DNA of 64,000 nt, taken from Amphiplicatus metriothermophilus (GTDB taxonomy: Bacteria; Pseudomonadota; Alphaproteobacteria; Caulobacterales; Parvularculaceae). The notes under the pieces were generated by a model. It did not search any database. It was not told the DNA's origin and saw only the letters and a list, made by a program, of their open reading frames with translations. Shown piece after piece: positions 1 through 64,000 of this stretch. The DNA lies in the NCBI RefSeq assembly GCF_900199215.1, contig NZ_FZQA01000002.1:509501-573500 (forward strand). The letters run 5' to 3'. The stretch's first letter is position 1, and the number at the start of each line of letters is the position of its first letter. The translations under genes were made by a program, and so were the position numbers.

Positions 1-709
1 CGGGCCGCTGACGGCGAAGCTCGTGCGCGACGCCCTTGAAAGCTGGACGAGCGAGACGGCCTGGCCGAGCTGGTCGTTCTCCAATCACGACGTGGTGCGC
101 GCGCGCACCCGCTGGGGCGGCGAGGAAGCGAGCGACGCCTTCGCGCAGATGCTGATGGGCCTCCTCCTGTGCTTGCGCGGCACGATTTTCCTCTATCAGG
201 GCGACGAGCTCGGTCTTCCGCAGGCGGACGTTCCGTTCGATAGGCTGAAGGACCCCGAAGGCATCCGCTTCTGGCCGGACAGTCTCGGCCGCGACGGCTG
301 CCGCACGCCCATCCCGTGGCGCGCGGGCGAGCCGAACGCCGGCTTCTCGACGGTCGAGCCGTGGCTTCCCGTCGATCCCCGTCACGAGGCGCTTGCTGCG
401 GACCGGCAGGAAAAGGATCCCGAATCCACGTTAAACAGGACGCGGGGCTTCATCGCCTTCCGCCGGGCCCATCGGGCGCTGCGCCTCGGCGCGATCGACT
501 TTCTCGACGCGCCGGAGCCCGCGCTCGCCTTCCGCCGCGCTTACGAAAAAGAAAGCCTCCTATGCGTCTTCAATCTCGGCGGCGAGGAAGCCGCGCTTGA
601 GACGCCGCGCGGCGGACGCGCGCTCGATTACGGCCTGCCCGGCCGGCTTGACGGCCGGCGCGCCGTTCTGCCCCCTTACGGCGGCCTCGTCATCGCGGAG
701 GAGGACTGA
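1..709 (+). CDS. Alpha-glucosidase, GH13 family (3' part)
   Basis: The reading frame is open from the first bases of the window, so the 5' part, including the nucleophile and acid/base regions, lies outside. What remains is the C-terminal third of a GH13 alpha-glucosidase: the FSNHDVVR segment, whose NHD holds the third conserved catalytic Asp, then the YQGDELGLPQ strand and the C-terminal beta domain. It would hydrolyse alpha-1,4-linked maltodextrins, probably in the cytoplasm after uptake. The stop is 5 bp before the GTG start of a LacI-type regulator, and a TonB receptor follows, so an oligosaccharide-uptake operon is likely. GH13 membership is seen in the motifs; alpha-glucosidase rather than oligo-1,6-glucosidase is inferred. 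Confidence 0.85.
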   Translation, partial: GPLTAKLVRDALESWTSETAWPSWSFSNHDVVRARTRWGGEEASDAFAQMLMGLLLCLRGTIFLYQGDELGLPQADVPFDRLKDPEGIRFWPDSLGRDGCRTPIPWRAGEPNAGFSTVEPWLPVDPRHEALAADRQEKDPESTLNRTRGFIAFRRAHRALRLGAIDFLDAPEPALAFRRAYEKESLLCVFNLGGEEAALETPRGGRALDYGLPGRLDGRRAVLPPYGGLVIAEED

Positions 710-714
710 CCAGC

Positions 715-1758
715 GTGCCCCAGCCTGACGACAGCGAGGACAAACCCGTCCGCGCCCGAACCATGGCCGAGATCGCCGCGCTGGCCGGCGTCGCCGAATC
801 GACCGTCTCCCGCGCGCTCGCCGGCAGCGAACGCGTTTCCGAAGAGACTCGCGAGCGCATCCGAAAGCTGGTGCAGGAAAGCGGCTATCGCATCAACAGC
901 CGCGCGCGCAGCCTGCGCACGCGCCGCTCGCGCACCATCGAGGTGGTGATCGGCATATCCGAAACGAACCGGCAGCATTTCTCCGACCCGTTCTTCAGCC
1001 AGATCGTCGCCGCCATCGCTGACGCCCTCGCCGAAAACGATTACGACCTTCTGTTGTCGCGGGCCCGCCCCTGGGACGATGTCGAAGGCGCCGACGCTAT
1101 CGCCTCGAACCGCGCTGACGGCGTCATCATCATCGGCCAGGGGCGGGAGCCGGAAAAGCTTGCGGAATACGCGGCCAGCCGGCGCAACGTCGTCGTGTGG
1201 GGTGCGGACATTCCGGACAGGTCCTATCCCGTCGTGGGCAGCGACAATCTGCTCGGCGGACGTCTGGTGGCGCGCCGCCTGCTGGCGCAGGGCCGCCGGC
1301 GGCTGGTCTTTCTCGGCGACATCCGGCATGTCGAGATCGGCCTGCGCCATCGCGGCTGCATGGAGGAGATGACCTCCGCCGGCGCGGCGCCCGACCAGAC
1401 CCTCACCCTTTCCATGCCCTTCGACAGCGAGTCGGCCTATGGCGCGACGCGCGAGCTGTTCCGCGGCGGGATTTGGCACGACGCCGTCTTCGCGGCGAGC
1501 GACGTGCTCGCCGTCGCGGCGATGCAGGCGCTTTCCGATCTCGGCGTCCGCGTGCCGGAGGACGTGTCTGTGATCGGCTATGACGACATCGCGCTCGCCG
1601 CTTACGTCTCGCCGGCGCTCACCACGATCCGCCAGGACACCGTCGCGGGCGGCCGGGCCCTCGTCGAGAATCTGCTGACCCTACTCGACGGCGGCGAGGC
1701 GCGCGACGCCATCCTGCCGACCGAGCTGATCGTGCGGCGCTCCTGCGGCGGAAGCTGA
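715..1758 (+). CDS. LacI-family transcriptional regulator
   Basis: 347 aa, GTG start 5 bp after the alpha-glucosidase stop. The N-terminal helix-turn-helix (about residues 18-40) carries the family pattern AEIAALAGVAESTVSRAL, followed by a periplasmic-binding-protein-like effector domain; the GYDDIALAAYVSPALTTI stretch near residue 290 is typical of LacI/GalR C-lobes. It probably represses the sugar-uptake genes around it in response to a maltodextrin-type ligand. A palindrome downstream at 1852-1871, just before the TonB receptor gene, is its most likely operator. The ligand is inferred only from the GH13 neighbour. Confidence 0.93.
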   Translation: MPQPDDSEDKPVRARTMAEIAALAGVAESTVSRALAGSERVSEETRERIRKLVQESGYRINSRARSLRTRRSRTIEVVIGISETNRQHFSDPFFSQIVAAIADALAENDYDLLLSRARPWDDVEGADAIASNRADGVIIIGQGREPEKLAEYAASRRNVVVWGADIPDRSYPVVGSDNLLGGRLVARRLLAQGRRRLVFLGDIRHVEIGLRHRGCMEEMTSAGAAPDQTLTLSMPFDSESAYGATRELFRGGIWHDAVFAASDVLAVAAMQALSDLGVRVPEDVSVIGYDDIALAAYVSPALTTIRQDTVAGGRALVENLLTLLDGGEARDAILPTELIVRRSCGGS

Positions 1759-1851
1759 CGCCGGACGCACAAATCTTGCGCATTCTTGCGCAAAAATCGT
1801 TGCAACGGCGCATCACCTTCCGGATTTGATCGTAGATTTTTCGCGATCCTT

Positions 1852-1871
1852 TTGAGCAATCGATTGCGCAA
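1852..1871. promoter_or_regulatory. LacI-type operator candidate upstream of TonB receptor
   Basis: TTGAGCAATCGATTGCGCAA is a 20-bp palindrome with 18 of 20 positions matching their complement and a central CG, as LacI-family operators have. The inner 12 bp (1856-1867) are perfectly palindromic. A second perfect 10-bp palindrome (CGTTGCAACG) lies at 1798-1807. Both sit in the 215-bp gap between the LacI gene and the TonB receptor gene. Binding by the adjacent regulator is inferred. Confidence 0.6.
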
Positions 1872-1973
1872 TCCGGCGGCGCGTAGCATCCTTGGCGAAG
1901 GATTAACCGGCCGGCGGCGGCGCCTGCGTCACCGCTAAGAACATCACCCGCGCCGGCACAGGAGGAGGAAACC

Positions 1974-4280
1974 ATGAAGACTCGCGTTCCCGCACGCATC
2001 CCCCATTCGTCCTTCCGCGGGGGTCTCGCCTGCGCGGCCAGCGCCGCAGCGCTGCTCGCCGCCGGCGCGCCCGCCTTCGCGCAGGACGCCGCATCGGAAA
2101 GCGCCCCGCGCGCGGCGACGGAGAGCTATGACGAGATCATCGTAGTCGGCACGCCCGGCGGCGCCGGCGTGCGCCGGCAGCAGGCGAGCTTCGCCATCAC
2201 CACGATCCAGCCGGACGACATCACCAAGTTCTCGCCGAAGAGCACGGCGGACCTGCTTAAATCCATCCCCGGCGTCTGGGTCGAAAGCTCGGGCGGCGTG
2301 GCCGGCGCCAATATCGACGTGCGCGGCCTGCCGGGCGGAGGCGACGCGCCCTTCGTGCTGCTCGCCATCAACGGCTCGCCGCTTTACGGCACGGAGATGC
2401 TCTCTTTCTTCGAGCAGAGCTCCATCTTCCGCATCGACGAGACCATCGCCAGCGTCGAGGGCCTGCGCGGCGGCCCGAACTCCGTCTTCGGCAAGGGCGA
2501 GCCGGGCCTTACGGTCAACTTCAACCTCAAGGAAGGCGGCGAGGAGACCGAGGGCCGGGTGAAATACACCACCAGCGATTACGGCCTGCAGCGCTTCGAC
2601 GCGGTGCTGAGCGGCAAGCTCGCCGACGACCTCTACTATATGGTCGGCGGCTATTTCCGCCGCTCCGACGGCATCCGCGACACCCAGTTCACCTCGGAGG
2701 AAGGCCAGCAGTTCACGGTCAACCTCACCAAGCTGTTCGACAACGGCAAGGTCAACCTGTTCGCGCGCTGGACGGACGATCACGGCCAGTGGGTGCTGCC
2801 CTTCGCGCTCAACACCGGCAACGATCTCGGCGAATTCGCCCAGCTCGGCAACGCCACCCGTTTCCGCGAGATTCAGATCAATCCCGCCGGCGACACCGAG
2901 GTTTTCGACTTCGCCGACGGGCGCGGCTGGGACGGCATCGTCACCGGCGGCAGCGTCGAGTTCGATCTCGGCGCCGGCTTCACCTTGCGCGACCGCTTCA
3001 CCTTCATGACCGGCGACGCCGACACTTTCGGCTTCGTGCCGGCGGGCTCGGCGGTGACCGCAGGCGACGTCGGCGCCGTCATCGGCGGGCCGGTTAACAC
3101 TGTCAGCGGGCGGACGCTCGATCCTTCGGAGTTCGTACAGACCTACGGCCACTGGGTCGTGATGAAGGACCTCGATGCGGTCATCAACGACCTCAGCATC
3201 AATAAGGTCGTCGCCAATCACGACATCACCGTCGGATTCTACCAGTCGAACTGGTCGTCGGACGACACCTGGTATCTCGGCAATCCGCTGCCGGTTCATA
3301 ACGTCGCCAACGGCGAGCCTCTCGATCCCTCGATCACGCCGGCTGATATCGCGGCGGCGGGCGGGAACGCCGGCTTTTCCTTCGGCCTCGAATCGGCGGG
3401 CGACGCCCATGCGCGCGCGCTTTACATAGCGGACTCCTGGCAGGTCTTCGACCGTTTCCGCCTCGACGTCGGCGCCCGGCGCGAATGGCTGGAGCTCGAC
3501 TACGTGCTCGACACCGGACCGGGCTTCGCGGACGGGACGACCGACCTGACGGAAGATCTCAATGGCAAGGAATGGGCCTACACTTTCGCGGGCAACTATG
3601 ACGTAACCAACGACATCGGCGTCTTCGCCCGCTACACCAAGGGCTTCCTGTTCCCGCATTTTGACGAGATCCGGGAAGGCCGCAATCAGGTCGACAACGT
3701 CAAGCAGGTCGAGGCCGGACTGAAATACGCCGGCGACTGGCTGACCCTCTACGCCACCTTCTACAGAAACACCAACGACGCCTTCAGCTCCACAGTCGGC
3801 GGCGTGGTGCCGGCGGCGGCCTTCAAAACGCGCGCGATCGGCGTCGAGTTCGACGGCACGGTGCATTACGGACCGTTCTCGACGAGCTTCATCGCCACCA
3901 TTCAGGATGCGGAGATCACGGAGTCCGACACCGCCTCCGACGTCGGCAACCGCGTGTTGCGCCAGCCGCGCTGGCAGGCGCGCATCTCGCCGGCCTACAC
4001 GCTGGAGATGGCGGATTTCGACGCGACGCTCTACGGCGCCGTTTCGCTGGTCGGCGAGCGCTTCGGCGACAACGCCAACACGGTGGAGCTGCCCTCTTAC
4101 GAGAAGGTCGATCTCGGCCTTCTGGTCAACCACAAGTCGGGCATCTTCGTGCAGATCCACGCCGATAACCTCAACGACTCGCACGGCATCACCGAGGGCG
4201 ACCCGCGTAATCCGGCCGCGCCCAACGGCCGGCCGATCTTCGGGCGCTCCGTGCTGTTCAGCGTCGGCTACGACTTCTGA
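1974..4280 (+). CDS. TonB-dependent outer-membrane receptor (carbohydrate type)
   Basis: 768 aa, ATG preceded by a strong GGAGGAGG ribosome site. A signal peptide ends near GAPAFAQ, followed by a TonB-box-like segment (YDEIIVVGT) and then the plug domain, with DVRGLPGGGDAPFVLLAINGS in the region where plug domains carry their conserved DVRG segment. The C-terminus ends in Phe (VGYDF), as beta-barrels do. It should import a ligand across the outer membrane using TonB/ExbBD energy. The neighbouring GH13 glucosidase and LacI regulator suggest a maltodextrin or related glycoside, resembling MalA/SusA-type loci; the substrate is inferred. Confidence 0.9.
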   Translation: MKTRVPARIPHSSFRGGLACAASAAALLAAGAPAFAQDAASESAPRAATESYDEIIVVGTPGGAGVRRQQASFAITTIQPDDITKFSPKSTADLLKSIPGVWVESSGGVAGANIDVRGLPGGGDAPFVLLAINGSPLYGTEMLSFFEQSSIFRIDETIASVEGLRGGPNSVFGKGEPGLTVNFNLKEGGEETEGRVKYTTSDYGLQRFDAVLSGKLADDLYYMVGGYFRRSDGIRDTQFTSEEGQQFTVNLTKLFDNGKVNLFARWTDDHGQWVLPFALNTGNDLGEFAQLGNATRFREIQINPAGDTEVFDFADGRGWDGIVTGGSVEFDLGAGFTLRDRFTFMTGDADTFGFVPAGSAVTAGDVGAVIGGPVNTVSGRTLDPSEFVQTYGHWVVMKDLDAVINDLSINKVVANHDITVGFYQSNWSSDDTWYLGNPLPVHNVANGEPLDPSITPADIAAAGGNAGFSFGLESAGDAHARALYIADSWQVFDRFRLDVGARREWLELDYVLDTGPGFADGTTDLTEDLNGKEWAYTFAGNYDVTNDIGVFARYTKGFLFPHFDEIREGRNQVDNVKQVEAGLKYAGDWLTLYATFYRNTNDAFSSTVGGVVPAAAFKTRAIGVEFDGTVHYGPFSTSFIATIQDAEITESDTASDVGNRVLRQPRWQARISPAYTLEMADFDATLYGAVSLVGERFGDNANTVELPSYEKVDLGLLVNHKSGIFVQIHADNLNDSHGITEGDPRNPAAPNGRPIFGRSVLFSVGYDF

Positions 4281-4290
4281 GGCCGGCGGC

Positions 4291-4323
4291 GCGCTCGCCC
4301 GCACCCCTCCCGCGGGCGAGCGC
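4291..4323 (+). terminator. Hairpin after TonB receptor gene
   Basis: A perfect 12-bp inverted repeat (4291-4302 with 4312-4323) has a 9-nt loop and begins 10 bp after the receptor stop. A TTTT run follows a few bases later rather than directly, so it may be an imperfect intrinsic terminator or an mRNA-stabilising hairpin. Confidence 0.45.
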
Positions 4324-4479
4324 AAGCATTTTGCTCATGTTGCATCGAGGCCGCCGGACTCCGCCGCCGGCAGGCTCGTCGCATTGTCATGAAGCGGTCT
4401 GCAGCGCGCCGCTGGGCGAAGTTTGGACAGAAGAGCGAGCGCCATGCGCATCTATGCAGTTCATGCCGAAAAAGGACGA

Positions 4480-6573
4480 ATGCGATCGACATTTACGCAT
4501 CAATCTTTCCCCGTAAGGATCATTCACGCGACGCTCGCCGTCGTCGTCATGGCCGGCGCCATCGCCTGCGGGCCGACGGGGCAAGCGGGAGACGCAAATC
4601 TCGAGTCCGTCGCGGCGGACGACGTCCTCGCCTTTTCCATCGAAGAAGGGCGCATGCTGAACGAATTCTATCGCGCGGGACCTGTCGCGGCGCATCTCGC
4701 GCTGACATCGGGACGCGCGCCGCGCCTTGTCGTCGCCTTCCCGGCAGGCAATAGCGGCGCGGGCCTGTGGTTCGAGGAAAGCGACGCCGAGGCGACATGG
4801 CGCGTCGTCTCTCTTCTGCGCGGCGCGGCGCAGACGGACGATCACGGCCAAACGCTCTACGGCATAGAGGCGGAGGCGACGCTGACGGGACCGGCCCTGA
4901 CCGTGAAGCGCGCGCTTGTCGGCAATGTGCGCAGCCTGCGCAATTACGCCGACAGGGGCGAGATCGCGCAGGGCGTGGAGGTCGCGCCGGAACTGAGCGC
5001 GCGGCGCGTTACATGGCGGCGCACGCGGCTCGACGACGCGCCGGGTTATCATCTCTCGGTCGAAGCGCTCGAAGGGACGATTAGGCGGACCGACGGCCGG
5101 ATCCGGCTCATTCCATCCGGAGACGGACGGCTTCGCCTGCGCATCGTCGCCTTGACCGGCGAGACGCCGCTGACGCCGATCCCGACCGATCGGCTCCTGA
5201 AGACTGAGTCCTCCGACGCCCGTTCGTTACAGGTCCTCGCCTTTCTCAGCTACCGCGAGAAGCTGCTCGCCGGCTCCTGGCGATTCCTCACCTATTTCGG
5301 CCGCGACACCCTTCTGTCGCTGAAGATGCTCGCGCCGGCCGCAGCGCCCCAACTCATGGAGGCCGGCCTTTCCGCCGTTCTCGAACGATTGAACGCGCAT
5401 GGCGAGGTCGCGCATGAGGAAGACGTCGCCGAATATGCGATCCTTCGCCGGCGCGCGGCGGGCGAGCCGCCTTCACCCGAGCCGATCTTCGATTACGCGA
5501 TGATCGACGACGACTTCCTGCTCGCGCCCGTCGCGGCGGACTACCTGCTCCAGCGGCCGGCGCAAAGCGCCCGCGCTTTCCTCGAACGCCGCACGACCGG
5601 GGGCGAGTCCTACGGCGCGGCGCTCTTGCGTAATTTGACATTCGTCGTCGAGGCGGCGCGCCCCTTCGCCGCCGTCCCCGAGCGCGCCAATCTCATCCAT
5701 CTGAAGCCCGGACGATACGCCGGCGACTGGCGCGACAGTAAGGAAGGCCTCGGCGGCGGCCGCGCGCCCTACGGCGTCAATGCGGTTCTCGTTCCCGCGG
5801 CGCTGGAAGCGGCGGCGCGGCTTCATGCGAGCGGACTGCTCGCCGCTTATCTGGACGAAGCGGCCGGAACCGCGCTCGCCGAAGCCGGCGCGATGGCGGC
5901 GGTCTGGTCCGATCATGCGGCGGGCTTTTTCCGCGTGCGCATCGATAACGCCGCAGCGCGCGAGCAGGTCGCCGCCTATGCGGCCGCCGTCAGCGCGCCG
6001 GAAGAGCCGGCGCTCGCCGCGCTCGGCGCGGATGACGTCGTCTTCAACGCGCTCGCCCTCGACGGCGACGGCGCGCCCATACCCGTTCTCCACTCCGACG
6101 AGAGCTTCCTCCTCGCTTTCCGCGAACCGTCGCCCGAAGCGCTGACGCGCGCGCTCGAAGCGATCATGCGGCCTTTTCCGGCGGGCCTGATGACTCCGGC
6201 GGGCCTTCTCGTCGCCAACGCGGCCTATGCGCCGGCGGCGATGCAGAGAGACTTTTCAAACGCCCATTATCACGGCGCGGTCGTGTGGTCGTGGCAGCAG
6301 GCGCTTCTGGCCGCCGGACTCGACCGCCAGCTCCGCCGCAAGGATTTGGACGAAGGCCTGCGCGCGAAGCTGGAGGCGGCGCGACGCGCGCTATGGGCCG
6401 CGATCAAGGCCGGCGAAACGGTCAAAACCTCCGAACTGTGGTCCTGGTCGGTTCGCGACGGGGCGTTCGTCATCGAGCCTTTCGGCCAGCGCGAAGGCGA
6501 CGCGACTGAATCGAACGCCGCGCAGCTCTGGAGCGCGGTCTATCTCGGCGTGCGCCGGCCTGTTTCGGAATGA
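4480..6573 (+). CDS. Putative six-hairpin glycosidase, lipoprotein
   Basis: 697 aa from the ATG at 4480, chosen because AAAGGA lies just upstream and the product then starts with a lipoprotein-like signal ending in GAIAC. In-frame ATGs at 4423 and 4444 are less likely. Segments such as SWRFLTYFGRDTLLSLK, GDWRDSKEGLG and DFSNAHYHGAVVWSWQ look like the inner loops of (alpha/alpha)6-barrel glycosidases (GH15/GH63-like clans). I cannot place it in a specific family. Carboxylates such as FGRD and GDWRDSKE are candidate catalytic residues. Its position after the TonB receptor suggests it acts on the same glucan or oligosaccharide, anchored in the periplasm or outer membrane. Confidence 0.7.
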   Translation: MRSTFTHQSFPVRIIHATLAVVVMAGAIACGPTGQAGDANLESVAADDVLAFSIEEGRMLNEFYRAGPVAAHLALTSGRAPRLVVAFPAGNSGAGLWFEESDAEATWRVVSLLRGAAQTDDHGQTLYGIEAEATLTGPALTVKRALVGNVRSLRNYADRGEIAQGVEVAPELSARRVTWRRTRLDDAPGYHLSVEALEGTIRRTDGRIRLIPSGDGRLRLRIVALTGETPLTPIPTDRLLKTESSDARSLQVLAFLSYREKLLAGSWRFLTYFGRDTLLSLKMLAPAAAPQLMEAGLSAVLERLNAHGEVAHEEDVAEYAILRRRAAGEPPSPEPIFDYAMIDDDFLLAPVAADYLLQRPAQSARAFLERRTTGGESYGAALLRNLTFVVEAARPFAAVPERANLIHLKPGRYAGDWRDSKEGLGGGRAPYGVNAVLVPAALEAAARLHASGLLAAYLDEAAGTALAEAGAMAAVWSDHAAGFFRVRIDNAAAREQVAAYAAAVSAPEEPALAALGADDVVFNALALDGDGAPIPVLHSDESFLLAFREPSPEALTRALEAIMRPFPAGLMTPAGLLVANAAYAPAAMQRDFSNAHYHGAVVWSWQQALLAAGLDRQLRRKDLDEGLRAKLEAARRALWAAIKAGETVKTSELWSWSVRDGAFVIEPFGQREGDATESNAAQLWSAVYLGVRRPVSE

Positions 6574-6595
6574 CGCCGCGCGCGCCGCGTCGCGC

Positions 6596-6613
6596 GCTTC
6601 ATCATTCTGTCAT
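6596..6613 (+). promoter_or_regulatory. Pho-box-like site upstream of alkaline phosphatase
   Basis: CTGTCAT at 6607-6613 is an exact PhoB half-site. It is preceded, at the canonical 11-bp period with a 4-nt spacer, by GCTTCAT (6596-6602), which keeps the TCAT end. It lies about 105 bp upstream of the alkaline phosphatase start, where PhoB activation would be expected. One half-site is weak. Confidence 0.45.
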
Positions 6614-6718
6614 GGGAAGGCGCCACCGATGGCCGCGCCGTCTGCGGCCGCGCTTGTCCCGTCGTCCCGATTTCGGCGAAGATGCCGGCCGCAGCGATGT
6701 TTCAGAAAGGGCGCGCGC

Positions 6719-8206
6719 ATGATTAAGGCTTTGTTTCGTTTTCGCTTCCGTCCCGCCCTTGCGGCCGTTCTCGCCGGTTCGACCGCGCTCGCCGCCTGCG
6801 CGCATATCGGAGGCGACGCGCCTGACGCCGCCGGCGCCCAGACAGGCGGCCGTGCGACGAACGTCATTCTCTTTGTCGGCGACGGCATGGGCGTGAGTAC
6901 GGTCACGGCGATCCGCATCCTCGAAGGCCAGATGCGCGGCGAGCCGGGCGAGGAAAACATGCTGTCATGGGAGACTTTTCCCCATGTCGCCCTGTCGAAG
7001 ACCTACAACGTCAACCAGCAGGTGCCGGACTCCGCCGGCACGGCGACGGCCATGCTTTCGGGCGTGAAGACCAAGGCGGGCTTCATCGGGGTCGGCCCGG
7101 CGCCGGCGCGCGGCGATTGCGCGGGCGCGCTGCGCGCCTTGCTGCCGACGCTGATGGAGCAGGCGGAAGCGGCCGGGCTCGCCGCCGGCGTGGTGACGAC
7201 GACCCGCCTGACCCATGCGACGCCGGCCGCGGCCTTCGCTCATGTTCCCGAGCGCGACTGGGAATCCGACGCCGACATGCCGCAAGACGCCCTCGCCGCC
7301 GGCTGCAGGGACATCGCCCGCCAGCTCATCGAATTTCCGTATGGGGACGGAATAGATGTCGCGCTCGGCGGCGGGCGCGCCAATTTCATGCCCGAAAGCG
7401 CCGCCGATCCCGAATATCCGGACCGGACCGGCAAGCGCCGCGACGGCCGCGATCTCGTCGCCGCCTGGCTCGACCGGCCCGGCGCGCGCTATGTCTGGAA
7501 CAAGGCGCAGTTCGACGCGCTTGATCCGGTCGAAGCAGGTCCGGTGCTCGGCCTGTTCGAGCCGAGCCACATGCAGTACGAGCTCGATCGCGCCGAAGAC
7601 GCCGCCGGCGAGCCCTCCCTTGCTGAAATGACGGCCAAGGCGATCGAACTGCTCCGGCGCAAGCCGGGCGGCTTCGCGCTGCTCGTCGAGGGCGGGCGCA
7701 TCGACCACGCCCACCATGCGGGCCGCGCCGCGCTCGCGCTTCATGACGGGGTCGCGATGGCGGAAGCGGTGAAGGTCGCCGACGCCATGACCGACGACGC
7801 CGACACGCTCATCATCGTCACCGCCGATCACAGCCATGTCCTCACCATCGCGGGCTACCCCACGCGCGGCAATCCGATTCTCGGCAAGGTCGTCGCCAAC
7901 GACGCGCGCGGCGAGCCGCAGAATGAGCCCGCCCGCCTGCAGGACGGTCTGCCCTACACCACCCTTGGCTACCACAACGGGCCCGGCGCCGTCCGATCCC
8001 TTCCGCGCCCGGACATTTCCGACGTGGACACGCAGCACAAGGATTATCGCCAGCAGGCGCTGCTTCCCATCTACAGCGAGACCCATGCGGGCGAGGACGT
8101 GCCGGTCTACGCCAAGGGGCCGGGCGCCGAGCGCGTACGCGGCGTGATGGAGCAGAACGAGATCTACGACGCGCTCGCCGGCGCGCTTGGCCTTGGCGGC
8201 GAATAG
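6719..8206 (+). CDS. Alkaline phosphatase, lipoprotein
   Basis: 495 aa from the ATG at 6719; the frame extends upstream but without a plausible start. A lipoprotein signal ends at LAAC. The protein shows the alkaline phosphatase superfamily pattern: FVGDGMGVSTVTA (first metal Asp), PDSAGTATAM with Ser105 as the phosphorylated nucleophile, EGGRIDHAHHAG (metal-binding Asp and His) and VTADHSHV (Asp-His metal ligands). It hydrolyses phosphomonoesters to release phosphate in the periplasm or at the outer membrane. A Pho-box-like site lies about 105 bp upstream. All key residues appear present. Confidence 0.95.
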   Translation: MIKALFRFRFRPALAAVLAGSTALAACAHIGGDAPDAAGAQTGGRATNVILFVGDGMGVSTVTAIRILEGQMRGEPGEENMLSWETFPHVALSKTYNVNQQVPDSAGTATAMLSGVKTKAGFIGVGPAPARGDCAGALRALLPTLMEQAEAAGLAAGVVTTTRLTHATPAAAFAHVPERDWESDADMPQDALAAGCRDIARQLIEFPYGDGIDVALGGGRANFMPESAADPEYPDRTGKRRDGRDLVAAWLDRPGARYVWNKAQFDALDPVEAGPVLGLFEPSHMQYELDRAEDAAGEPSLAEMTAKAIELLRRKPGGFALLVEGGRIDHAHHAGRAALALHDGVAMAEAVKVADAMTDDADTLIIVTADHSHVLTIAGYPTRGNPILGKVVANDARGEPQNEPARLQDGLPYTTLGYHNGPGAVRSLPRPDISDVDTQHKDYRQQALLPIYSETHAGEDVPVYAKGPGAERVRGVMEQNEIYDALAGALGLGGE

Positions 8207-8301
8207 CCTCGCCGCCTGTTTTCGGCTCGACGCCAGAATGCCATTTCGACGATGCGCCGCAACGTCGCGCCGCCGAAGCGCGCGCTTTCGCTCGCCGCGC
8301 G

Positions 8302-9516
8302 TCAGCCGGTGATCTCGTAGTCGGGATCGACGACGGCGAGCGCGGCTTCCTTCGGCTGAAAATCGCGGTCGAACAGCAAAGGGTGATTGGGGCGGCTTAT
8401 GGGGAAATTGTTCAGCCAGCTGTCCGCGTCCGAAACGCCCCATACGGTGACCGACGTCACGCTCGGCCGCGCGACGGCGCCGTCGAGCACGGCGCGATAG
8501 ATCTCCGCCTGCGCGCGCCGCACGTCCTGCGGCACGTCGGCGAAGTCGGCGCCGTAACCGGGAGCGCAGTTCGTCTGCGACGAGAAGCACTCGCCGGGAT
8601 CGACATAGACGGAGACGTCAAGCTCCGTGATGTGATTCTCAAGCCCCGCGCCCAGCGAGTCGACGGCGTCGATCGCCGCCATCAGATCGGCCGGCGAAGA
8701 GCCGACGTTCAGATGCGCCTGATGGCCGACGCCGTCGATCGGCACGCCGCGATCGAGAAGATCGCGGACGATTTCAAGCAGTCGCTCGCGTTTTCCTGAA
8801 AGCTCCGTGTTATAATCATTGATAAAGAGGCTCGCGTCCGGGTCGGCCGCGCGCGCCGCGTTGAAGGCCCAGTCGATATAGTCCTTGCCGACGGCGGCGT
8901 GCCAGTTGGAATTGCGATAGGGCGCGGTCGGGTCGGCCGGATTATCCGTCGCCGCCTCGTTCACGACATCCCAGGCGTAAATACGGCCGCGATAGCGCGA
9001 GACAATGGCGTCGATGAAAGATTCGAGATTGAAGCGGATGACGTCGGGCGAGCCTTCGAGCATGTAGTCCGGCGTCGACTGATGCCATACCAATGCGTGG
9101 CCCCTGACGGCGATGCCGTTCGCCTCGGCGAAGTCCATAAGCCTGTCGGCGGCCGTGAAATCGTAGACGCCGGGGCTCTGGGTGATCTGGTCCGCCTTCA
9201 TCTCGAATTCGGCCGTGATCGAACTGAATTGCGCGCGGATGATCGGCTCTTGCGGCGCGCCGATATTGGTATGCGCGCTCTGGATCGCCGCGCCGAACGG
9301 AAAGTTCGACGCATAGGCCTGTTTGAGGCTCTGCGGCAGAGTCACCCTCGGAGGGGGCGGCGGAGGCGGAGGCGGAGGCGGAGGGGGCGGCGGCGGACCG
9401 CCCGTCGGCGGCTGGACGCCGCCGGAAGAGCCTCCGCTCCCCCCGCAGGCCGCCAGCGGAAATGCGACCAGAAGCGACATCATTTTCAGGCGCTCGCGGG
9501 CGGTGATCCGGCGCAT
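8302..9516 (-). CDS. Endo-1,4-beta-xylanase, GH10, lipoprotein
   Basis: 404 aa. A lipoprotein signal (LAAC) is followed by a Gly/Ser/Pro linker with 16 consecutive prolines, then a GH10 catalytic domain (about residues 65-395). The acid/base Glu187 is in WDVVNEA and the nucleophile Glu298 in ITELDVS; the HALVWH segment upstream is also characteristic of the family. It cleaves internal beta-1,4-xylosidic bonds in xylan, tethered to the membrane by its lipid. A LacI-type operator at 9551-9564 matches one in front of a GH3 xylosidase at 17 kb, so the two are probably co-regulated. It converges with the alkaline phosphatase gene. Confidence 0.95.
   Translation of the reverse strand: MRRITARERLKMMSLLVAFPLAACGGSGGSSGGVQPPTGGPPPPPPPPPPPPPPPPRVTLPQSLKQAYASNFPFGAAIQSAHTNIGAPQEPIIRAQFSSITAEFEMKADQITQSPGVYDFTAADRLMDFAEANGIAVRGHALVWHQSTPDYMLEGSPDVIRFNLESFIDAIVSRYRGRIYAWDVVNEAATDNPADPTAPYRNSNWHAAVGKDYIDWAFNAARAADPDASLFINDYNTELSGKRERLLEIVRDLLDRGVPIDGVGHQAHLNVGSSPADLMAAIDAVDSLGAGLENHITELDVSVYVDPGECFSSQTNCAPGYGADFADVPQDVRRAQAEIYRAVLDGAVARPSVTSVTVWGVSDADSWLNNFPISRPNHPLLFDRDFQPKEAALAVVDPDYEITG
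9349..9396 (-). repeat. Poly-proline codon tract inside xylanase gene
   Basis: Sixteen consecutive proline codons built partly from a GGAGGC/GGCGGA hexamer repeat. They encode a stiff linker between lipid anchor and catalytic domain. Such tracts are prone to slippage and to ribosome stalling without EF-P. Confidence 0.9.
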
Positions 9517-9550
9517 GGCGTTCCCCTACCCCTACCTTCTCCCCGGCTAT

Positions 9551-9564
9551 TGATAACGCTAACA
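9551..9564. promoter_or_regulatory. LacI-type operator candidate upstream of xylanase
   Basis: TGATAACGCTAACA has a central CG and 10 of 14 palindromic matches. It lies 35 bp upstream of the GH10 start (gene on minus strand) and agrees with TGTTACCGTTAACA at 16934-16947 at 11 of 14 positions. The regulator gene is not in this pair's immediate vicinity. Confidence 0.5.
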
Positions 9565-9658
9565 TATTAAGACGAGAAAGAAAACCCGATCGTCTCCGCG
9601 TCGTCGGGATCACGTGCTCTTGATCGGACAGCCGACTCCTGGAGCAAGATGACCGCTT

Positions 9659-11155
9659 TCACCCCATCGTGGGAATAACGAATTCCGAGCCTTGGATGTC
9701 TTCGGGCCAGCGCTGGGTGACGGTCTTGATCTTCGTCCAGAAGCGCACGCCCTCCGGCCCGTGCTGGTTCGTGTCGCCGAAGGCCGAGCGCTTCCAGCCG
9801 CCGAAGGTGTGATAGGCGACCGGCACCGGGATCGGCACGTTGACCCCCACCATGCCGACATTCACCCGCCAGGCGAACTCGCGCGCCGCGTCGCCGTTGC
9901 GCGTGAAGATCGCCACGCCGTTCCCATACTGATGATCTGAAGGAAGGGCGAGCGCCTCCTCGAAATTCTTCGCGCGCACGACCTGCAGGACAGGGCCGAA
10001 TATTTCGTCATTATACGACTTGTGGCCGGGCTTCGCATGGTCGAGCAGAGTCCCGCCCATGAAGAAGCCGTTTTCGTATCCCTGCAGCGCGAAGTTCCGC
10101 CCGTCGACGACGAGGCTTTGGCCTTCCTCGATCGCGAGGTCGATATATTTGCGCACCCGCTCGCGATGGGCCGCCGTCACCAGCGGGCCGAGATCGGAAT
10201 CCTCCGAAAGCGACGGGCCGATGCGCAGGCTCTCCACCTTCGGCTTCAGCATCTCAACCAGCGTCTCGGCCGTCTTCTCGCCCACCGGAACCGCCACCGG
10301 CGTCGCCATGCAGCGCTCGCCCGCCGAGCCGTAAGCGGAGCCGACGAGCTGGTTGACCGCGTTCTCCATATCCGCGTCGGGCAGGATGACCATGTGGTTC
10401 TTCGCCCCGCCGAAGGCCTGGACCCGCTTTCCATGCCTGGCCCCGTTCGCGTAGATGTAATGGGCGATGTCCGACGAGCCGACGAAGGAGATCGCCTTCA
10501 CCCGCGGGTCCTCGATCAGCGCGTCCACCGCCTCCTTGTCGCCGTTGACCACGTTGAGCAGGCCTTCCGGCGCGCCCGCCTCCAGCATCAGCTCGGCAAG
10601 CCGCAACGGCGCCGACGGGTCCTTCTCGGACGGCTTCAGCACGAAGGCGTTGCCGCAGGCGATCGCCACCCCGAACATCCACATCGGGATCATCGCCGGG
10701 AAATTGAACGGCGTGATCCCGGCGCACACCCCCAGCGGCTGGCGCATCGAATAGACGTCGATGCCGGGGCCGGCCCCTTCCGTGTAATCGCCCTTCTGCA
10801 GATGCGGGATCCCGCAGGCGAACTCGATCACCTCGAGCCCGCGCTGCACGTCCCCGCGCGCGTCCGGCAGGATCTTCCCATGTTCCAGCGAAATCAGCCG
10901 GGCGAGATTGTCCATGTCTTTCTCGACCAGCTCCTTGAAGCGGAACAGAAGCCGCGCCCGCCGCTGCGGATTGATCTCGCGCCAGCCCGCGAAGGTTCGC
11001 TCCGCCGCCGAAACCGCCGCCTCGACCTCCTTGCGGCTGGCGAGCGCCGCCCGCGCCTGAACCTCCCCCGTCGTCGGATTGAAAACATCCCCAAAACGGC
11101 CGGAGCCGCCTTCGACATGCGCGCCGTTGATGAAATGTCCGATTGACCGTGTCAT
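9659..11155 (-). CDS. mmsA: Methylmalonate-semialdehyde dehydrogenase (CoA-acylating)
   Basis: 498 aa from the ATG at 11155, preceded by GAGGAAA. It is an aldehyde dehydrogenase superfamily protein with the MmsA-type pattern: ITPFNFPAMIPMWMF in the cofactor-binding domain, FVGSSDIAHYIY, and the catalytic Cys in SAYGSAGERCMA. MmsA oxidises methylmalonate semialdehyde to propionyl-CoA in valine catabolism and malonate semialdehyde to acetyl-CoA in inositol or beta-alanine catabolism, in the cytosol with NAD+ and CoA. No other valine or inositol genes flank it, so it seems to be a stand-alone transcription unit. Confidence 0.94.
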   Translation of the reverse strand: MTRSIGHFINGAHVEGGSGRFGDVFNPTTGEVQARAALASRKEVEAAVSAAERTFAGWREINPQRRARLLFRFKELVEKDMDNLARLISLEHGKILPDARGDVQRGLEVIEFACGIPHLQKGDYTEGAGPGIDVYSMRQPLGVCAGITPFNFPAMIPMWMFGVAIACGNAFVLKPSEKDPSAPLRLAELMLEAGAPEGLLNVVNGDKEAVDALIEDPRVKAISFVGSSDIAHYIYANGARHGKRVQAFGGAKNHMVILPDADMENAVNQLVGSAYGSAGERCMATPVAVPVGEKTAETLVEMLKPKVESLRIGPSLSEDSDLGPLVTAAHRERVRKYIDLAIEEGQSLVVDGRNFALQGYENGFFMGGTLLDHAKPGHKSYNDEIFGPVLQVVRAKNFEEALALPSDHQYGNGVAIFTRNGDAAREFAWRVNVGMVGVNVPIPVPVAYHTFGGWKRSAFGDTNQHGPEGVRFWTKIKTVTQRWPEDIQGSEFVIPTMG

Positions 11156-11322
11156 GACGTTTCCTCGCCGTACAGGATTTGCAGGCGACCGTAGTCGCCT
11201 CGCGAGTTTCCGGCAAGTTGACGGGCGTTTCAGCCTGATCGTCTGAGATTCTGGCAAAAGATCGCGCGTCGCGCGCCTCGCCGAAGCGTTTCGTCCAACG
11301 CGCCGGCCTCGGCGCGCAGCGT

Positions 11323-11793
11323 CTAGTCGGCGAACCTGCCGCTCGCCGCGCCGGCGACATGGGTGATGGTGCGGCCGTTGTCGGCGAGCGGCGTCGTCAC
11401 GCAGCGAAACAGAATGCGCCGGCCGTTGCAGAGCGTCAGCTCGTCCTCGCGGAAATGCGGCGCCTCGGCCGCCACGGCGGCGTGGATTTCCGCCGTCGCC
11501 TTGTCGAGCAGCGACAGCGCCCAGTCGGAATCGCCGGTGAGATAGACGTCCGACAGCTTGGCGAGCCGGGCGCCGAGATAGACGAAGTAGGGAAAGCCGG
11601 CGCTGCGCCGCAGATCCACGGCGAACACCCAGTCCCAATCCTCGCCCAGATCCATCGACCGCATCGCGCGCCAGCTTGGAAAGGCGCCGCGCGCGGCCCT
11701 GGTCCAGGCGTCGAGGAAACGGCGGGTGATCCGTCGGTCCGCGGGCGGGGTCACGGCGACGGCGTCGAAAAGAGAGGCGACTTCGCTGAGCAT
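11323..11793 (-). CDS. PAS_5-type small PAS-domain protein
   Basis: 156 aa, no output domain. The segment from WTRAARGAFPSWRAM through FPYFVYLGARL to the C-terminal strands (LCNGRRILFRCVTTPLAD) follows the PAS_5 (DUF1488-like) layout common in Alphaproteobacteria, where members are stand-alone sensors or flagellar/cell-cycle-associated proteins of unknown role. The neighbours give no functional clue. Family assignment is from overall pattern only. Confidence 0.6.
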   Translation of the reverse strand: MLSEVASLFDAVAVTPPADRRITRRFLDAWTRAARGAFPSWRAMRSMDLGEDWDWVFAVDLRRSAGFPYFVYLGARLAKLSDVYLTGDSDWALSLLDKATAEIHAAVAAEAPHFREDELTLCNGRRILFRCVTTPLADNGRTITHVAGAASGRFAD

Positions 11794-11900
11794 GTTTCCG
11801 AAATCAGGCTGCGCGAGAGGGTTGCAACGACGCCCATCCTACGCGCCGAACCTCACCCGCCGCTTTCCGCATGAACCGGAATTCATCTAAAAACGCCCGG

Positions 11901-11916
11901 CGCCGGTTAACCGGCG
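11901..11916. repeat. Perfect 16-bp palindrome in intergenic region
   Basis: CGCCGGTTAACCGGCG is a perfect palindrome centred on TTAA, in the gap between the PAS_5 gene (minus) and a 26-codon small gene (plus). It could be an operator or a short hairpin. No regulator can be assigned. Confidence 0.4.
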
Positions 11917-12034
11917 AATGAGATTCTGTACCCGTGACACCGCCTGCGAGCGCCCCTATAAGCAGCGCTTAATCCGACGCTCGCACGGTCGGCCGCGCCG
12001 AAGCGGCCAGGGCGCCATTTCGAGGGGTTCTCGC

Positions 12035-12115
12035 ATGTCCGCCGTCTACATGATCGCAGCATTCATTCTCTTCCTGGCGGTTCTCAATCTCGTCGAAAAG
12101 GGCCGCATCGATTAG
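12035..12115 (+). CDS. Small single-pass membrane protein, 26 aa
   Basis: The frame from ATG 12035 encodes 26 aa: one hydrophobic helix (residues about 3-19) followed by a charged tail NLVEKGRID. GAGGGG lies 8 nt upstream of the ATG. A hydrophobic helix ending in an Asn-Leu-Val/Ile-Glu-x-Gly-Arg-type tail looks like a real conserved micro-protein rather than a chance frame. It is followed after 60 bp by the Ca/Na antiporter gene on the same strand. Function unknown; it could be an accessory subunit or membrane micro-protein. Confidence 0.5.
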   Translation: MSAVYMIAAFILFLAVLNLVEKGRID

Positions 12116-12175
12116 GCGCCTTCCATATAAGCCGCGGCTTCACGGTCGACGGACCGGTCAAGGCTGAGGGGGCTC

Positions 12176-13138
12176 ATGGCGATACAAATCGCGTTCGTCG
12201 TGCTCGGGCTCGCCGTCCTGCTCATCGCGGGCGATCTCTTGGTGCGCGGGGCCGTCGGGCTCGCCAGCGCGCTCAAAATTCCGGCGCTGATCGTCAGTTT
12301 GACGGTGGTCGCCTTCGGCACCTCCGCGCCGGAGATGTTCGTCTCTGTCGAGGCCGTGCTATCGGGCAGCGCCGGCATCGCGCTCGGCAACATCGTCGGC
12401 TCGAATATCGCCAATATCCTGCTGGTGCTGGGCGTTCCGGCGCTGATCTATCCGATCTCGGCCCATGTGACCGGGCTGCGGCGGCACGGCGTGTTCATGC
12501 TGCTGGCGACAGCCGTCTTCTGCGCCTTCGCCTATCGGCAAGGCCAGCTGCAGCTGTCATCGGGGCTCATTCTGTTCGCCGGGATCATCCTTTACATCAC
12601 CTATATGTGGATCCGGGCCGCGCGCGGCATGGCAGACGATCCGGTCATCGACGATCCGTCGGAATACGCCGAATCGGCGCGGCTCGGGCCCAAGATCCTG
12701 CTCTTCCTCGCAGCCGGCCTCATCGGCTTGCCGGCCGGAGCGCACCTGCTGGTGACCAACGCCGCCGAGCTCGCCGCCGTCCTCGGCGTGCGCGAAGCGG
12801 TGATCGGGCTTACGGTGGTCGCTTTCGGCACTTCCCTGCCTGAGCTGGCGACGGTGACGGCGGCGGCGTTTCACAAGAAATCCGACGTGGCGATGGGCGG
12901 CGTGGTCGGCTCCAACATATTCAACCTGCTCGCCGTGGGCGGCGTCGCGGGCATGGCGGGCGTGTCCAGATTCGACCCCGATTCCCTGGTCCTCGACATG
13001 CCGGTGATGATCGCAACGACGATCGCGATTTCGGTCTATATTTTCCTGCGGCGCGATATCGGCCGGGTTTCGGGCGCGCTGATGTTCCTGGCCTATGTCG
13101 CCTTCATCGCGGCGCTGGCGATCGACGCCGGATTGTGA
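12176..13138 (+). CDS. Calcium/sodium antiporter (CaCA family, YrbG-like)
   Basis: 320 aa with about 10 hydrophobic segments and the two inverted alpha-repeats of the CaCA family: FGTSAPEMFVSVEA and GNIVGSNIANI in the first half, FGTSLPELATVTAA and GGVVGSNIFNL in the second. The acidic Glu in each SAPE/SLPE motif is a cation ligand. It exchanges Ca2+ for Na+ or H+ across the inner membrane. The next gene (SDR) starts 4 bp after its stop, so they are probably co-transcribed. The length agrees with bacterial YrbG proteins. Confidence 0.93.
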   Translation: MAIQIAFVVLGLAVLLIAGDLLVRGAVGLASALKIPALIVSLTVVAFGTSAPEMFVSVEAVLSGSAGIALGNIVGSNIANILLVLGVPALIYPISAHVTGLRRHGVFMLLATAVFCAFAYRQGQLQLSSGLILFAGIILYITYMWIRAARGMADDPVIDDPSEYAESARLGPKILLFLAAGLIGLPAGAHLLVTNAAELAAVLGVREAVIGLTVVAFGTSLPELATVTAAAFHKKSDVAMGGVVGSNIFNLLAVGGVAGMAGVSRFDPDSLVLDMPVMIATTIAISVYIFLRRDIGRVSGALMFLAYVAFIAALAIDAGL

Positions 13139-13142
13139 GGAT

Positions 13143-13925
13143 ATGACGACATCCCCGGGCGGAAAGACGGAGCGCGGGGCGGCGCTGGTGACCGGCGCGG
13201 CCAAACGGCTCGGTCGCGCCATGGCGCTCGCTCTGGCCGAGGCGGGGTTCGACGTTGCGATTCACTACCGCCGTTCGGAAAAGGAAGCGCGCGCCGTCGC
13301 CGATCTTGTCGCCGCGACGGGCCGGCGCGCCGCGACGCTCTGCGCAGACCTTTCGAAAGAAGCCGAAACGGCCGGGCTGGTCGCCCGCGCCGGCGCGGCG
13401 CTGGGCCCCCTGCGGCTTCTCGTCAACTCCGCCTCGGTTTTCGAGCATGACGACATCGACACGATGACCCGCGCAAGCTGGGACGCGCATATCGAGACCA
13501 ATCTGCGCGCGCCGCTGAAGCTTGCGCAGGATTTCGCCGCCCAGGCGCCGGCGGGCGGGGACAATCTCATCGTCAATCTCATCGACCAGCGGGTGCTGAA
13601 GCTTACCCCGCAGTTCCTGTCCTACACGACGGCGAAGGCGGCGCTTTTCGCCCTGACCAAGACTCTCGCCCAGGCGCTGGGGCCGCGCGGGATCAGGGTG
13701 AACGCCATCGGGCCCGGACCGACCCTGCGCAATCCCCGCCAGAGCGAGGCGGACTGGCGTCGCCAGAACGAGTCGACAATCCTCGGGCGCGGCGCGAGCC
13801 CCGAGGACGTCGTCGGCGCGCTCCTTTATCTCGTTGACGCCCCCGCCGTGACCGGTCAGATGATCGCGGTCGACGGCGGCCAGCATCTGGTCTGGCGCAC
13901 GCCGGACGTTCTCGCAGGCGAGTAA
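13143..13925 (+). CDS. SDR oxidoreductase, pteridine-reductase/FolM-like
   Basis: 260 aa from the ATG at 13143. The cofactor loop is TGAAKRLG, i.e. the TGxxxRxG variant seen in PTR1/FolM pteridine reductases instead of TGxxxGxG. The catalytic Tyr and Lys lie in YTTAKAAL, and GPGPTL follows. It probably reduces dihydropteridines with NADPH in the cytosol. The gene is 3 bp upstream of a dihydroneopterin aldolase gene, which supports a pterin/folate role. A generic SDR is the fallback. Confidence 0.82.
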   Translation: MTTSPGGKTERGAALVTGAAKRLGRAMALALAEAGFDVAIHYRRSEKEARAVADLVAATGRRAATLCADLSKEAETAGLVARAGAALGPLRLLVNSASVFEHDDIDTMTRASWDAHIETNLRAPLKLAQDFAAQAPAGGDNLIVNLIDQRVLKLTPQFLSYTTAKAALFALTKTLAQALGPRGIRVNAIGPGPTLRNPRQSEADWRRQNESTILGRGASPEDVVGALLYLVDAPAVTGQMIAVDGGQHLVWRTPDVLAGE

Positions 13926-13928
13926 GCC

Positions 13929-14357
13929 ATGCCGCGATCCAAACCCGGCGACATCGCCCCCCTTCCCCGCCCCGCGAACGCGCCGCGGCGCAAGGTGTTC
14001 GTGCGCGGGCTGGCGCTTGACGCCTATATCGGCGCCTACGATCATGAACAGGGACGCGCCCAGCCGGTGCGCATCGACATCGAGCTGGAGGTGCTCGAAC
14101 CGGCGAGCCCCGCCGCTGACAGGCTGGAAGACGTGGTCTGCTACAACAGGCTGACGCAAGGCGTGAAGGCGATCATCGCCGAGGGCCACATCAAGCTCGT
14201 CGAGACGCTCGCCGAGCGCATCGCCGAGATGGCCATCGCCCATCCCATGACCCTTTCGGCGCGCGTGCGGGTCGAGAAGCCCAGGGCCATCGCCGAAGCC
14301 GACGCCGCCGGGGTCGAAATTCTGCGAACGAAAAAAGCCGGCGAGAGCTATTCGTAG
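13929..14357 (+). CDS. folB: Dihydroneopterin aldolase
   Basis: 142 aa. After a Pro-rich N-terminal extension (about 20 residues) the protein shows the FolB pattern: VFVRGLALDAYIGAYDHEQGRAQPV, with the Glu-containing substrate segment, and LVETLAERIAEMAI, which carries the conserved LvE site. It converts 7,8-dihydroneopterin to 6-hydroxymethyl-dihydropterin and glycolaldehyde in folate synthesis. It is translationally close to the SDR gene (3-bp gap). Its last 10 bp overlap, tail to tail, the end of a DUF3592-like gene on the opposite strand. Confidence 0.88.
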   Translation: MPRSKPGDIAPLPRPANAPRRKVFVRGLALDAYIGAYDHEQGRAQPVRIDIELEVLEPASPAADRLEDVVCYNRLTQGVKAIIAEGHIKLVETLAERIAEMAIAHPMTLSARVRVEKPRAIAEADAAGVEILRTKKAGESYS

Positions 14358-14839
14358 ACGACCTGCGCGCCGCCGCTCGCAGTCTGCTCGTCCAGAACCG
14401 CCGCTTCGGAAAGCAGGCGGACGATTCCGCCAAGGCCGAGAAAGGTCAAAAGCGCGCCGGCCGCGACGGTCGCGAAAAAGACCGAGCCGGCGCCCCCGGG
14501 CTCCAGCACCGACCGCGACGGGCGCGCCGGATCGTAAGCGGCCGGAACCACGTCGCCCGGCCGCGCGTCGATCCCGGCCGCCCGCTGGAAGGACGCCGTG
14601 AAAAAGCGCGCGCGGCGGGATTCGTATTTCCGCCCCGCCACGGAATAGGCGTATCGCACGCCCTCCCCGTCGGGCGCGCTCAGCATGACCGCCTCGACCG
14701 TCGGCCAGGAAAGGCTCGCCCGCGCGAAGGCGAAATCGCGCACGCCGAAACCGGCCAGAAGGACGCCGCTTACGGCCAGAATAACGAAAAAGCCCGCCGC
14801 CAGAAGAAGCTCGGCCCTGTATTTGGCGTCGTCCGACAT
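14348..14839 (-). CDS. DUF3592-like membrane protein
   Basis: 163 aa with a transmembrane helix at about residues 10-32 and another at about 120-142. Between them is a soluble beta-rich loop (WPTVEAVMLSA, YAYSVAGRKYESRRARFF, GDVVPAAYDPARPSRSVL) as in DUF3592 proteins, where a periplasmic domain ends in a conserved Y-x-P-x-x-P pattern. The molecular function of the family is unknown. Its 3' end overlaps folB by 10 bp in convergent orientation. Confidence 0.72.
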   Translation of the reverse strand: MSDDAKYRAELLLAAGFFVILAVSGVLLAGFGVRDFAFARASLSWPTVEAVMLSAPDGEGVRYAYSVAGRKYESRRARFFTASFQRAAGIDARPGDVVPAAYDPARPSRSVLEPGGAGSVFFATVAAGALLTFLGLGGIVRLLSEAAVLDEQTASGGAQVVYE

Positions 14840-14973
14840 CTCGCCCGACCCTATCCGCCGCGCCGCCGGTCTATTGAATTCCGCGCCCGTTCCTCGGAAA
14901 ACCCGCGGAGAAAGACGGCGGCGCTTCGCGACGCTAGGCCGCCGCGCGTGAACGGGAAGTTAACCGGCCTCGA

Positions 14974-16890
14974 ATGACCGACTCAACGTCCGCAGCGAGC
15001 GAGGCGCCGGCGCTCAAGGGCGCGGCGCTCATCGCCGATCATGTCCGGCGCCTGCCGGCCAGGCCCGGCGTCTATCGCATGATCGGAGCGAAAGGCGACG
15101 TGCTTTATGTCGGCAAGGCCCGCAATCTGAAAGCGCGCGTGTCGAGCTACGCCAAGCCCGGCGGACACTCGAACCGCATCATGCGCATGATCGCCGAGAC
15201 GCGGGCCATGGAGTTCGTCGTCACGGAGACCGAAACCGAAGCGCTGCTGCTCGAAGCCAATCTCATCAAGCAGCTCAAGCCGCGCTATAACGTCATCCTG
15301 CGCGACGACAAGTCGTTTCCCTATATTCTGATTACGGAAGATCACGCCGCTCCGCAGATCCTCAAGCACCGCGGCGCGAGGAAACGCAAGGGCAGCTATT
15401 ACGGCCCCTTCGCGTCGGCGAGCGCAGTCAACCGCACGCTGAATACGCTTCAGAAAGCCTTCCTTCTCAGAAGCTGCAGCGACAGCGTTTATGAAAGCCG
15501 CACGCGGCCTTGCCTGCTGCATCAGATCAAGCGCTGCTCGGCGCCCTGCGTCGGGCTCATCTCGCCGGAGGCCTACGGCGCGCTCGTCGCCGACGCCAAG
15601 GCGTTCCTGTCGGGCAGAAACGCGCAAATCCAGCGCGCGTTATCGAAAGAGATGGAGCAAGCCGCCGCCGCGCTCGATTTTGAACGCGCCGCGAGCCTGC
15701 GCGACCGCATTCGCGCGCTCACCTATGTGCAGGGCGGCCAGGCGATCAACGCCAGCAGCATCGGCGAGGCCGACGTCTTCGCCGTCCACGGCGAAGGCGG
15801 ACAGGCTTGCGTCCAGGTCTTCTTCTTCCGGGCCGGCCAGAACTGGGGCAATCACGCCTATTTCCCTAGGCACGCCCCGGAGGAGGAGCCGGCCGCCATT
15901 ATCGACGCCTTCATCGCCCAGTTTTATGACGGACGCGAGCCGCCCGCCCTTATTCTTGTGAACACGCCCCCCGCCCAGGCCGATCTGCTTGCCGAAGCGC
16001 TCTCCCTGCGCGCGGGGCGCAAGGTGACGATCCACGCCCCGCAGCGCGGCGAGAAGCGCGATATCGTCGAAGCGGCCGCGCTCAACGCGCGCGAAGCGCT
16101 CGCCCGCCGGACGGCGGAAAGCGCCAGCCAGATGAAGAACCTGGAACGGCTGGCCGAAGTGCTCGGCCTGCCCGCGCCGCCGCGCCGGATCGAAGTCTAT
16201 GACAATTCGCACATTCAGGGCGCGAACGCCGTTGGCGCGATGATCGTCGCCGGGCCTGAAGGCTTCGTCAAAAATCAGTACAGAAAGTTCAACATCAAGA
16301 CGGCCGCGCTCGCGCCCGGCGACGATTACGCCATGATGCGCGAGGTGCTGACGCGCCGTCTCTCCCGGCTGCAGACGCAGGACGCGGAGGCGGAGACTCC
16401 CGACCTCATCGTGCTCGACGGCGGAAAGGGGCAGCTCTCGGCCGCGCTCGAGATCGCGCGCGATCTCGGAATCGATCCGGAGGCGGACGGTCCCGCCGTC
16501 ATCGCGGTCGCCAAGGGCCGCGTCGGGGATGCGCAGGGCCGCCGGCGGGCCGACCGGACCGCCGCCGCGACCGGCGAGCAGATCTTCATGCCCGGCCGGG
16601 CGCCTTTCCTGCTGCCGCCGCGCGAGCCGGCCCTGTTCTTCCTTCAGCGGCTGCGCGACGAAGCGCACCGCTTCGCCATCGGCGCGCATCGAGCCAAACG
16701 CATGAAAGCGCTCGGCGCCAATCCGCTGGACGACATCCCCGGCGTCGGCGCGGCGCGCAAGCGCGCGCTCCTCCATCATTTCGGCTCGGCCAAGGCCGTC
16801 GCCGCGGCCAAGCCCGAAGACCTCATGGCCGTCGAAGGCGTCTCGGAAGCTCTCGCGCAGCGGATATACGACTTTTTCCACGGCGGATGA
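14974..16890 (+). CDS. uvrC: Excinuclease ABC subunit C
   Basis: 638 aa with the full UvrC layout: N-terminal GIY-YIG nuclease ([19 protein letters not shown], residues about 25-50), the C-x6-C segment [13 protein letters not shown], the UVR/UvrB-interaction domain ([17 protein letters not shown]), the RNase-H-like 5' nuclease ([18 protein letters not shown] and [10 protein letters not shown]), and C-terminal helix-hairpin-helix pairs ([17 protein letters not shown]). It makes the 3' and 5' incisions in nucleotide excision repair. Catalytic residues appear intact. It is a single-gene unit here. Confidence 0.97.
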
Positions 16891-16933
16891 GGCGCGCATC
16901 GTTATCGCGGCGCATTGCCATGGCCGCCGATTA

Positions 16934-16947
16934 TGTTACCGTTAACA
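16934..16947. promoter_or_regulatory. LacI-type operator candidate upstream of beta-xylosidase
   Basis: TGTTACCGTTAACA has 12 of 14 palindromic matches and a central CG. It lies 71 bp upstream of the GH3 start and matches the site before the GH10 xylanase (9551-9564) in the consensus TGnTAnCGnTAACA. It resembles the XylR-type LacI boxes described in Caulobacter only in general form; assignment to a xylan regulator is inferred. Confidence 0.55.
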
Positions 16948-17018
16948 GCATAACATGCCGGATCACCGCCGCCTGAGAGCGCCTCGCGCAACCGCAAGTC
17001 GACAAGAGGGAGGAGAAC

Positions 17019-19739
17019 ATGATTTCGCCGACGCTCCGCCGCTCCAGCGCCGCGCCGCGAGCCGCGCGATGGCTCGCCGCCGGCGCCGCTCTGGCCCTCG
17101 CCGCCGCCTGCGGCGAACGCCCGGCCGACACCGCGCCGTCGGAGCAATCCTCGCGCGCATCGGAGGCCCAGGCCGCGCTCGCACCTTGGCGGGACCCTTC
17201 CCTTTCTCCTGAAGAGCGCGCGGCGGACCTCGTCTCCCGCCTGACCCTGGAGGAGAAGGTCTGGCAGATGTACGACAAAGCGCCGGCGATCGAGCGGCTC
17301 GGCGTGCCCGAGTACAACTGGTGGAACGAGGCGCTGCATGGCGTCGCGCGCGCCGGCGAAGCCACCGTCTTCCCGCAAGCGATCGGCCTCGCCGCGACCT
17401 GGGACGAGGACTTGATGCTCCGTGTCGCGACGGTCATCTCCGACGAGGCGCGCGCCAAGCATCACTATTATCTTTCCGAGGACGTGCGCGCGATGTATGG
17501 CGGCCTCACCTTCTGGTCGCCCAACATCAACATCTTCCGCGATCCGCGCTGGGGCCGCGGGCAGGAGACCTATGGCGAGGACCCGTTCCTGACGGGCCGC
17601 ATGGCGGTCAACTTCATCAACGGAATGCAGGGCGATCACGAGAAATATCTCAAGACCGTCGCCACGGTGAAGCATTACGCGGTCCATTCCGGGCCCGAGC
17701 CCACACGGCATTCCGACGATTATCATCCGAGCGAAGCCGACCTTCGGGAGACCTATTTGCCCGCCTTCAAGATGGCGTTCGACGAAACCGGCGTCGCTTC
17801 GGTCATGTGCGCCTACAACGCGGTGTGGGGCGCGCCGGCCTGCGGCAGCGAGCGGCTGATGGTCGATCTGTTGCGCGGGGAGCTCGGTTTCGACGGCTAT
17901 GTCGTCTCCGACTGCGGCGCCATCGGCGATTTCTATTATCCCCACGCCCACGCCTATGTGGAGACCCGCGCGGAAGCGGCCGCGCTCGCGGTGAAGATGG
18001 GCACCGACCTCAACTGCGGCGACGGCGAGGGCAACAAGATGGACGCCCTGCCCGAGGCGGTCGAGAAGGGCCTTATCGCTGAAGCGGAGATCGACAGGGC
18101 CGTTGAGCGCCTTTTCGCCGCGCGCTTCCGCCTCGGCATGTTCGACGACCCGGCGGACGTTCCATGGGCGTCTATCCCCTACTCCGTCGTAGCGAGCCCC
18201 GAGCATCTCGCGTTGTCGGAAGAGGCTGCGCGCAAGTCGCTTGTTCTTCTGAAGAACAACGGCGTGCTGCCGCTGAAGGGCGGCGAGAAGGTCGCGGTCA
18301 TCGGTCCGAATGCGGACAACAAGATGACGCTGATCGCCAATTATCACGGCGTGCCGACCGCGCCAGTGACGGCGCTCGAGGGAATCGTGGAGAAAATCGG
18401 CGCGCAGAACGTATCCTACGCGCCCGGCTCGCCCCTCGCCGGCGACGTCTACGCGCATTACGAGCCGGTAGGCCCGGACGTTCTGTTCCATGAAAACGAG
18501 AACGGCGCGCTCAGCCCTGGCCTCAAGGCCGCCTATTATGAAGACCCGCAGCGTTCGGGCGAACCCGTCCTGACGCGGATCGATCCCAATATCGACTTCT
18601 ACTGGCATCGTTCGCCGACGACGAACGGCCTCAACGACGAATTCGGCGCGACTTGGCGCGGCTACATCGTTCCGAAGAAGGACGGCGCCTACCGTTTCAA
18701 GGTCTCGCGCTGGGCCGAGGCTAGCATCGACGGCCGTCCGGCGAACGGCGAGACCTTCGAGATGAAGGCGGGCGAACGCTACGCCCTTTCCGTGGATTTC
18801 GGCCTCGTCAGCGGCTGGACGCGCGACGCGCTCGAAAAGTTCGTTCATCTCGAATGGGTCGACGTCTCCCGCGACCTGCGCGCCGAAGCCATGGCGGCTG
18901 CCGCCGAAGCCGACGTCATTCTCTTCTTCGGGGGCATCGACGCCACGCTCGAAGGCGAGGAGATGAAGGTCGAGATCGACGGCTTTCTCGGCGGCGACCG
19001 CACGCATCTGAACCTGCCGAAACCGCAAGAAGACCTGCTCAAAGCGCTCAAAGCGACCGGCAAGCCCGTCGTGCTCGTCAATTTCTCGGGCAGCGCCATG
19101 GCGCTCAACTGGGCGGACGAGAATCTCGACGCGATCGTGCAGGCCTTTTATCCGGGAGAGAAAGCCGGAGCCGCGATCGTGGACCTTCTGTGGGGCGAAT
19201 TCAGCCCGTCGGGGCGCCTGCCCGTGACGTTCTACCGGTCGCTCGACGGCCTGCCGGCCTTCGACGATTACTCGATGCGCAATCGCACCTACAAATATTA
19301 TGAAGGCGAGCCGCTATATCCGTTCGGCTACGGACTGAGCTACACGACCTTCGCCTATTCCGATCTAGCGGCCCCCGAGAGCCACGACGCCGGCGAGCCG
19401 ATGCCGGTCAGCGTCACGGTGACTAACACAGGCGCGCGCGCAGGCCGCGAGGTGGTTCAGGTCTATCTCCAGCGCGAGGACCGCCCGCACCCGTCCGCGC
19501 CGCGCGTCGAGCTGGTCGCTTTCGATGTGGCGGAACTCGAACCCGGCGAAAGCAGGACGGTCAGCTTCGTCCTCCCGCCCGAGCGTCTCGGCTTCTACGA
19601 CGAGGACGGCGCGTTCGTGACGCCGAACGGCTCAGGCGCGATCGTCAGCATCGGCGGCGGCCAGCCCGGCATGACTCCTGAAGGACAGGCCGCGTCGCGG
19701 CGCGTCGTTTTCGCGGCTGACGCCTCGGACGGGCGATGA
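17019..19739 (+). CDS. GH3 beta-xylosidase/beta-glucosidase with PA14 insert, lipoprotein
   Basis: 906 aa; GGGAGGAG ribosome site. A lipoprotein signal ends in AAAC. The GH3 N-terminal barrel includes YNWWNEALHGVAR, NIFRDPRWGRGQETYGEDP, VKHYAVHSGPE and the nucleophile Asp298 in VVSDCGAI. A PA14-like sugar-binding insert lies at about residues 500-640 (LKAAYYED to the carboxylate-rich end). The C-terminal barrel (GYGLSYTTFAY) and a fibronectin-III-like tail (VTVTNTGARAGREVVQVYL) follow. The NWWNEALHGVAR pattern is usual in xylan beta-xylosidases. It would trim xylo-oligosaccharides made by the GH10 enzyme. Confidence 0.93.
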   Translation: MISPTLRRSSAAPRAARWLAAGAALALAAACGERPADTAPSEQSSRASEAQAALAPWRDPSLSPEERAADLVSRLTLEEKVWQMYDKAPAIERLGVPEYNWWNEALHGVARAGEATVFPQAIGLAATWDEDLMLRVATVISDEARAKHHYYLSEDVRAMYGGLTFWSPNINIFRDPRWGRGQETYGEDPFLTGRMAVNFINGMQGDHEKYLKTVATVKHYAVHSGPEPTRHSDDYHPSEADLRETYLPAFKMAFDETGVASVMCAYNAVWGAPACGSERLMVDLLRGELGFDGYVVSDCGAIGDFYYPHAHAYVETRAEAAALAVKMGTDLNCGDGEGNKMDALPEAVEKGLIAEAEIDRAVERLFAARFRLGMFDDPADVPWASIPYSVVASPEHLALSEEAARKSLVLLKNNGVLPLKGGEKVAVIGPNADNKMTLIANYHGVPTAPVTALEGIVEKIGAQNVSYAPGSPLAGDVYAHYEPVGPDVLFHENENGALSPGLKAAYYEDPQRSGEPVLTRIDPNIDFYWHRSPTTNGLNDEFGATWRGYIVPKKDGAYRFKVSRWAEASIDGRPANGETFEMKAGERYALSVDFGLVSGWTRDALEKFVHLEWVDVSRDLRAEAMAAAAEADVILFFGGIDATLEGEEMKVEIDGFLGGDRTHLNLPKPQEDLLKALKATGKPVVLVNFSGSAMALNWADENLDAIVQAFYPGEKAGAAIVDLLWGEFSPSGRLPVTFYRSLDGLPAFDDYSMRNRTYKYYEGEPLYPFGYGLSYTTFAYSDLAAPESHDAGEPMPVSVTVTNTGARAGREVVQVYLQREDRPHPSAPRVELVAFDVAELEPGESRTVSFVLPPERLGFYDEDGAFVTPNGSGAIVSIGGGQPGMTPEGQAASRRVVFAADASDGR

Positions 19740-19754
19740 GCGATCGCAGGCGGC

Positions 19755-20873
19755 TTACGACGCATCGGTCAGCACCCTGATTTCGTCCTCCGCGAGGCCC
19801 GCCTCGCGGAGGATATCCGTCGTATGCGCGCCGCGCGCCGGGACTGGACCAGGCTCCGGCGCCGGCGCGCCGTCGAAACGCGGCGCCGGCGCGCCCTGCA
19901 GAACCCCGCCGACGATCCTATAGGCGTCCCGCGCGCGCATGTGCGGGTGCTCGGCGGCCTCGCCCGGCGAGAGCACCGGGGCGAAGCAGACGTCGGTTCC
20001 TTCAAGCAGCGCCGTCCACTCCCCGCGCGTGCGCGAGGCGAACAGATCGCGCAGCCGCGCCTTCAGCGCCGGCCACTTCGCCGCGTCATACTGGTTCGCG
20101 AAGTCGGGATCGCCGGAAAGCCCGAGCTTCTCAAGAAGCAGCGCATAGAACTTCGGCTCCAGCGGGCCGATGGAGATCCAGCCGCCGTCCTTGCACTGAT
20201 AAACGTCGTAGAAATGCGCGCCGTCGACCATAGATCGCCCCCGCTCGTCGGGTAGGCCGCCGGCCGCGCGCAGCGACAGGAGCAGATTCATCATATGCGC
20301 CGCGCCATCGACGATGGCGGCGTCGACGACGCTTCCCTCGCCCGTCTCCCGCGCGCGCAAGAGCCCCGCGAGAATCCCTACGGCAAGATAGAGCGCGCCG
20401 CCGGCGACGTCGCCCGCGAGAGTCGGCGGCGGAACTGGCGCTTCGCCCGCCCGGCCGGCGTACCACGCCGCGCCGGCGAGGCTCGCATAGTTGAGGTCGT
20501 GCCCTGCGGCCGCGGCGAGCGGGCCGGTCTGGCCCCAGCCCGTGAGCCTGCCGTAGACGATCTTCGGGTTGACCGCGCGCACGTCGTCCGGACCCAGACC
20601 AAGCCGCTCCATGACGCCGGGCCGCAAACCTTCGATCAACGCCTCGGCGTTCGCGCAGATGCGCAGCGCCGCCTCGCGCGCCGCCGGCCGCTTGAGATCG
20701 AGCGCGATCGAGCGCTTGCCGCGGCGGAAGATCGCGCCCGGCCCGCCGACGGCGCCGTCGGGGCGTTCGATCACGATCACATCCGCGCCCAAATCCGCCA
20801 GCAGCATCCCGCAGAAAGGGCCGGGGCCCAGCCCTTCGAACTCGACGACGCGCAGGCCGCGTAAAATCCCCAC
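19755..20873 (-). CDS. CaiB/BaiF CoA-transferase family, alpha-methylacyl-CoA racemase-like
   Basis: 372 aa, GTG start with GGAGGAG upstream. It belongs to family III CoA-transferases: LRVVEFEGLGPGPFCGMLLADLGADVI at the N-terminus, then AGHDLNYASLAGAAW (catalytic His-Asp segment of methylacyl-CoA racemases) and LAGDVAGGALYLAVG with the second conserved Asp. These features fit racemisation of 2-methylacyl-CoA esters in branched fatty-acid or sterol side-chain oxidation, in the cytosol. It converges with the GH3 gene (15-bp gap) and has no pathway neighbours. CoA transfer between carboxylates is the alternative. Confidence 0.88.
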   Translation of the reverse strand: MGILRGLRVVEFEGLGPGPFCGMLLADLGADVIVIERPDGAVGGPGAIFRRGKRSIALDLKRPAAREAALRICANAEALIEGLRPGVMERLGLGPDDVRAVNPKIVYGRLTGWGQTGPLAAAAGHDLNYASLAGAAWYAGRAGEAPVPPPTLAGDVAGGALYLAVGILAGLLRARETGEGSVVDAAIVDGAAHMMNLLLSLRAAGGLPDERGRSMVDGAHFYDVYQCKDGGWISIGPLEPKFYALLLEKLGLSGDPDFANQYDAAKWPALKARLRDLFASRTRGEWTALLEGTDVCFAPVLSPGEAAEHPHMRARDAYRIVGGVLQGAPAPRFDGAPAPEPGPVPARGAHTTDILREAGLAEDEIRVLTDAS

Positions 20874-20984
20874 GGCTTATTCTCCTCCATCATCTTGCAA
20901 ACCATGAGGGGGCGCGTTTTCCCGCGCAAGCGCGCGGCGCAGGAGCAGCTGCCGTAGAGCGAAGGATAGACCCCGCGCGCGGCC

Positions 20985-22067
20985 TCATTCAGCCGCGTGG
21001 AGACGGGACTCGTCCGTGGGATCGAGCCGGCCGCCGTTGAAGACGAAGCCTTCGACGCCCGGCACGTAGAGCATGTTCGTCAGTCGCCCGGCGAACGGCG
21101 CAAAATCGCCGTCCTGCGTCTTGAGGCATACATGCGCGAGCGGAATGACCTCGCCGAGCTTCGAAAGCGTCTTCTCGCCCACCGCCCGGAACAGCGGCAG
21201 ATCGTCCGGGTGCACGATATCCTTCGTGGTCTTGCCGAGCAGCGCCTGGGGCGGGCCGCCCAAAGCCTGCGCGACCGAAGGGCTGGCGTAGGTGACGCGC
21301 CCCTCCGGCGAAAAGATGATGGTCACGTCCTGCGAGGATTCGACAAGGGCGCGGAAGCGCTTTTCGGACTCGTGCGCCGCATCGACCTGCTTCTTCAGCG
21401 CGTCGAGCAGGCGGTCGTTGCGCGAGCGCAGCCGGATCGAACGAATGACCATCTGGTTCGTGGTCCAGGCGAGATAAATCGTCGCCGCCGCGAACAGGCA
21501 CACGATGACCGCGATGGCCGGCCCGTAAGGCGGCTGACTGAAAGCATAGACGGCCGCGAAAGGCGTGAGCGCCGGCACGTTGAACAAGAGCACCGCGCGC
21601 ATGAAAGCCCCAGCCGAGGCGATGGAAGCCGCCGCCATCGCCGCGATCATGAAAGGCAGAAAGGCGTTCCCGAGCAGGCCGTGCACGGCGAAGATCGGCG
21701 CCAGAGCGCCCCACAGAACGCCGTTCAGCGCCATGCCGCCCATGTAGAACTTCGCAAAGGCGGCGAGCCCGTGCGACTGCGCCGCGGAGGGACGCGAATA
21801 CCGGAACCACAGCGCGAACAGGGCGAGGCCAAGACCGACGACGAGGCCGGCCCAGCTCATCAGCAGCAGATTGTCGATGCTCCGCCACGCCACGGCCGCG
21901 ACGATCGCGGCATTGACGACGCTGACGCCGATGCCGACCGGCGCGCTGCGCATGAGCAGCGCCATCCGGTCCGCGCGAATCTTCACACGGTCGGCGACGG
22001 TCAGTCGGTGCTCGACGGCCCGGCGGCGCGGCGCATTGGATATCGCCGTCTGCAGACCTGCGATCAT
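20985..22067 (-). CDS. Membrane PAS-domain sensor protein without output domain
   Basis: 360 aa from the ATG at 22067, preferred over a GTG at 22109 because a GGCGGGAG site precedes it. Six to seven hydrophobic helices (about residues 35-205) form a membrane sensor module, then a short coiled segment and one PAS domain (ESEKRFRALVESSQDVTIIFSPEG onward, residues about 235-350). No kinase, GGDEF or HTH domain follows; the protein ends shortly after the PAS fold. It may signal through a partner or be an orphan sensor. The organisation resembles MASE-type sensory proteins that lost their output. Confidence 0.75.
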   Translation of the reverse strand: MIAGLQTAISNAPRRRAVEHRLTVADRVKIRADRMALLMRSAPVGIGVSVVNAAIVAAVAWRSIDNLLLMSWAGLVVGLGLALFALWFRYSRPSAAQSHGLAAFAKFYMGGMALNGVLWGALAPIFAVHGLLGNAFLPFMIAAMAAASIASAGAFMRAVLLFNVPALTPFAAVYAFSQPPYGPAIAVIVCLFAAATIYLAWTTNQMVIRSIRLRSRNDRLLDALKKQVDAAHESEKRFRALVESSQDVTIIFSPEGRVTYASPSVAQALGGPPQALLGKTTKDIVHPDDLPLFRAVGEKTLSKLGEVIPLAHVCLKTQDGDFAPFAGRLTNMLYVPGVEGFVFNGGRLDPTDESRLHAAE

Positions 22068-23566
<1,499 letters not shown>

Positions 23567-23613
23567 CCGCGCCGTCGGCGCAGTCTATCGACTGCGTCGA
23601 TGCCGGACATCCG

Positions 23614-23632
23614 GTTTATCCATTTGATAAAC
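23614..23632. promoter_or_regulatory. Inverted repeat overlapping putative dps promoter
   Basis: GTTTATC and GATAAAC form a 7-bp inverted repeat with a 5-nt spacer. A promoter-like TTGATA (23624-23629), 17-nt spacer and TATCTC (23647-23652) overlap it, so a bound repressor would cover the -35 box of dps. The size and A/T-rich arms fit a metal- or peroxide-responsive regulator, but the protein is unknown. Confidence 0.45.
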
Positions 23633-23695
23633 GCCGATCCGGCGCCTATCTCTGTGTGGAACCGCTATAAGGAAAGGGAGAGACAGGAGCTGCCC

Positions 23696-24169
23696 ATGAG
23701 CAATATCAACACCGGCCTCGCCGACAACGCCCGCCGCGCCGTCGCGGCGGCCCTGAACAACGTTCTCGCCGATACCTACGCGCTTTATCTCAAGACGCAT
23801 TCCTATCACTGGAACGTTACGGGACCGCAGTTCCACACGCTGCATGTCCTGTTCGAAGAGCAGTATCGCGAGATGTGGGCGGCGCTCGACGAGATCGCCG
23901 AACGCGTACGCGCGCTCGGCGTTTACGCGCCGGCCAGCGGCAAGGCGTTCTCCGAACTGACCGTCATCGACAGCGCCGACAAGGAGCCGCCTGCGGCCGA
24001 GAAGATGGTGGAAAACCTGCTGAAGGACCACGAAACGCTTATCCGCCGCGCGCGCGAGGCGCTCGCCACGGCGGAAGAAGCCAGCGATCCGGCCAGCGAA
24101 GATCTGCTCACCCAGCGCATCCAGACGCATGAAAAGACCGCCTGGATGCTCCGTTCCCTGACGGCCTGA
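23696..24169 (+). CDS. dps: Dps-family ferritin-like DNA-protection protein
   Basis: 157 aa from the ATG at 23696, with an AGGAG site. It is a four-helix ferritin-like fold with the Dps ferroxidase signature: KTHSYHWNVTGPQFHTLHVLFEEQY holds the His and acidic ligands shared across the subunit interface, and DEIAERVRALG follows. Dps dodecamers oxidise Fe2+ with H2O2, store iron and bind DNA under oxidative stress or starvation. An inverted repeat at 23614-23632 overlaps the likely promoter. Confidence 0.95.
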   Translation: MSNINTGLADNARRAVAAALNNVLADTYALYLKTHSYHWNVTGPQFHTLHVLFEEQYREMWAALDEIAERVRALGVYAPASGKAFSELTVIDSADKEPPAAEKMVENLLKDHETLIRRAREALATAEEASDPASEDLLTQRIQTHEKTAWMLRSLTA

Positions 24170-24181
24170 CCCAAAGAAAAA

Positions 24182-24205
24182 GCCGGTCCGCCTTGACGGA
24201 CCGGC
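24182..24205 (-). terminator. Intrinsic terminator (minus strand)
   Basis: A perfect 9-bp GC-rich stem (GCCGGTCCG with CGGACCGGC) with a 6-nt loop. On the minus strand it is followed directly by TTTTTCTTT, a good U-tract. It starts 12 bp after the dps stop, so the stem may also help end dps mRNA. Confidence 0.8.
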
Positions 24206-24211
24206 CAGTCG

Positions 24212-24248
24212 TTCGAGCAAATCAGAGGGCTCATAGCGTTTGCTCGAA
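24212..24248. repeat. 10-bp inverted repeat next to terminator
   Basis: TTCGAGCAAA (24212-24221) and TTTGCTCGAA (24239-24248) are exact inverse complements separated by 17 nt. Together with the adjacent terminator stem they would form a two-hairpin RNA 3' end on the minus strand. Confidence 0.6.
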
Positions 24249-24435
24249 GGGGACGGGGAGAGAAGCAGCGACCCCGCTTCGCGCGATCGAGACGCGCAGG
24301 AAGGTCGCCTTTTCTCTGTACGAAAAATCTAATCCGTCCGCGCCTTCGTGCAAAGACCGCTCGCCGCGGCGCGCGCACGCTCCGTCGAAGAAATCGGAAC
24401 GCACAAGCGCCGCGCAACAATATAGCGCGCACGCA

Positions 24436-25458
24436 TTATTCTTTTAACGCCCCCACAGCGCGCAACCGACGGATCGTTTCGTCGGCCGCCCGGCTCGTTT
24501 CGTCGAGCGGCTCATAGCGCCAGCTTTCCAGAACCCCGGAAAACGGCCGCGCGACGCCGCGCTCGGCGAGCGCGCGATGGAATCGTTCGAACTTGTTCGC
24601 GCGCCGCGCCAGCGGCGCGCGGTCGAGCGGAAAGACATGAACCGGCTTCCCGGTCATCGCCGCCTCCGCCGCCATGTTCACGCTGTCTGCGGTGACGATC
24701 ACATGATCGGCGAGGCCCAGCATGCCGAAATAGGGATTGTCGAGGCCGGCGACCGCCTCGCCCCTCCAGAAAAAGTGCGGCGCTTCCTTGAGCGCGGCAA
24801 GGATCGCGGCGCGCGTTTCGTCTTCGGTGCGACGCGACGCCGTAACCATAAGGCCCGCGCCGCCGTCCGCCAGCGCGCGCAGAGCGTCGGCGAAGCGCTG
24901 GCGCGCGTGTGCGGAAAAGCGATAGGCTCGGTTCGGCCCGCCGACGAGAACCGCGACGCGCGGCGCGGGCAGATGCGCGAGCGCCGGCGCGAGACGGCGC
25001 GCATCGTCTTTGAGGCGCGAGGGCGTCAGGCGGTTCGGCGAGCCGAGGATCGGAAAAACGTTCGGACCATGAAGGCCGTCATGCTCAGGCGGGACGACGA
25101 GATCGAACGAAACGAGCGGCGCGCGCGGCGCCTGCGTCTGCACGACGAACGTCCGTGGGCTGCGTTTCCTGACGGCGATGCTGAAAGGAACGCTGAGGCG
25201 GCCGCAGGCGATCCACAGATCGGGAAAAGGCGCGTCGAGCCGCGCGCTGTCGGACGACAGGCGCGCGAAGGGATCGCTCCACAGGGCGCGCGGCAGCGCG
25301 CGCCAGGGCGCGCCGACGGCGAGGCGCTTCGCTTCGATACGCAGCGCCGTCCGACGGCCGATCGCTTCGGCGAGGCCGAGCGCCTGATTCTCCATGCCGG
25401 CGCGGCCGTCGCTGACGACCCAGCAGGAGAGCGGTTCGGAGGAAGGCTTCGGCGTCAT
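24436..25458 (-). CDS. ELM1/GtrOC1-like family protein (DUF1022)
   Basis: 340 aa from the ATG at 25458 (an upstream frame extension to 25509 is possible). The start WVVSDGRAGMENQALGLAEAI, the IACGRLSVPFSIAVRK stretch, VVPPEHDGLHGPNVFPILGSPNRLTP and VTADSVNMAAEAAMTGKPVHVFPL match DUF1022 proteins, often named mitochondrial-fission ELM1-like. The fold is predicted to resemble GT-B nucleotide-sugar glycosyltransferases, and bacterial members are suspected in cell-envelope glycan synthesis. No neighbour clarifies its role. Confidence 0.85.
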   Translation of the reverse strand: MTPKPSSEPLSCWVVSDGRAGMENQALGLAEAIGRRTALRIEAKRLAVGAPWRALPRALWSDPFARLSSDSARLDAPFPDLWIACGRLSVPFSIAVRKRSPRTFVVQTQAPRAPLVSFDLVVPPEHDGLHGPNVFPILGSPNRLTPSRLKDDARRLAPALAHLPAPRVAVLVGGPNRAYRFSAHARQRFADALRALADGGAGLMVTASRRTEDETRAAILAALKEAPHFFWRGEAVAGLDNPYFGMLGLADHVIVTADSVNMAAEAAMTGKPVHVFPLDRAPLARRANKFERFHRALAERGVARPFSGVLESWRYEPLDETSRAADETIRRLRAVGALKE

Positions 25459-25534
25459 CAGGGCCGTGCTTAAACCGACCCGCCCCGCCCGCCTAGTCGA
25501 ACGGCGCAAGGTGAGAGGGGGGCGATAATGGCGG

Positions 25535-25610
25535 TGGCGCCGCGTGTCCGACTCGAACGGACGACCTACCGCTTACAAGGCGGTTGCTCTACCAGCTGAG
25601 CTAACGCGGC
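25535..25610 (-). tRNA. tRNA-Thr (anticodon UGU)
   Basis: 76 nt with encoded CCA. The acceptor GCCGCGT pairs fully with ACGCGGC. The D arm is GCTCAGCTGGTAGAGC; the anticodon stem ACCGC/GCGGT encloses loop CTTGTAA with anticodon TGT; the variable loop is AGGTC; the T arm is GTCCG-TTCGAGT-CGGAC. It reads ACA and related threonine codons. No integrase gene or attachment-site duplication is visible beside it. Confidence 0.98.
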
Positions 25611-25685
25611 CGCTTGATTTCGGATATCGGATCGCGCGAAGGATGGCCAGACCCCAAGGGGCGCCGCGCGAGGGCAATATCGAAA

Positions 25686-26114
25686 ATGACGTCGAAAACC
25701 AAGCGGTCCCTGCTTGCATGGGCGGCCGGCGCGGCGGCGGTCGTCGGCCTCGCCGCCTGCGGCCGGGAGAAGCCGTCCGAGGCGCCGGCGCTGTCCGGGG
25801 CGGCCCTGGGCGAACGGGAGTATCGGTCCTGCGCGATTTGCCATGCGAGCGCCCCGCCGGGCACGCCCGCGGGCGACGCGCGCCTCGTCGGCCCGACGCT
25901 TTGGGGCGTCTACGGCCAGCCCGCGGCGCGCCTTGACGGCTACGCCTATTCGACAGCCATGCGCGAAGCGGACCTCATCTGGGACGCGGCGACGCTCGAC
26001 GCCTTCATCGCGAACCCGCAGGCTGTCGTGCGCGGCACGCGCATGAGCTACGCCGGCGAGCCGAACCCGGAAAAGCGCGCGGCGATCATCGAATATCTCA
26101 AGACGCTGCAGTGA
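25686..26114 (+). CDS. c-type cytochrome, class I, lipoprotein
   Basis: 142 aa from the ATG at 25686. A lipoprotein signal ends in LAAC. One haem-binding CAICH motif follows, with a GPTLWGVYG segment as in cytochrome c2/cy and a later Met (GTRMSYAG) as the likely sixth haem ligand. It is probably a membrane-anchored periplasmic electron carrier. The gene is transcribed away from tRNA-Thr and converges with yjbQ. Confidence 0.9.
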   Translation: MTSKTKRSLLAWAAGAAAVVGLAACGREKPSEAPALSGAALGEREYRSCAICHASAPPGTPAGDARLVGPTLWGVYGQPAARLDGYAYSTAMREADLIWDAATLDAFIANPQAVVRGTRMSYAGEPNPEKRAAIIEYLKTLQ

Positions 26115-26147
26115 GGTTGCAGCTTGCAGGGGGCGTCCGGCCCCCGT

Positions 26148-26567
26148 TCACGCATTGAGATGTCCGACGACGCGGCGGCGATGGCGCCCGTCGCGATGTT
26201 CGAAAAGATAAATTCCCTGCCAGGTCCCAAGAGCGAGTCGGCGGTCAGCGACCGGAATTGACAGCGACACGGCCGTCAGCGCCGCCTTGATGTGCGCCGG
26301 CATGTCGTCCGGCCCCTCGGCCCTGTGCGCGATCCAGCGCATCGACGGGTCGTCAGAAGGCGGAACGAGGCGGCGGAAGAATTCGTCGAGATCGCGCCGG
26401 ACATCCGGGTCAGCGTTCTCCTGAACGAGCAGCGAGCAGGAGGTGTGCTGCGCGAAAAGCGTCAGCAGCCCCTCGCCGACCCCCGCCTCGCGCACGAATC
26501 GGCGCGCATGCTCGGTGAACTCGTAAAGCCCGGGGCCGGCGGTCGCGATGGCGAAGGTTGTTTGCAC
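26148..26567 (-). CDS. yjbQ: YjbQ/UPF0047 family protein
   Basis: 139 aa from the GTG at 26567, which gives the usual family length of about 139. The frame extends further upstream but into a repeat. The family core is present: LTLFAQHTSCSLLVQENADPDVRRDL, GPDDMPAHIKAAL and LALGTWQGIYLFEHRD, including the conserved His residues of a small trimeric fold. E. coli YjbQ has weak thiamine-phosphate synthase activity; the physiological role is unclear. A dispersed palindromic repeat lies directly upstream. Confidence 0.9.
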   Translation of the reverse strand: MQTTFAIATAGPGLYEFTEHARRFVREAGVGEGLLTLFAQHTSCSLLVQENADPDVRRDLDEFFRRLVPPSDDPSMRWIAHRAEGPDDMPAHIKAALTAVSLSIPVADRRLALGTWQGIYLFEHRDGRHRRRVVGHLNA

Positions 26568-26623
26568 GAAGCGAATGTAGGGCGGATGACGGAAAAGAGG
26601 AAGGAAGGAACGGAGCCCGCCGT

Positions 26624-26667
26624 CCCGGGCGCGTTGCAGCATTTTGATGACGCAATGCAGACCCGGG
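26624..26667. repeat. Dispersed palindromic (REP-like) element, copy 1
   Basis: Bounded by CCCGGG on both sides. Its reverse complement (CCCGGGTCTGCATTGCGTCA...) matches the element at 46519-46565 almost base for base, except in one degenerate arm. It lies between yjbQ and the class II aldolase gene, both on the minus strand. Confidence 0.75.
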
Positions 26668-26715
26668 ACCAAGTTCGTCAGAGTTCGGCGCAGGCGCGTT
26701 CTTTCCGATTCCCCT

Positions 26716-27579
26716 CTATCGATCGTATCCCGGGTTCTCCCGGTTCAGCTTCCGCAAAAGCCCCGGCCAGGCGAGATTGTCGCCGAGGCCCGGCGCGAAG
26801 GCCGGCGCGCCCTGCTGGAGAACCTTGGCCGCCATGGCGGGCGGCTCTTCGAGCGGCGTTTCCTGGTCGCACTGGGCGAGGATCTGCGCCCGGCAGGCCT
26901 GTTCGAGGAAATACATGCGCAGGAACGCCGTCGCGCAATTGGCGCCGACCGTCAGCGTGCCGTGGTTCTTGAGGATCATGAAGCTGCGGGACCCGAGATC
27001 CTTCACCAGCCGCTCGCGCTCGTCGAGGTCGGTCGCGATGCCTTCGTAGTCATGATAGGCGACGTCGTCATGCACGATCATGGCGAACTGGGTGTAGCGC
27101 TTCAGCCCTCCTTTCTGCGCCGAGACGGCGACGCCATAGGGCGTGTGCAGATGAAGCACGCAATGCGCGTCTTCCCGCGCCATATGGACGGCGCTGTGGA
27201 TCGTGAAGCCTGCCGGGTTGGAGAAGTAGGGCGTCTCGGCGACGACGTTCCCGTCGACGTCGACCTTGACCAGCGCGGAGGCGGTCATCTCTTCGAAGAA
27301 GACGCCGTAAGGGTTGATGAGGAAGCGCGGCCTCCCGCGCTCGTCCGGGCAGCGCGCCGATATGTGCGTGAAGATCATGTCGTCCCAGCCGTAAAGCGCG
27401 ACGAGGCGGTAGGTCGCGGCGAGCTCGCAACGCAGGCGCCATTCCTCGTCGCTCACCTTTCCCTTGAGCGAAGGCAGCGTCTGCGGATCGGGCACGTTAA
27501 AGCCCGGCTCGACCCCGATGGTCTCGGCCATCCCGGTGGGGGAATCGTCGGCGCGCATGGAGCTTGCGTGCATGGTCAT
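26716..27579 (-). CDS. Class II aldolase/adducin family protein
   Basis: 287 aa from the ATG at 27579, chosen for the GGGAGGAA site 6 nt upstream. The fold is indicated by [34 protein letters not shown] (two metal-binding His) and [10 protein letters not shown] (third His). Bacterial proteins of this length, with the [11 protein letters not shown] start and a long C-terminal arm, are adducin-like hydrolase or aldolase relatives of unknown substrate. L-fuculose-1-phosphate aldolase proper is shorter. The gene is divergent from nadK. Confidence 0.85.
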
Positions 27580-27775
27580 GGGATTCCTCCCGATCGACTG
27601 CGACGCGGATTGTAGCGGAAATCGGGGAGCGCGCACGCGCCTGTTGCAGATGCGCCCGCGCGGCTTTCCAAACCCGCGCCAGGCCCGCTATCATTCTTCC
27701 GGGCGCGCCGGGAGCCGGAACGCGTCGCCGCGCGCGGGAGCGCGCCGTCAGGAGATCGGAGCGCTGGGCGAGCGC

Positions 27776-28543
27776 ATGTCGCAGAAAAAACTGTCCTTTT
27801 TCGCCAGCGACCGGCCGGCCGCGATCGAGGCCGTCGCCGACCTGCGCCGCCGTTACGGCGAAACGCCGCCTGAACAAGCCGACGTGATCGTCGCCGTCGG
27901 CGGCGACGGCGCGATGCTGGACACGCTGCGCAAGACCATGGGCGACGGCAAGCCGGTCTACGGCGTCAATTGCGGCACGGTGGGCTTTCTGATGAACGCC
28001 TACGATCCCGACCAGCTGCTCGAGAAAATCGAGAAAGCCGAAAGCGCCGTCATCTATCCGCTCGTCATGAAGGCCCGGACCGTCGCCGGCGAAACGGAAG
28101 AAGCGCGCGCCATTAACGAGGTCTCCCTTTTCCGCCAGACCCGCCAGAGCGCGCGCGTACGCATCCTCGTCAACGGCAAGGTCCGCATGGAGTCCCTCAC
28201 CTGCGACGGCGTGCTGCTGGCGACGCCTGCCGGCTCGACCGCCTATAATTTGTCCGCTCACGGCCCGATCTTGCCGATCGGCTCGCGCCTGCTGGCGCTG
28301 ACGCCGATCAGCGCCTTCCGGCCGCGGCGCTGGCGGGGCGCCCTGATCCCGCATGACGCCCTGGTGCGCTTCGAAGCGCTCGAGCCTGAGGTCAGGCCGG
28401 TGTCAGCCGTCGCCGACAACCTCGAGGTGCGCAACGTCGCGGCGGTCGACGTGCGCGAGGACCGGTCGATCCCGATGACGCTCCTGTTCGACGAGGGGCA
28501 TTCGCTCGAGGAGCGGATATTGCGCGAGCAGTTCAATTACTGA
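27776..28543 (+). CDS. nadK: NAD kinase
   Basis: 255 aa from the ATG at 27776; the frame continues upstream but without family similarity. It shows [14 protein letters not shown] with the GGDG motif, [13 protein letters not shown], and the second conserved segment [23 protein letters not shown]. It phosphorylates NAD+ to NADP+ using ATP or polyphosphate, in the cytosol. The size is typical of the short alphaproteobacterial NadK. It is divergent from the class II aldolase gene. Confidence 0.95.
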
Positions 28544-28712
28544 CCGGCTGAGCCCGCATGGTTTACGCGGCGGCCTGAATCGTTTCACGTTCAGGCGCTG
28601 AGCATGGTCCAGCGCGCCGCGCCGGCCATTCAGCGAGAATTAACCCGCGCCGCCGAGGATGGCCGGCCTTGCGAGCGGGGCGGCGAGCGGCCAGCTCGGC
28701 GGAGGACGACGG

Positions 28713-30689
28713 ATGGGCGCGCAGGCGGTTCGACTGTCGAATATCGACATCGATAATGCGCTTAAAAACAAGGACTTCGAGGTCCTTTTTCAGCCTATAT
28801 TCGACCTTGGCAACGGGGCCCTCGCGCGCGTCGAATCCTTCGTACGCTGGCGTCATGCGACGCTCGGCGTGCTGCCGCCGGGGGCGTTCATCTCCTTTTT
28901 CGAATCGCAGGGGCGGATGGGCGAGCTCACCCGCTATGTGCTCGAGCAGGCGCTCCAATCCTATCAGGCCTGGCGCGGGGCGAACCCGCCGGGCTTTTCC
29001 ATCAATCTGGCGCTGAGCGATCTTTCCGACGACGCCTTCGCGTCGCATTTCGACGTGCTGCTGCGCGACAGCGGCTTTCCGGCGGACCTCATCACGCTGG
29101 AATGCCCCATGCCGCCGGTCACCACGGAACCGGCCCAGGCGGCGGAGCAATTCCGTCGCCTCGCCCGAACCGGCGCGCGGCTCGCCATCGAGGTCCGCGG
29201 CCGGGCGAACGACTTTCTCCGCCAGATCGAGCCCTTGCCCTTCGACGAAATCAAGACCGGCGGAGCGGCGATCCTGCGCTTCGCGCGGACGGTGCGCGGC
29301 CCTGGCCTGAGCGCGATTTCGGAGCTGCTCGACATCGCGCAGAAATCGAACGCCGCGATCACCGCGGTCGGCGTCGAGGATCAGGCCTCGCTCGCGGCGC
29401 TGCGCAGCCTCGGCTTCGCCGCCGCCCAAGGCAACCACCTCGCCAAGGTCGGGCCGCTGTCGAACTTCCGCACGGAGCGGGTGAACGAGGTGCGCGCGCT
29501 GCTCGGTCTCGCTCCGCTCGACGAGGCCGAGCTCGACGCGCTGTTCCGAGTGAGCGCCCCGGACGTTTCCGCCGCCGCCCTCGACGCGAAGAAGGCCGGG
29601 CGTCCCGCTAAGAAATCGGCGGCCGCAACGGCGCCGGAGGGCGAAGCTGCGCGCGCCGAGGACGAGGAAAAAACGGCGGCGAACGAAACTGTCTCGCAAC
29701 CGGTGAAACCGTCCCGCGCTGCGCGGACCCGCGCCCGGTCGGCGCCTGTGCGCGCAGCCGATCCGGAAGCGACGAAAGCCGCGGCGATCGCGCGCATCAA
29801 GCGCAAGGCGGCCGCCGCCGCGGCGAGCGCCGGCGAGGCCGACGGCCAGGAAGACGACGCGCCCGCTCCCGCCGCCGCCCGTTCGCTGCAGGAATGGCTC
29901 TCGCGCGAGTTCCATTCCGACGCGCTCGACGAACTCGACGACGGTTTCGACCTCGGCGAGCCGCCGACCGGAAGCGACGGCCAGCCGTCCGCGAGCCGGT
30001 CTAAAGCCGACGCCGAAGAAGCGCCGCTGGCGACACAGGCTGAGCCGGCCGACGCCCGCGGCGGGCGCGAACAGGAGGAAGAGGCAGGCCGCCGGCGCGA
30101 ACCGTCAGCGTCCGACGCATCCGACACGACGTTCGCGCCCGCGCGCCCGCCTGAAGAAAGCGAAAGCGACGCGCAGCGGCCGGAGACGGCGAAGGCCGCG
30201 CAGGACGCGTCCGTCGCCGATGACCAGCCCGACGCGTCGGACGCGTTCGAACTCGAAGAGATCGAGCCCGTCCTGATCGATGCGCCGCCTCCGATGAAAT
30301 CTGCGCCGCCCGATCCCGAGAGCGTCAGACGCGCCGCCCTCGCCATCGCCGGCGCGCGCGCCTATTTCCGGCCAGGCATCCGGGTCGGCGTTCTTGGCGC
30401 AGCGCCGGCGAGCGACCAACCCGCCCCGCCAGATAAATCCGAAACAGCTGAATTTGAAACGCCCGAGTCCGACGCGCCCGAACCGTTCGCCGCGGCGCAT
30501 GGCGGCGCGCGCGAGGCGGAAGCATCCGCGCCGGCCGAGCCGGTCGCTCCTGCGCGCCCAGCCGCGCCGCGCCGCCGCCGACGCAAAAACTTCCTGACGC
30601 GGAAATACCGGTTGTGGCCGACCCATTTCTGGCCGAAGAGCTGGAAGCGCGCTTGGCGCCGGCGTCAGGCGCGGCGCGCGGCCGAATAA
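28713..30689 (+). CDS. Degenerate EAL-domain protein with long disordered tail
   Basis: 658 aa from the ATG at 28713 (GGAGGA 7 nt upstream; an ATG at 28659 has no such site). Residues 1-250 follow an EAL fold (FEVLFQPIFDLGNGALARVESFVRWRH) but the EAL signature is ESF, later acidic metal ligands are changed (ECPMPPV, AIEVRGRAN in place of DDFGTG), and FDEIKTG keeps only the lysine. It is therefore unlikely to hydrolyse c-di-GMP and may be a c-di-GMP effector or scaffold. Residues about 260-620 are Ala/Pro/Glu/Lys-rich and probably disordered, ending in an Arg/Lys/Trp-rich tail. Confidence 0.8.
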   Translation: MGAQAVRLSNIDIDNALKNKDFEVLFQPIFDLGNGALARVESFVRWRHATLGVLPPGAFISFFESQGRMGELTRYVLEQALQSYQAWRGANPPGFSINLALSDLSDDAFASHFDVLLRDSGFPADLITLECPMPPVTTEPAQAAEQFRRLARTGARLAIEVRGRANDFLRQIEPLPFDEIKTGGAAILRFARTVRGPGLSAISELLDIAQKSNAAITAVGVEDQASLAALRSLGFAAAQGNHLAKVGPLSNFRTERVNEVRALLGLAPLDEAELDALFRVSAPDVSAAALDAKKAGRPAKKSAAATAPEGEAARAEDEEKTAANETVSQPVKPSRAARTRARSAPVRAADPEATKAAAIARIKRKAAAAAASAGEADGQEDDAPAPAAARSLQEWLSREFHSDALDELDDGFDLGEPPTGSDGQPSASRSKADAEEAPLATQAEPADARGGREQEEEAGRRREPSASDASDTTFAPARPPEESESDAQRPETAKAAQDASVADDQPDASDAFELEEIEPVLIDAPPPMKSAPPDPESVRRAALAIAGARAYFRPGIRVGVLGAAPASDQPAPPDKSETAEFETPESDAPEPFAAAHGGAREAEASAPAEPVAPARPAAPRRRRRKNFLTRKYRLWPTHFWPKSWKRAWRRRQARRAAE

Positions 30690-30735
30690 CCTCTCGACAT
30701 GCAGCCGTTGGATGCGCTTCTGACGGATACGCCGC

Positions 30736-31704
30736 TCAGGCGATCGCCGAAGTTCTCGAACCGGCCCCGTCGTCGCCCGCCGCCTCCGCCTTTGGCGCCG
30801 GCGCATCTGCTTGCGCGCGCAAGCGCGCCCAGCGCTCCTTGATCATCTTCGAGGTGAGCCGCGAGCCGTCGGGCGACCAGCCGGGCGGGCCGAAGAGATA
30901 ACCCAGAACCTCGCGCGGCGAGCGGGCGCTCAGAACGTCGCGCGCCATCGCGATCCACTCATGAAACGAGATGACCAGCGGATTGAACGACCCAAGGTTC
31001 TTCACGATACCGTAGCGGGGCTTTTCCGCGTCGTCTTCCGGTACGAACGTGCCGAAAATCCGATCCCAGACGATCAGCGTGCCGCCGTAATTGGCGTCGA
31101 TGTAGCGCGCGTTGGTCGCGTGATGCACGCGGTGATGGCTCGGCGTATTGAAGACCCATTCGAGCGGCCCGAGCCGCCCGATCTGCTCGGTGTGAATCCA
31201 GAACTGATATACCAGATTGAGCCCGCCGACGAAAACGACCATCGCCGGATGAAAGCCGAGAAAGACGAGCGGGGTCTTGAACAGGACCGCGCCGAGGATC
31301 TGACCGGTCCAGGTCTGCCGCAACGCCGTCGTCAGATTGTAGTGCTGGGAGGAGTGATGAACGACATGGCTCGCCCAGAACCAGCGCCGTTCATGACTGA
31401 TCCGGTGCCACCAGTAATAGCGCAGATCGTCGAGCACGAAGCACAGAAGGATCGCCTGCCACGTGTTGGGAATGTCGAACAACCGGTATTCGTACGCCCA
31501 CACAAACGCGGCGAAGACGAGCGCGCCGCCGCCGAACAACGGCGCGATCTGGCTGCCGAGCCCCATGACGAGGCTCGCCGCGGCGTCCCGGGTCTCGTAG
31601 TTGCCGCGCCCCGTCGCGCGCCACAGCGCCATCTCGATCAGGACGAGCAGTACGAAGGCCGGCACGGCCATCGTCACGACGTCAGGAAACTGCATGGTTT
31701 CCAT
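30736..31704 (-). CDS. Sterol desaturase/fatty-acid hydroxylase family protein
   Basis: 322 aa with several membrane helices and the eight-His di-iron pattern of the superfamily: HRISH, HHSSQHYN and HHRVHH. The family hydroxylates or desaturates sterols, carotenoids or fatty acyl chains in the membrane with O2. The start overlaps by 23 bp the upstream anchored hypothetical gene, which follows ndk, so ndk, the hypothetical gene and the hydroxylase may form one transcript. The Ala/Lys-rich C-terminal tail (last 25 residues) is variable. Substrate unknown; a hopanoid or lipid is plausible. Confidence 0.9.
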   Translation of the reverse strand: METMQFPDVVTMAVPAFVLLVLIEMALWRATGRGNYETRDAAASLVMGLGSQIAPLFGGGALVFAAFVWAYEYRLFDIPNTWQAILLCFVLDDLRYYWWHRISHERRWFWASHVVHHSSQHYNLTTALRQTWTGQILGAVLFKTPLVFLGFHPAMVVFVGGLNLVYQFWIHTEQIGRLGPLEWVFNTPSHHRVHHATNARYIDANYGGTLIVWDRIFGTFVPEDDAEKPRYGIVKNLGSFNPLVISFHEWIAMARDVLSARSPREVLGYLFGPPGWSPDGSRLTSKMIKERWARLRAQADAPAPKAEAAGDDGAGSRTSAIA

Positions 31705-32128
31705 TATAGGACGCCCCGCCGAGACGGGAAGCCCACGCCGCAGCCTCGGCCTCGCTCGGCGCCTTGAGCCGCAGCGTCCACCGCGAGGGATCGCGCAGGG
31801 TCGCGACCAGCGACTCGCCTTCGGCGCGAACCGGCGCGGCGCCCCGTTTCATCCGCCGCACGGCGATCCCGTCGCCGACGACGAAAAGCCAGGCGACCTC
31901 CTCGCCGTCCTCGGAAAGCGCCGCGGCGGCCCGCCCTTCCGTATCGAAGAGCCAAGCCGAGGGGAGAAAATCCGGCTCGTCGAAGGCGAGTTTGTCCGGG
32001 GCGGCGGCGGCATCGAGGCGCGCCGTTCGCCATGCGCCGAGCAGCCAGGAAACGGCGACCAGAACCCCCACGCCCGCTAGGGAGACGGCGAGATCGAGAT
32101 AGAGATTCCCGGTCAAGGCCGCTCGCAA
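31682..32128 (-). CDS. Hypothetical membrane-anchored protein
   Basis: 148 aa with a TTG start at 32128, 5 bp after the ndk stop; no ATG gives a comparable product. An N-terminal helix (residues about 9-30) is followed by a soluble part with FLPSAWLFDTEGRAAAAL and VAWLFVVGDGIAVRRM strands and a Ser-Arg-Trp-Thr-Leu core. I do not recognise the family. It lies between ndk and a di-iron hydroxylase on the same strand and overlaps the latter, so it is likely translated as part of that operon. Confidence 0.6.
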   Translation of the reverse strand: MRAALTGNLYLDLAVSLAGVGVLVAVSWLLGAWRTARLDAAAAPDKLAFDEPDFLPSAWLFDTEGRAAAALSEDGEEVAWLFVVGDGIAVRRMKRGAAPVRAEGESLVATLRDPSRWTLRLKAPSEAEAAAWASRLGGASYNGNHAVS

Positions 32129-32133
32129 CGCAT

Positions 32134-32556
32134 CTAGCCGACGATCTCGCAGGCGGAGAAGAAGTAGGCGATCTCTTCTTTCGCCGTTTCCGGTCCGTCG
32201 GACCCGTGGACGCAGTTCTCGCCGATCGATTCGGCGAAGTCGGCGCGGATGGTGCCCGGCGCGGCTTCCTTCGGATTGGTCGCGCCCATGATCTCGCGAT
32301 TGCGGGCGATGGCGTTCTCGCCCTCGAGCACCTGCACCACGACGGGGCCGGAGCTCATGAATTCGACGAGCTCGCCGAAGAAAGGGCGTTCACGGTGAAC
32401 GGCGTAGAAGCCCTCGGCCTGCTCGCGGGTCAGCCGGATGCGCTTTTGCGCCACGACGCGCAGGCCGCCTTCCTCCAGCCTGGCGATGATCTTGCCCGTA
32501 ATGCTCCGGCGCGTGGCGTCCGGTTTGATGATCGAAAGGGTGCGTTCGAGCGCCAT
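32134..32556 (-). CDS. ndk: Nucleoside diphosphate kinase
   Basis: 140 aa; AAGGAC upstream of the ATG. It has the full Ndk pattern: [14 protein letters not shown], the [23 protein letters not shown] segment, and the phosphorylated His in ENCVHGSDG. It transfers the gamma-phosphate from ATP to NDPs, balancing nucleotide pools in the cytosol. The length is normal. It is divergent from the ABC-F gene, with a 135-bp shared promoter region. Confidence 0.97.
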
Positions 32557-32691
32557 GAGACAGTCCTTGTGAAGAAGGGAGAACGATTGATTCGGCGGGG
32601 CTACCTATCAACGCTTTCGCGCCCCGGCAAGCGCCGGGTGTTGCCTCGCCCTCGCCGCGAAGGCAAAAGCGGCCCAAACCGATCCGCGCCC

Positions 32692-34590
32692 ATGCTGCAT
32701 ATCAACGACGTCACTTACCGCATCGAAGGCCGCCTGCTGCTCAACCAGGCGACGGCGGCGATTTCCGACGGCTGGAAGGTCGGCTTCGTCGGCCGCAACG
32801 GTGCGGGCAAGTCGACCCTCCTGCGCCTCATCCGCGGCGAGCTGCATCCTGAGTCGGGCGAAATTTCCCTGCGCAAGAACCGCCGGCTTGGCTGGGTCGA
32901 GCAGGAAGCGCCGGCCGGCTCGCAAAGCCTCATCGAGACGGTGCTCGCCGGCGACGGCGAACGCGAAGCGCTCATGGTCGAGGCCGAACGCTGCGACGAT
33001 CCGATCCGGCTGGCCGAGATTCACACCCGCCTGGCCGATATCGAGGCGCATTCGGCCGAAGCCCGCGCCGCGGCCATTCTCGCCGGACTCGGATTCGACG
33101 CCGAAGCGCAAAAGCGCCCCTGCGCCGCGTTCTCGGGCGGCTGGCGCATGCGCGTCGCGCTCGCCGGGGCGCTGTTCGCCGCGCCGGATTTTCTCCTGCT
33201 CGACGAGCCGACCAACTATCTCGATCTCGAAGGCGCGATCTGGCTCGAGAACTATCTGAGGCGTTATCCGTACACGGCGCTGATCGTCAGCCACGACCGC
33301 GATTTTCTGAACCGCGCCGTGACGCATATTCTGGCGCTTGAAAACGGCAAGCTATCGGTCTCGCCGGGCGACTACGACAGCTATGAACGACGCCGCGCCG
33401 AGGCGCGCGCCGCGACGGAGGCCCAGCGGGCCCGGCAGGAGGCGCGCCGGCGCCACATGCAGGCCTTCATCGACCGTTTCCGCGCCAAGGCCTCGAAAGC
33501 CAAGCAGGCCCAGAGCCGCATCAAGGCGCTGGAAAAGATGCAACGGACCGAGCCGCCGCCCGAAACGCGCGTGCAGCCCTTCCGCTTCGCCGATCCGCGC
33601 CCGCCCATGGCGCCGCCGCTCGTCCGGCTCGTCGAAGCCGATCTCGGCTACGAGGAAGGCAGGCCGGTTCTCCGGAAGGTCAGCTTACGGATAGACCAGG
33701 ACGACCGCATCGCGATCCTCGGCCCCAACGGCGAAGGCAAGTCGACCCTCGTCAAGGCGATCGCAGGCCGGCTGAAGCCGCTCGCCGGCCATGTCTACAA
33801 ACACAAGAAGCTCGACATCGCCTATTTCGCCCAGCACCAGCTCGACGAGCTGAAGCCGAAGCAGACTCCTTACGATCATGTGCGCGCGCTGACGCCCGAG
33901 GGAACCGAGGCGGAGATCCGCGCGGCGACGGCGAGCCTCGGCTTCGGCCCGGAAAAGGCCGACGTCGCCGTCGAAAAGCTGTCGGGCGGGGAGAAGGCGC
34001 GCCTGCTGCTGGGGCTCATCACCTTCCGCGGGCCGCATCTCATCATTCTCGACGAGCCTACGAATCATCTCGACATCGACGCGCGCGCCGCGCTCGCCGA
34101 AGCGCTGGGCGATTATCAGGGCGCGGTCATTCTCATCACCCACGACGCCCATCTCGCCGGAACCGTCGCCGACCGTTTGTGGCTGGTTAAGGACGGGCGC
34201 GCCGCGCCCTATGACGGCGATCTTGAAGATTACCGCGCGCTGATCCTCGAAGCGGGCCGAACCCCGCCGCAGAACGCCGCCCGCCCCGCGACCGACCCGC
34301 GCGCGCTTTCGCGCCGGCAGGCTGCCGCGCGGCGCGAAGCGATCAGTCCACTGAAGAAACGCGCCGAAGCTTGCGAAGCGCGCGTGAGCGAACTCGCCGC
34401 GCTGCTCGAGCGGCTCGATGCGACGCTCGCCGATCCCGCGCTTTACCAGAACGACCTCGCCCGCGCGACGAAGCTCCAGAAGGAGCGCGCCGCCCTGACC
34501 GCGGCCATCGCAGAGGCGGAAGACGCTTGGCTCGCCGCCCTCGACGCCTATGAGGAGGCGCGCGCAGAGAATGAAACGGCGCGCGGCTGA
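32692..34590 (+). CDS. ABC-F family ATPase (Uup/YheS-like)
   Basis: 632 aa from the ATG at 32692. Two ABC domains on one chain: Walker A GRNGAGKST and GPNGEGKST, signatures FSGGWRMR and LSGGEKAR, Walker B plus DEPTNYLD and DEPTNHLD. A charged linker between them (residues about 230-300) and a coiled-coil C-terminal extension (residues about 540-632) fit Uup/YheS. There is no membrane domain, so it is not a transporter. ABC-F proteins act on the ribosome to relieve stalled translation, some giving antibiotic protection. It is probably constitutive. Confidence 0.93.
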   Translation: MLHINDVTYRIEGRLLLNQATAAISDGWKVGFVGRNGAGKSTLLRLIRGELHPESGEISLRKNRRLGWVEQEAPAGSQSLIETVLAGDGEREALMVEAERCDDPIRLAEIHTRLADIEAHSAEARAAAILAGLGFDAEAQKRPCAAFSGGWRMRVALAGALFAAPDFLLLDEPTNYLDLEGAIWLENYLRRYPYTALIVSHDRDFLNRAVTHILALENGKLSVSPGDYDSYERRRAEARAATEAQRARQEARRRHMQAFIDRFRAKASKAKQAQSRIKALEKMQRTEPPPETRVQPFRFADPRPPMAPPLVRLVEADLGYEEGRPVLRKVSLRIDQDDRIAILGPNGEGKSTLVKAIAGRLKPLAGHVYKHKKLDIAYFAQHQLDELKPKQTPYDHVRALTPEGTEAEIRAATASLGFGPEKADVAVEKLSGGEKARLLLGLITFRGPHLIILDEPTNHLDIDARAALAEALGDYQGAVILITHDAHLAGTVADRLWLVKDGRAAPYDGDLEDYRALILEAGRTPPQNAARPATDPRALSRRQAAARREAISPLKKRAEACEARVSELAALLERLDATLADPALYQNDLARATKLQKERAALTAAIAEAEDAWLAALDAYEEARAENETARG

Positions 34591-34596
34591 GGCGCC

Positions 34597-35220
34597 TCAG
34601 CCCCCAGAAGGCGCCCGCGCCTCGCGTCGGCGGAAGAGAATCTCCACCACGTCCCGCACGAGCCGGACGACGCGCTTCTTGTCGAGATTCGGGTTGACGA
34701 TGTTGCGCACGCCGAGCCCCTGCAACAGCGCGACGAACACTTCCAGCCGCATGTCGAGGTCCTCTTGATTGACCCCCTCGCCGAGGCAGGCGGTCACCCG
34801 GCTTTTCATCTCCCGATCCGTCGAGCGCAGAATCTCCGCGATCTTCGGATTGCGGGTCGCTTCAGAGGCCATTTCGAGAAACAGCGCCGACCAGAAAGGG
34901 TCAGTGGACGAGTCGACGCTTTCCTCAAGGCTTTCGACCATCTTGTCCACGACGCGGTCGCCGGCCTGCTCGAAACGCTCCAGCATGCACTGTTTCTGCT
35001 CGACATGGGCGCGGACCATCTCGGCGATGATCTGCTCCTTGCTGTCGAAATAATGATAGATGTGGCCTGGGCTCATCCGGGCTTCCTTAGCGATTTGCGC
35101 CATGCGCGCGCCGTGAAAGCCGCTGGCGATGAAGCAGCGCTCAGCCGCCTCGATAATCTGCCGGCGCTTGTCCTCCCCGCCCGCGGGCGTCGTCCCGCGC
35201 TCCGGCCCCGGTTCAAACAT
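34597..35220 (-). CDS. TetR-family repressor
   Basis: 207 aa with an N-terminal TetR helix-turn-helix (RRQIIEAAERCFIASGFHGARMAQIAK, then GHIYHYFDSKEQI, residues about 18-65) and an all-helical ligand domain. It is transcribed away from a three-gene RND efflux operon, the usual arrangement for a local repressor of that pump. A palindrome at 35371-35382 in the shared 234-bp region is its probable operator. The ligand is unknown. Confidence 0.92.
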   Translation of the reverse strand: MFEPGPERGTTPAGGEDKRRQIIEAAERCFIASGFHGARMAQIAKEARMSPGHIYHYFDSKEQIIAEMVRAHVEQKQCMLERFEQAGDRVVDKMVESLEESVDSSTDPFWSALFLEMASEATRNPKIAEILRSTDREMKSRVTACLGEGVNQEDLDMRLEVFVALLQGLGVRNIVNPNLDKKRVVRLVRDVVEILFRRREARAPSGG

Positions 35221-35370
35221 CCTCGCATCCTTTCTGCGGCTCGCCCCCTGCCGCCGTCATACGGCTGCTGACATCAATTGTCATTTGAACGTTGTAACCT
35301 GACAGCCGTCGTCGTTGCGTCGCAAAATTTTTTTCGATTCGTCGCGACGCGCCCTTGAAATCCTCAGTTA

Positions 35371-35382
35371 GAATGAACATTC
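35371..35382. promoter_or_regulatory. TetR operator candidate before RND efflux operon
   Basis: GAATGAACATTC has two 5-bp inverse-complement arms around AA, 73 bp before the adaptor start. A second, looser inverted repeat (TGACA/TGTCA) is at about 35269-35283. Both lie between tetR and the efflux genes, as expected for autoregulated TetR-RND units. Confidence 0.45.
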
Positions 35383-35454
35383 AGTCTATTCAAGGGCCAG
35401 CTGCAGTCGCCAAAGCCGGCCCGCCGCAGCCGAACGCCCGCCCCGGGGAGAGTT

Positions 35455-36654
35455 ATGTCATTGTTTTCACGTCGCTTCTACAAAGCAGCCGGGGCCGGGA
35501 CCCTGGCGCTTCTCGCCGTCGCCTGCGCCGGAGAGGCGCAGGAGGGCATGTACGGTCAGGCCGGCCCGCCCGAGGTCGCCGTAGAATCCGTCAAGGCAAG
35601 GCCTGTGCGTCTGACATCGGTGCTGCCCGGCAGGACCGTCGCCTATCGGGTCGCCGAAGTGCGCCCGCAGGTCTCCGGCGTCATCACGGAACGGCTCTTC
35701 GAAGAAGGCGACGAGGTCGACGCCGGCCAGCCGCTTTACCGCATCGACAGCGCGCCTTATCAGGCCGCCTTTGAAAACGCCGCCGCTGCGCTCGCACGCG
35801 CCGAAGCTCTCGCCGTAGCCGCGGCGAACCGCGAGAAGCGCCTCGCCAGGCTCGTCGAGACCAACGCCGTCAGCCGGCAGGATTACGACGACGCCGTCGC
35901 CGCCGCCCGTCAGGCCCGCGCCGACGTCGCCGCCGCGCGCGCCGCCCGGGACAGCGCCAAGGTCGACCTCGACCGCACCGTCGTCGCCGCGCCGATCGCC
36001 GGACGCATCGGACGCGCGCTGGTGACCGACGGCGCGCTGGTCTCGGCCGGCCAAGCCCAGCCGCTCGCCGTCATCCACACGCTCGATCCGATCTATGTGG
36101 ACATCGCACAGTCGAGCGCCGAGATCCTGCGCTGGAAGCGCCGGGCAACCGACAAGCGCGACGCCGGCGACGCCGAATCCTTCGGCGTCAAGCTGACCCT
36201 CGAAGACGGCTTTCCCTATCCGCTTGAGGGCCGTCTCGAACTCACGGAAGTAAGCGTCGAGCCGTCCACCGGCTCCGTCGCCATGCGCGCCGTCTTTCCG
36301 AACCCGGACGGTCTTCTTCTGCCCGGCATGTTCGTGCGCGCCGAAGTCGTTGAAGGCATGCTCGACGAGGCGATCCTCGCCCCGCAGCGCGCGATCACGC
36401 GCAACCCTCAGGGCCAGGGCGTGGCCTATGTGGTCGACGCTGAAAATCGCGCCGAGGCGCGCATTGTCGAGACCGAACGCGCCATCGGCGACCAGTGGGT
36501 CGTGACCGCCGGCCTGGAGCCCGGCGACCGCCTCGTGGTGGAAGGCTTCCAGCGTTTCCGGCCAGGCGATCCGGTCACGCCCGTGGAAGTCTCGCGCGTC
36601 GCCGCCGCCGGCAGCGAGTCCGGGGCGAACGCCCCAGGCGGCGGCCGCCCCTGA
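35455..36654 (+). CDS. RND efflux periplasmic adaptor (AcrA/MexA-like)
   Basis: 399 aa. A lipoprotein-type signal ends in LAVAC. The adaptor layout follows: VRPQVSGVITERLFEEGDEVDAGQPLY (lipoyl half), an alpha-hairpin with heptad Ala-rich helices (residues about 105-170), VVAAPIAGRIGRALVTDGALV (second lipoyl half), and beta-barrel and membrane-proximal domains (LLPGMFVRAEV). It bridges the inner-membrane permease and the outer-membrane factor. It is the first gene of a three-gene operon, with a 70-bp gap to the permease gene. Confidence 0.94.
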   Translation: MSLFSRRFYKAAGAGTLALLAVACAGEAQEGMYGQAGPPEVAVESVKARPVRLTSVLPGRTVAYRVAEVRPQVSGVITERLFEEGDEVDAGQPLYRIDSAPYQAAFENAAAALARAEALAVAAANREKRLARLVETNAVSRQDYDDAVAAARQARADVAAARAARDSAKVDLDRTVVAAPIAGRIGRALVTDGALVSAGQAQPLAVIHTLDPIYVDIAQSSAEILRWKRRATDKRDAGDAESFGVKLTLEDGFPYPLEGRLELTEVSVEPSTGSVAMRAVFPNPDGLLLPGMFVRAEVVEGMLDEAILAPQRAITRNPQGQGVAYVVDAENRAEARIVETERAIGDQWVVTAGLEPGDRLVVEGFQRFRPGDPVTPVEVSRVAAAGSESGANAPGGGRP

Positions 36655-36724
36655 GGGCCTTCATTCTCGCGCCGACATAAAGCCGCCCGGCGCGCCGCGC
36701 GGCCGCTGACAAGGAAACTTCATC

Positions 36725-39700
36725 GTGGCGAATTTCTTCATCGAACGCCCGGTCTTCGCCTGGGTCATCGCGATCATCGCTATGCTCGCCGGGGCGCTCA
36801 GCCTGATGCGCTTGCCGGTCGAGCAGTATCCTGAAATCGCCCCGCCCCAAGTGACGATCACCGCCGTTTATCCGGGGGCCTCGGCGAAGGCCGTCGAGGA
36901 CGCGGTCACGCAGGTGATCGAGCAGCAGATGAAAGGGATCGACAATCTGCGCTATATCGCGTCGAGCTCCAGCGCCGACGGCGTGATGTCGATGACGCTC
37001 ACCTTCGAGTCCGGGACCGATCCCGATATCGCGCAGGTCCAGGTTCAGAACAAGCTGTCCCTCGCCGCGCCGCTCCTGCCCGAGGAGGTCCAGCGCCAGG
37101 GCGTAGTGGTCGAAAAGGCCCAGACCGGCTTTCTAATGGTCGTCGCGCTCGCGTCGGAAGACGGCTCGCTGTCTCGCTATGATCTCGCCGATTACATCGC
37201 CTCCAATCTTCAGGATCCCATCAGCCGGGTGAAGGGCGTCGGACGGGTGCAGCTTTTCGGCGCTCAATACGCCATGCGCGTCTGGCTCGATCCCTACGCG
37301 CTCGCCAATTACGGGCTGTCTGTGCAGGACGTCGTGCAGGCGATCCGCGCCCAGAACGCCCAGGTCGCGGGCGGCCAGATCGGCGGCGGGCCGAGCGTGC
37401 CCGGCCAGCAACTCAACGCCACGATAACCGTGCAGTCGCTGTTGCAGACGCCGGAAGAGTTCCGTGCGATCTCCCTGAGAACTCTTGAGGACGGCTCGCA
37501 AGTTTCGCTGGGCGACGTCGCGCGCGTCGAGATAGGCAGCGAGTCTTATTCGGACATCGGCGAGTTCAACAACAAGCCGGCGGCCGCCTTCGCTGTACAG
37601 CTCGCCACGGGCGCCAACGCGCTCGACACCTCGCGCGCGGTGCGCGCCAAGCTCGAAGAGCTGTCGGCCTTCTTCCCGCCCGGCATGACCACCGCCATCC
37701 CTTACGACACGACGCCTTTCGTCAAGGAGTCGATCAAGGAGGTGGTCAAGACCCTGGTCGAGGCGGCCCTGTTCGTGCTCGCCATCATGTTCCTGTTCCT
37801 CCAGAATATCCGTGCGACGGCGATCGTGATGATCACCGTGCCGATCGTTCTGCTGGGCACGCTGGCGATCCTGCTTTCCTTCGGTTTCTCCATCAACATG
37901 CTCACCATGCTCGCCATGGTGCTGGCGATCGGCCTTCTTGTCGATGACGCCATCGTCGTGATCGAGAATGTCGATCGGGTTATGGACGAGGAAGGCCTTC
38001 CGCCGCTCGAAGCGACGAAAAAGGCCATGAGCCAGATTACCGGCGCGCTGATGGGCATCGGAGCCTCGCTCTCGGCGGTGTTCGTGCCGATGGCGTTTTT
38101 CGGCGGCTCGGCGGGGGCCATTTACCGCCAGTTCTCCGTCACCATCGTTTCGGCGATGCTGTTGTCGGTGCTCACGGCCATCATCCTGACGCCGGCCCTG
38201 TGCGCGACCATCCTGAAGCCGCGCGATTTAGCCAAGGCGCCGCGGCCGGGTTCGCTCGCCTACCGGCTCGCCGCGCCGCTGCGGGGCTTCAACGCGCTCT
38301 TCAACGCCAGCGCGCGCGGCCATCAGCGCGGCGTTAAGGCGGTCCTCGCCCGCGCGCCGCGATTTTTCGCCATCTTCCTGATGCTCAGCGCCGTGACAGC
38401 CTTCGCTTTCTCACGCATTGAACAGTCCTTCCTGCCGGACGAAGATCAGGGGATCTTTCTGGTGATGGCGCAGCTTCCGCCCGGCGCGACCTTCGAGCGC
38501 ACCCTCGCCGTGCTCGACCAGGTCGAGACCTATCTGGACGAGCACGAACAGGAGGCGGTCGAGTCATATTTCACCATCGCCGGCTTCAGCTTCGCCGGAA
38601 CCGGACAGAATGTCGGCATCGGATTCGTGCGCCTGAAGGACTGGGAGCATCGCCGCCGCCCCGACCTCAGCGTCGCCGCAGTGGTCGGCCGGGCCATGGG
38701 CGCCTTCTCCCAGATCCGCGACGCGCAGGTCTTCGCCTTCGCGCCGCCCGCCGTGCCCGGCCTCGGCCAGGCGGGCGGTTTCGACCTGTTCCTTCAAGAC
38801 CGCGCCGGCCATGGTCACGACGCGTTGATGGCCGCCCGAAACCAGCTGCTCGGCATGGCCAACCAGAACCCGAAACTGTTCGGCGTGCGCCCCAACGGCC
38901 TCGACGACGTGCCGCAGCTTAAGGTAGACGTCGATCATCGCCGCGCGCAGGCGATGAGCGTGGCGCCTGAAACCATCAACGCCACGCTGAGCACCGCGCT
39001 GGGCGGACTTTACGTCAACGACTTTCTCGATCGCGGACGGATCAAGCGCGTCTATGTGGCGGCCGACGCGCCCTATCGCATGACGCCGGAAGACCTAGCC
39101 CTGTGGCGCATTCCCAACGCCGAAGGCGCGCTCGTTCCTTTCTCCTCCTTCGCGGACGTCTCCTGGGCCTACGGGTCGCCGAAGCTCGAGCGCTATAACG
39201 GCGCGCCGGCTGTGCAGATTCTCGGCTCGGCCGCGCCTGGCGTGAGCTCCGGCGCGGCGATGAAGGAGATCGAGGCGATCGCCGCGCAGCTTCCCGCCGG
39301 CTTCGGCGTCGAATGGACGGGCGTGTCCGCCGAGGAGCGCGAGACAGGAGCGCAGGCGCCGATGCTCTACGCGCTCTCCGTGCTCGTCGTTTTCCTCTGC
39401 CTCGCAGCGCTTTACGAAAGCTGGTCGGTCCCGATCGCGGTGATGATGGTCGTCCCGCTCGGCGTCATGGGCGCGGTCGTCTCGGCTCTCGGCAACGGAC
39501 TCGCCAACGACATCTTTTTCCAGGTCGGCCTTCTGACGACCATCGGTCTGTCGGCCAAGAACGCGATCCTGATCGTCGAGTTCGCTCAAGCGCTCGAAGG
39601 GGCGGGCCGATCCGCCGTCGAGGCCGCCGTCGAAGCGGCGCGCGCGCGGATGCGCCCGATCCTCATGACCTCCTTCGCCTTCGGGCTGGGCGTGACGCCA

Positions 39701-39889
39701 TTGGCGTTGAGCGGCGGGGCCGGCGCGGCCGGCCGTTCCGCCATCGGCGCGGCGGTGCTCGGCGGCCTCATCGCAGCGACGGCGCTCGGCCTTTTCTTTA
39801 CGCCGCTCTTTTATGTCCTCGTCCGTCGCCTCTTCGGCGGAAAGCCTGCGCGCGCCGGGGAGCCTTTGACAGAAGCATCCGGAGCCTGA
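36725..39889 (+). CDS. RND multidrug efflux permease (AcrB/HAE1-like)
   Basis: 1054 aa, GTG start with AAGGAAA upstream. It has the two-fold repeat of HAE1 permeases: FFIERPVFAWVIAIIAMLAGA at the start, the periplasmic porter domains, IGLLVDDAIVVIENVDR with the Asp-Asp proton relay, and GLLTTIGLSAKNAILIVEFA in the second half. It exports drugs or lipids by proton antiport as a trimer. It is co-transcribed with the adaptor and outer-membrane factor (5-bp gap to the latter). The length is standard. Confidence 0.96.
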   Translation: MANFFIERPVFAWVIAIIAMLAGALSLMRLPVEQYPEIAPPQVTITAVYPGASAKAVEDAVTQVIEQQMKGIDNLRYIASSSSADGVMSMTLTFESGTDPDIAQVQVQNKLSLAAPLLPEEVQRQGVVVEKAQTGFLMVVALASEDGSLSRYDLADYIASNLQDPISRVKGVGRVQLFGAQYAMRVWLDPYALANYGLSVQDVVQAIRAQNAQVAGGQIGGGPSVPGQQLNATITVQSLLQTPEEFRAISLRTLEDGSQVSLGDVARVEIGSESYSDIGEFNNKPAAAFAVQLATGANALDTSRAVRAKLEELSAFFPPGMTTAIPYDTTPFVKESIKEVVKTLVEAALFVLAIMFLFLQNIRATAIVMITVPIVLLGTLAILLSFGFSINMLTMLAMVLAIGLLVDDAIVVIENVDRVMDEEGLPPLEATKKAMSQITGALMGIGASLSAVFVPMAFFGGSAGAIYRQFSVTIVSAMLLSVLTAIILTPALCATILKPRDLAKAPRPGSLAYRLAAPLRGFNALFNASARGHQRGVKAVLARAPRFFAIFLMLSAVTAFAFSRIEQSFLPDEDQGIFLVMAQLPPGATFERTLAVLDQVETYLDEHEQEAVESYFTIAGFSFAGTGQNVGIGFVRLKDWEHRRRPDLSVAAVVGRAMGAFSQIRDAQVFAFAPPAVPGLGQAGGFDLFLQDRAGHGHDALMAARNQLLGMANQNPKLFGVRPNGLDDVPQLKVDVDHRRAQAMSVAPETINATLSTALGGLYVNDFLDRGRIKRVYVAADAPYRMTPEDLALWRIPNAEGALVPFSSFADVSWAYGSPKLERYNGAPAVQILGSAAPGVSSGAAMKEIEAIAAQLPAGFGVEWTGVSAEERETGAQAPMLYALSVLVVFLCLAALYESWSVPIAVMMVVPLGVMGAVVSALGNGLANDIFFQVGLLTTIGLSAKNAILIVEFAQALEGAGRSAVEAAVEAARARMRPILMTSFAFGLGVTPLALSGGAGAAGRSAIGAAVLGGLIAATALGLFFTPLFYVLVRRLFGGKPARAGEPLTEASGA

Positions 39890-39894
39890 CAGTC

Positions 39895-41391
39895 ATGCCG
39901 TCTTCTTCCATATCCCGCGCTGCGGCGGCGTTTCTCGCCTCGGTCTCGCTAAGCGCCTGCGCCACCATGGCGCCGGAATATGAACGCCCGTCCGCGCCGG
40001 TCGCCGGCGCGCTTCCCTATGCGGACGAACGGACAGAGGAAACCGGCGAACTTCTCGCCTGGCGCGACGTTTTCTTCGATCCCACACTGACCGCGCTCAT
40101 CGAAACGGCGCTTGAGAACAACCGCGACCTGCGCGTCGCGACGCTGAATGTGGAGAGAGCGCGCGCGCTTTACCGCGTGCAGCGCGCCGAAACCCTGCCG
40201 GAGATTACAGCAAGCGCCGACTATCTGCGCCAGCGCTTCGGAGAGAACGCCTCGATTGGCGTCGCCGGCGCAGGAGGCGCCGCCGGCGCGAACGAACCTT
40301 TCGTCGTCGAGCAGTTCAGCGCGACCGGCGCCGTCACGGCCTACGAACTCGATCTGTTCGGGCGCGTGCGCAGTCTCAACCGCCAGGCGCTCGAAACGTT
40401 CTTCGCGTCGGAAGAAAACCGCAAAGCCGCCGAAATCGCCCTCGTCGCCGAAGTCGCGAACGCCTATCTGGCGCTTGCGGCCGACCGAGAGCTTCTCGCC
40501 ATCGCGCGCGAGACCGCCGAAAGTCAACGGGAATCCTACGAGCTCACGCGGCAGCTTCTTGATAACGGCCTTGGCGGCGACATAGACGTGCAGCGCGCGC
40601 GCACGGCGTTCGAACGCGCCAGGGCCGACGCCGCTGCTCTTGAAGCGCAGGTCGCGCGCGACGAGAACGCGCTGCGCCTGCTGGTCGGAACGGCGGCGCT
40701 TCCCGCGAGCGACAGCGCGCAGACCATCGACGGCGTCGACATGCTGTGCGAGATCCCTGTCGGCGTCGCATCGGACGTGCTGCTCGGCCGACCGGACATT
40801 CTCGCCGCCGAACGTCACCTGCGCGCCGCCAACGCCAATATCGGCGCGGCGCGCGCGGCGTTCTTCCCGCGCATTCTCCTGACTGCAAGCGCTGGAACTG
40901 CAAGCGCGGAGCTTTCCGATCTCTTCGGTGGCGGCGCGGGCGTGTGGAGCTTCGCGCCATCGATCAGTGTACCGATCTTTACTGGCGGGCGCAACCGCGC
41001 CCAGCTCGCAGGCGCGAAGATCGACCGCGATATCGCTCGAGCGGAATATGAAGGCGCCATCCAGACCGCTTTCCGCGAGACGGCCGACGCGCTCGCGACC
41101 CGGCGCACCATCGCGGCCCGACTCGAGGCGAGCGAAAACCTCGCCGACGCGGCCGCGCGGGCCTTTCGCCTCGCCGAAGCGCGCTTCGAGAACGGCGTCG
41201 ATGATTATCTCTCGGTGCTCGACGCCCGGCGCGAGGATTACGCCGCGCGCCGGGCGCTGGTGGAAACGCGGCTCGCGGCGGCCGCCAACATCGTCGCGCT
41301 ATATCGAGCGCTCGGCGGCGCCATCCCGGCGGGCGCGCAGAATTCGCGTCAGGCGTCGTCCGCGTCCGGCCAGGTATCGCCGACGCGATAA
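39895..41391 (+). CDS. RND outer-membrane factor (NodT/OprM-like)
   Basis: 498 aa from the ATG at 39895. A lipoprotein signal ends in [13 protein letters not shown], typical of NodT-family factors. Two repeats of the OEP fold follow: [28 protein letters not shown] and, in the second half, [30 protein letters not shown]. It forms the outer-membrane channel of the pump. The 3' end overlaps, tail to tail, the gene of a proline-racemase-family enzyme by 43 bp. Confidence 0.94.
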
Positions 41392-42386
41392 CCTGTCGGC
41401 CACGGATCGTCCGGGTCGAGAAGGAGCTGGCGCGTTCCGCTGATCCAGGCCCGCCCTTCGATGACGGGAATGACGGCCGGCATGTCGCCGAGCTTTGCCG
41501 TTTCTGAGATTGTTCCCACGAAGCGCGAGCCGATGATCGAGCGGGCGACGAGCTTTTCGCCGGGCCTGACGAGACCGCGGGCGTGAAGGACGGCGAGGCG
41601 CGTCGAGACCGCAGTGCCCGTCGGCGAGCGGTCGATCTTGCCGGGCCGGATCGCCGTCGCGTGACGGGTGGCGAAACCCTCCCCTTCCCGCTCGACGGGA
41701 CCAGCGAAAAGACAGAAGGACACATGACGCCAGTCGGGCAGCGCCGGATGCGCGAATCCGACCTGGGCGCTCGCCGCCTCGGCGATGGCGACGCCCAGAC
41801 GGGCCAGTTCGCGCGCCTCGGAAGGAATCAGCGAAAAGCCGAGCGCGGCCGCGTCGACGACGGCGAAACTGTCGCCGCCGAAGGCGATGTCCGCCCTGAT
41901 CTCGCCGAGCCCGTCGACTTTCACGCGCGCGTCGGACGCGTAGACGAAAGACGGAACGTTCCTGATGCTGACAGCCTTGACCTTGCCCGCCTCGCATCGG
42001 GCGCGCGCCTCGACAAGCCCGCCCGGCGCTTCAAGAACGAGAATCGTCTCCGGCTCGCGCATGGGCGCAAGGCCGGTCTCGAGCAGGACCGTTGTCACGC
42101 AGATTACGTTCGAGCCCGACATGGGCGGCGTATCGGCCGGCTCCATGATGATGAATCCGAAATCCGCGCGAGGGTCTTTCGGCGGAACCAATAGGTTCAC
42201 ATGCCGGAACACGCCGCCGCGCGGCTCGTTGAGGACGAAGCGGCGCAAAGTCTCATCGCGTGCGATCCAGCGCGACTGCGCCCATATTGTTTCGCCCGGA
42301 GGCGGCGCGACCCCTCCGACGATGACGTCGCCGACCTCGCCTTCGGCGTGGCACTCGACGATATGGATGAGCCTTCGCGTGCGCAC
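41349..42386 (-). CDS. Proline-racemase-family enzyme with Ser/Thr active-site pair
   Basis: 345 aa, GTG start 9 bp after the semialdehyde dehydrogenase stop. The family fold is clear ([35 protein letters not shown]). The two catalytic positions, Cys/Cys in proline racemase and 4-hydroxyproline epimerase, are Ser90 (MSGSN) and Thr256 (RSPTGT) here. A Thr at the second site marks trans-3-hydroxy-L-proline dehydratases, which normally keep the first Cys; a Ser first site occurs in some epimerases. Both together are unusual, so it may be a 3-hydroxyproline dehydratase, another isomerase or a changed enzyme. Its operon context is hydroxyproline degradation. Confidence 0.8.
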
Positions 42387-42395
42387 GGCGCCGCT

Positions 42396-43967
42396 TTATC
42401 GTTCCCACGCCCCGTCGACAAGGCGCGGCAGGCTCAAGGGATTGTCCGCCTTCGTCGCCGCCGGCAGGAGCGCGTCGGGCAGGTTCTGATAACAGACAGG
42501 CCGCAGAAAACGCTCCATGGCGCGCGAGCCGACCGAGGTTACGCGCGGATCCGACGTCGCCGGGAACGGGCCGCCATGAATCATCGCATGGCATACCTCC
42601 ACTCCCGTCGGCCAGCCGTTGGCCAGGATGCGCCCTGCCTTGCGCTCGAGAATGGGCAAGAGCCTTGCGGCGAGCGCCGCGTCGGCGTCCCCAAGATGCA
42701 GCGTCGCAGTAAGCTGGCCCTCCAGCGCCTCGAGCGCGTCGATGAGCTGGTCTTCGGCCTCGCAGCGCACGATCAGCGAAGCCGCGCCGAACACCTCCTC
42801 GCGCAGCGAATCATCGGCGATAAAATCCGCAGCCTGAACGCCGAACAGCGCCGGGCGGCACAAATTGACGCCGCGCCTCGCCGCGCCGCGATGGAGGGTT
42901 TTCACGGCGGGATGGCCCGTCAGGGCCGCGACTCCTTCCTCATAGGCCGCGCAGATCTCCGCGGTGAGCATCACCGCCGGCTCGACCCTCGAAAGCGCCG
43001 CCACGGCGGCCCGCTCGAAACGGTCGAGGTCCGATCCGTCGAGCGCGAAAAGAAGGCCGGGATTGGTGCAGAACTGCCCCGCGCCCATGGTCAGCGAACT
43101 GACGAAGCTCTCGCCCAGCGCCTCGGCGCGCGCAGCGAGCGCGCCCGGCAGGAGCGCCGCCGGATTGACGCTGCTCATCTCGGCGAAGACCGGAATCGGT
43201 TCGGGCCGCTTCGCCGCGACGTCCATCAGCGCGAGCCCGCCCCGGCGCGAACCGGTGAAGCCCACGGCCTTGATGCGCGGATCGGCGACAAGCGCGGCGC
43301 CGACTTCCGCGCCGCCGTTCAGCAGGGAAAATACCCCTTCCGGAAGGTCGAGACGGCGGGCCGCCTTCGCCACTGCGCGGCCGACAAGCTCGCCGGTCCC
43401 AGGATGGGCCGGATGGCCCTTGACGACCACCGGACAGCCCGCCGCGAGCGCCGAGGCCGTGTCGCCGCCAGCGGTCGAAAAGGCGAACGGAAAATTGCTC
43501 GCTCCGAAGACGGCGACAGGCCCGAGCGCGATCATGCGCTGGCGCAGATCGGGCCGCGGCAGGGGCTTTCGCTCGGGCAACCCTGGATCGATCCGCACGC
43601 CCGCGAAGGCGCCGTCACGCAGAACTTCCGCAAACAGACGAAGCTGGCCGACGGTCCGCCCGCGCTCGCCTTCGAGCCGTGCGTGCGGCAGGCCGGTCTC
43701 GGCGCCGGCGCGCTCGATCAGCGCCTCGCCCAGCGCCATGATCTCCTCGCTGATGGCTTCGAGAAAAGCCGCGCGGGACGCTGGCGCGCTCTCGCGATAA
43801 TCATCGAAGGCTTCCCAAGCGAGCGCGCAGGTCGCCTCGACATCCTCATCCCGCGCGATGGAGAAAGCCGGCTCGATCGCCTCCCCAGTCGCGGGATCGC
43901 GCGCCCTGAACGTCGCCGGAGCGGCGATTCGTTTCGCCCCGATGATGAGCTCGCCGGTCAAAGTCAT
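42396..43967 (-). CDS. 2-oxoglutarate-semialdehyde dehydrogenase (2,5-dioxovalerate dehydrogenase)
   Basis: 523 aa with the long-form KGSADH pattern: [16 protein letters not shown] at the start, [58 protein letters not shown] and the catalytic Cys in [10 protein letters not shown]. It oxidises 2-oxoglutarate semialdehyde to 2-oxoglutarate with NAD(P)+. That is the last step of the hydroxyproline route and also of oxidative L-arabinose and glucarate routes. It leads an operon with the Ser/Thr proline-racemase-family gene and is divergent from GH127 across a perfect 18-bp palindrome. Confidence 0.93.
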
Positions 43968-44039
43968 GATCCCTCGTCGAATGCTGGTGTTGAACGACGC
44001 CCGCCCGCGTCTCGGCGCAGGCGGACTTGCGGCTGCGCC

Positions 44040-44057
44040 AATATCGTATACGATATT
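44040..44057. promoter_or_regulatory. Perfect 18-bp palindromic operator (GTATAC core)
   Basis: AATATCGTATACGATATT is its own reverse complement. It sits midway in the 139-bp gap between the divergent semialdehyde dehydrogenase and GH127 genes. A GT-n-AC core is usual for FCD-type GntR regulators, and one is encoded at 46621-47445. Weaker relatives occur at 49500, 56635 and 61475. Confidence 0.75.
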
Positions 44058-44106
44058 CTGAAACCGACATTCAACCCGCCGCCGACAAACCTAAGGGGCC
44101 GATTTC

Positions 44107-46467
44107 ATGTGGAACGATCGTCTTTCGCGCCGGAGGCTGCTCGCGAGCGGGGCGCAGGCCGCGATGCTGGCGGCCTGCGCGCCCCGCGCCAGGAAGGCAA
44201 AGCCCGCCGCCAGCGGCGTCCAGCCCTTCCCGCTCGAGGCGGTCCGCTTGAAACCCTCGCCCTTCCTTGCGGCGGTCGAGGCGAACCGGCGCTATCTGCT
44301 GAGCCTTGAACCGGACCGTCTGCTCCGTAACTTCCGGCTCTATGCGGGCCTCGAGCCGAAAGGCGAGGCTTATGGCGGCTGGGAGAGCGAGACCATCGCC
44401 GGGCACACGCTCGGCCATTATCTCTCCGCCCTGTCTCTCATGCACGCCCAGACGGGCGACGCAGCCTGCAAGGCGCGCGTTCATTATATCGTCGCGGAGC
44501 TTGCCCTGTGCCAGAGCGCGCACGGCGACGGTTATGTCGCGGGCTTTACGAGAAAGTCCGAGTCCGGAGAGATCGAGCCCGGCCGCCTTGTTTTCGAAGA
44601 GATCCGGCGCGGTGACATCCGGCCGTCGAAGTTCCACATCAACGGCTCCTGGGCGCCGCTTTACAACTGGCACAAGCTCTTCGCGGGCCTGCTCGACGCC
44701 CAGCGCTATTGCGGCGCGGGCGATGCCATCGCGGTCGCTTCAGGGCTCGCCGGCTATCTCGAAAGGATTTTCGCCCCGCTGCGCGACGAGCAGGTCCAGG
44801 AAGTCCTGAGCTGCGAGTTCGGCGGGATCCCCGAATCCCTCGCCGAGCTATACGCGCGCACCGGCGAGCGGCGCTGGCTGGCGCTGGCTGAAAAACTCTA
44901 TCACCGCGCGGCGCTCGACCCACTCGCCGAGAAGCGCGACGCGCTTTCCCATCTGCACGCCAACACGCAGATTCCGAAGCTGATCGCCCTAGCGCGCCTC
45001 CGCCAGCTTACGGGCGAGCCGGCCTATGCGACCGCGTCGCATTTCTTCTGGGAGACGGTGACGGCGCACCGCTCCTACGTCATCGGCGGCAACAGCGACC
45101 GGGAGTATTTCCAGGAGCCGAACTCCATCTCGAAATACATCACGGAGCAGACTTGCGAGTCCTGCAACACCTACAACATGATGAAGCTGACCCGGCTGCT
45201 CTACAAAGACCATCCGCAAGCGGCCTATTTCGACTATTACGAACGATGCCACTTCAATCACATTCTCGCCCAGCAGCGGCCCGACGACGGCATGTTCGCC
45301 TATATGGTCCCCCTGATGGCGGGTTCGCACAGAAGTTTTTCGACGCCATACGATTCTTTCTGGTGCTGCGTCGGCACGGGACTGGAAAGTCACGCCAAGC
45401 ATGGCGATTCGATCTACTGGCGCGACGGAGAGACGCTTTTCGTCAATCTGTTCATTCCCTCGACGCTGGAATGGGCCGAGCGCAGCGCGCGCTTCGCGCT
45501 CGATACGGACTATCCCTGGTCGGGCGACATCCGGCTTTCGGTCGAGGCGGCGGACGACGCGCCTTTCGCCATCGCCCTGCGCGTTCCGGCCTGGGCGACG
45601 GACGCGACGTTTGACGTCAACGGCGAACCCGTTCCGCTCGAAACGGACGCGCGCGGCTATGCGCGCCTCGAACGCGTCTGGGCCGCAGGCGATGCGCTGA
45701 CGTTGTCGCTTCCCATGTCGCTCCGCATCGAGCCGACGCCCGACGATCCGGACACGATCGCGTTTTTGCGCGGCCCCCTCGTGCTCGCGGCGGATCTCGG
45801 CCCTATCGACAAGCCTTGGAATGAACCGGCGCCGGCCCTCGTCGCCAACGACGCCCTGGCCGCCGTCAAGTCCGAGAGCGCCGCCGCGGCAATCCTCCGC
45901 ACCGACGGGGCCGGGCGACCCGAAGACCTGCGCTTCAGGCCGTTCTTCGAGCAGCGCGACCGGCGCACGGCGGTTTACTTCAAGCGCTATACGCCGGCGC
46001 AATGGGAGGAGGCGCAGGCGGCTTTCGCGGCGGAGCAGGCGCGCCTCGCCGCGCTCGAGGCGCGTTCGATCGACCGCATCCTGCTGGGCGACGAAGCCGG
46101 CGAGCGCGCGCATGATCTTGATGCGGATATTTCCTACGCCGTCGCCTATCGCGGCCGCAAGGGGCGCGACGCGCGCACAGGGGGCTTCTTCGCGTTCGAC
46201 ATGACCGTCGCCGACGGCCCGCTTATCTTGCAGGCGACCTATTGGGGCGGCGAGCGCGAGCGCGTCTTTCACATTCTCTTAGACGGAACGCGCATCGCCA
46301 CGCAGACCCTCGAAGGCGAGCATCCCTGGCGGTTCATCGACGTCGACTACGCTATCCGGCCCGAGCTGACCGCCGGCAAGACCTCGATCCGCATCCGCTT
46401 CGAGCCCGAGCCGGGTCACAGCGCCGGGCCCGTCTTCGGTTGTCAGCTCCTGCGCGCCGACGCGTGA
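44107..46467 (+). CDS. GH127-type beta-L-arabinofuranosidase, Tat lipoprotein
   Basis: 786 aa, AAGGGG upstream. The signal has twin arginines (RRRLLASGAQAAMLAAC) and a lipobox, so it is likely exported folded and lipidated. It matches DUF1680/GH127: GWESETIAGHTLGHYLSAL, HKLFAGLLDAQRYCG, NWHK, then CESCNTYNMMKLTRLL (Glu351, Cys353) and FWCCVGTG (Cys420, Cys421), corresponding to the zinc and nucleophile residues of the characterised HypBA1. That enzyme removes beta-L-arabinofuranose from hydroxyproline-linked arabino-oligosaccharides. Sharing an operator with a hydroxyproline-pathway gene supports the same substrate here. Other DUF1680 specificities (GH137/142/146) remain possible. Confidence 0.9.
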   Translation: MWNDRLSRRRLLASGAQAAMLAACAPRARKAKPAASGVQPFPLEAVRLKPSPFLAAVEANRRYLLSLEPDRLLRNFRLYAGLEPKGEAYGGWESETIAGHTLGHYLSALSLMHAQTGDAACKARVHYIVAELALCQSAHGDGYVAGFTRKSESGEIEPGRLVFEEIRRGDIRPSKFHINGSWAPLYNWHKLFAGLLDAQRYCGAGDAIAVASGLAGYLERIFAPLRDEQVQEVLSCEFGGIPESLAELYARTGERRWLALAEKLYHRAALDPLAEKRDALSHLHANTQIPKLIALARLRQLTGEPAYATASHFFWETVTAHRSYVIGGNSDREYFQEPNSISKYITEQTCESCNTYNMMKLTRLLYKDHPQAAYFDYYERCHFNHILAQQRPDDGMFAYMVPLMAGSHRSFSTPYDSFWCCVGTGLESHAKHGDSIYWRDGETLFVNLFIPSTLEWAERSARFALDTDYPWSGDIRLSVEAADDAPFAIALRVPAWATDATFDVNGEPVPLETDARGYARLERVWAAGDALTLSLPMSLRIEPTPDDPDTIAFLRGPLVLAADLGPIDKPWNEPAPALVANDALAAVKSESAAAAILRTDGAGRPEDLRFRPFFEQRDRRTAVYFKRYTPAQWEEAQAAFAAEQARLAALEARSIDRILLGDEAGERAHDLDADISYAVAYRGRKGRDARTGGFFAFDMTVADGPLILQATYWGGERERVFHILLDGTRIATQTLEGEHPWRFIDVDYAIRPELTAGKTSIRIRFEPEPGHSAGPVFGCQLLRADA

Positions 46468-46518
46468 AGCAGAACGCGCTGCGAAGGCTCCGCGACACCC
46501 GGCCGCGCGGAGCCCGGT

Positions 46519-46565
46519 CCCGGGTCTGCATTGCATCATCAAGGATGCTGCAATGCAGACCCGGG
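46519..46565. repeat. Dispersed palindromic (REP-like) element, copy 2
   Basis: Two perfect 17-bp inverted arms (46519-46535 and 46549-46565), ending in CCCGGG at both sides and separated by 13 nt. The same element, inverted and with one decayed arm, is at 26624-26667. It lies between the convergent GH127 and GntR genes and may also act as a bidirectional terminator. Confidence 0.8.
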
Positions 46566-46620
46566 ATGGCCGCGTTACTGATCCGAGATGGCGGAGACGC
46601 GCCGGTATATCGTCCGTACC

Positions 46621-47445
46621 TTAACGGATCTGACGCCCCGAAGGCATCGCCGGGCGAGCGCTCATGGGCGCGCGTCGGACGCGTTTGCGCGCCGCGCCAC
46701 CGCCCGGCGGCGCGGCGGTTTCATTTCCCTCGCCCAGCTCCGCGCGCAGGTCCTCCAGCGTGCGTTCGAGGTGCCGGCGCACCAGCGCGGCCACCTTGTC
46801 GGGCTTGCGGGCGAGCCAGCAATCGAGGATTTCGCGATGCTCCGCTTCGGCGCGCACATGCCGTCCGCGCGGTTCGAGGTGTTTGCGCACATAACGGTCG
46901 GCCATGACGTGCAGCCGCATCACGATGTCAGTCGTGATGCGCCGCCCGCCTGGCTGCACCAGCGCCATGTGAAAAGCGCGATTGAGCGCGCCCACGTTCG
47001 GCCGCCCGGCGGAGGCTTCCTCGTCGAGCAGCGCAAGCGCGCGCTTCGCGGCGTCCTGATCGGCCTCGTTCGCCCTGAGGCAGGCATAAGCCGCCGCCTC
47101 CGGCTCGAGCTGGAGGCGCAGGGCGTAGACCTCCTCGGCTTCCTCCGCCGACAGGGGCCGTACGAAAAAACCGCGATTGGGGTGGGAAACGACCAGCCCG
47201 TCCTGCTCCAGGCGCGCCAGCGCCTCGCGCAGCGGAATCTTACTCACGCGCAACTGCGCAGCTAGGGCATCCTGCCGGATGGGCACGTCAGGCGGAATTT
47301 CGCCGGACAGAATGAAGTCGCGCACCACCTCGACCAACCGATCAGAGAGCGTGCGCACCTCGAGATAGGCCGACAGGGCCGGCCGCTTATCCGTCGCATC
47401 CATCATCGTCACATCGCGCGCTCGTGGCATGTTCGCACGCAGCAT
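46621..47445 (-). CDS. GntR-family (FCD) transcriptional regulator
   Basis: 274 aa; ATGs at 47430, 47406 and 47403 are alternative starts. The N-terminal winged helix (LVEVVRDFILSGEIPPDVPIRQDALAAQLRVSKIPLREALARLEQDGLV) and C-terminal FCD ligand domain (EEVYALRLQLEPEAAAYA, NRAFHMALV, EHREILDCW with metal-binding His) define the FadR-like branch. A C-terminal Arg/Pro-rich tail of about 35 aa is extra. It is the third gene after the deaminase and 4-hydroxyproline epimerase genes on the same strand, so it probably controls the hydroxyproline locus through the GTATAC palindromes. Confidence 0.92.
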   Translation of the reverse strand: MLRANMPRARDVTMMDATDKRPALSAYLEVRTLSDRLVEVVRDFILSGEIPPDVPIRQDALAAQLRVSKIPLREALARLEQDGLVVSHPNRGFFVRPLSAEEAEEVYALRLQLEPEAAAYACLRANEADQDAAKRALALLDEEASAGRPNVGALNRAFHMALVQPGGRRITTDIVMRLHVMADRYVRKHLEPRGRHVRAEAEHREILDCWLARKPDKVAALVRRHLERTLEDLRAELGEGNETAAPPGGGAARKRVRRAPMSARPAMPSGRQIR

Positions 47446-47524
47446 ATCCTGAGTTGCGCCGCCGACAAATCGCCACGTCAGGAGGCGAATCGTCGCCCGT
47501 CGTAGCCGCCCCGCGGCGAGGCGC

Positions 47525-48523
47525 TCATGTCACCTGAAAGCCGCGCCAGAGCGGATCGTCCCGGTCGACCCAGATCGTGTTATAGCCGGTGGCGACCGCC
47601 GATCCCTCGATCGAAGGAATGATCGCGTCGTGATCGCCGAGGCGGATCACGTCTTCAACTGCGCCGACGAACCGGCTGCCGATATAGCTCTCATGCACGA
47701 AGCGGTCGCCCTTTCCGAGCCGCCCCTTGGCGACGAGCTGGGCCATCCGAGCCGACGTGCCGGTGCCGCAGGGGCTGCGGTCGATAGCGCCCTCGCCATA
47801 GAAGACCGCGTTGCGCGCGTCCGCTTCGGCGGATTTCGGCTTGTCCGCCCACAGAACATGACTCACGCCGCGAATGGAGGGCTCGACCGGATGGACCGGT
47901 TCGATCGCTTCGCGCACGAGTCGGCGCACCACGCGGCTGAGTTCGATGATCCGGCCCGCGCCGAGCGCGTCGAGCCCCTTATAGGCCCCCTGCGGCTCAA
48001 TGATGGCGTAATAGTTGCCGCCATAGGCGATGTCGACCTTGAGCGGCCCGAAGCCGGGCGCGTCGATCGTCACGCCTTCGGCCGCAAGATAACTCGGCAC
48101 GTTTCTGATGCGCACGGAAGCAACGCGGCCGCCTGTCTGCCTGTAGGCGATGTCGACGATCCCGGCGGGGACCTCGACGCGCAGTTTGCCCGGCTCGCGC
48201 GGGGTGATGAGGCCGTGGTCGAGGCCGAAGGTGACGAGCCCGATCGCGCCGTGACCGCACATCGGCAGGCAGCCGCTGGTTTCGATGAACAGGATGCCGA
48301 CGTCGCAATCTTCCCGCGTCGGCGGATAAAGAAAGCCGCCCGACATCATGTCATGCCCGCGCGGCTCGAAGCACAGGCTCGTCCTGATCCAATCGAAGCG
48401 CTCGAGGAAATCGAGCCGCCTCTGGGCCATGCTCGTCCCCTTTAGGAGCGGCGCGCCCCCGACGACAAGCCGAACGGGATTGCCGCCCGTATGGCCGTCG
48501 ATGCAGAAAAAGATGTGACGCAT
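47525..48523 (-). CDS. 4-hydroxyproline 2-epimerase
   Basis: 332 aa of the proline racemase family with both catalytic cysteines: Cys89 in LPMCGHGAIG and Cys252 in DRSPCGTGTSARMA. The start IFFCIDGHTGGNPVRLV and the surrounding context favour 4-hydroxyproline epimerase over proline racemase. It converts trans-4-hydroxy-L-proline to cis-4-hydroxy-D-proline, the first step of degradation. It lies 26 bp after the deaminase gene and 79 bp before the GntR gene, all on one strand. Confidence 0.92.
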   Translation of the reverse strand: MRHIFFCIDGHTGGNPVRLVVGGAPLLKGTSMAQRRLDFLERFDWIRTSLCFEPRGHDMMSGGFLYPPTREDCDVGILFIETSGCLPMCGHGAIGLVTFGLDHGLITPREPGKLRVEVPAGIVDIAYRQTGGRVASVRIRNVPSYLAAEGVTIDAPGFGPLKVDIAYGGNYYAIIEPQGAYKGLDALGAGRIIELSRVVRRLVREAIEPVHPVEPSIRGVSHVLWADKPKSAEADARNAVFYGEGAIDRSPCGTGTSARMAQLVAKGRLGKGDRFVHESYIGSRFVGAVEDVIRLGDHDAIIPSIEGSAVATGYNTIWVDRDDPLWRGFQVT

Positions 48524-48549
48524 AACGTGCCGGCCGGGGTGAGACGCTG

Positions 48550-49479
48550 TCAGGAAGCCAAGGCCCGGCGCCGGGCCTCGACCGGGCGGTTCGCGGCGGC
48601 GCGCTCCACTATCGCGACGACCTCCTCGCGGCGCACGCCCGCAAGCGGCAATCTCGGCATTCTCACCCGTTCGGAGCCCCTTCCCATGATCTGTTCAGCC
48701 AGCTTTATTGATTGCACCAGATCATGCTCCGCGTCGAGATGAAGCAACGGCATGAACCAGCGGTATATTTCCCTCGCGGTATCAAGATCGCCCTTGCGCA
48801 CGGCCGCCGCCAGCGCGATCGATTCTTCTGGAAAGGCATTGGTGAGGCCCGAGATCCATCCCTTCGCGCCAAGCAGCATGGCTTCGAGCGCCACGTCGTC
48901 AAGCCCGGCCATGACGAGGTAGCGTTCCCCGAAAGCGTTGATGAGGTCAGTGATCCGTCTCGTGTCGGCCGCGCTTTCCTTGATCGCGATGATGTTGGGA
49001 ATCTTCGCCAGCTTTTCGAGCGCGTCGAGCCCGATGCTCACGCGATAGGCCGGCGGGTTATTGTACAGCATGATCGGCAACGAGGTCGCTTCGGCGATCG
49101 CGCGAAAATGAGCGATAAGCTCCTCTGGTTGCGGAACGTAGACCATCGCCGGGAGGGCCATGAGGCCGTCGACGCCGATCTTCTCGGCGTCCCGGACGAA
49201 ACGGACCGCCCGGTCCGTCGTCAGCTCTGACACGCCGGCGATGATCGGGCGACGCCCGGCCGCGGCGTCCTTCGCCGCGCGCAGAAGGTCACGCTTTTCT
49301 TCCGGCTCCAGCGAGTTGTTTTCCCCGACCGTGCCCAGTACGACGAGGCCGTCCACCCCGTCCTCGATCAGGGCGTTCTGAATCTTCTGCGTCGCCGCAA
49401 GATCGACGGAGTGGTCCTCGGCGAACTGGGTGGTCGCGGCCGGAAAGACGCCCGACCATTCAACCGACATCACGTTCAT
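48550..49479 (-). CDS. DapA-family lyase, probable 1-pyrroline-4-hydroxy-2-carboxylate deaminase
   Basis: 309 aa from the ATG at 49479 (GAGGAG upstream). It is a DHDPS/NAL-type (beta/alpha)8 aldolase with the Schiff-base Lys167 in IIAIKESAADTRR, the Tyr in IMLYNNPP and the GTVGENNSL segment (GTTGE in DapA). In a hydroxyproline cluster this family member deaminates and dehydrates 1-pyrroline-4-hydroxy-2-carboxylate to 2-oxoglutarate semialdehyde. It heads the operon with the epimerase and the GntR regulator, behind an operator at 49500-49517. The assignment rests on both family and context. Confidence 0.9.
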   Translation of the reverse strand: MNVMSVEWSGVFPAATTQFAEDHSVDLAATQKIQNALIEDGVDGLVVLGTVGENNSLEPEEKRDLLRAAKDAAAGRRPIIAGVSELTTDRAVRFVRDAEKIGVDGLMALPAMVYVPQPEELIAHFRAIAEATSLPIMLYNNPPAYRVSIGLDALEKLAKIPNIIAIKESAADTRRITDLINAFGERYLVMAGLDDVALEAMLLGAKGWISGLTNAFPEESIALAAAVRKGDLDTAREIYRWFMPLLHLDAEHDLVQSIKLAEQIMGRGSERVRMPRLPLAGVRREEVVAIVERAAANRPVEARRRALAS

Positions 49480-49499
49480 GGCTTGCTCCTCTGACATCC

Positions 49500-49517
49500 A
49501 TTTTCGTATACCGTATC
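49500..49517. promoter_or_regulatory. GTATAC-type operator, deaminase/dehydrogenase divergent promoter
   Basis: ATTTTCGTATACCGTATC agrees with the perfect palindrome at 44040-44057 at 13 of 18 positions, including the TCGTATAC core. It lies in the 74-bp gap between the divergent deaminase (minus) and D-hydroxyproline dehydrogenase (plus) genes. Confidence 0.65.
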
Positions 49518-49553
49518 TGAAAGAAATGCAAACCCAAAGCACAGGAGACCTGC

Positions 49554-50825
49554 TTGGGGACTTACAAATCGGCGATCGTCGCCGGCGCCGGCGTGATCGG
49601 CCTTGCTTGCGCCTTCCGCCTGCAAGAGGCGGGTTATGCGACGACCTTATTCGACCCGGCTCCCGCCCGTCCGTCAGCGTCCTGGGGCAACGCCGGGCAC
49701 CTGGCGGTCGAGCAGGTCGAGCCGCTCGCCTCGCGGCGCATGATCGCCAGCGCGCCCGGCCGGCTGTTCGCCTTAGGCGGCGCGCTCGATCTGCCTCCGT
49801 CCCAGATCGCCGCCTGGGGGCCATTCCTGGCGCGCTTTCTGCGCGCCTCGGCGCCCGCCCGATTCGCCGCGGGCAAAGCCGCCCTTGCAGCCTGGCTTGA
49901 AGCCGCCATCCCCGCCTGGCGCCGGCTTGCCGCTGACATCGGCGCGCCGGATCTGGTGCGCGAGGACGGCCATTACGTGGTCTGGGGATCGGCCCGCGCG
50001 GCGGCGCGCGGCGAGGCCGCCTGGAGGCGCGTCGGCGCGGCGACCGCCGCTTTCCGGCCGGCGAGCCCGGCCGAGCGTGCGCGCCTTGAAACGATGATCC
50101 GCGCCCCCCTCGCTGGCGCGATCCGATTTGAGCGATCGGGCCAGATCGCCGACCTTGTCGCACTGCGTCAGGCGCTCGAGAGCGCCTTCGAGAGAGCCGG
50201 CGGGCGGCGGCGCAAACAGGCCGTGGCGCGCCTCGACGTCAGAAACGACGCGGCCCGCGCCATCGACGAGACGGGAGGCGAGCATCAGGCCGATATTGTG
50301 CTCGTCGCGGCAGGAACCGGCGCGCGCGCGCTGCTCGAACCCCTCGGCGTCCGCGTTCCGGTCGTCGCCGAGCGCGGCTATCATATCGAAGCCTCGGCGG
50401 GAGGCTGGCCGGCCGGTTTTCCCCCCCTCGTGTTCGAGGACCGCGCCGTAATCGCGACCCGCTTCGCGCGGTCCCTGCGCCTTTGCAGCTTCGTCGAATT
50501 CGCGCGGCCCGACAGCCCGCCCGATCCGCGCAAATGGCGCCGCCTGCGCCGGCACGCCGCCGAACTCGGCCTGCCGCTCGAAGAGCCGACGCGCGAATGG
50601 ATGGGCGCGCGCCCGACCCTGCCCGACTATCTGCCGGCCGTCGGCGCGAGCCCCGCCGCGTCCGGTCTTCTTTATGCATTCGGACATCAGCATCTCGGGC
50701 TCACCCTAGCCGCCGTCACGGGCGAAGCCGTCGCGGCGCTAGCGCAGGAGCGCGCGCCGGCGGTCGACCCGGCACCCTTCGATCTCGCCCGTTTCGGTCG
50801 CGGCAGTCTTTATAAGGAGCAATAA
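49554..50825 (+). CDS. FAD-dependent D-hydroxyproline dehydrogenase (DadA-like)
   Basis: 423 aa with a TTG start preceded by CAGGAG. A FAD-binding Rossmann motif (IVAGAGVIGLACAFRLQEAG) is followed by SASWGNAGHLAVEQ, as in DadA-type D-amino acid dehydrogenases, and by FGHQHLGLTLAAVTGE near the C-terminus. In this cluster it would oxidise cis-4-hydroxy-D-proline to 1-pyrroline-4-hydroxy-2-carboxylate, delivering electrons to the respiratory chain. It is divergent from the deaminase gene. The M24 peptidase gene follows 4 bp after its stop. Confidence 0.88.
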   Translation: MGTYKSAIVAGAGVIGLACAFRLQEAGYATTLFDPAPARPSASWGNAGHLAVEQVEPLASRRMIASAPGRLFALGGALDLPPSQIAAWGPFLARFLRASAPARFAAGKAALAAWLEAAIPAWRRLAADIGAPDLVREDGHYVVWGSARAAARGEAAWRRVGAATAAFRPASPAERARLETMIRAPLAGAIRFERSGQIADLVALRQALESAFERAGGRRRKQAVARLDVRNDAARAIDETGGEHQADIVLVAAGTGARALLEPLGVRVPVVAERGYHIEASAGGWPAGFPPLVFEDRAVIATRFARSLRLCSFVEFARPDSPPDPRKWRRLRRHAAELGLPLEEPTREWMGARPTLPDYLPAVGASPAASGLLYAFGHQHLGLTLAAVTGEAVAALAQERAPAVDPAPFDLARFGRGSLYKEQ

Positions 50826-50829
50826 CGAT

Positions 50830-52044
50830 ATGACGAAAGGCGTCGGCGGTTCGACCGTCTCGGCGGAGCTTGCGGCTCTCGGCCCCTGGCCTGACCCGGC
50901 CCCGCCGATAACGGCGGGAGAGCGAGGGGCGAGGCGCGAACGCGCCCGCGATCTCGCCGCACGCGAAGGAGCTCATGCTCTGATCGTCGGCGCGGGCGCG
51001 AGCTTGCGCTACTTCGCCGGCGTCGTCTGGGGCGCAAGCGAACGCCTCCTCGCCATGATCCTGCCGGCGAAGGGCGGCGCGCCGGTTTTCATCTGCCCCG
51101 CCTTCGAACGCGGCTCGCTCGAAGTCTCGCTCGACGGCGCGCTTGCAACGGAAGCGGACATTCAGTGCTGGGAGGAGCATGAAGACCCATACGCGCTGAC
51201 GGTGAGCGTCCTGAACAAGCTAGGCGTCAGGCGCGCGGCGCTCGACCCGGATATGGCGTTCGGCATGGCCGCGCGGCTCGCCGGCGCAGCGCGCGAGATT
51301 GAAGCGGTTCCGGGCTCGGCGATCGTCGACGGTTGCCGGATGCGCAAGTCCCCCGCAGAGATCGCGCTGATGAGGCAGGCGAAGTCGATGACCCTTGAGG
51401 CGCATCGGCGCGCCGCGCGTATTCTGGCGCCCGGAATCACGACAGCCGATGTCCGCGATTTCATCAGCGAAGCCCACCGCCGGCTCGGCGCTGCGGGCTC
51501 GACCTTCTGTATCATCCTGTTCGGCGAGGCGACCAGCTATCCGCACGGCGTCCCGCGCGAGCAGACCCTGCGCGAGGGCGACGTCGTACTAATCGATACG
51601 GGCTGCAACGTCGAAGGATACCATTCCGACATCACGCGCACTTACGTCTTTGGCAATCCATGTACTGATGTTAGGCGCATATGGGAGGTTGAAAAAATGG
51701 CGCAGGGGGCCGCCTTCGAGGCCGCCCGACTCGGCGCGCCCTGCGAGAACGTCGATGCGGCCGCACGCCGCGTGCTGGCGCAAAACGGTTTCAGTCCGGA
51801 CTATCGCCTGCCCGGACTTCCGCATCGCACCGGCCATGGCGTCGGCCTCAGCATCCATGAGGCGCCTTATCTCGTGCGCGGCGACGCGACGCCGCTCGAA
51901 GTCGGCATGTGCTTCAGCAACGAGCCGATGATCGTCGTTCCGGGCCGTTTCGGCGTGCGGCTGGAAGATCATTTCTACATGAGCGAAAATGGGCCCGTCT
52001 GGTTCACGCAGCCTTCGCCCTCGCTCGACGCGCCTTTCGGCTGA
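50830..52044 (+). CDS. M24-family Xaa-Pro peptidase/prolidase
   Basis: 404 aa; its ribosome site (AGGAG) lies within the last codons of the dehydrogenase gene, so translation is coupled. A creatinase-type N-domain is followed by the pita-bread domain with all five metal ligands: IDTGCNVEGYHSD (two Asp), HRTGHGVGLSIHE (His), FSNEPMIV (Glu) and VRLEDHFYMS (Glu). It should cleave Xaa-Pro or Xaa-Hyp bonds and so free hydroxyproline from imported peptides for the adjacent pathway. A lack of a signal peptide suggests cytosolic action. The substrate is inferred from context. Confidence 0.88.
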   Translation: MTKGVGGSTVSAELAALGPWPDPAPPITAGERGARRERARDLAAREGAHALIVGAGASLRYFAGVVWGASERLLAMILPAKGGAPVFICPAFERGSLEVSLDGALATEADIQCWEEHEDPYALTVSVLNKLGVRRAALDPDMAFGMAARLAGAAREIEAVPGSAIVDGCRMRKSPAEIALMRQAKSMTLEAHRRAARILAPGITTADVRDFISEAHRRLGAAGSTFCIILFGEATSYPHGVPREQTLREGDVVLIDTGCNVEGYHSDITRTYVFGNPCTDVRRIWEVEKMAQGAAFEAARLGAPCENVDAAARRVLAQNGFSPDYRLPGLPHRTGHGVGLSIHEAPYLVRGDATPLEVGMCFSNEPMIVVPGRFGVRLEDHFYMSENGPVWFTQPSPSLDAPFG

Positions 52045-52055
52045 TACGGGAAAGC

Positions 52056-52092
52056 GACCTGCAGAGCGAGAGGGAGGCGCGCCCTGCAGGTC
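52056..52092. terminator. Hairpin between convergent M24 and TonB receptor genes
   Basis: GACCTGCAG (52056-52064) and CTGCAGGTC (52084-52092) form a perfect 9-bp stem with a 19-nt loop, 11 bp after the peptidase stop. No clear U-tract follows on either strand, so its terminator role is uncertain. Confidence 0.4.
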
Positions 52093-52189
52093 CTGGCGGC
52101 ATCTTGTTCGAGGCCCTGGAGAAAACGCCTCTCGTCGAAGGGCGGGGAAGCGCCCCGGACGCGCGTCGCCGCCCGCCCGGGGGATCCGA

Positions 52190-55105
52190 TCAGAAGCGCG
52201 CCCGCGCGCCGACGAAGAAGCGCCGGCCGACGACGTCGTAGATAGACACGTCGGTATTGGCGTCCCCGCCGAAGCTGAAGCCCAGGAGCGGCGGCTGCTC
52301 GTCGAATACATTATCAAGGCCGGCGAAGAGCTGGAGATTTTCCGTAGCTTGATAGGTCGTCGCCAGGTCGACATATTTACGCAGCCCCGCCTCAGTCAGG
52401 AAGGAGTTGACGCCGGGGAACAGCTCCATCTTGCCGATGAGGCGGTTCTGCACGCGCACCGACAACGGGCCGCTGTTGTAGGACACGCTCATCGTCGCCT
52501 TGAAGTCGGGCGTGCCGAACACCGTCTGGCCGGTGCAGCCGCCGCCGAAGAATCCTGCGCAGTCGCGGGCCGGGGCGTTAACGACTTGGCTCGTATTCTC
52601 GAACATCCAGCCCGCGACGGCTGTGAACTGCACCGCCGGGGCGTCTCCGAAGAGCGACAGCGACTGCGGCAGATCAGCGCCATAATCGACCTGCACGTCG
52701 ACGCCGCGCACCTTGCGAAAACCGATATTGTTGAGCGCTGTGCTGACGAAATCGATCTGACCGTTTGAGAAGCGATGGATCGCCTGACAGGGCTCGCTCG
52801 AATTATCGAGCAGGGCGAAGCACGCATCCACCGTCTGCTGCGCGCCGATAGACGCGACTGCGTTGTCTATCTCGATATTGAAATAGTCTACGGCCAGGTT
52901 GAGTCCGTCGATGAAGGGCGCCCGGATGACTGCGCCGACCGTGAACGTTTTCGAGCGCTCCTCCGTCAGGTTTGGATTGCCGCCGCTTTCTGCTTCGAAA
53001 CCCACATTGATCTGCTGGAAGGTGTCGATGTCGGAAGCTGGAACGCCCTGCGCCACGCATAGATCCTTCTGCGCCTGGGTCGGCGAAAAATCGACGTCGC
53101 ATAGATCGTCCCCGGCGGTGAATCCAAGGCTTGTCGGCGAAAACAGCTCGTTCAGAGACGGCGCGCGCAGGGCGCGATTGTAAGCCGACCGGAAACGCAG
53201 CCAGTCGACGGGAGCCCATTCGCCGCTGACCTTCCATGTCACCGCGCCGCCGAAGTTCGAATAGTCCGAATGCCGGACAGCGCCTTCCACGGCGAGGATG
53301 TCGAAGAAAGGCTGGTCGGCCAGGATCGGGATGCGAACCTCGCCGAAGAATTCGGTGACGCTGTACTCTCCGGCCGTGACGCCGCGTGAGATCGGTCCGT
53401 ACTCACCCGCCAGATCGGTCGCGCCGGGCGTGAAGTCGTATTCGTCATGCCGATACTCGAAGCCGGCCGCGGCCGCGACAGCGCCCGCAGGCAGATCCAG
53501 CAGCTCGCCTGAGACCGAGCCGCCGAAAATATAGCGCTCGAAGATTTCCTTTGAGGTGCGCGTCGTGGCGATGAAGGCGCCGGCTTCAGGCGTGATCGAG
53601 TCGATGCCGAAGGGATTGACCGGCACGCAACCGAGTATCTGCACCCGGCAGACCGCGTTGCCTGAACCATCATCGACGGCGTCAAGACCGAGCCCGAGGC
53701 GCGTCAGCGAATACTGCCCGTCGATCGTTTCATCCGTGCGCGAACGCTGGAACTGCCCGAAAACGTCCCAACTCCAGTCGCGCTCGGCAAGCGCAAACGA
53801 GCCGCGCAGACCGCCGGTCATGCTGAATGCGGAGCGTTCGTAATCGTAATGGCGCGGCCCTGTTTCGACGCCGCGCCTGCCCGTGCCCACGACGATAGCG
53901 TCGCCGTCGCCATCAGGATCAAATAGTTGCGGGTTATCGATGAAAAACTGCCTGACAGGATCGGGCAGAACCGGATTGGTCGCGTAATCCGGCACCACGA
54001 GCCCGCCGCTCGGGTGGCCGGGCGTGCGCAAGGCGAAGGATTCCTCCGCCTGCTGGTAGGCGTTTCGCGTGTTCACATAATGAACTTCCGAATAGGCCTC
54101 CACGCTCGGCGTGATCTCATAAGAAGCAAGACCACCGATCTGCTCGCGCTCCATCGGGCGCAGAAGATAATTGAGCGTGGCAAAATTGTAGGCGTCTTCC
54201 GGCTGGCAGAACGGGACAACCACGCCGCCTTCGTCGAACCGCACGCCCGACAGGGTCGTGCACGAGCCCGAGGGCGTCAGATCGACGCCGTTGAGCGAAG
54301 CGAGCTGCCCGCTGCTGAGCGCGATCCGCGTGCCTGGAATGTTGCTGGAGCCGAACGGCACGAGCGCGCCGTCGACCTCGCCCAGAGAAATTTCCGAGAA
54401 CTCCCGATCGGCCATGAAGACAGGGTCGCGCTTGGTGTAGGAAGCGTGAACGACCGCGTTGCCGCGTCCGCCGTCGAAATCCGCGCCCAGCGTCAGATCC
54501 GTCTTGTGGTGGGCGCCGTCGCCCTTGGTCGTCTGCCCGTATTGATAAGAGGCCTCGACGCCTGTGAAATTCTCCTTGAGGATGAAGTTCACCGCGCCGG
54601 CTATAGCATCCGAGCCGTAAACGGCCGACGCACCGCCGGTGATGATCTCGACCCGCTCCACGAGCGCGCTCGGCACGGTCGCCAGATCGACGTTGCCGTC
54701 GCCGTTGGCCGCGACGAAGCGTCGGCCGTTGACCAGAACAAGCGTACGCGTCGACCCTAGCGCGCGCAGGTTCGCCGTCAGGACGCCAGATCCGCCGGCG
54801 GCGTTGACGCTTGACGTGTTGCCAGCCGCGAGCTGCGGAAATTCGTACAGGATGCTCTCGATGGTCGCGTCGCCCGCATTCTGAATCTGCTCAGCGCCGA
54901 CCACCGTCGTCGGGCTGGGCGCGGAAAGATCGCTGCGCTGAAGACGCGAGCCGGTAACCACAACCACGTCTTCCGATCGCCCTTCCTGCGCCGCGGCCGG
55001 CGGAGCGCCCGCCGCCGCTATCGCCGCTGCGCCCGTCAACACCGTCGTTAGTTTCAGCCGCATCTTGCGCCGCCTGGCGCTGTTTATCCTGGTCCCGTTC
55101 GTCAT
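52190..55105 (-). CDS. Large TonB-dependent receptor (peptide/hydroxyproline locus)
   Basis: 971 aa from the ATG at 55105 (GGAGGGTGG upstream; ATG at 55126 also possible). A signal peptide ends in AAAQEG, followed by a TonB-box-like EDVVVVTGSRLQRSD, the plug domain (LRALGSTRTLVLVNGRRFV, ITGGASAVYGSDAIAGAVNFILK) and a long barrel ending in GARARF. The pattern is that of the large proteobacterial receptors for peptides or oligosaccharides, e.g. in Caulobacter and Xanthomonas. It is on the same strand as, and 41 bp after, the M24 homologue, in the middle of the peptide-hydroxyproline block. The ligand may be a Hyp-rich glycopeptide; that is inferred. Confidence 0.9.
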   Translation of the reverse strand: MTNGTRINSARRRKMRLKLTTVLTGAAAIAAAGAPPAAAQEGRSEDVVVVTGSRLQRSDLSAPSPTTVVGAEQIQNAGDATIESILYEFPQLAAGNTSSVNAAGGSGVLTANLRALGSTRTLVLVNGRRFVAANGDGNVDLATVPSALVERVEIITGGASAVYGSDAIAGAVNFILKENFTGVEASYQYGQTTKGDGAHHKTDLTLGADFDGGRGNAVVHASYTKRDPVFMADREFSEISLGEVDGALVPFGSSNIPGTRIALSSGQLASLNGVDLTPSGSCTTLSGVRFDEGGVVVPFCQPEDAYNFATLNYLLRPMEREQIGGLASYEITPSVEAYSEVHYVNTRNAYQQAEESFALRTPGHPSGGLVVPDYATNPVLPDPVRQFFIDNPQLFDPDGDGDAIVVGTGRRGVETGPRHYDYERSAFSMTGGLRGSFALAERDWSWDVFGQFQRSRTDETIDGQYSLTRLGLGLDAVDDGSGNAVCRVQILGCVPVNPFGIDSITPEAGAFIATTRTSKEIFERYIFGGSVSGELLDLPAGAVAAAAGFEYRHDEYDFTPGATDLAGEYGPISRGVTAGEYSVTEFFGEVRIPILADQPFFDILAVEGAVRHSDYSNFGGAVTWKVSGEWAPVDWLRFRSAYNRALRAPSLNELFSPTSLGFTAGDDLCDVDFSPTQAQKDLCVAQGVPASDIDTFQQINVGFEAESGGNPNLTEERSKTFTVGAVIRAPFIDGLNLAVDYFNIEIDNAVASIGAQQTVDACFALLDNSSEPCQAIHRFSNGQIDFVSTALNNIGFRKVRGVDVQVDYGADLPQSLSLFGDAPAVQFTAVAGWMFENTSQVVNAPARDCAGFFGGGCTGQTVFGTPDFKATMSVSYNSGPLSVRVQNRLIGKMELFPGVNSFLTEAGLRKYVDLATTYQATENLQLFAGLDNVFDEQPPLLGFSFGGDANTDVSIYDVVGRRFFVGARARF

Positions 55106-55146
55106 TGGTCCACCCTCCGCTTTCATCTGTCCTTCTTTTGCTTCCC

Positions 55147-56612
55147 TCACCCGCCAGACGCCGCTCTAGGAAGCTCGCTCATGAGCAGCGCCGTTTCGTG
55201 TAAAGACAAAATGTCGATGAACGACCACTCCTCGCTCCACGGCAGCCGCGACATCTGCAAAGCCGGTCCCTCGGGCATAACCGCGAACATGTCGGAGAAG
55301 TTCGAACCGATGCCGGTTTCGGAATCGAACAGACCAGGCTCGACCGAAAAGCACATGCCCGGATCGAGGATCGTTTCATCGCCGAGCGCGAGCCAGGGCG
55401 GCTGGTGGCCTTCCGTACCCTCGCCGTGCGCCGGCCGGTGATAAATGTATTCTGCACGCCCTGCTCAACCTGGAACCTGTGAATGGCGCAAGCGACGTCC
55501 TGGCAAGGCGTTCCGGCGCACGATAGATCCTTCTGCATAAGACAGGCGTCGCGATTGACGGTCCATATCTTTTTCATATGGTCCGTGTACGGTCTTATCA
55601 TGCATGGGCGGTAAAGCTCGCCGCCACATCCGCCGATACGCACGACGCCGGCGATCTGCAGGGCCTGTCCGCGCTCGACCTTATTGTGGTGGAACTGATT
55701 AGGATGCGGATAGCTGGTCGCTTTTCCGGCGCGGCAGCCGACGCCGATGGTTATCCCGACCGCCATATGCGGCCCGCCGTCGCGCACGATGTCCGCCATG
55801 ACGAGGTCGGTTCCGTATTTCTCCGCTGCCGAAGCGATGTCGTAATCGATAAGGTCCGTGCCATGCGTCAGAAGAAGATCGCGCGCGAAGGCGTGAATCC
55901 TGTCGAAATAGGCGTAGGCTCGCCGGGCGAGCGCAAGCTCCTCCGGCGTCTTGCGCATGCGCATGTTCATGCACGCCGCGCTCATATCGCTCATTGCCCG
56001 CCCGAGCGTCCTCACGATCTTTTTCTGCACGGACGGAACGAGCTCGGCGTCGGCGGCAAGCTTGCGCCGTGTATAGCCGCGCCGCTTCAACCCTTCCGCG
56101 GCCCATTCCCACAGATCGACCTTCGGGCCTTTGACCACTTCGCCAAGGTGGGGAAAACCGCTTTCGGCGTGATGCCAGTCGAAATACATCTCGCCGTCGG
56201 CGAACCACCATGACTCGATAAGGTCGCGATCGAGCGCGGGATAGAACCAGATCGGCCCTTCGCCCTCGCTCGGAATGAAGGCGTAGATCATCCGCTCGGT
56301 GGTGGTGTGCCACAGGCCAGTGAAATAAATGACGTTCCAACGGTCCGTCAGCAGCACGCCGGCGTAATCGGCCTTCAGTCGCTCCTGCAACAAGCGCGTG
56401 CGGCGCTTGCTCCAGTCGAGATCGAGTCGGTCATAGGCGGCAGGCTGAAGATCATCCTTGTCGGCGGGCAGGAAGAGCTTGCTCGATTCCGCGCCGAGCC
56501 CTTTGCCCGTGCGGGCGGCGTCCTGCGCCGCAGCCCGAAGGCCCGCGCCCCCGAAAAGCGCGCCGCTTGCGGCGGCCGCGCCGGCGGTCAGCAGTTGGCG
56601 TCGATCAACCAT
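55147..56612 (-). pseudogene. Frameshifted M24-family peptidase homologue, Tat-exported
   Basis: The ATG at 56612 starts a Tat signal (DRRQLLTAGAAAASGALFG) and an M24 N-domain, but the frame is lost near 55447. The remaining C-terminal core (YHRPAHGEGTEGHQPP, LDPGMCFSVEPGLFD) is in another frame down to a stop at 55147. A single missing base restores a full-length protein. The usual Asp metal ligands also look altered (ALQIAGVVRIGGCGGELYRP), so even the intact protein may be a non-metal relative. It shares the operator at 56635-56652 with a broken amidohydrolase and leads into the TonB receptor gene. Sequencing error cannot be excluded. Confidence 0.8.
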
Positions 56613-56634
56613 CGGCCTAGCCTTCTCGAGGTTC

Positions 56635-56652
56635 ATAAACGTATACGAAATA
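56635..56652. promoter_or_regulatory. GTATAC-type operator, M24/amidohydrolase divergent promoter
   Basis: ATAAACGTATACGAAATA keeps the CGTATACGA core of the 44040 palindrome and about 12 of 18 positions. TACGGTATGC directly beside it gives a second half-site. It supports 56612, not 56636, as the M24 start, since it would otherwise overlap the coding region. Confidence 0.55.
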
Positions 56653-56774
56653 CGGTATGCTAATTGTCAGGGCTGTCAACCGGCCGCCACAAAGAAAGGC
56701 TGGGAAAGCGACTGGCCGTTGCAAATGAGTGACGGCCATGGGCCGGCTGACGAAACCGAAAGGGAGTGAGTTTG

Positions 56775-58266
56775 ATGACAAAGAGCTTCAACGGGCGGCG
56801 GCGCGCCGCCGGCGCCCTCGCTTTGGCCTGTCTCGCCTTCGCAGGGATCACCGCCGCGCAGGAGCCCGCCGACATCGCGATCACAGACGTGACGGTCATC
56901 GACGGGACCAGCGCGCCGGCGCGCCAGCATATGACGGTCCTGGTCAAGGATGGCCGGATCGCCGCCATCGCTCCGGCCGGACGCGGCGGCGTGGATGCGG
57001 CGCGAGTCACTGACGGGCGGGAGAAATACCTTCTCCCTGGCTTCATCGATAGCAACGTCCATGCGACCGTCTGTGGCAACGCCAAGCGCTGCGAGACGGT
57101 CGTGAAGTATGGCGAACGCAACGAGGCGCTAGCAATCGAGTCGGCCCAACGCCATCTGAAATACGGCGTCACGACCATCCGCAACAGCTAAGGCGTGCTG
57201 TCGGCGCTCGTCGGTGTGCGAACGCATCGAGCGCGGCGATGCGATTGACGCGCAGATGTTCGTGGCCGACAACATCATCGGCTGGGGCGAGCCGTTTTCG
57301 ACCACCTTCTCGCTCATGGCTGAAGAAGAGCTCACGCCTTTTCAAGAGCAGTGGAACGATCTGGTCGCGCAAGGCGTGGGCGAAGAGCTCGCCGATATGG
57401 GCACCGAGGCGTTGCGCGCCGCGATGGGCGCCTATCTCGACAATGGGCCTGACTTTATAAAGTACGGCGGCTCTGCGCATTTTCGCCAGCCCGTACTGAT
57501 CGGCTTCTCTCCGGGCGCCCAGTGCGTGATCGTGGAGGAAGCCCATAAGCGCGGGAAAAAGTCGAAACCCACGCCACCAGCCAGGACCCTCTGCGGCTCG
57601 CCGTCGATGCCGGGATCGACTTCATTCAGCACCCGGAGATCCTGAGCGCTGACTATCCGGACGATCTTATCGCGCTGATCGTCGAGAGCGACGTGCTCTG
57701 CGGGATTCTCTCAAATATGCTCACGGGGCGGATCTGGCGGCGGCATCGCGATGCGCGCCGCGAAGCGCTTTGCAAATATGAAGGCGGATCGCCGCCTGCA
57801 ATGATCGCCGAGCGCCGCCGGGGCGCCGAAGAACTGGACGAAGACCTCGAATTGCAGCGACGCAACGTCACGCCTCATCAAGGCCGGCTGCACGGTCTCC
57901 ATCGCCACCGATTATTACCAAGGCGACGCCCCTGAGTTGCGCCGCGCGCCCAAGCCCTTGGAGCAGGAAGCCGGACTCGGTTCGCTGCTCGCCATCGAAG
58001 GGCTTGTCGAACTCGGCATGATGCCGATGCAGGCCGTCGTCGCAGCCATCCGCAACGGCGTTCTCGCGGTCGGGATGCTCGACGAGATGGGTACGATCGA
58101 GGAAGGAAAGACCGCGGACCTAATGCTGCTCGGCGCCGATCCCCTGCGCGACATCGCCAATGTCCGGAAGATCAAGCATGTAATCGCCCGCGGACGCCTC
58201 ATCCACCGCGACAGTTTGCCGGAAAAGCCGATCTTCCACCTGCCGGCGGCCGAAAAAGGATTTTAG
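56775..58266 (+). pseudogene. Decayed amidohydrolase gene
   Basis: The ATG at 56775 (AGGGAG upstream) starts a signal peptide and an amidohydrolase N-part (ITDVTVIDGTSAPA, KYLLPGFIDSNVHATV). At 57189 a TAA replaces what is probably a Tyr codon. A frameshift follows near 57212, another at the A5 run about 57556, and a third near 57870. The remaining pieces still read as an amidohydrolase: IDAQMFVADNIIGWGEPFS, AGIDFIQHPEIL, AGCTVSIATDYYQGDAPE, TIEEGKTADLMLLGADPLRDI. At least four lesions mean it cannot make the enzyme. It sits beside the frameshifted M24 gene and shares its operator region. Confidence 0.85.
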
Positions 58267-58302
58267 AGCGCCGCGGGCAAGATACTCAAATAACGCCGGC
58301 TT

Positions 58303-59676
58303 TTATAAAAACGCAAACACAAGCAGCGCAGCGATCGCGATGGGCGCGACGTAACGTATGAACAGTCGCCAGAGACGGAAGACGACGCCGTCGGGAAGCT
58401 CCAGCTCTTCGAGCGCCATGCGACGCGTCATCACCCAACCCGCGAAGATCGCGGTGGAAAAAGCGCCGATCGGCAACAATATATTCGAGGCGATGAAATC
58501 GGTCGCGTCGTAAATGGTCATGACCTCGAACAAAGCGATAAACCCGAGGGGATGGAAGTCATTCAGCAGGTTGAAGGACAGCACGGACCCGGAGCCGACC
58601 GCGAAAATGAGCGCGCCGAAGACAATCGCCGCGCGCCGGCGCGATACGCCCCGACGTTCTTCGGCCCAAGACAGCAACGGCTCGAAATTAGCCACTGTCG
58701 AGGTGAGCGCTGCCGCCGTCAGCAGAAGAAAGAACAACGCCGCAAAGACGCCCCCGAAGGGCATCGCGCCGAAGGCGAGCGGCAAGGTTTGAAAGACCAG
58801 ACCCGTGCCTTCCGTCGGCTCCAGGCCGTTCGCGAAGACGACAGGAAAGATCGCGAGCCCCGCCACGAGCGCCACGAGCGTGTCGGCGGATACGATGATG
58901 ATCGAGGACGTCGAGGGCTTGATCGTAGGCGGCAGATAAGCGCCATATGTCATCATTCCGCCCATCGCAACGCCTACGGAGAAAAACGCTTGGCCGATGG
59001 CCGCCAGAAAGGTCATCGCGGTCACATCTTCAAACTTCGGCGCGAATAAAAATGCCGCCGCCTGTCCGAACCCCTCTGTCGTCGCGCCGTAGATCGCCAG
59101 AAGGATCAGAATTACGAACAGCATTGGCATGAGCACCAGCGTCGCGCGCTCGATACCGCGCGTGACGCCCCGACTGGTGATAAAGGCCGTCAAGGCGAGC
59201 ACCACGCCTTGCCAGAATGCGAGCCGCCACGGACTCGCGAGAAGTTCGTCGAACATTGCGCGCGACTGCGCGGTGGAAAGTCCTTGGAAGCCGCCGAGAA
59301 TCGCGCGAACAAGATAGTCCATCGCCCAGCCGGCGACGACTGCGTAAAAGGTCAGGATCGTGAATGTGGCGATGAGCGCGATCAATCCGACGACGCCCCA
59401 TGCTGCACTTGCGCCGGCCTCTGTCGCAACCTTGCGCATGCTTACGATCGGACTCATGCGTCCGCGCCGGCCGATCATCAGCTCGGCGGCGACCAGCGGC
59501 GCCCCGATGGCGAAGATGACCGTAAGATAGATGAGAACGAAGGCCCCGCCCCCGTTCTCGCCCGCAACATAGGGAAAGCGCCAGATATTGCCGAGGCCGA
59601 CCGCGAAGCCGATTGCAGACAACAGGAAGGTCGTACGCGACGACCATGTTTCATGCGTAGACTGATGTTCGGACAA
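58303..59676 (-). CDS. NSS-family sodium-dependent amino-acid transporter
   Basis: 457 aa, TTG start with GGAAGGG upstream. Around 11-12 hydrophobic helices are visible, with the family start WSSRTTFLLSAIGFAVGLGNIWRFPYVAGENGGGAFVLIY (TM1 sodium/substrate site) and ADTLVALVAGLAIFPVVFANG near TM7. NSS/SNF carriers import neutral amino acids with Na+. It lies downstream of the amidohydrolase on the same strand (48-bp gap) and near the DUF885 peptidase, so uptake of amino acids or small Hyp/Pro-type products is plausible. Substrate inferred. Confidence 0.93.
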   Translation of the reverse strand: MSEHQSTHETWSSRTTFLLSAIGFAVGLGNIWRFPYVAGENGGGAFVLIYLTVIFAIGAPLVAAELMIGRRGRMSPIVSMRKVATEAGASAAWGVVGLIALIATFTILTFYAVVAGWAMDYLVRAILGGFQGLSTAQSRAMFDELLASPWRLAFWQGVVLALTAFITSRGVTRGIERATLVLMPMLFVILILLAIYGATTEGFGQAAAFLFAPKFEDVTAMTFLAAIGQAFFSVGVAMGGMMTYGAYLPPTIKPSTSSIIIVSADTLVALVAGLAIFPVVFANGLEPTEGTGLVFQTLPLAFGAMPFGGVFAALFFLLLTAAALTSTVANFEPLLSWAEERRGVSRRRAAIVFGALIFAVGSGSVLSFNLLNDFHPLGFIALFEVMTIYDATDFIASNILLPIGAFSTAIFAGWVMTRRMALEELELPDGVVFRLWRLFIRYVAPIAIAALLVFAFL

Positions 59677-59724
59677 GGAACGGCCCTTCCAATGCCAATG
59701 ACGATAAATTAACAGCCGCAGCGG

Positions 59725-61410
59725 TCAGCGGCGCGGCGACGTCTCGACGGGCATGGGCCCTGGCGGAACGCCGAGCTTCTCCTTCGCGGAGCGCACCATC
59801 TGACGCACGTCGCGCAACAGCACGCGTGCGTCATAAACGATCCCGTCCTTGATCGTATATGCGACGCCGCCTATGCGTTCGACCTCGCCGGTATCGTCAT
59901 TAAGCCTGATCGTCCCCGTGCCGAGCAGGACGTGAAGATTCTCGAGCGGGTTCTCCTTGACGATAACGAAGTCGGCTTTTTTTCCGACCTGCACGGAGCC
60001 GACATCATTGCCGATGCCGAGCTGCTCGGCGCCGGCGAGCGTCGCGGCGTGGATGACTTCCAGAGACGAGAACCCCGCCTCTCGCAGAAGCTCCATCTCC
60101 TGAACGTAGCCGAAACCATAGAGGTTGTAGATATAGCCTGAATCAGAGCCGACGGTGACGCGACCGCCGCGATTCTTGTATTCGTTCACAAACTGCATCC
60201 ACAGGCGGTAGTTCTCTTTCCAGTCGACCTCTTCTTCGAGCGTCCAGTAAAACCAGTACGATCCGTGTGCGTCGCGATTTGGCCGGTACCAGTCCCATAG
60301 CCCCGGCATGGTGTATTCATCGTGCCAGATCGCGCGACTCATACGCATGAAGTCGCGGCTCGTCAGATAAGCGGTAAAAGTGGGGGAAAGACCGAAATCG
60401 CGCTCGAGCAGAGTGGTCATCACTTCGTTCCACTTCTCGGAGCCAGGTCTCGCGGCCTGGCGCCATAGCCGGCCGGCCTCGGCGAAGCGATGCTGCTCGT
60501 CATGATAGATGTAATCATTCGGATAGCGCTGGATGCGCTTATCCTCGAACATCGCCTCTGGCAGGCCGTACCAGTGCTCCATGCCTTTAAGTCCACGCGC
60601 CGAGGTGTCGAGCACGTTCGCCTGGGTAACTGCAATCTGGGCATGATGCATAGTGGAGTTAAGGCCGATCCTGTTCGCTTCATCGAGCGCAGCCCAGAGA
60701 ATGTTCGCAGGCGCGCCGATGAACTTGACGCCTGATGCGCCGAGCCGTTTCATCAGGCGGATCTGCTCGCGGGCCTCGGCCTCCGTCGTGGCGGGCGGAA
60801 TCCCGAGCGAGCCGCTGTTGAACATCGGATAGACTTCCATGCGCGGGCCTGTGATCTCATTGCGGGCGCTGCGCCGGGCGGTTTCGATCATCCAGCGCGT
60901 ATCTTTTGCGCCGACCGTGCGTCCGCTGGTGACGCCGTGCGCAAGCCAGAGCTTCAAAATATACTCGGGCGGGACGCCCTGCCCCTCTTCCTCCGTATGC
61001 AAATGGAGATGCGTGTCGACGAAACCCGGCAGGACGTACATCCCGGAGACGTCAATCTCGCGGGCGCCGTTAGCCGGCGGGCGCTTTTCCGGATCGATCG
61101 CGAGTTTCGGCGCGCCGACGACCTTGATCTCGACGATGCGGTCCCCCTCGACGACGATGTCGACTGGACCCTGCGTCGGCGCGCCCGTTCCGTCAATCAG
61201 ATACCCCCCGCGCAGAATGAGCCGGTCGAACGGCCCCTCGCCTTCGGCGCGCGCTGCGACCGGCCGCGGCGCGGCGTCGGCCCGCGGCGCGAGGCCGGCG
61301 AGCGCGACCGCGACGCACGCCGCTGCGGCGAACGCTTTCACGCCGCCGAACAGGCGCGCCGTTCCGATTTTGGCGCGCTTGCACGCGCGCACGCTCTTTG
61401 TCGTCGCCAT
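59725..61410 (-). CDS. Secreted amidohydrolase (imidazolonepropionase/Xaa-Pro dipeptidase-like)
   Basis: 561 aa; GAGGG before the ATG. A signal peptide with an Ala-rich core ends near PRADA. It shows the amidohydrolase metal pattern: VDTHLHLH (His-x-His), GVKFIG (bridging Lys), STMHHAQ and MEHWYG (His), and VGSDSGYIYN (Asp). Substrate-specific residues cannot be assigned; peptidase-type members hydrolyse Xaa-Pro, Xaa-Arg or acyl-amino acid bonds. It is divergent from the DUF885 peptidase gene across a GTATAC site and precedes the NSS transporter gene. Confidence 0.87.
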   Translation of the reverse strand: MATTKSVRACKRAKIGTARLFGGVKAFAAAACVAVALAGLAPRADAAPRPVAARAEGEGPFDRLILRGGYLIDGTGAPTQGPVDIVVEGDRIVEIKVVGAPKLAIDPEKRPPANGAREIDVSGMYVLPGFVDTHLHLHTEEEGQGVPPEYILKLWLAHGVTSGRTVGAKDTRWMIETARRSARNEITGPRMEVYPMFNSGSLGIPPATTEAEAREQIRLMKRLGASGVKFIGAPANILWAALDEANRIGLNSTMHHAQIAVTQANVLDTSARGLKGMEHWYGLPEAMFEDKRIQRYPNDYIYHDEQHRFAEAGRLWRQAARPGSEKWNEVMTTLLERDFGLSPTFTAYLTSRDFMRMSRAIWHDEYTMPGLWDWYRPNRDAHGSYWFYWTLEEEVDWKENYRLWMQFVNEYKNRGGRVTVGSDSGYIYNLYGFGYVQEMELLREAGFSSLEVIHAATLAGAEQLGIGNDVGSVQVGKKADFVIVKENPLENLHVLLGTGTIRLNDDTGEVERIGGVAYTIKDGIVYDARVLLRDVRQMVRSAKEKLGVPPGPMPVETSPRR

Positions 61411-61474
61411 CGGATCAACCCTCCCGAACTCTCTTTCGAACGCTTACCGCGCTGGACAAGATCATTCTAGATCG

Positions 61475-61492
61475 AATACAGTATACTATGTC
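61475..61492. promoter_or_regulatory. GTATAC-type operator, amidohydrolase/DUF885 divergent promoter
   Basis: AATACAGTATACTATGTC has a GTATAC core with ATACA/TaTGT flanks and partly matches the 44040-44057 palindrome. It lies between the divergent amidohydrolase (minus) and DUF885 (plus) genes. It is the weakest of the four sites. Confidence 0.5.
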
Positions 61493-61565
61493 AACCAATC
61501 CTGACGGCACCGGAAGGAAGCGGGCCGTTCGCCGCTGACAAAAACCGCAAGGGAAGAGGGGCTTC

Positions 61566-63395
61566 ATGACACGCCGACTTTCGCCGAGAACCGCCTTTCT
61601 GTCTCTGACCCTCGCCGGTCTGTGCGCCGCCGCGCCCGCCGCGAAGGCGCAAGCGCCGGATGCAGCCGCGCTTCAGGGGTGGGCCGAGGATCCGCCCGTG
61701 CTATCCGCTCTCGTCGCCTTCGCCCAAACTGAAAGCGATCTGCGCGCGTCGGTGGTTCGCTATGTCGAAGACAAGGCGGCGATCGGGCGGCGCTATCCCG
61801 TGCTTTACTCGTCGGCGCGCGCCGCGCGTCTGCGGGCGTTTCACGAAGGCTGGCGGGCGCGCCTCATCGAGGTTGATTTCAATTCGCTCAACCAGGAAGG
61901 CCGGATCGACTACATCCTGCTGCGTAACAGGATCGACTACGATCTCGCCATGCTCGATCTCGCCGAACAGCGCGCAAAGGAGATCGCGCCGCTCGTGCCG
62001 TTCGCCGATTCGATCCGCCGGCTTGAAGAGACGCGCCTCGACCGCCGGCGCGCCGATCCGCGCGAGTCAGCGAGCCTTCTTAACGATCTCGTCAGACAGG
62101 TCGAAGCGCTGACCGCCGCCCTCGTGCAGGAAGCAGCGCGCCGCAACGGCCTCGTCGTCCGGCGCGGGATCACGCCCGCCATCGCCCTGCGCGCGGCGGA
62201 GCATGTCGAGCATTTGCGCGAAACGCTCAAGAACTGGAACACGTTTTACGACGGCTACGACCCGGAATTCAGCTGGTGGGTGCGCAAGCCTTACGCCGCG
62301 CTCGATGCGGCTTTTTCCGCCTACGCTGCAGCGATCAAGGCGCACATGGTCGGCATAAAAGAGGGCAAAACGCCGCCTATCGTCGGCGACCCGGTTCTCG
62401 CCGAAGGACTCCAGGCGGACCTCGCCGTCGAAATGATTCCGTACACGCCTAAAGAACTCATCGCCATCGGCGAGAAGGAATTCGCATGGATTGAAACAGA
62501 AATGAAAAAGGTCGCCCGCGACATGGGATTCGGCGACGACTGGCAGGCCGCGCTTGAGCATGTCAAGAATCTCGCCCCGCCGCCAGGAGAGATTCCATGG
62601 ACGCTCTACGACATCGCAGACTATTCAGAAACCTTCATCGAAAATCTCGACGTCATCAATATGCCGCCGCTCGCGCGCGAGGTCTGGCGCTTCGCCATGC
62701 AGACGCCGGAGCGTCAGCTCTACAATCCCTTCTTCAGCGGCGGCGAGGTTACGCGCCTGTCCTACCCAACGGACGGCATGGAGCATGACCAGAAGATGAT
62801 GAGCATGAGGGGCAATACGCCGCACTTCAACTTCCCGACCGTGCAGCACGAGCTCGTTCCTGGTCATCATCTTCAGAGCTTCATGAACCGACGCTTCAAT
62901 AGCCATCGCGCGGCGCTTAACTGGACGCCGTTCTGGACCGAGGGGTGGGCGCTATATTGGGAGCTCATTCTGTGGGACCGCGGATTTGCGCGCAACGATC
63001 CCGACAAAATCGGGATGCTGTTCTGGCGTATGCACCGAGCTGCGCGCATTATCTTTTCGCTGAATTACCAGCTCGGAAACTGGTCTCCCGAGCAGTGCGT
63101 CAATTTCCTCGTCGAGCGCGTTGGTCATGAGCGCGCCAATGCCGAGGCCGAGGTGCGTCGCACCGCCCGCGACGCGCCGCTTTATCAGATCGCCTATATG
63201 ACTGGCGCGCTTCAGATCCGGGCCCTGCGCCGGGAACTCGTCGAATCCGGCCTGATGAGCGAAGAAGAGTTTCACAACGCCATCCTGATCGGCGGACCCA
63301 TGCCCATAGAGCTCGTCCGCGCACGTCTGACCGGAAAAAAACTGACCCGGGATTATCAGAGCCAGTGGCGCTTTTACAACGAAGCGGGCCGTTGA
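61566..63395 (+). CDS. DUF885 family zinc metallopeptidase, secreted
   Basis: 609 aa; GGGAAGAGGGG before the ATG. A signal peptide ends near AKAQAP. It matches DUF885 with the zinc site HELVPGHHLQ (His428, Glu429, His433) and the WTEGWALYWE segment that supplies the third ligand. Family members act as secreted or periplasmic carboxypeptidase-like peptidases, often beside TonB receptors. Here it is divergent from the amidohydrolase gene over a GTATAC operator and probably trims peptides for the hydroxyproline locus. The length is typical. Confidence 0.9.
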   Translation: MTRRLSPRTAFLSLTLAGLCAAAPAAKAQAPDAAALQGWAEDPPVLSALVAFAQTESDLRASVVRYVEDKAAIGRRYPVLYSSARAARLRAFHEGWRARLIEVDFNSLNQEGRIDYILLRNRIDYDLAMLDLAEQRAKEIAPLVPFADSIRRLEETRLDRRRADPRESASLLNDLVRQVEALTAALVQEAARRNGLVVRRGITPAIALRAAEHVEHLRETLKNWNTFYDGYDPEFSWWVRKPYAALDAAFSAYAAAIKAHMVGIKEGKTPPIVGDPVLAEGLQADLAVEMIPYTPKELIAIGEKEFAWIETEMKKVARDMGFGDDWQAALEHVKNLAPPPGEIPWTLYDIADYSETFIENLDVINMPPLAREVWRFAMQTPERQLYNPFFSGGEVTRLSYPTDGMEHDQKMMSMRGNTPHFNFPTVQHELVPGHHLQSFMNRRFNSHRAALNWTPFWTEGWALYWELILWDRGFARNDPDKIGMLFWRMHRAARIIFSLNYQLGNWSPEQCVNFLVERVGHERANAEAEVRRTARDAPLYQIAYMTGALQIRALRRELVESGLMSEEEFHNAILIGGPMPIELVRARLTGKKLTRDYQSQWRFYNEAGR

Positions 63396-63457
63396 CACGT
63401 TTTCTCCGCCGCCTTGCGCGCCTGCGGATAAATGTCCGTAGGCGTTATTTAAAAGGG

Positions 63458-63509
63458 GCGCGCCCTTTCGGGGGCGTCCGGGGGAGACGAGACGGTCGAA
63501 AGGGCGCGC
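63458..63509. terminator. Bidirectional terminator hairpin
   Basis: GCGCGCCCTTTCG (63458-63470) and CGAAAGGGCGCGC (63497-63509) form a perfect 13-bp stem with a 26-nt loop. It lies between the convergent DUF885 gene and the outer-membrane protein gene. On the minus strand it runs into CCCCTTTTAAAT, a usable U-tract. Confidence 0.6.
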
Positions 63510-63544
63510 TTGCTTCCGCCCGGGGCCAGGCGGAAACTCTCATG

Positions 63545-64000
63545 TCAGAACGACAAACTGAACACCGCTCCGAAGCGATGACTCATGGCCGAATCCTCGA
63601 ACTCTCCGTCATAGTTGAAAGACAGGACGTAACTGTCGCCGGTCGCGCCGAGCGCCAGCCCGAACAGAACAGCATCGCCATACCCTTTGAGGTCGGCGAT
63701 CTCGAAAATTTCGTCGACGGCGACGAACCGCGCCTCAGCGTGGTAAAGTGTCTGCGACAAGATCGTGCGATAACCGGCGTAGGCGTGCTGGAAGAATCGA
63801 GTCTGCGACCTCCGCCCGCCCGGCGTGAAGCCGCCGTCGAGGACGCGCCGCGGCGCGAGGGCTTTCGGCGCGCGGCCGAACTGCGCCATCGCCGTCGCCG
63901 CGGCGCGGCCGGTGTCAGCCCCGCCGATTTCGAGCGCAAAGGGCGTGTCCGCGCCTGTTCCCGTCTCCACATGCCCATCGCGGCTCATGCGGAAGTAATC
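63545..64000 (-). CDS. Outer-membrane beta-barrel protein, C-terminal part
   Basis: The frame is open to the right edge of the window, so the N-terminus is missing. About 151 residues show alternating amphipathic strands (HAYAGYRTILSQTLYHAEARFVAV, YGDAVLFGLALGATGDSYVLSFNYDG) and end in HRFGAVFSLSF, a C-terminal Phe barrel signature of autotransporter- or OmpA-like barrels. Autotransporter translocation domain is the best guess. No passenger can be seen. Confidence 0.75.
   Translation of the reverse strand, partial: DYFRMSRDGHVETGTGADTPFALEIGGADTGRAAATAMAQFGRAPKALAPRRVLDGGFTPGGRRSQTRFFQHAYAGYRTILSQTLYHAEARFVAVDEIFEIADLKGYGDAVLFGLALGATGDSYVLSFNYDGEFEDSAMSHRFGAVFSLSF

Follow-up and report, generated by a model that had tools for sequence, protein, structure and literature searches.

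A HypR regulon in Sinorhizobium meliloti was reportedly described by White in 2012. HypR of this organism acts by repression, with 4-hydroxyproline (4-Hyp) as the inducer, and Leyn (2016) described Proteobacterial HypR regulons with a catabolic core that, in Alteromonadales, is extended by proline peptidases and a TonB receptor (PMC5343134). HypR is also listed among the regulators with GT-N2-AC sites (Suvorova et al., PMC4494728). In the available part of its description (PMC6608401), HypR of Streptomyces coelicolor is a Hyp repressor of the FadR subfamily with three metal-site histidines, and its regulon adds an extracellular protease (collagenase). Two other described systems share some features with the locus presented here, namely Atu1419 of Agrobacterium fabrum (an FCD repressor with the operator ATGTATACAT, which has the same GTATAC core; PMC7797058) and XeHypBA1/XCV2724 of Xanthomonas euvesicatoria (a related beta-L-arabinofuranosidase, which frees arabinose from Ara-Hyp; PMC6085000).

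The window (the whole stretch of 64,000 nucleotides of Amphiplicatus metriothermophilus that was analysed) contains four related sites that very probably serve as operators of one regulon, controlled by the GntR/FCD protein encoded at 46621-47445 as a metal-dependent repressor and induced by Hyp or an early pathway intermediate (Table 1). As in the HypR regulons, a GntR/FadR-type regulator is encoded in the hyp operon, proline peptidases and a TonB receptor are present and the operators are of the GT-N2-AC type. The entire HypR core (epimerase, oxidase, deaminase, semialdehyde dehydrogenase and the regulator gene itself) lies behind sites 1 and 2, and the aldehyde dehydrogenase (ALDH) is 53% identical to that of the S. 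meliloti hyp locus. The window regulon adds a GH127/GH146 enzyme and a trans-3-Hyp dehydratase, neither of which is mentioned in the available text of Leyn, where a text search found no arabinofuranosidase (PMC5343134). The operator flanks differ as well and are TTGTATACTAA-like in S. meliloti, whose hyp locus carries the GTATAC-cored sites TTTTTGTATACTAATT and TAGAGTATACAAAC. The S. coelicolor motif, CTNTGC(A/C)ATGTCAC, is unrelated to the window operators and not clearly palindromic, and no arabinofuranosidase was seen in the available part of that account (PMC6608401). Atu1419, in turn, governs hydroxycinnamate catabolism (PMC7797058), while the partner operon of XeHypBA1 is under HrpX rather than a Hyp-responsive GntR protein, and no link to Hyp catabolism was seen in its description (PMC6085000).

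Table 1. Genes and putative operators of the proposed regulon (positions within the window).
Feature	Position	Strand	Evidence or remark
Trans-3-hydroxy-L-proline dehydratase, downstream of ALDH	41349..42386	-	NF047722, 579 bits vs cut-off 550
Aldehyde dehydrogenase (ALDH), probable alpha-ketoglutarate semialdehyde dehydrogenase	42396..43967	-	Pfam Aldedh
Putative operator 1, AATATCGTATACGATATT	44040..44057		Perfect palindrome; 81 bp to ALDH start, 58 bp to GH127 start; matrix 31.4
GH127/GH146-type beta-L-arabinofuranosidase	44107..46467	+	PF07944, 2.2e-128; signal peptide MWNDRLSRRRLLASG...
GntR/FCD regulator, proposed repressor	46621..47445	-	Pfam FCD E=1e-22, GntR E=1.5e-14, both over cut-off
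4-hydroxyproline epimerase	47525..48523	-	NF010578, 535 bits vs cut-off 376
DHDPS-family protein, probable pyrroline-4-hydroxy-2-carboxylate deaminase (HypD-type)	48550..49479	-	Pfam DHDPS, 6.7e-62
Putative operator 2, CCATTTTCGTATACCGTATCTG	49498..49519		Between the divergent DHDPS and DAO genes; a further half-site box at +7
FAD D-amino-acid (D-hydroxyproline) dehydrogenase/oxidase (DAO)	49554..50825	+	Pfam DAO, 6.9e-44
M24 prolidase / Xaa-Pro peptidase	50830..52044	+	Pfam Peptidase_M24 + Creatinase_N
TonB-dependent receptor (TBDT)	52190..55150	-	Pfam
Creatinase/prolidase-fold protein, first gene of TBDT operon	55179..56615	-	Weak Pfam Creatinase_N; likely start MVDRRQLL
Putative operator 3, TCATAAACGTATACGAAATACG	56633..56661		Second box ATACGGTAT at 56650-56658
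Amidohydrolase pseudogene	56775..58266	+	Three frame changes, near 57215, 57560 and 57810-57866
Sodium:neurotransmitter-type symporter (possible Pro/Hyp importer)	58303..59676	-	Pfam SNF, 5.9e-50
Amidohydrolase (prolidase-like)	59725..61410	-	Pfam Amidohydro_1; PDB relatives named prolidase / Xaa-Pro dipeptidase
Putative operator 4, CGAATACAGTATACTATGTCAA	61473..61494		Amidohydrolase/DUF885 divergent gap
DUF885 protein	61566..63395	+	Pfam, 1.4e-50

GTATAC occurs four times in the window (at 44046, 49506, 56641 and 61481), compared to a mean of 1.22 in dinucleotide shuffles, 2 out of 100 of which reached a count of four. All four copies are located in divergent gaps of the Hyp block, as the initial annotation had stated. 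Site 1 separates the ALDH and trans-3-hydroxy-L-proline dehydratase genes from the GH127-type gene, and site 2 the genes for the DHDPS-family deaminase, the epimerase and the GntR/FCD protein from those for the D-amino-acid oxidase and the M24 prolidase. Site 3 lies between the creatinase-fold and TonB-dependent receptor genes on one side and the broken amidohydrolase gene on the other, and site 4 between the amidohydrolase and SNF-type symporter genes and that for the DUF885 protein. The shared regulon of about 12 genes proposed earlier is supported, with the count becoming 13 intact genes and one pseudogene. The counterpart of this pseudogene in the closest syntenic relative (G055) is an intact ORF of 552 aa at the same place; a sequencing error is possible, but three frame changes in a single gene favour decay. 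The DHDPS-family protein, whose gene usually adjoins the epimerase gene in relatives, probably has the activity of the deaminase.

The consensus of the putative operator is a symmetric 16-bp element, ATAYnGTATACnRTAT. The four sites had been described as palindromes, which is correct for site 1, where the self-reverse-complement agreement about the GTATAC centre is 9/9, but not for sites 2, 3 and 4 (4/9, 4/9 and 6/9), which are degenerate copies. Overlapping half-sites, ATAYnGTAT, are nevertheless present in each of the four, by which sites 2-4 can be recognised as related. The odd palindrome ATACNGTAT (three copies in the window, seven in the 3.16-Mb genome) was dropped as the true operator, because relatives carry the even 16-bp ATATCGTATACGATAT, of which ATACNGTAT is only a half-site. 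Secondary matrix matches were observed near sites 2, 3 and 4 (at 49515, 56657 and 61476), offset by 7 or 14 bp; the operator is self-similar, with GTATACn repeating at a 7-bp period, and overlapping or tandem dimer binding is therefore possible. Simple scanning for sigma-70 promoters in the four gaps placed none convincingly and had no decisive outcome.

Conservation of the sites was assessed with a symmetric matrix built from 21 hypD-type promoters of related loci, leaving out the sequences of the window genome and G055. With this matrix the four sites are the top four of the window (31.4, 23.8, 23.4 and 19.8 bits), and the earlier observation of four related sites is confirmed. The next matches overlap these sites, and the first unrelated match reaches only 8.2, in line with the earlier observation that the window holds no comparable site elsewhere; the best score over 30 Markov-simulated windows was 15.3. 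In leave-group-out runs all 21 training sites ranked first to third within their loci of 14-21 kb. In G055 every one of the four equivalent gaps contains a site, including the equivalent of operator 1 (L033 7989), the operator 3 layout GTATAC...ATACGGTAT and, for operator 4, ATACCGTATACTATGT, while operator 2 is kept at the DHDPS/DAO gap in most relatives. A site also lies directly upstream of GH127/GH146 genes in six genomes from four genera (G000, G055, G218, G170, G270 and G397), although such promoters were absent from the training set.

It is unlikely, though conceivable, that the GntR protein binds these sites as an activator, or activates some promoters and represses others. CitO of Enterococcus, an FCD protein, is described as an activator in the available part of its account (PMC4746285), and the varied distances from site to start (28 to 131 bp) would fit activation. 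In relatives, however, the site on the hypD side lies 25-46 bp from the aligned start, a short distance that suits promoter blocking, and the characterised Hyp regulators of the GntR/FCD family are repressors. Repression by the GntR/FCD protein is therefore the preferred reading.

The initial annotation placed an FCD-type GntR gene within the same operons, which agrees with the domain content of the protein, an N-terminal GntR winged helix followed by a C-terminal FCD domain. The Asn/Asp-His-His-His metal site of FCD domains is present as N155, H159, H203 and H225, which are invariant in 32/32 members of its clade and match Asn137, His141, His192 and His214 of Atu1419 (PMC7797058), and ATAYnGTATACnRTAT has the GT...AC palindrome (GT-N2/3-AC) expected of FCD operators. 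The recognition helix is VSKIPLREAL. In Atu1419 the essential operator G is read by Arg45 (PMC7797058), while the window clade has a lysine at this position (Lys69, in 32/32 members), compared to arginine in 14/16 outgroup GntR/FCD proteins. Arginine is typical of the FCD subfamily rather than strictly defining, and the change is conservative, but because FCD proteins read this G with arginine, the corresponding contact in the Lys69 clade is putative. The S. meliloti protein taken as HypR, which was picked by its position beside the hyp genes (its record is unannotated), is only 26% identical to the window regulator and falls in another clade of the tree, so that the two do not qualify as orthologues.

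Brevundimonas, Sphingopyxis, Duganella and Pseudoduganella encode GntR orthologues that are about 49-69% identical to the window protein, as do 21 further genomes of the order. Across genera and families these orthologues go together with this operator, placed at the corresponding promoters. One hyp locus (G397:C2 372704-374216) holds two tandem GntR paralogues, 57% and 46% identical to the window protein. In all ten examined loci with a regulator orthologue the hypD-type promoter scores at least 17.7; eight of these belonged to the training set, while the two outside it reached 24.9 and 20.9. In regulator-less loci of GntR-free genera, hypD-type promoters score at most 9.5. Loci with a 36-42% identical GntR protein have an altered palindrome of the type TTGKATACAA / TTG(T/G)ATACAAT, which suggests that regulator and operator may have changed together. 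The initial link between the sites and the GntR/FCD protein is thereby strengthened, as the operator disappears with the regulator and changes when the regulator has diverged, and as G055 repeats all four sites. The palindromes TTGTATACAA / TTGGATACAAT were seen at L140-L151 and L155, mostly in genomes with a 36-42% GntR protein. Many of the loci L110-L135 (from GntR-less genomes, mainly of genus g22) share another conserved element, about GGATCGTATAGGTTCG, some 31 bp upstream of the hypD-type gene, which is perhaps a core promoter.

Order-wide (398 genomes), a site with zero or one mismatch occurs in 17/22 genomes with an orthologue versus 77/376 without (Fisher p=6e-8, a value that overstates independence because the genomes are related to one another). 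No site within one mismatch of the consensus was found in five genomes that do have the regulator (G036, G142, G174, G343 and G358), with weaker sites visible in G036 and G343. Conversely, high scores occur at loci without a detected close orthologue, i.e. 22.8 in G152 (which has a 42% GntR protein) and 20.0 in G017. A strong site (31.9 bits, CTAATATCGTATACTATAATGG) was also observed at G095:C1:1408801, in a genome where a regulator orthologue was not detected. That a different FCD regulator of the genome reads the sites is very improbable: two further FCD genes do exist (at C15:82234 and C14:9275), but across genomes the operator occurs along with orthologues of the GntR protein of the cluster, and the loci fetched around these two genes contain no site above 7.3 bits.

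The genome-wide scan consisted of pattern searches and fetched stretches, which cover GTATAC-containing sites and could miss those that lack GTATAC. Within this scope 44 sites fit WNNGTATACNNW, and full-strength sites that stand in a promoter were found only in the cluster. Elsewhere in the genome two sites reach 19.8 or more (24.6 and 21.5), both of them intragenic (in MFS and AMP-binding genes); since site 4 (19.8) scores below them, the score alone is no proof of function. The refuting condition named in the initial annotation, an equal frequency of the motif inside genes, does not hold for full-strength sites, while bare GTATAC is common there. As additional regulon members, the strong sites C6:236516, C6:180945, C15:26433, C10:80588 and C4:288426 were rejected for being intragenic, and C14:71815, the best non-genic site outside the cluster (18.7), for lying between convergent gene ends. 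The reading of GTATAC as a core-promoter (-10) element that is common in the genome is scarcely credible and was rejected, since, despite the resemblance of TATAC to a -10 box and the recurrence of GTATAC elsewhere, the remaining copies are almost all intragenic and the conserved unit is the 16-bp symmetric element, which is missing from hypD-type promoters of regulator-less relatives.

Computation shows that the sites exist, that they are conserved and that they depend on the regulator, while physical binding, repression rather than activation, and the inducer are predicted. Dimers of the GntR/FCD protein would occupy the consensus element of every divergent promoter and repress transcription on either side, that of the regulator's own operon among them. 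Hyp, or an early breakdown product, would enter the metal-containing FCD pocket and release the repressor, upon which the 13 intact genes would be switched on together. Hyp-rich glycopeptides would be imported (TonB receptor and symporter), beta-L-arabinose would be stripped from Hyp by the GH127/GH146 enzyme, and the peptides would be cut at Pro/Hyp by the M24, creatinase-fold, amidohydrolase and DUF885 proteins, with trans-4- and trans-3-Hyp being converted to 2-oxoglutarate or proline.

The best PDB relative of the GH127/GH146-type enzyme is 5opj (465 bits), presumably the GH146 enzyme BT0349, compared to only 58 bits for the GH127 type enzyme 3wkw, and the Zn-site residues (E-x-C and CC) are retained in the 5opj alignment, in agreement with a GH146/GH127 domain. 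In Hyp-rich glycoproteins, related enzymes split arabinose off Ara-Hyp (PMC6085000, PMC10850190), and by analogy with these relatives, for which the activity is known, the window enzyme likely acts on Ara-Hyp. Therefore, the regulon looks built for arabinosylated Hyp glycopeptides of the plant or algal type.

Since HypR regulons with the same core have already been described, this kind of regulon is not new. The parts that appear to be new are a regulator clade of its own, marked by lysine, and the inclusion of an arabinofuranosidase, although the orthologue group of Leyn may include this clade. The chances seem evenly balanced that a Lys-marked FCD lineage with the operator ATATCGTATACGATAT independently took over Hyp control (in Caulobacterales relatives, a Sphingopyxis and Duganella/Pseudoduganella), tying the removal of Hyp-linked beta-arabinose to Hyp catabolism in an extensin-type, whole-glycoprotein regulon that answers to the amino acid and not to the sugar. 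What was a guess from gene neighbourhood becomes a regulon that can be tested and whose operator is defined, and the vaguely annotated GH127/GH146, DUF885, amidohydrolase and TonB-receptor genes obtain a likely role in the use of arabinosylated Hyp glycopeptides. The locus and its relatives may also offer a natural case of an FCD recognition helix and its operator changing together.
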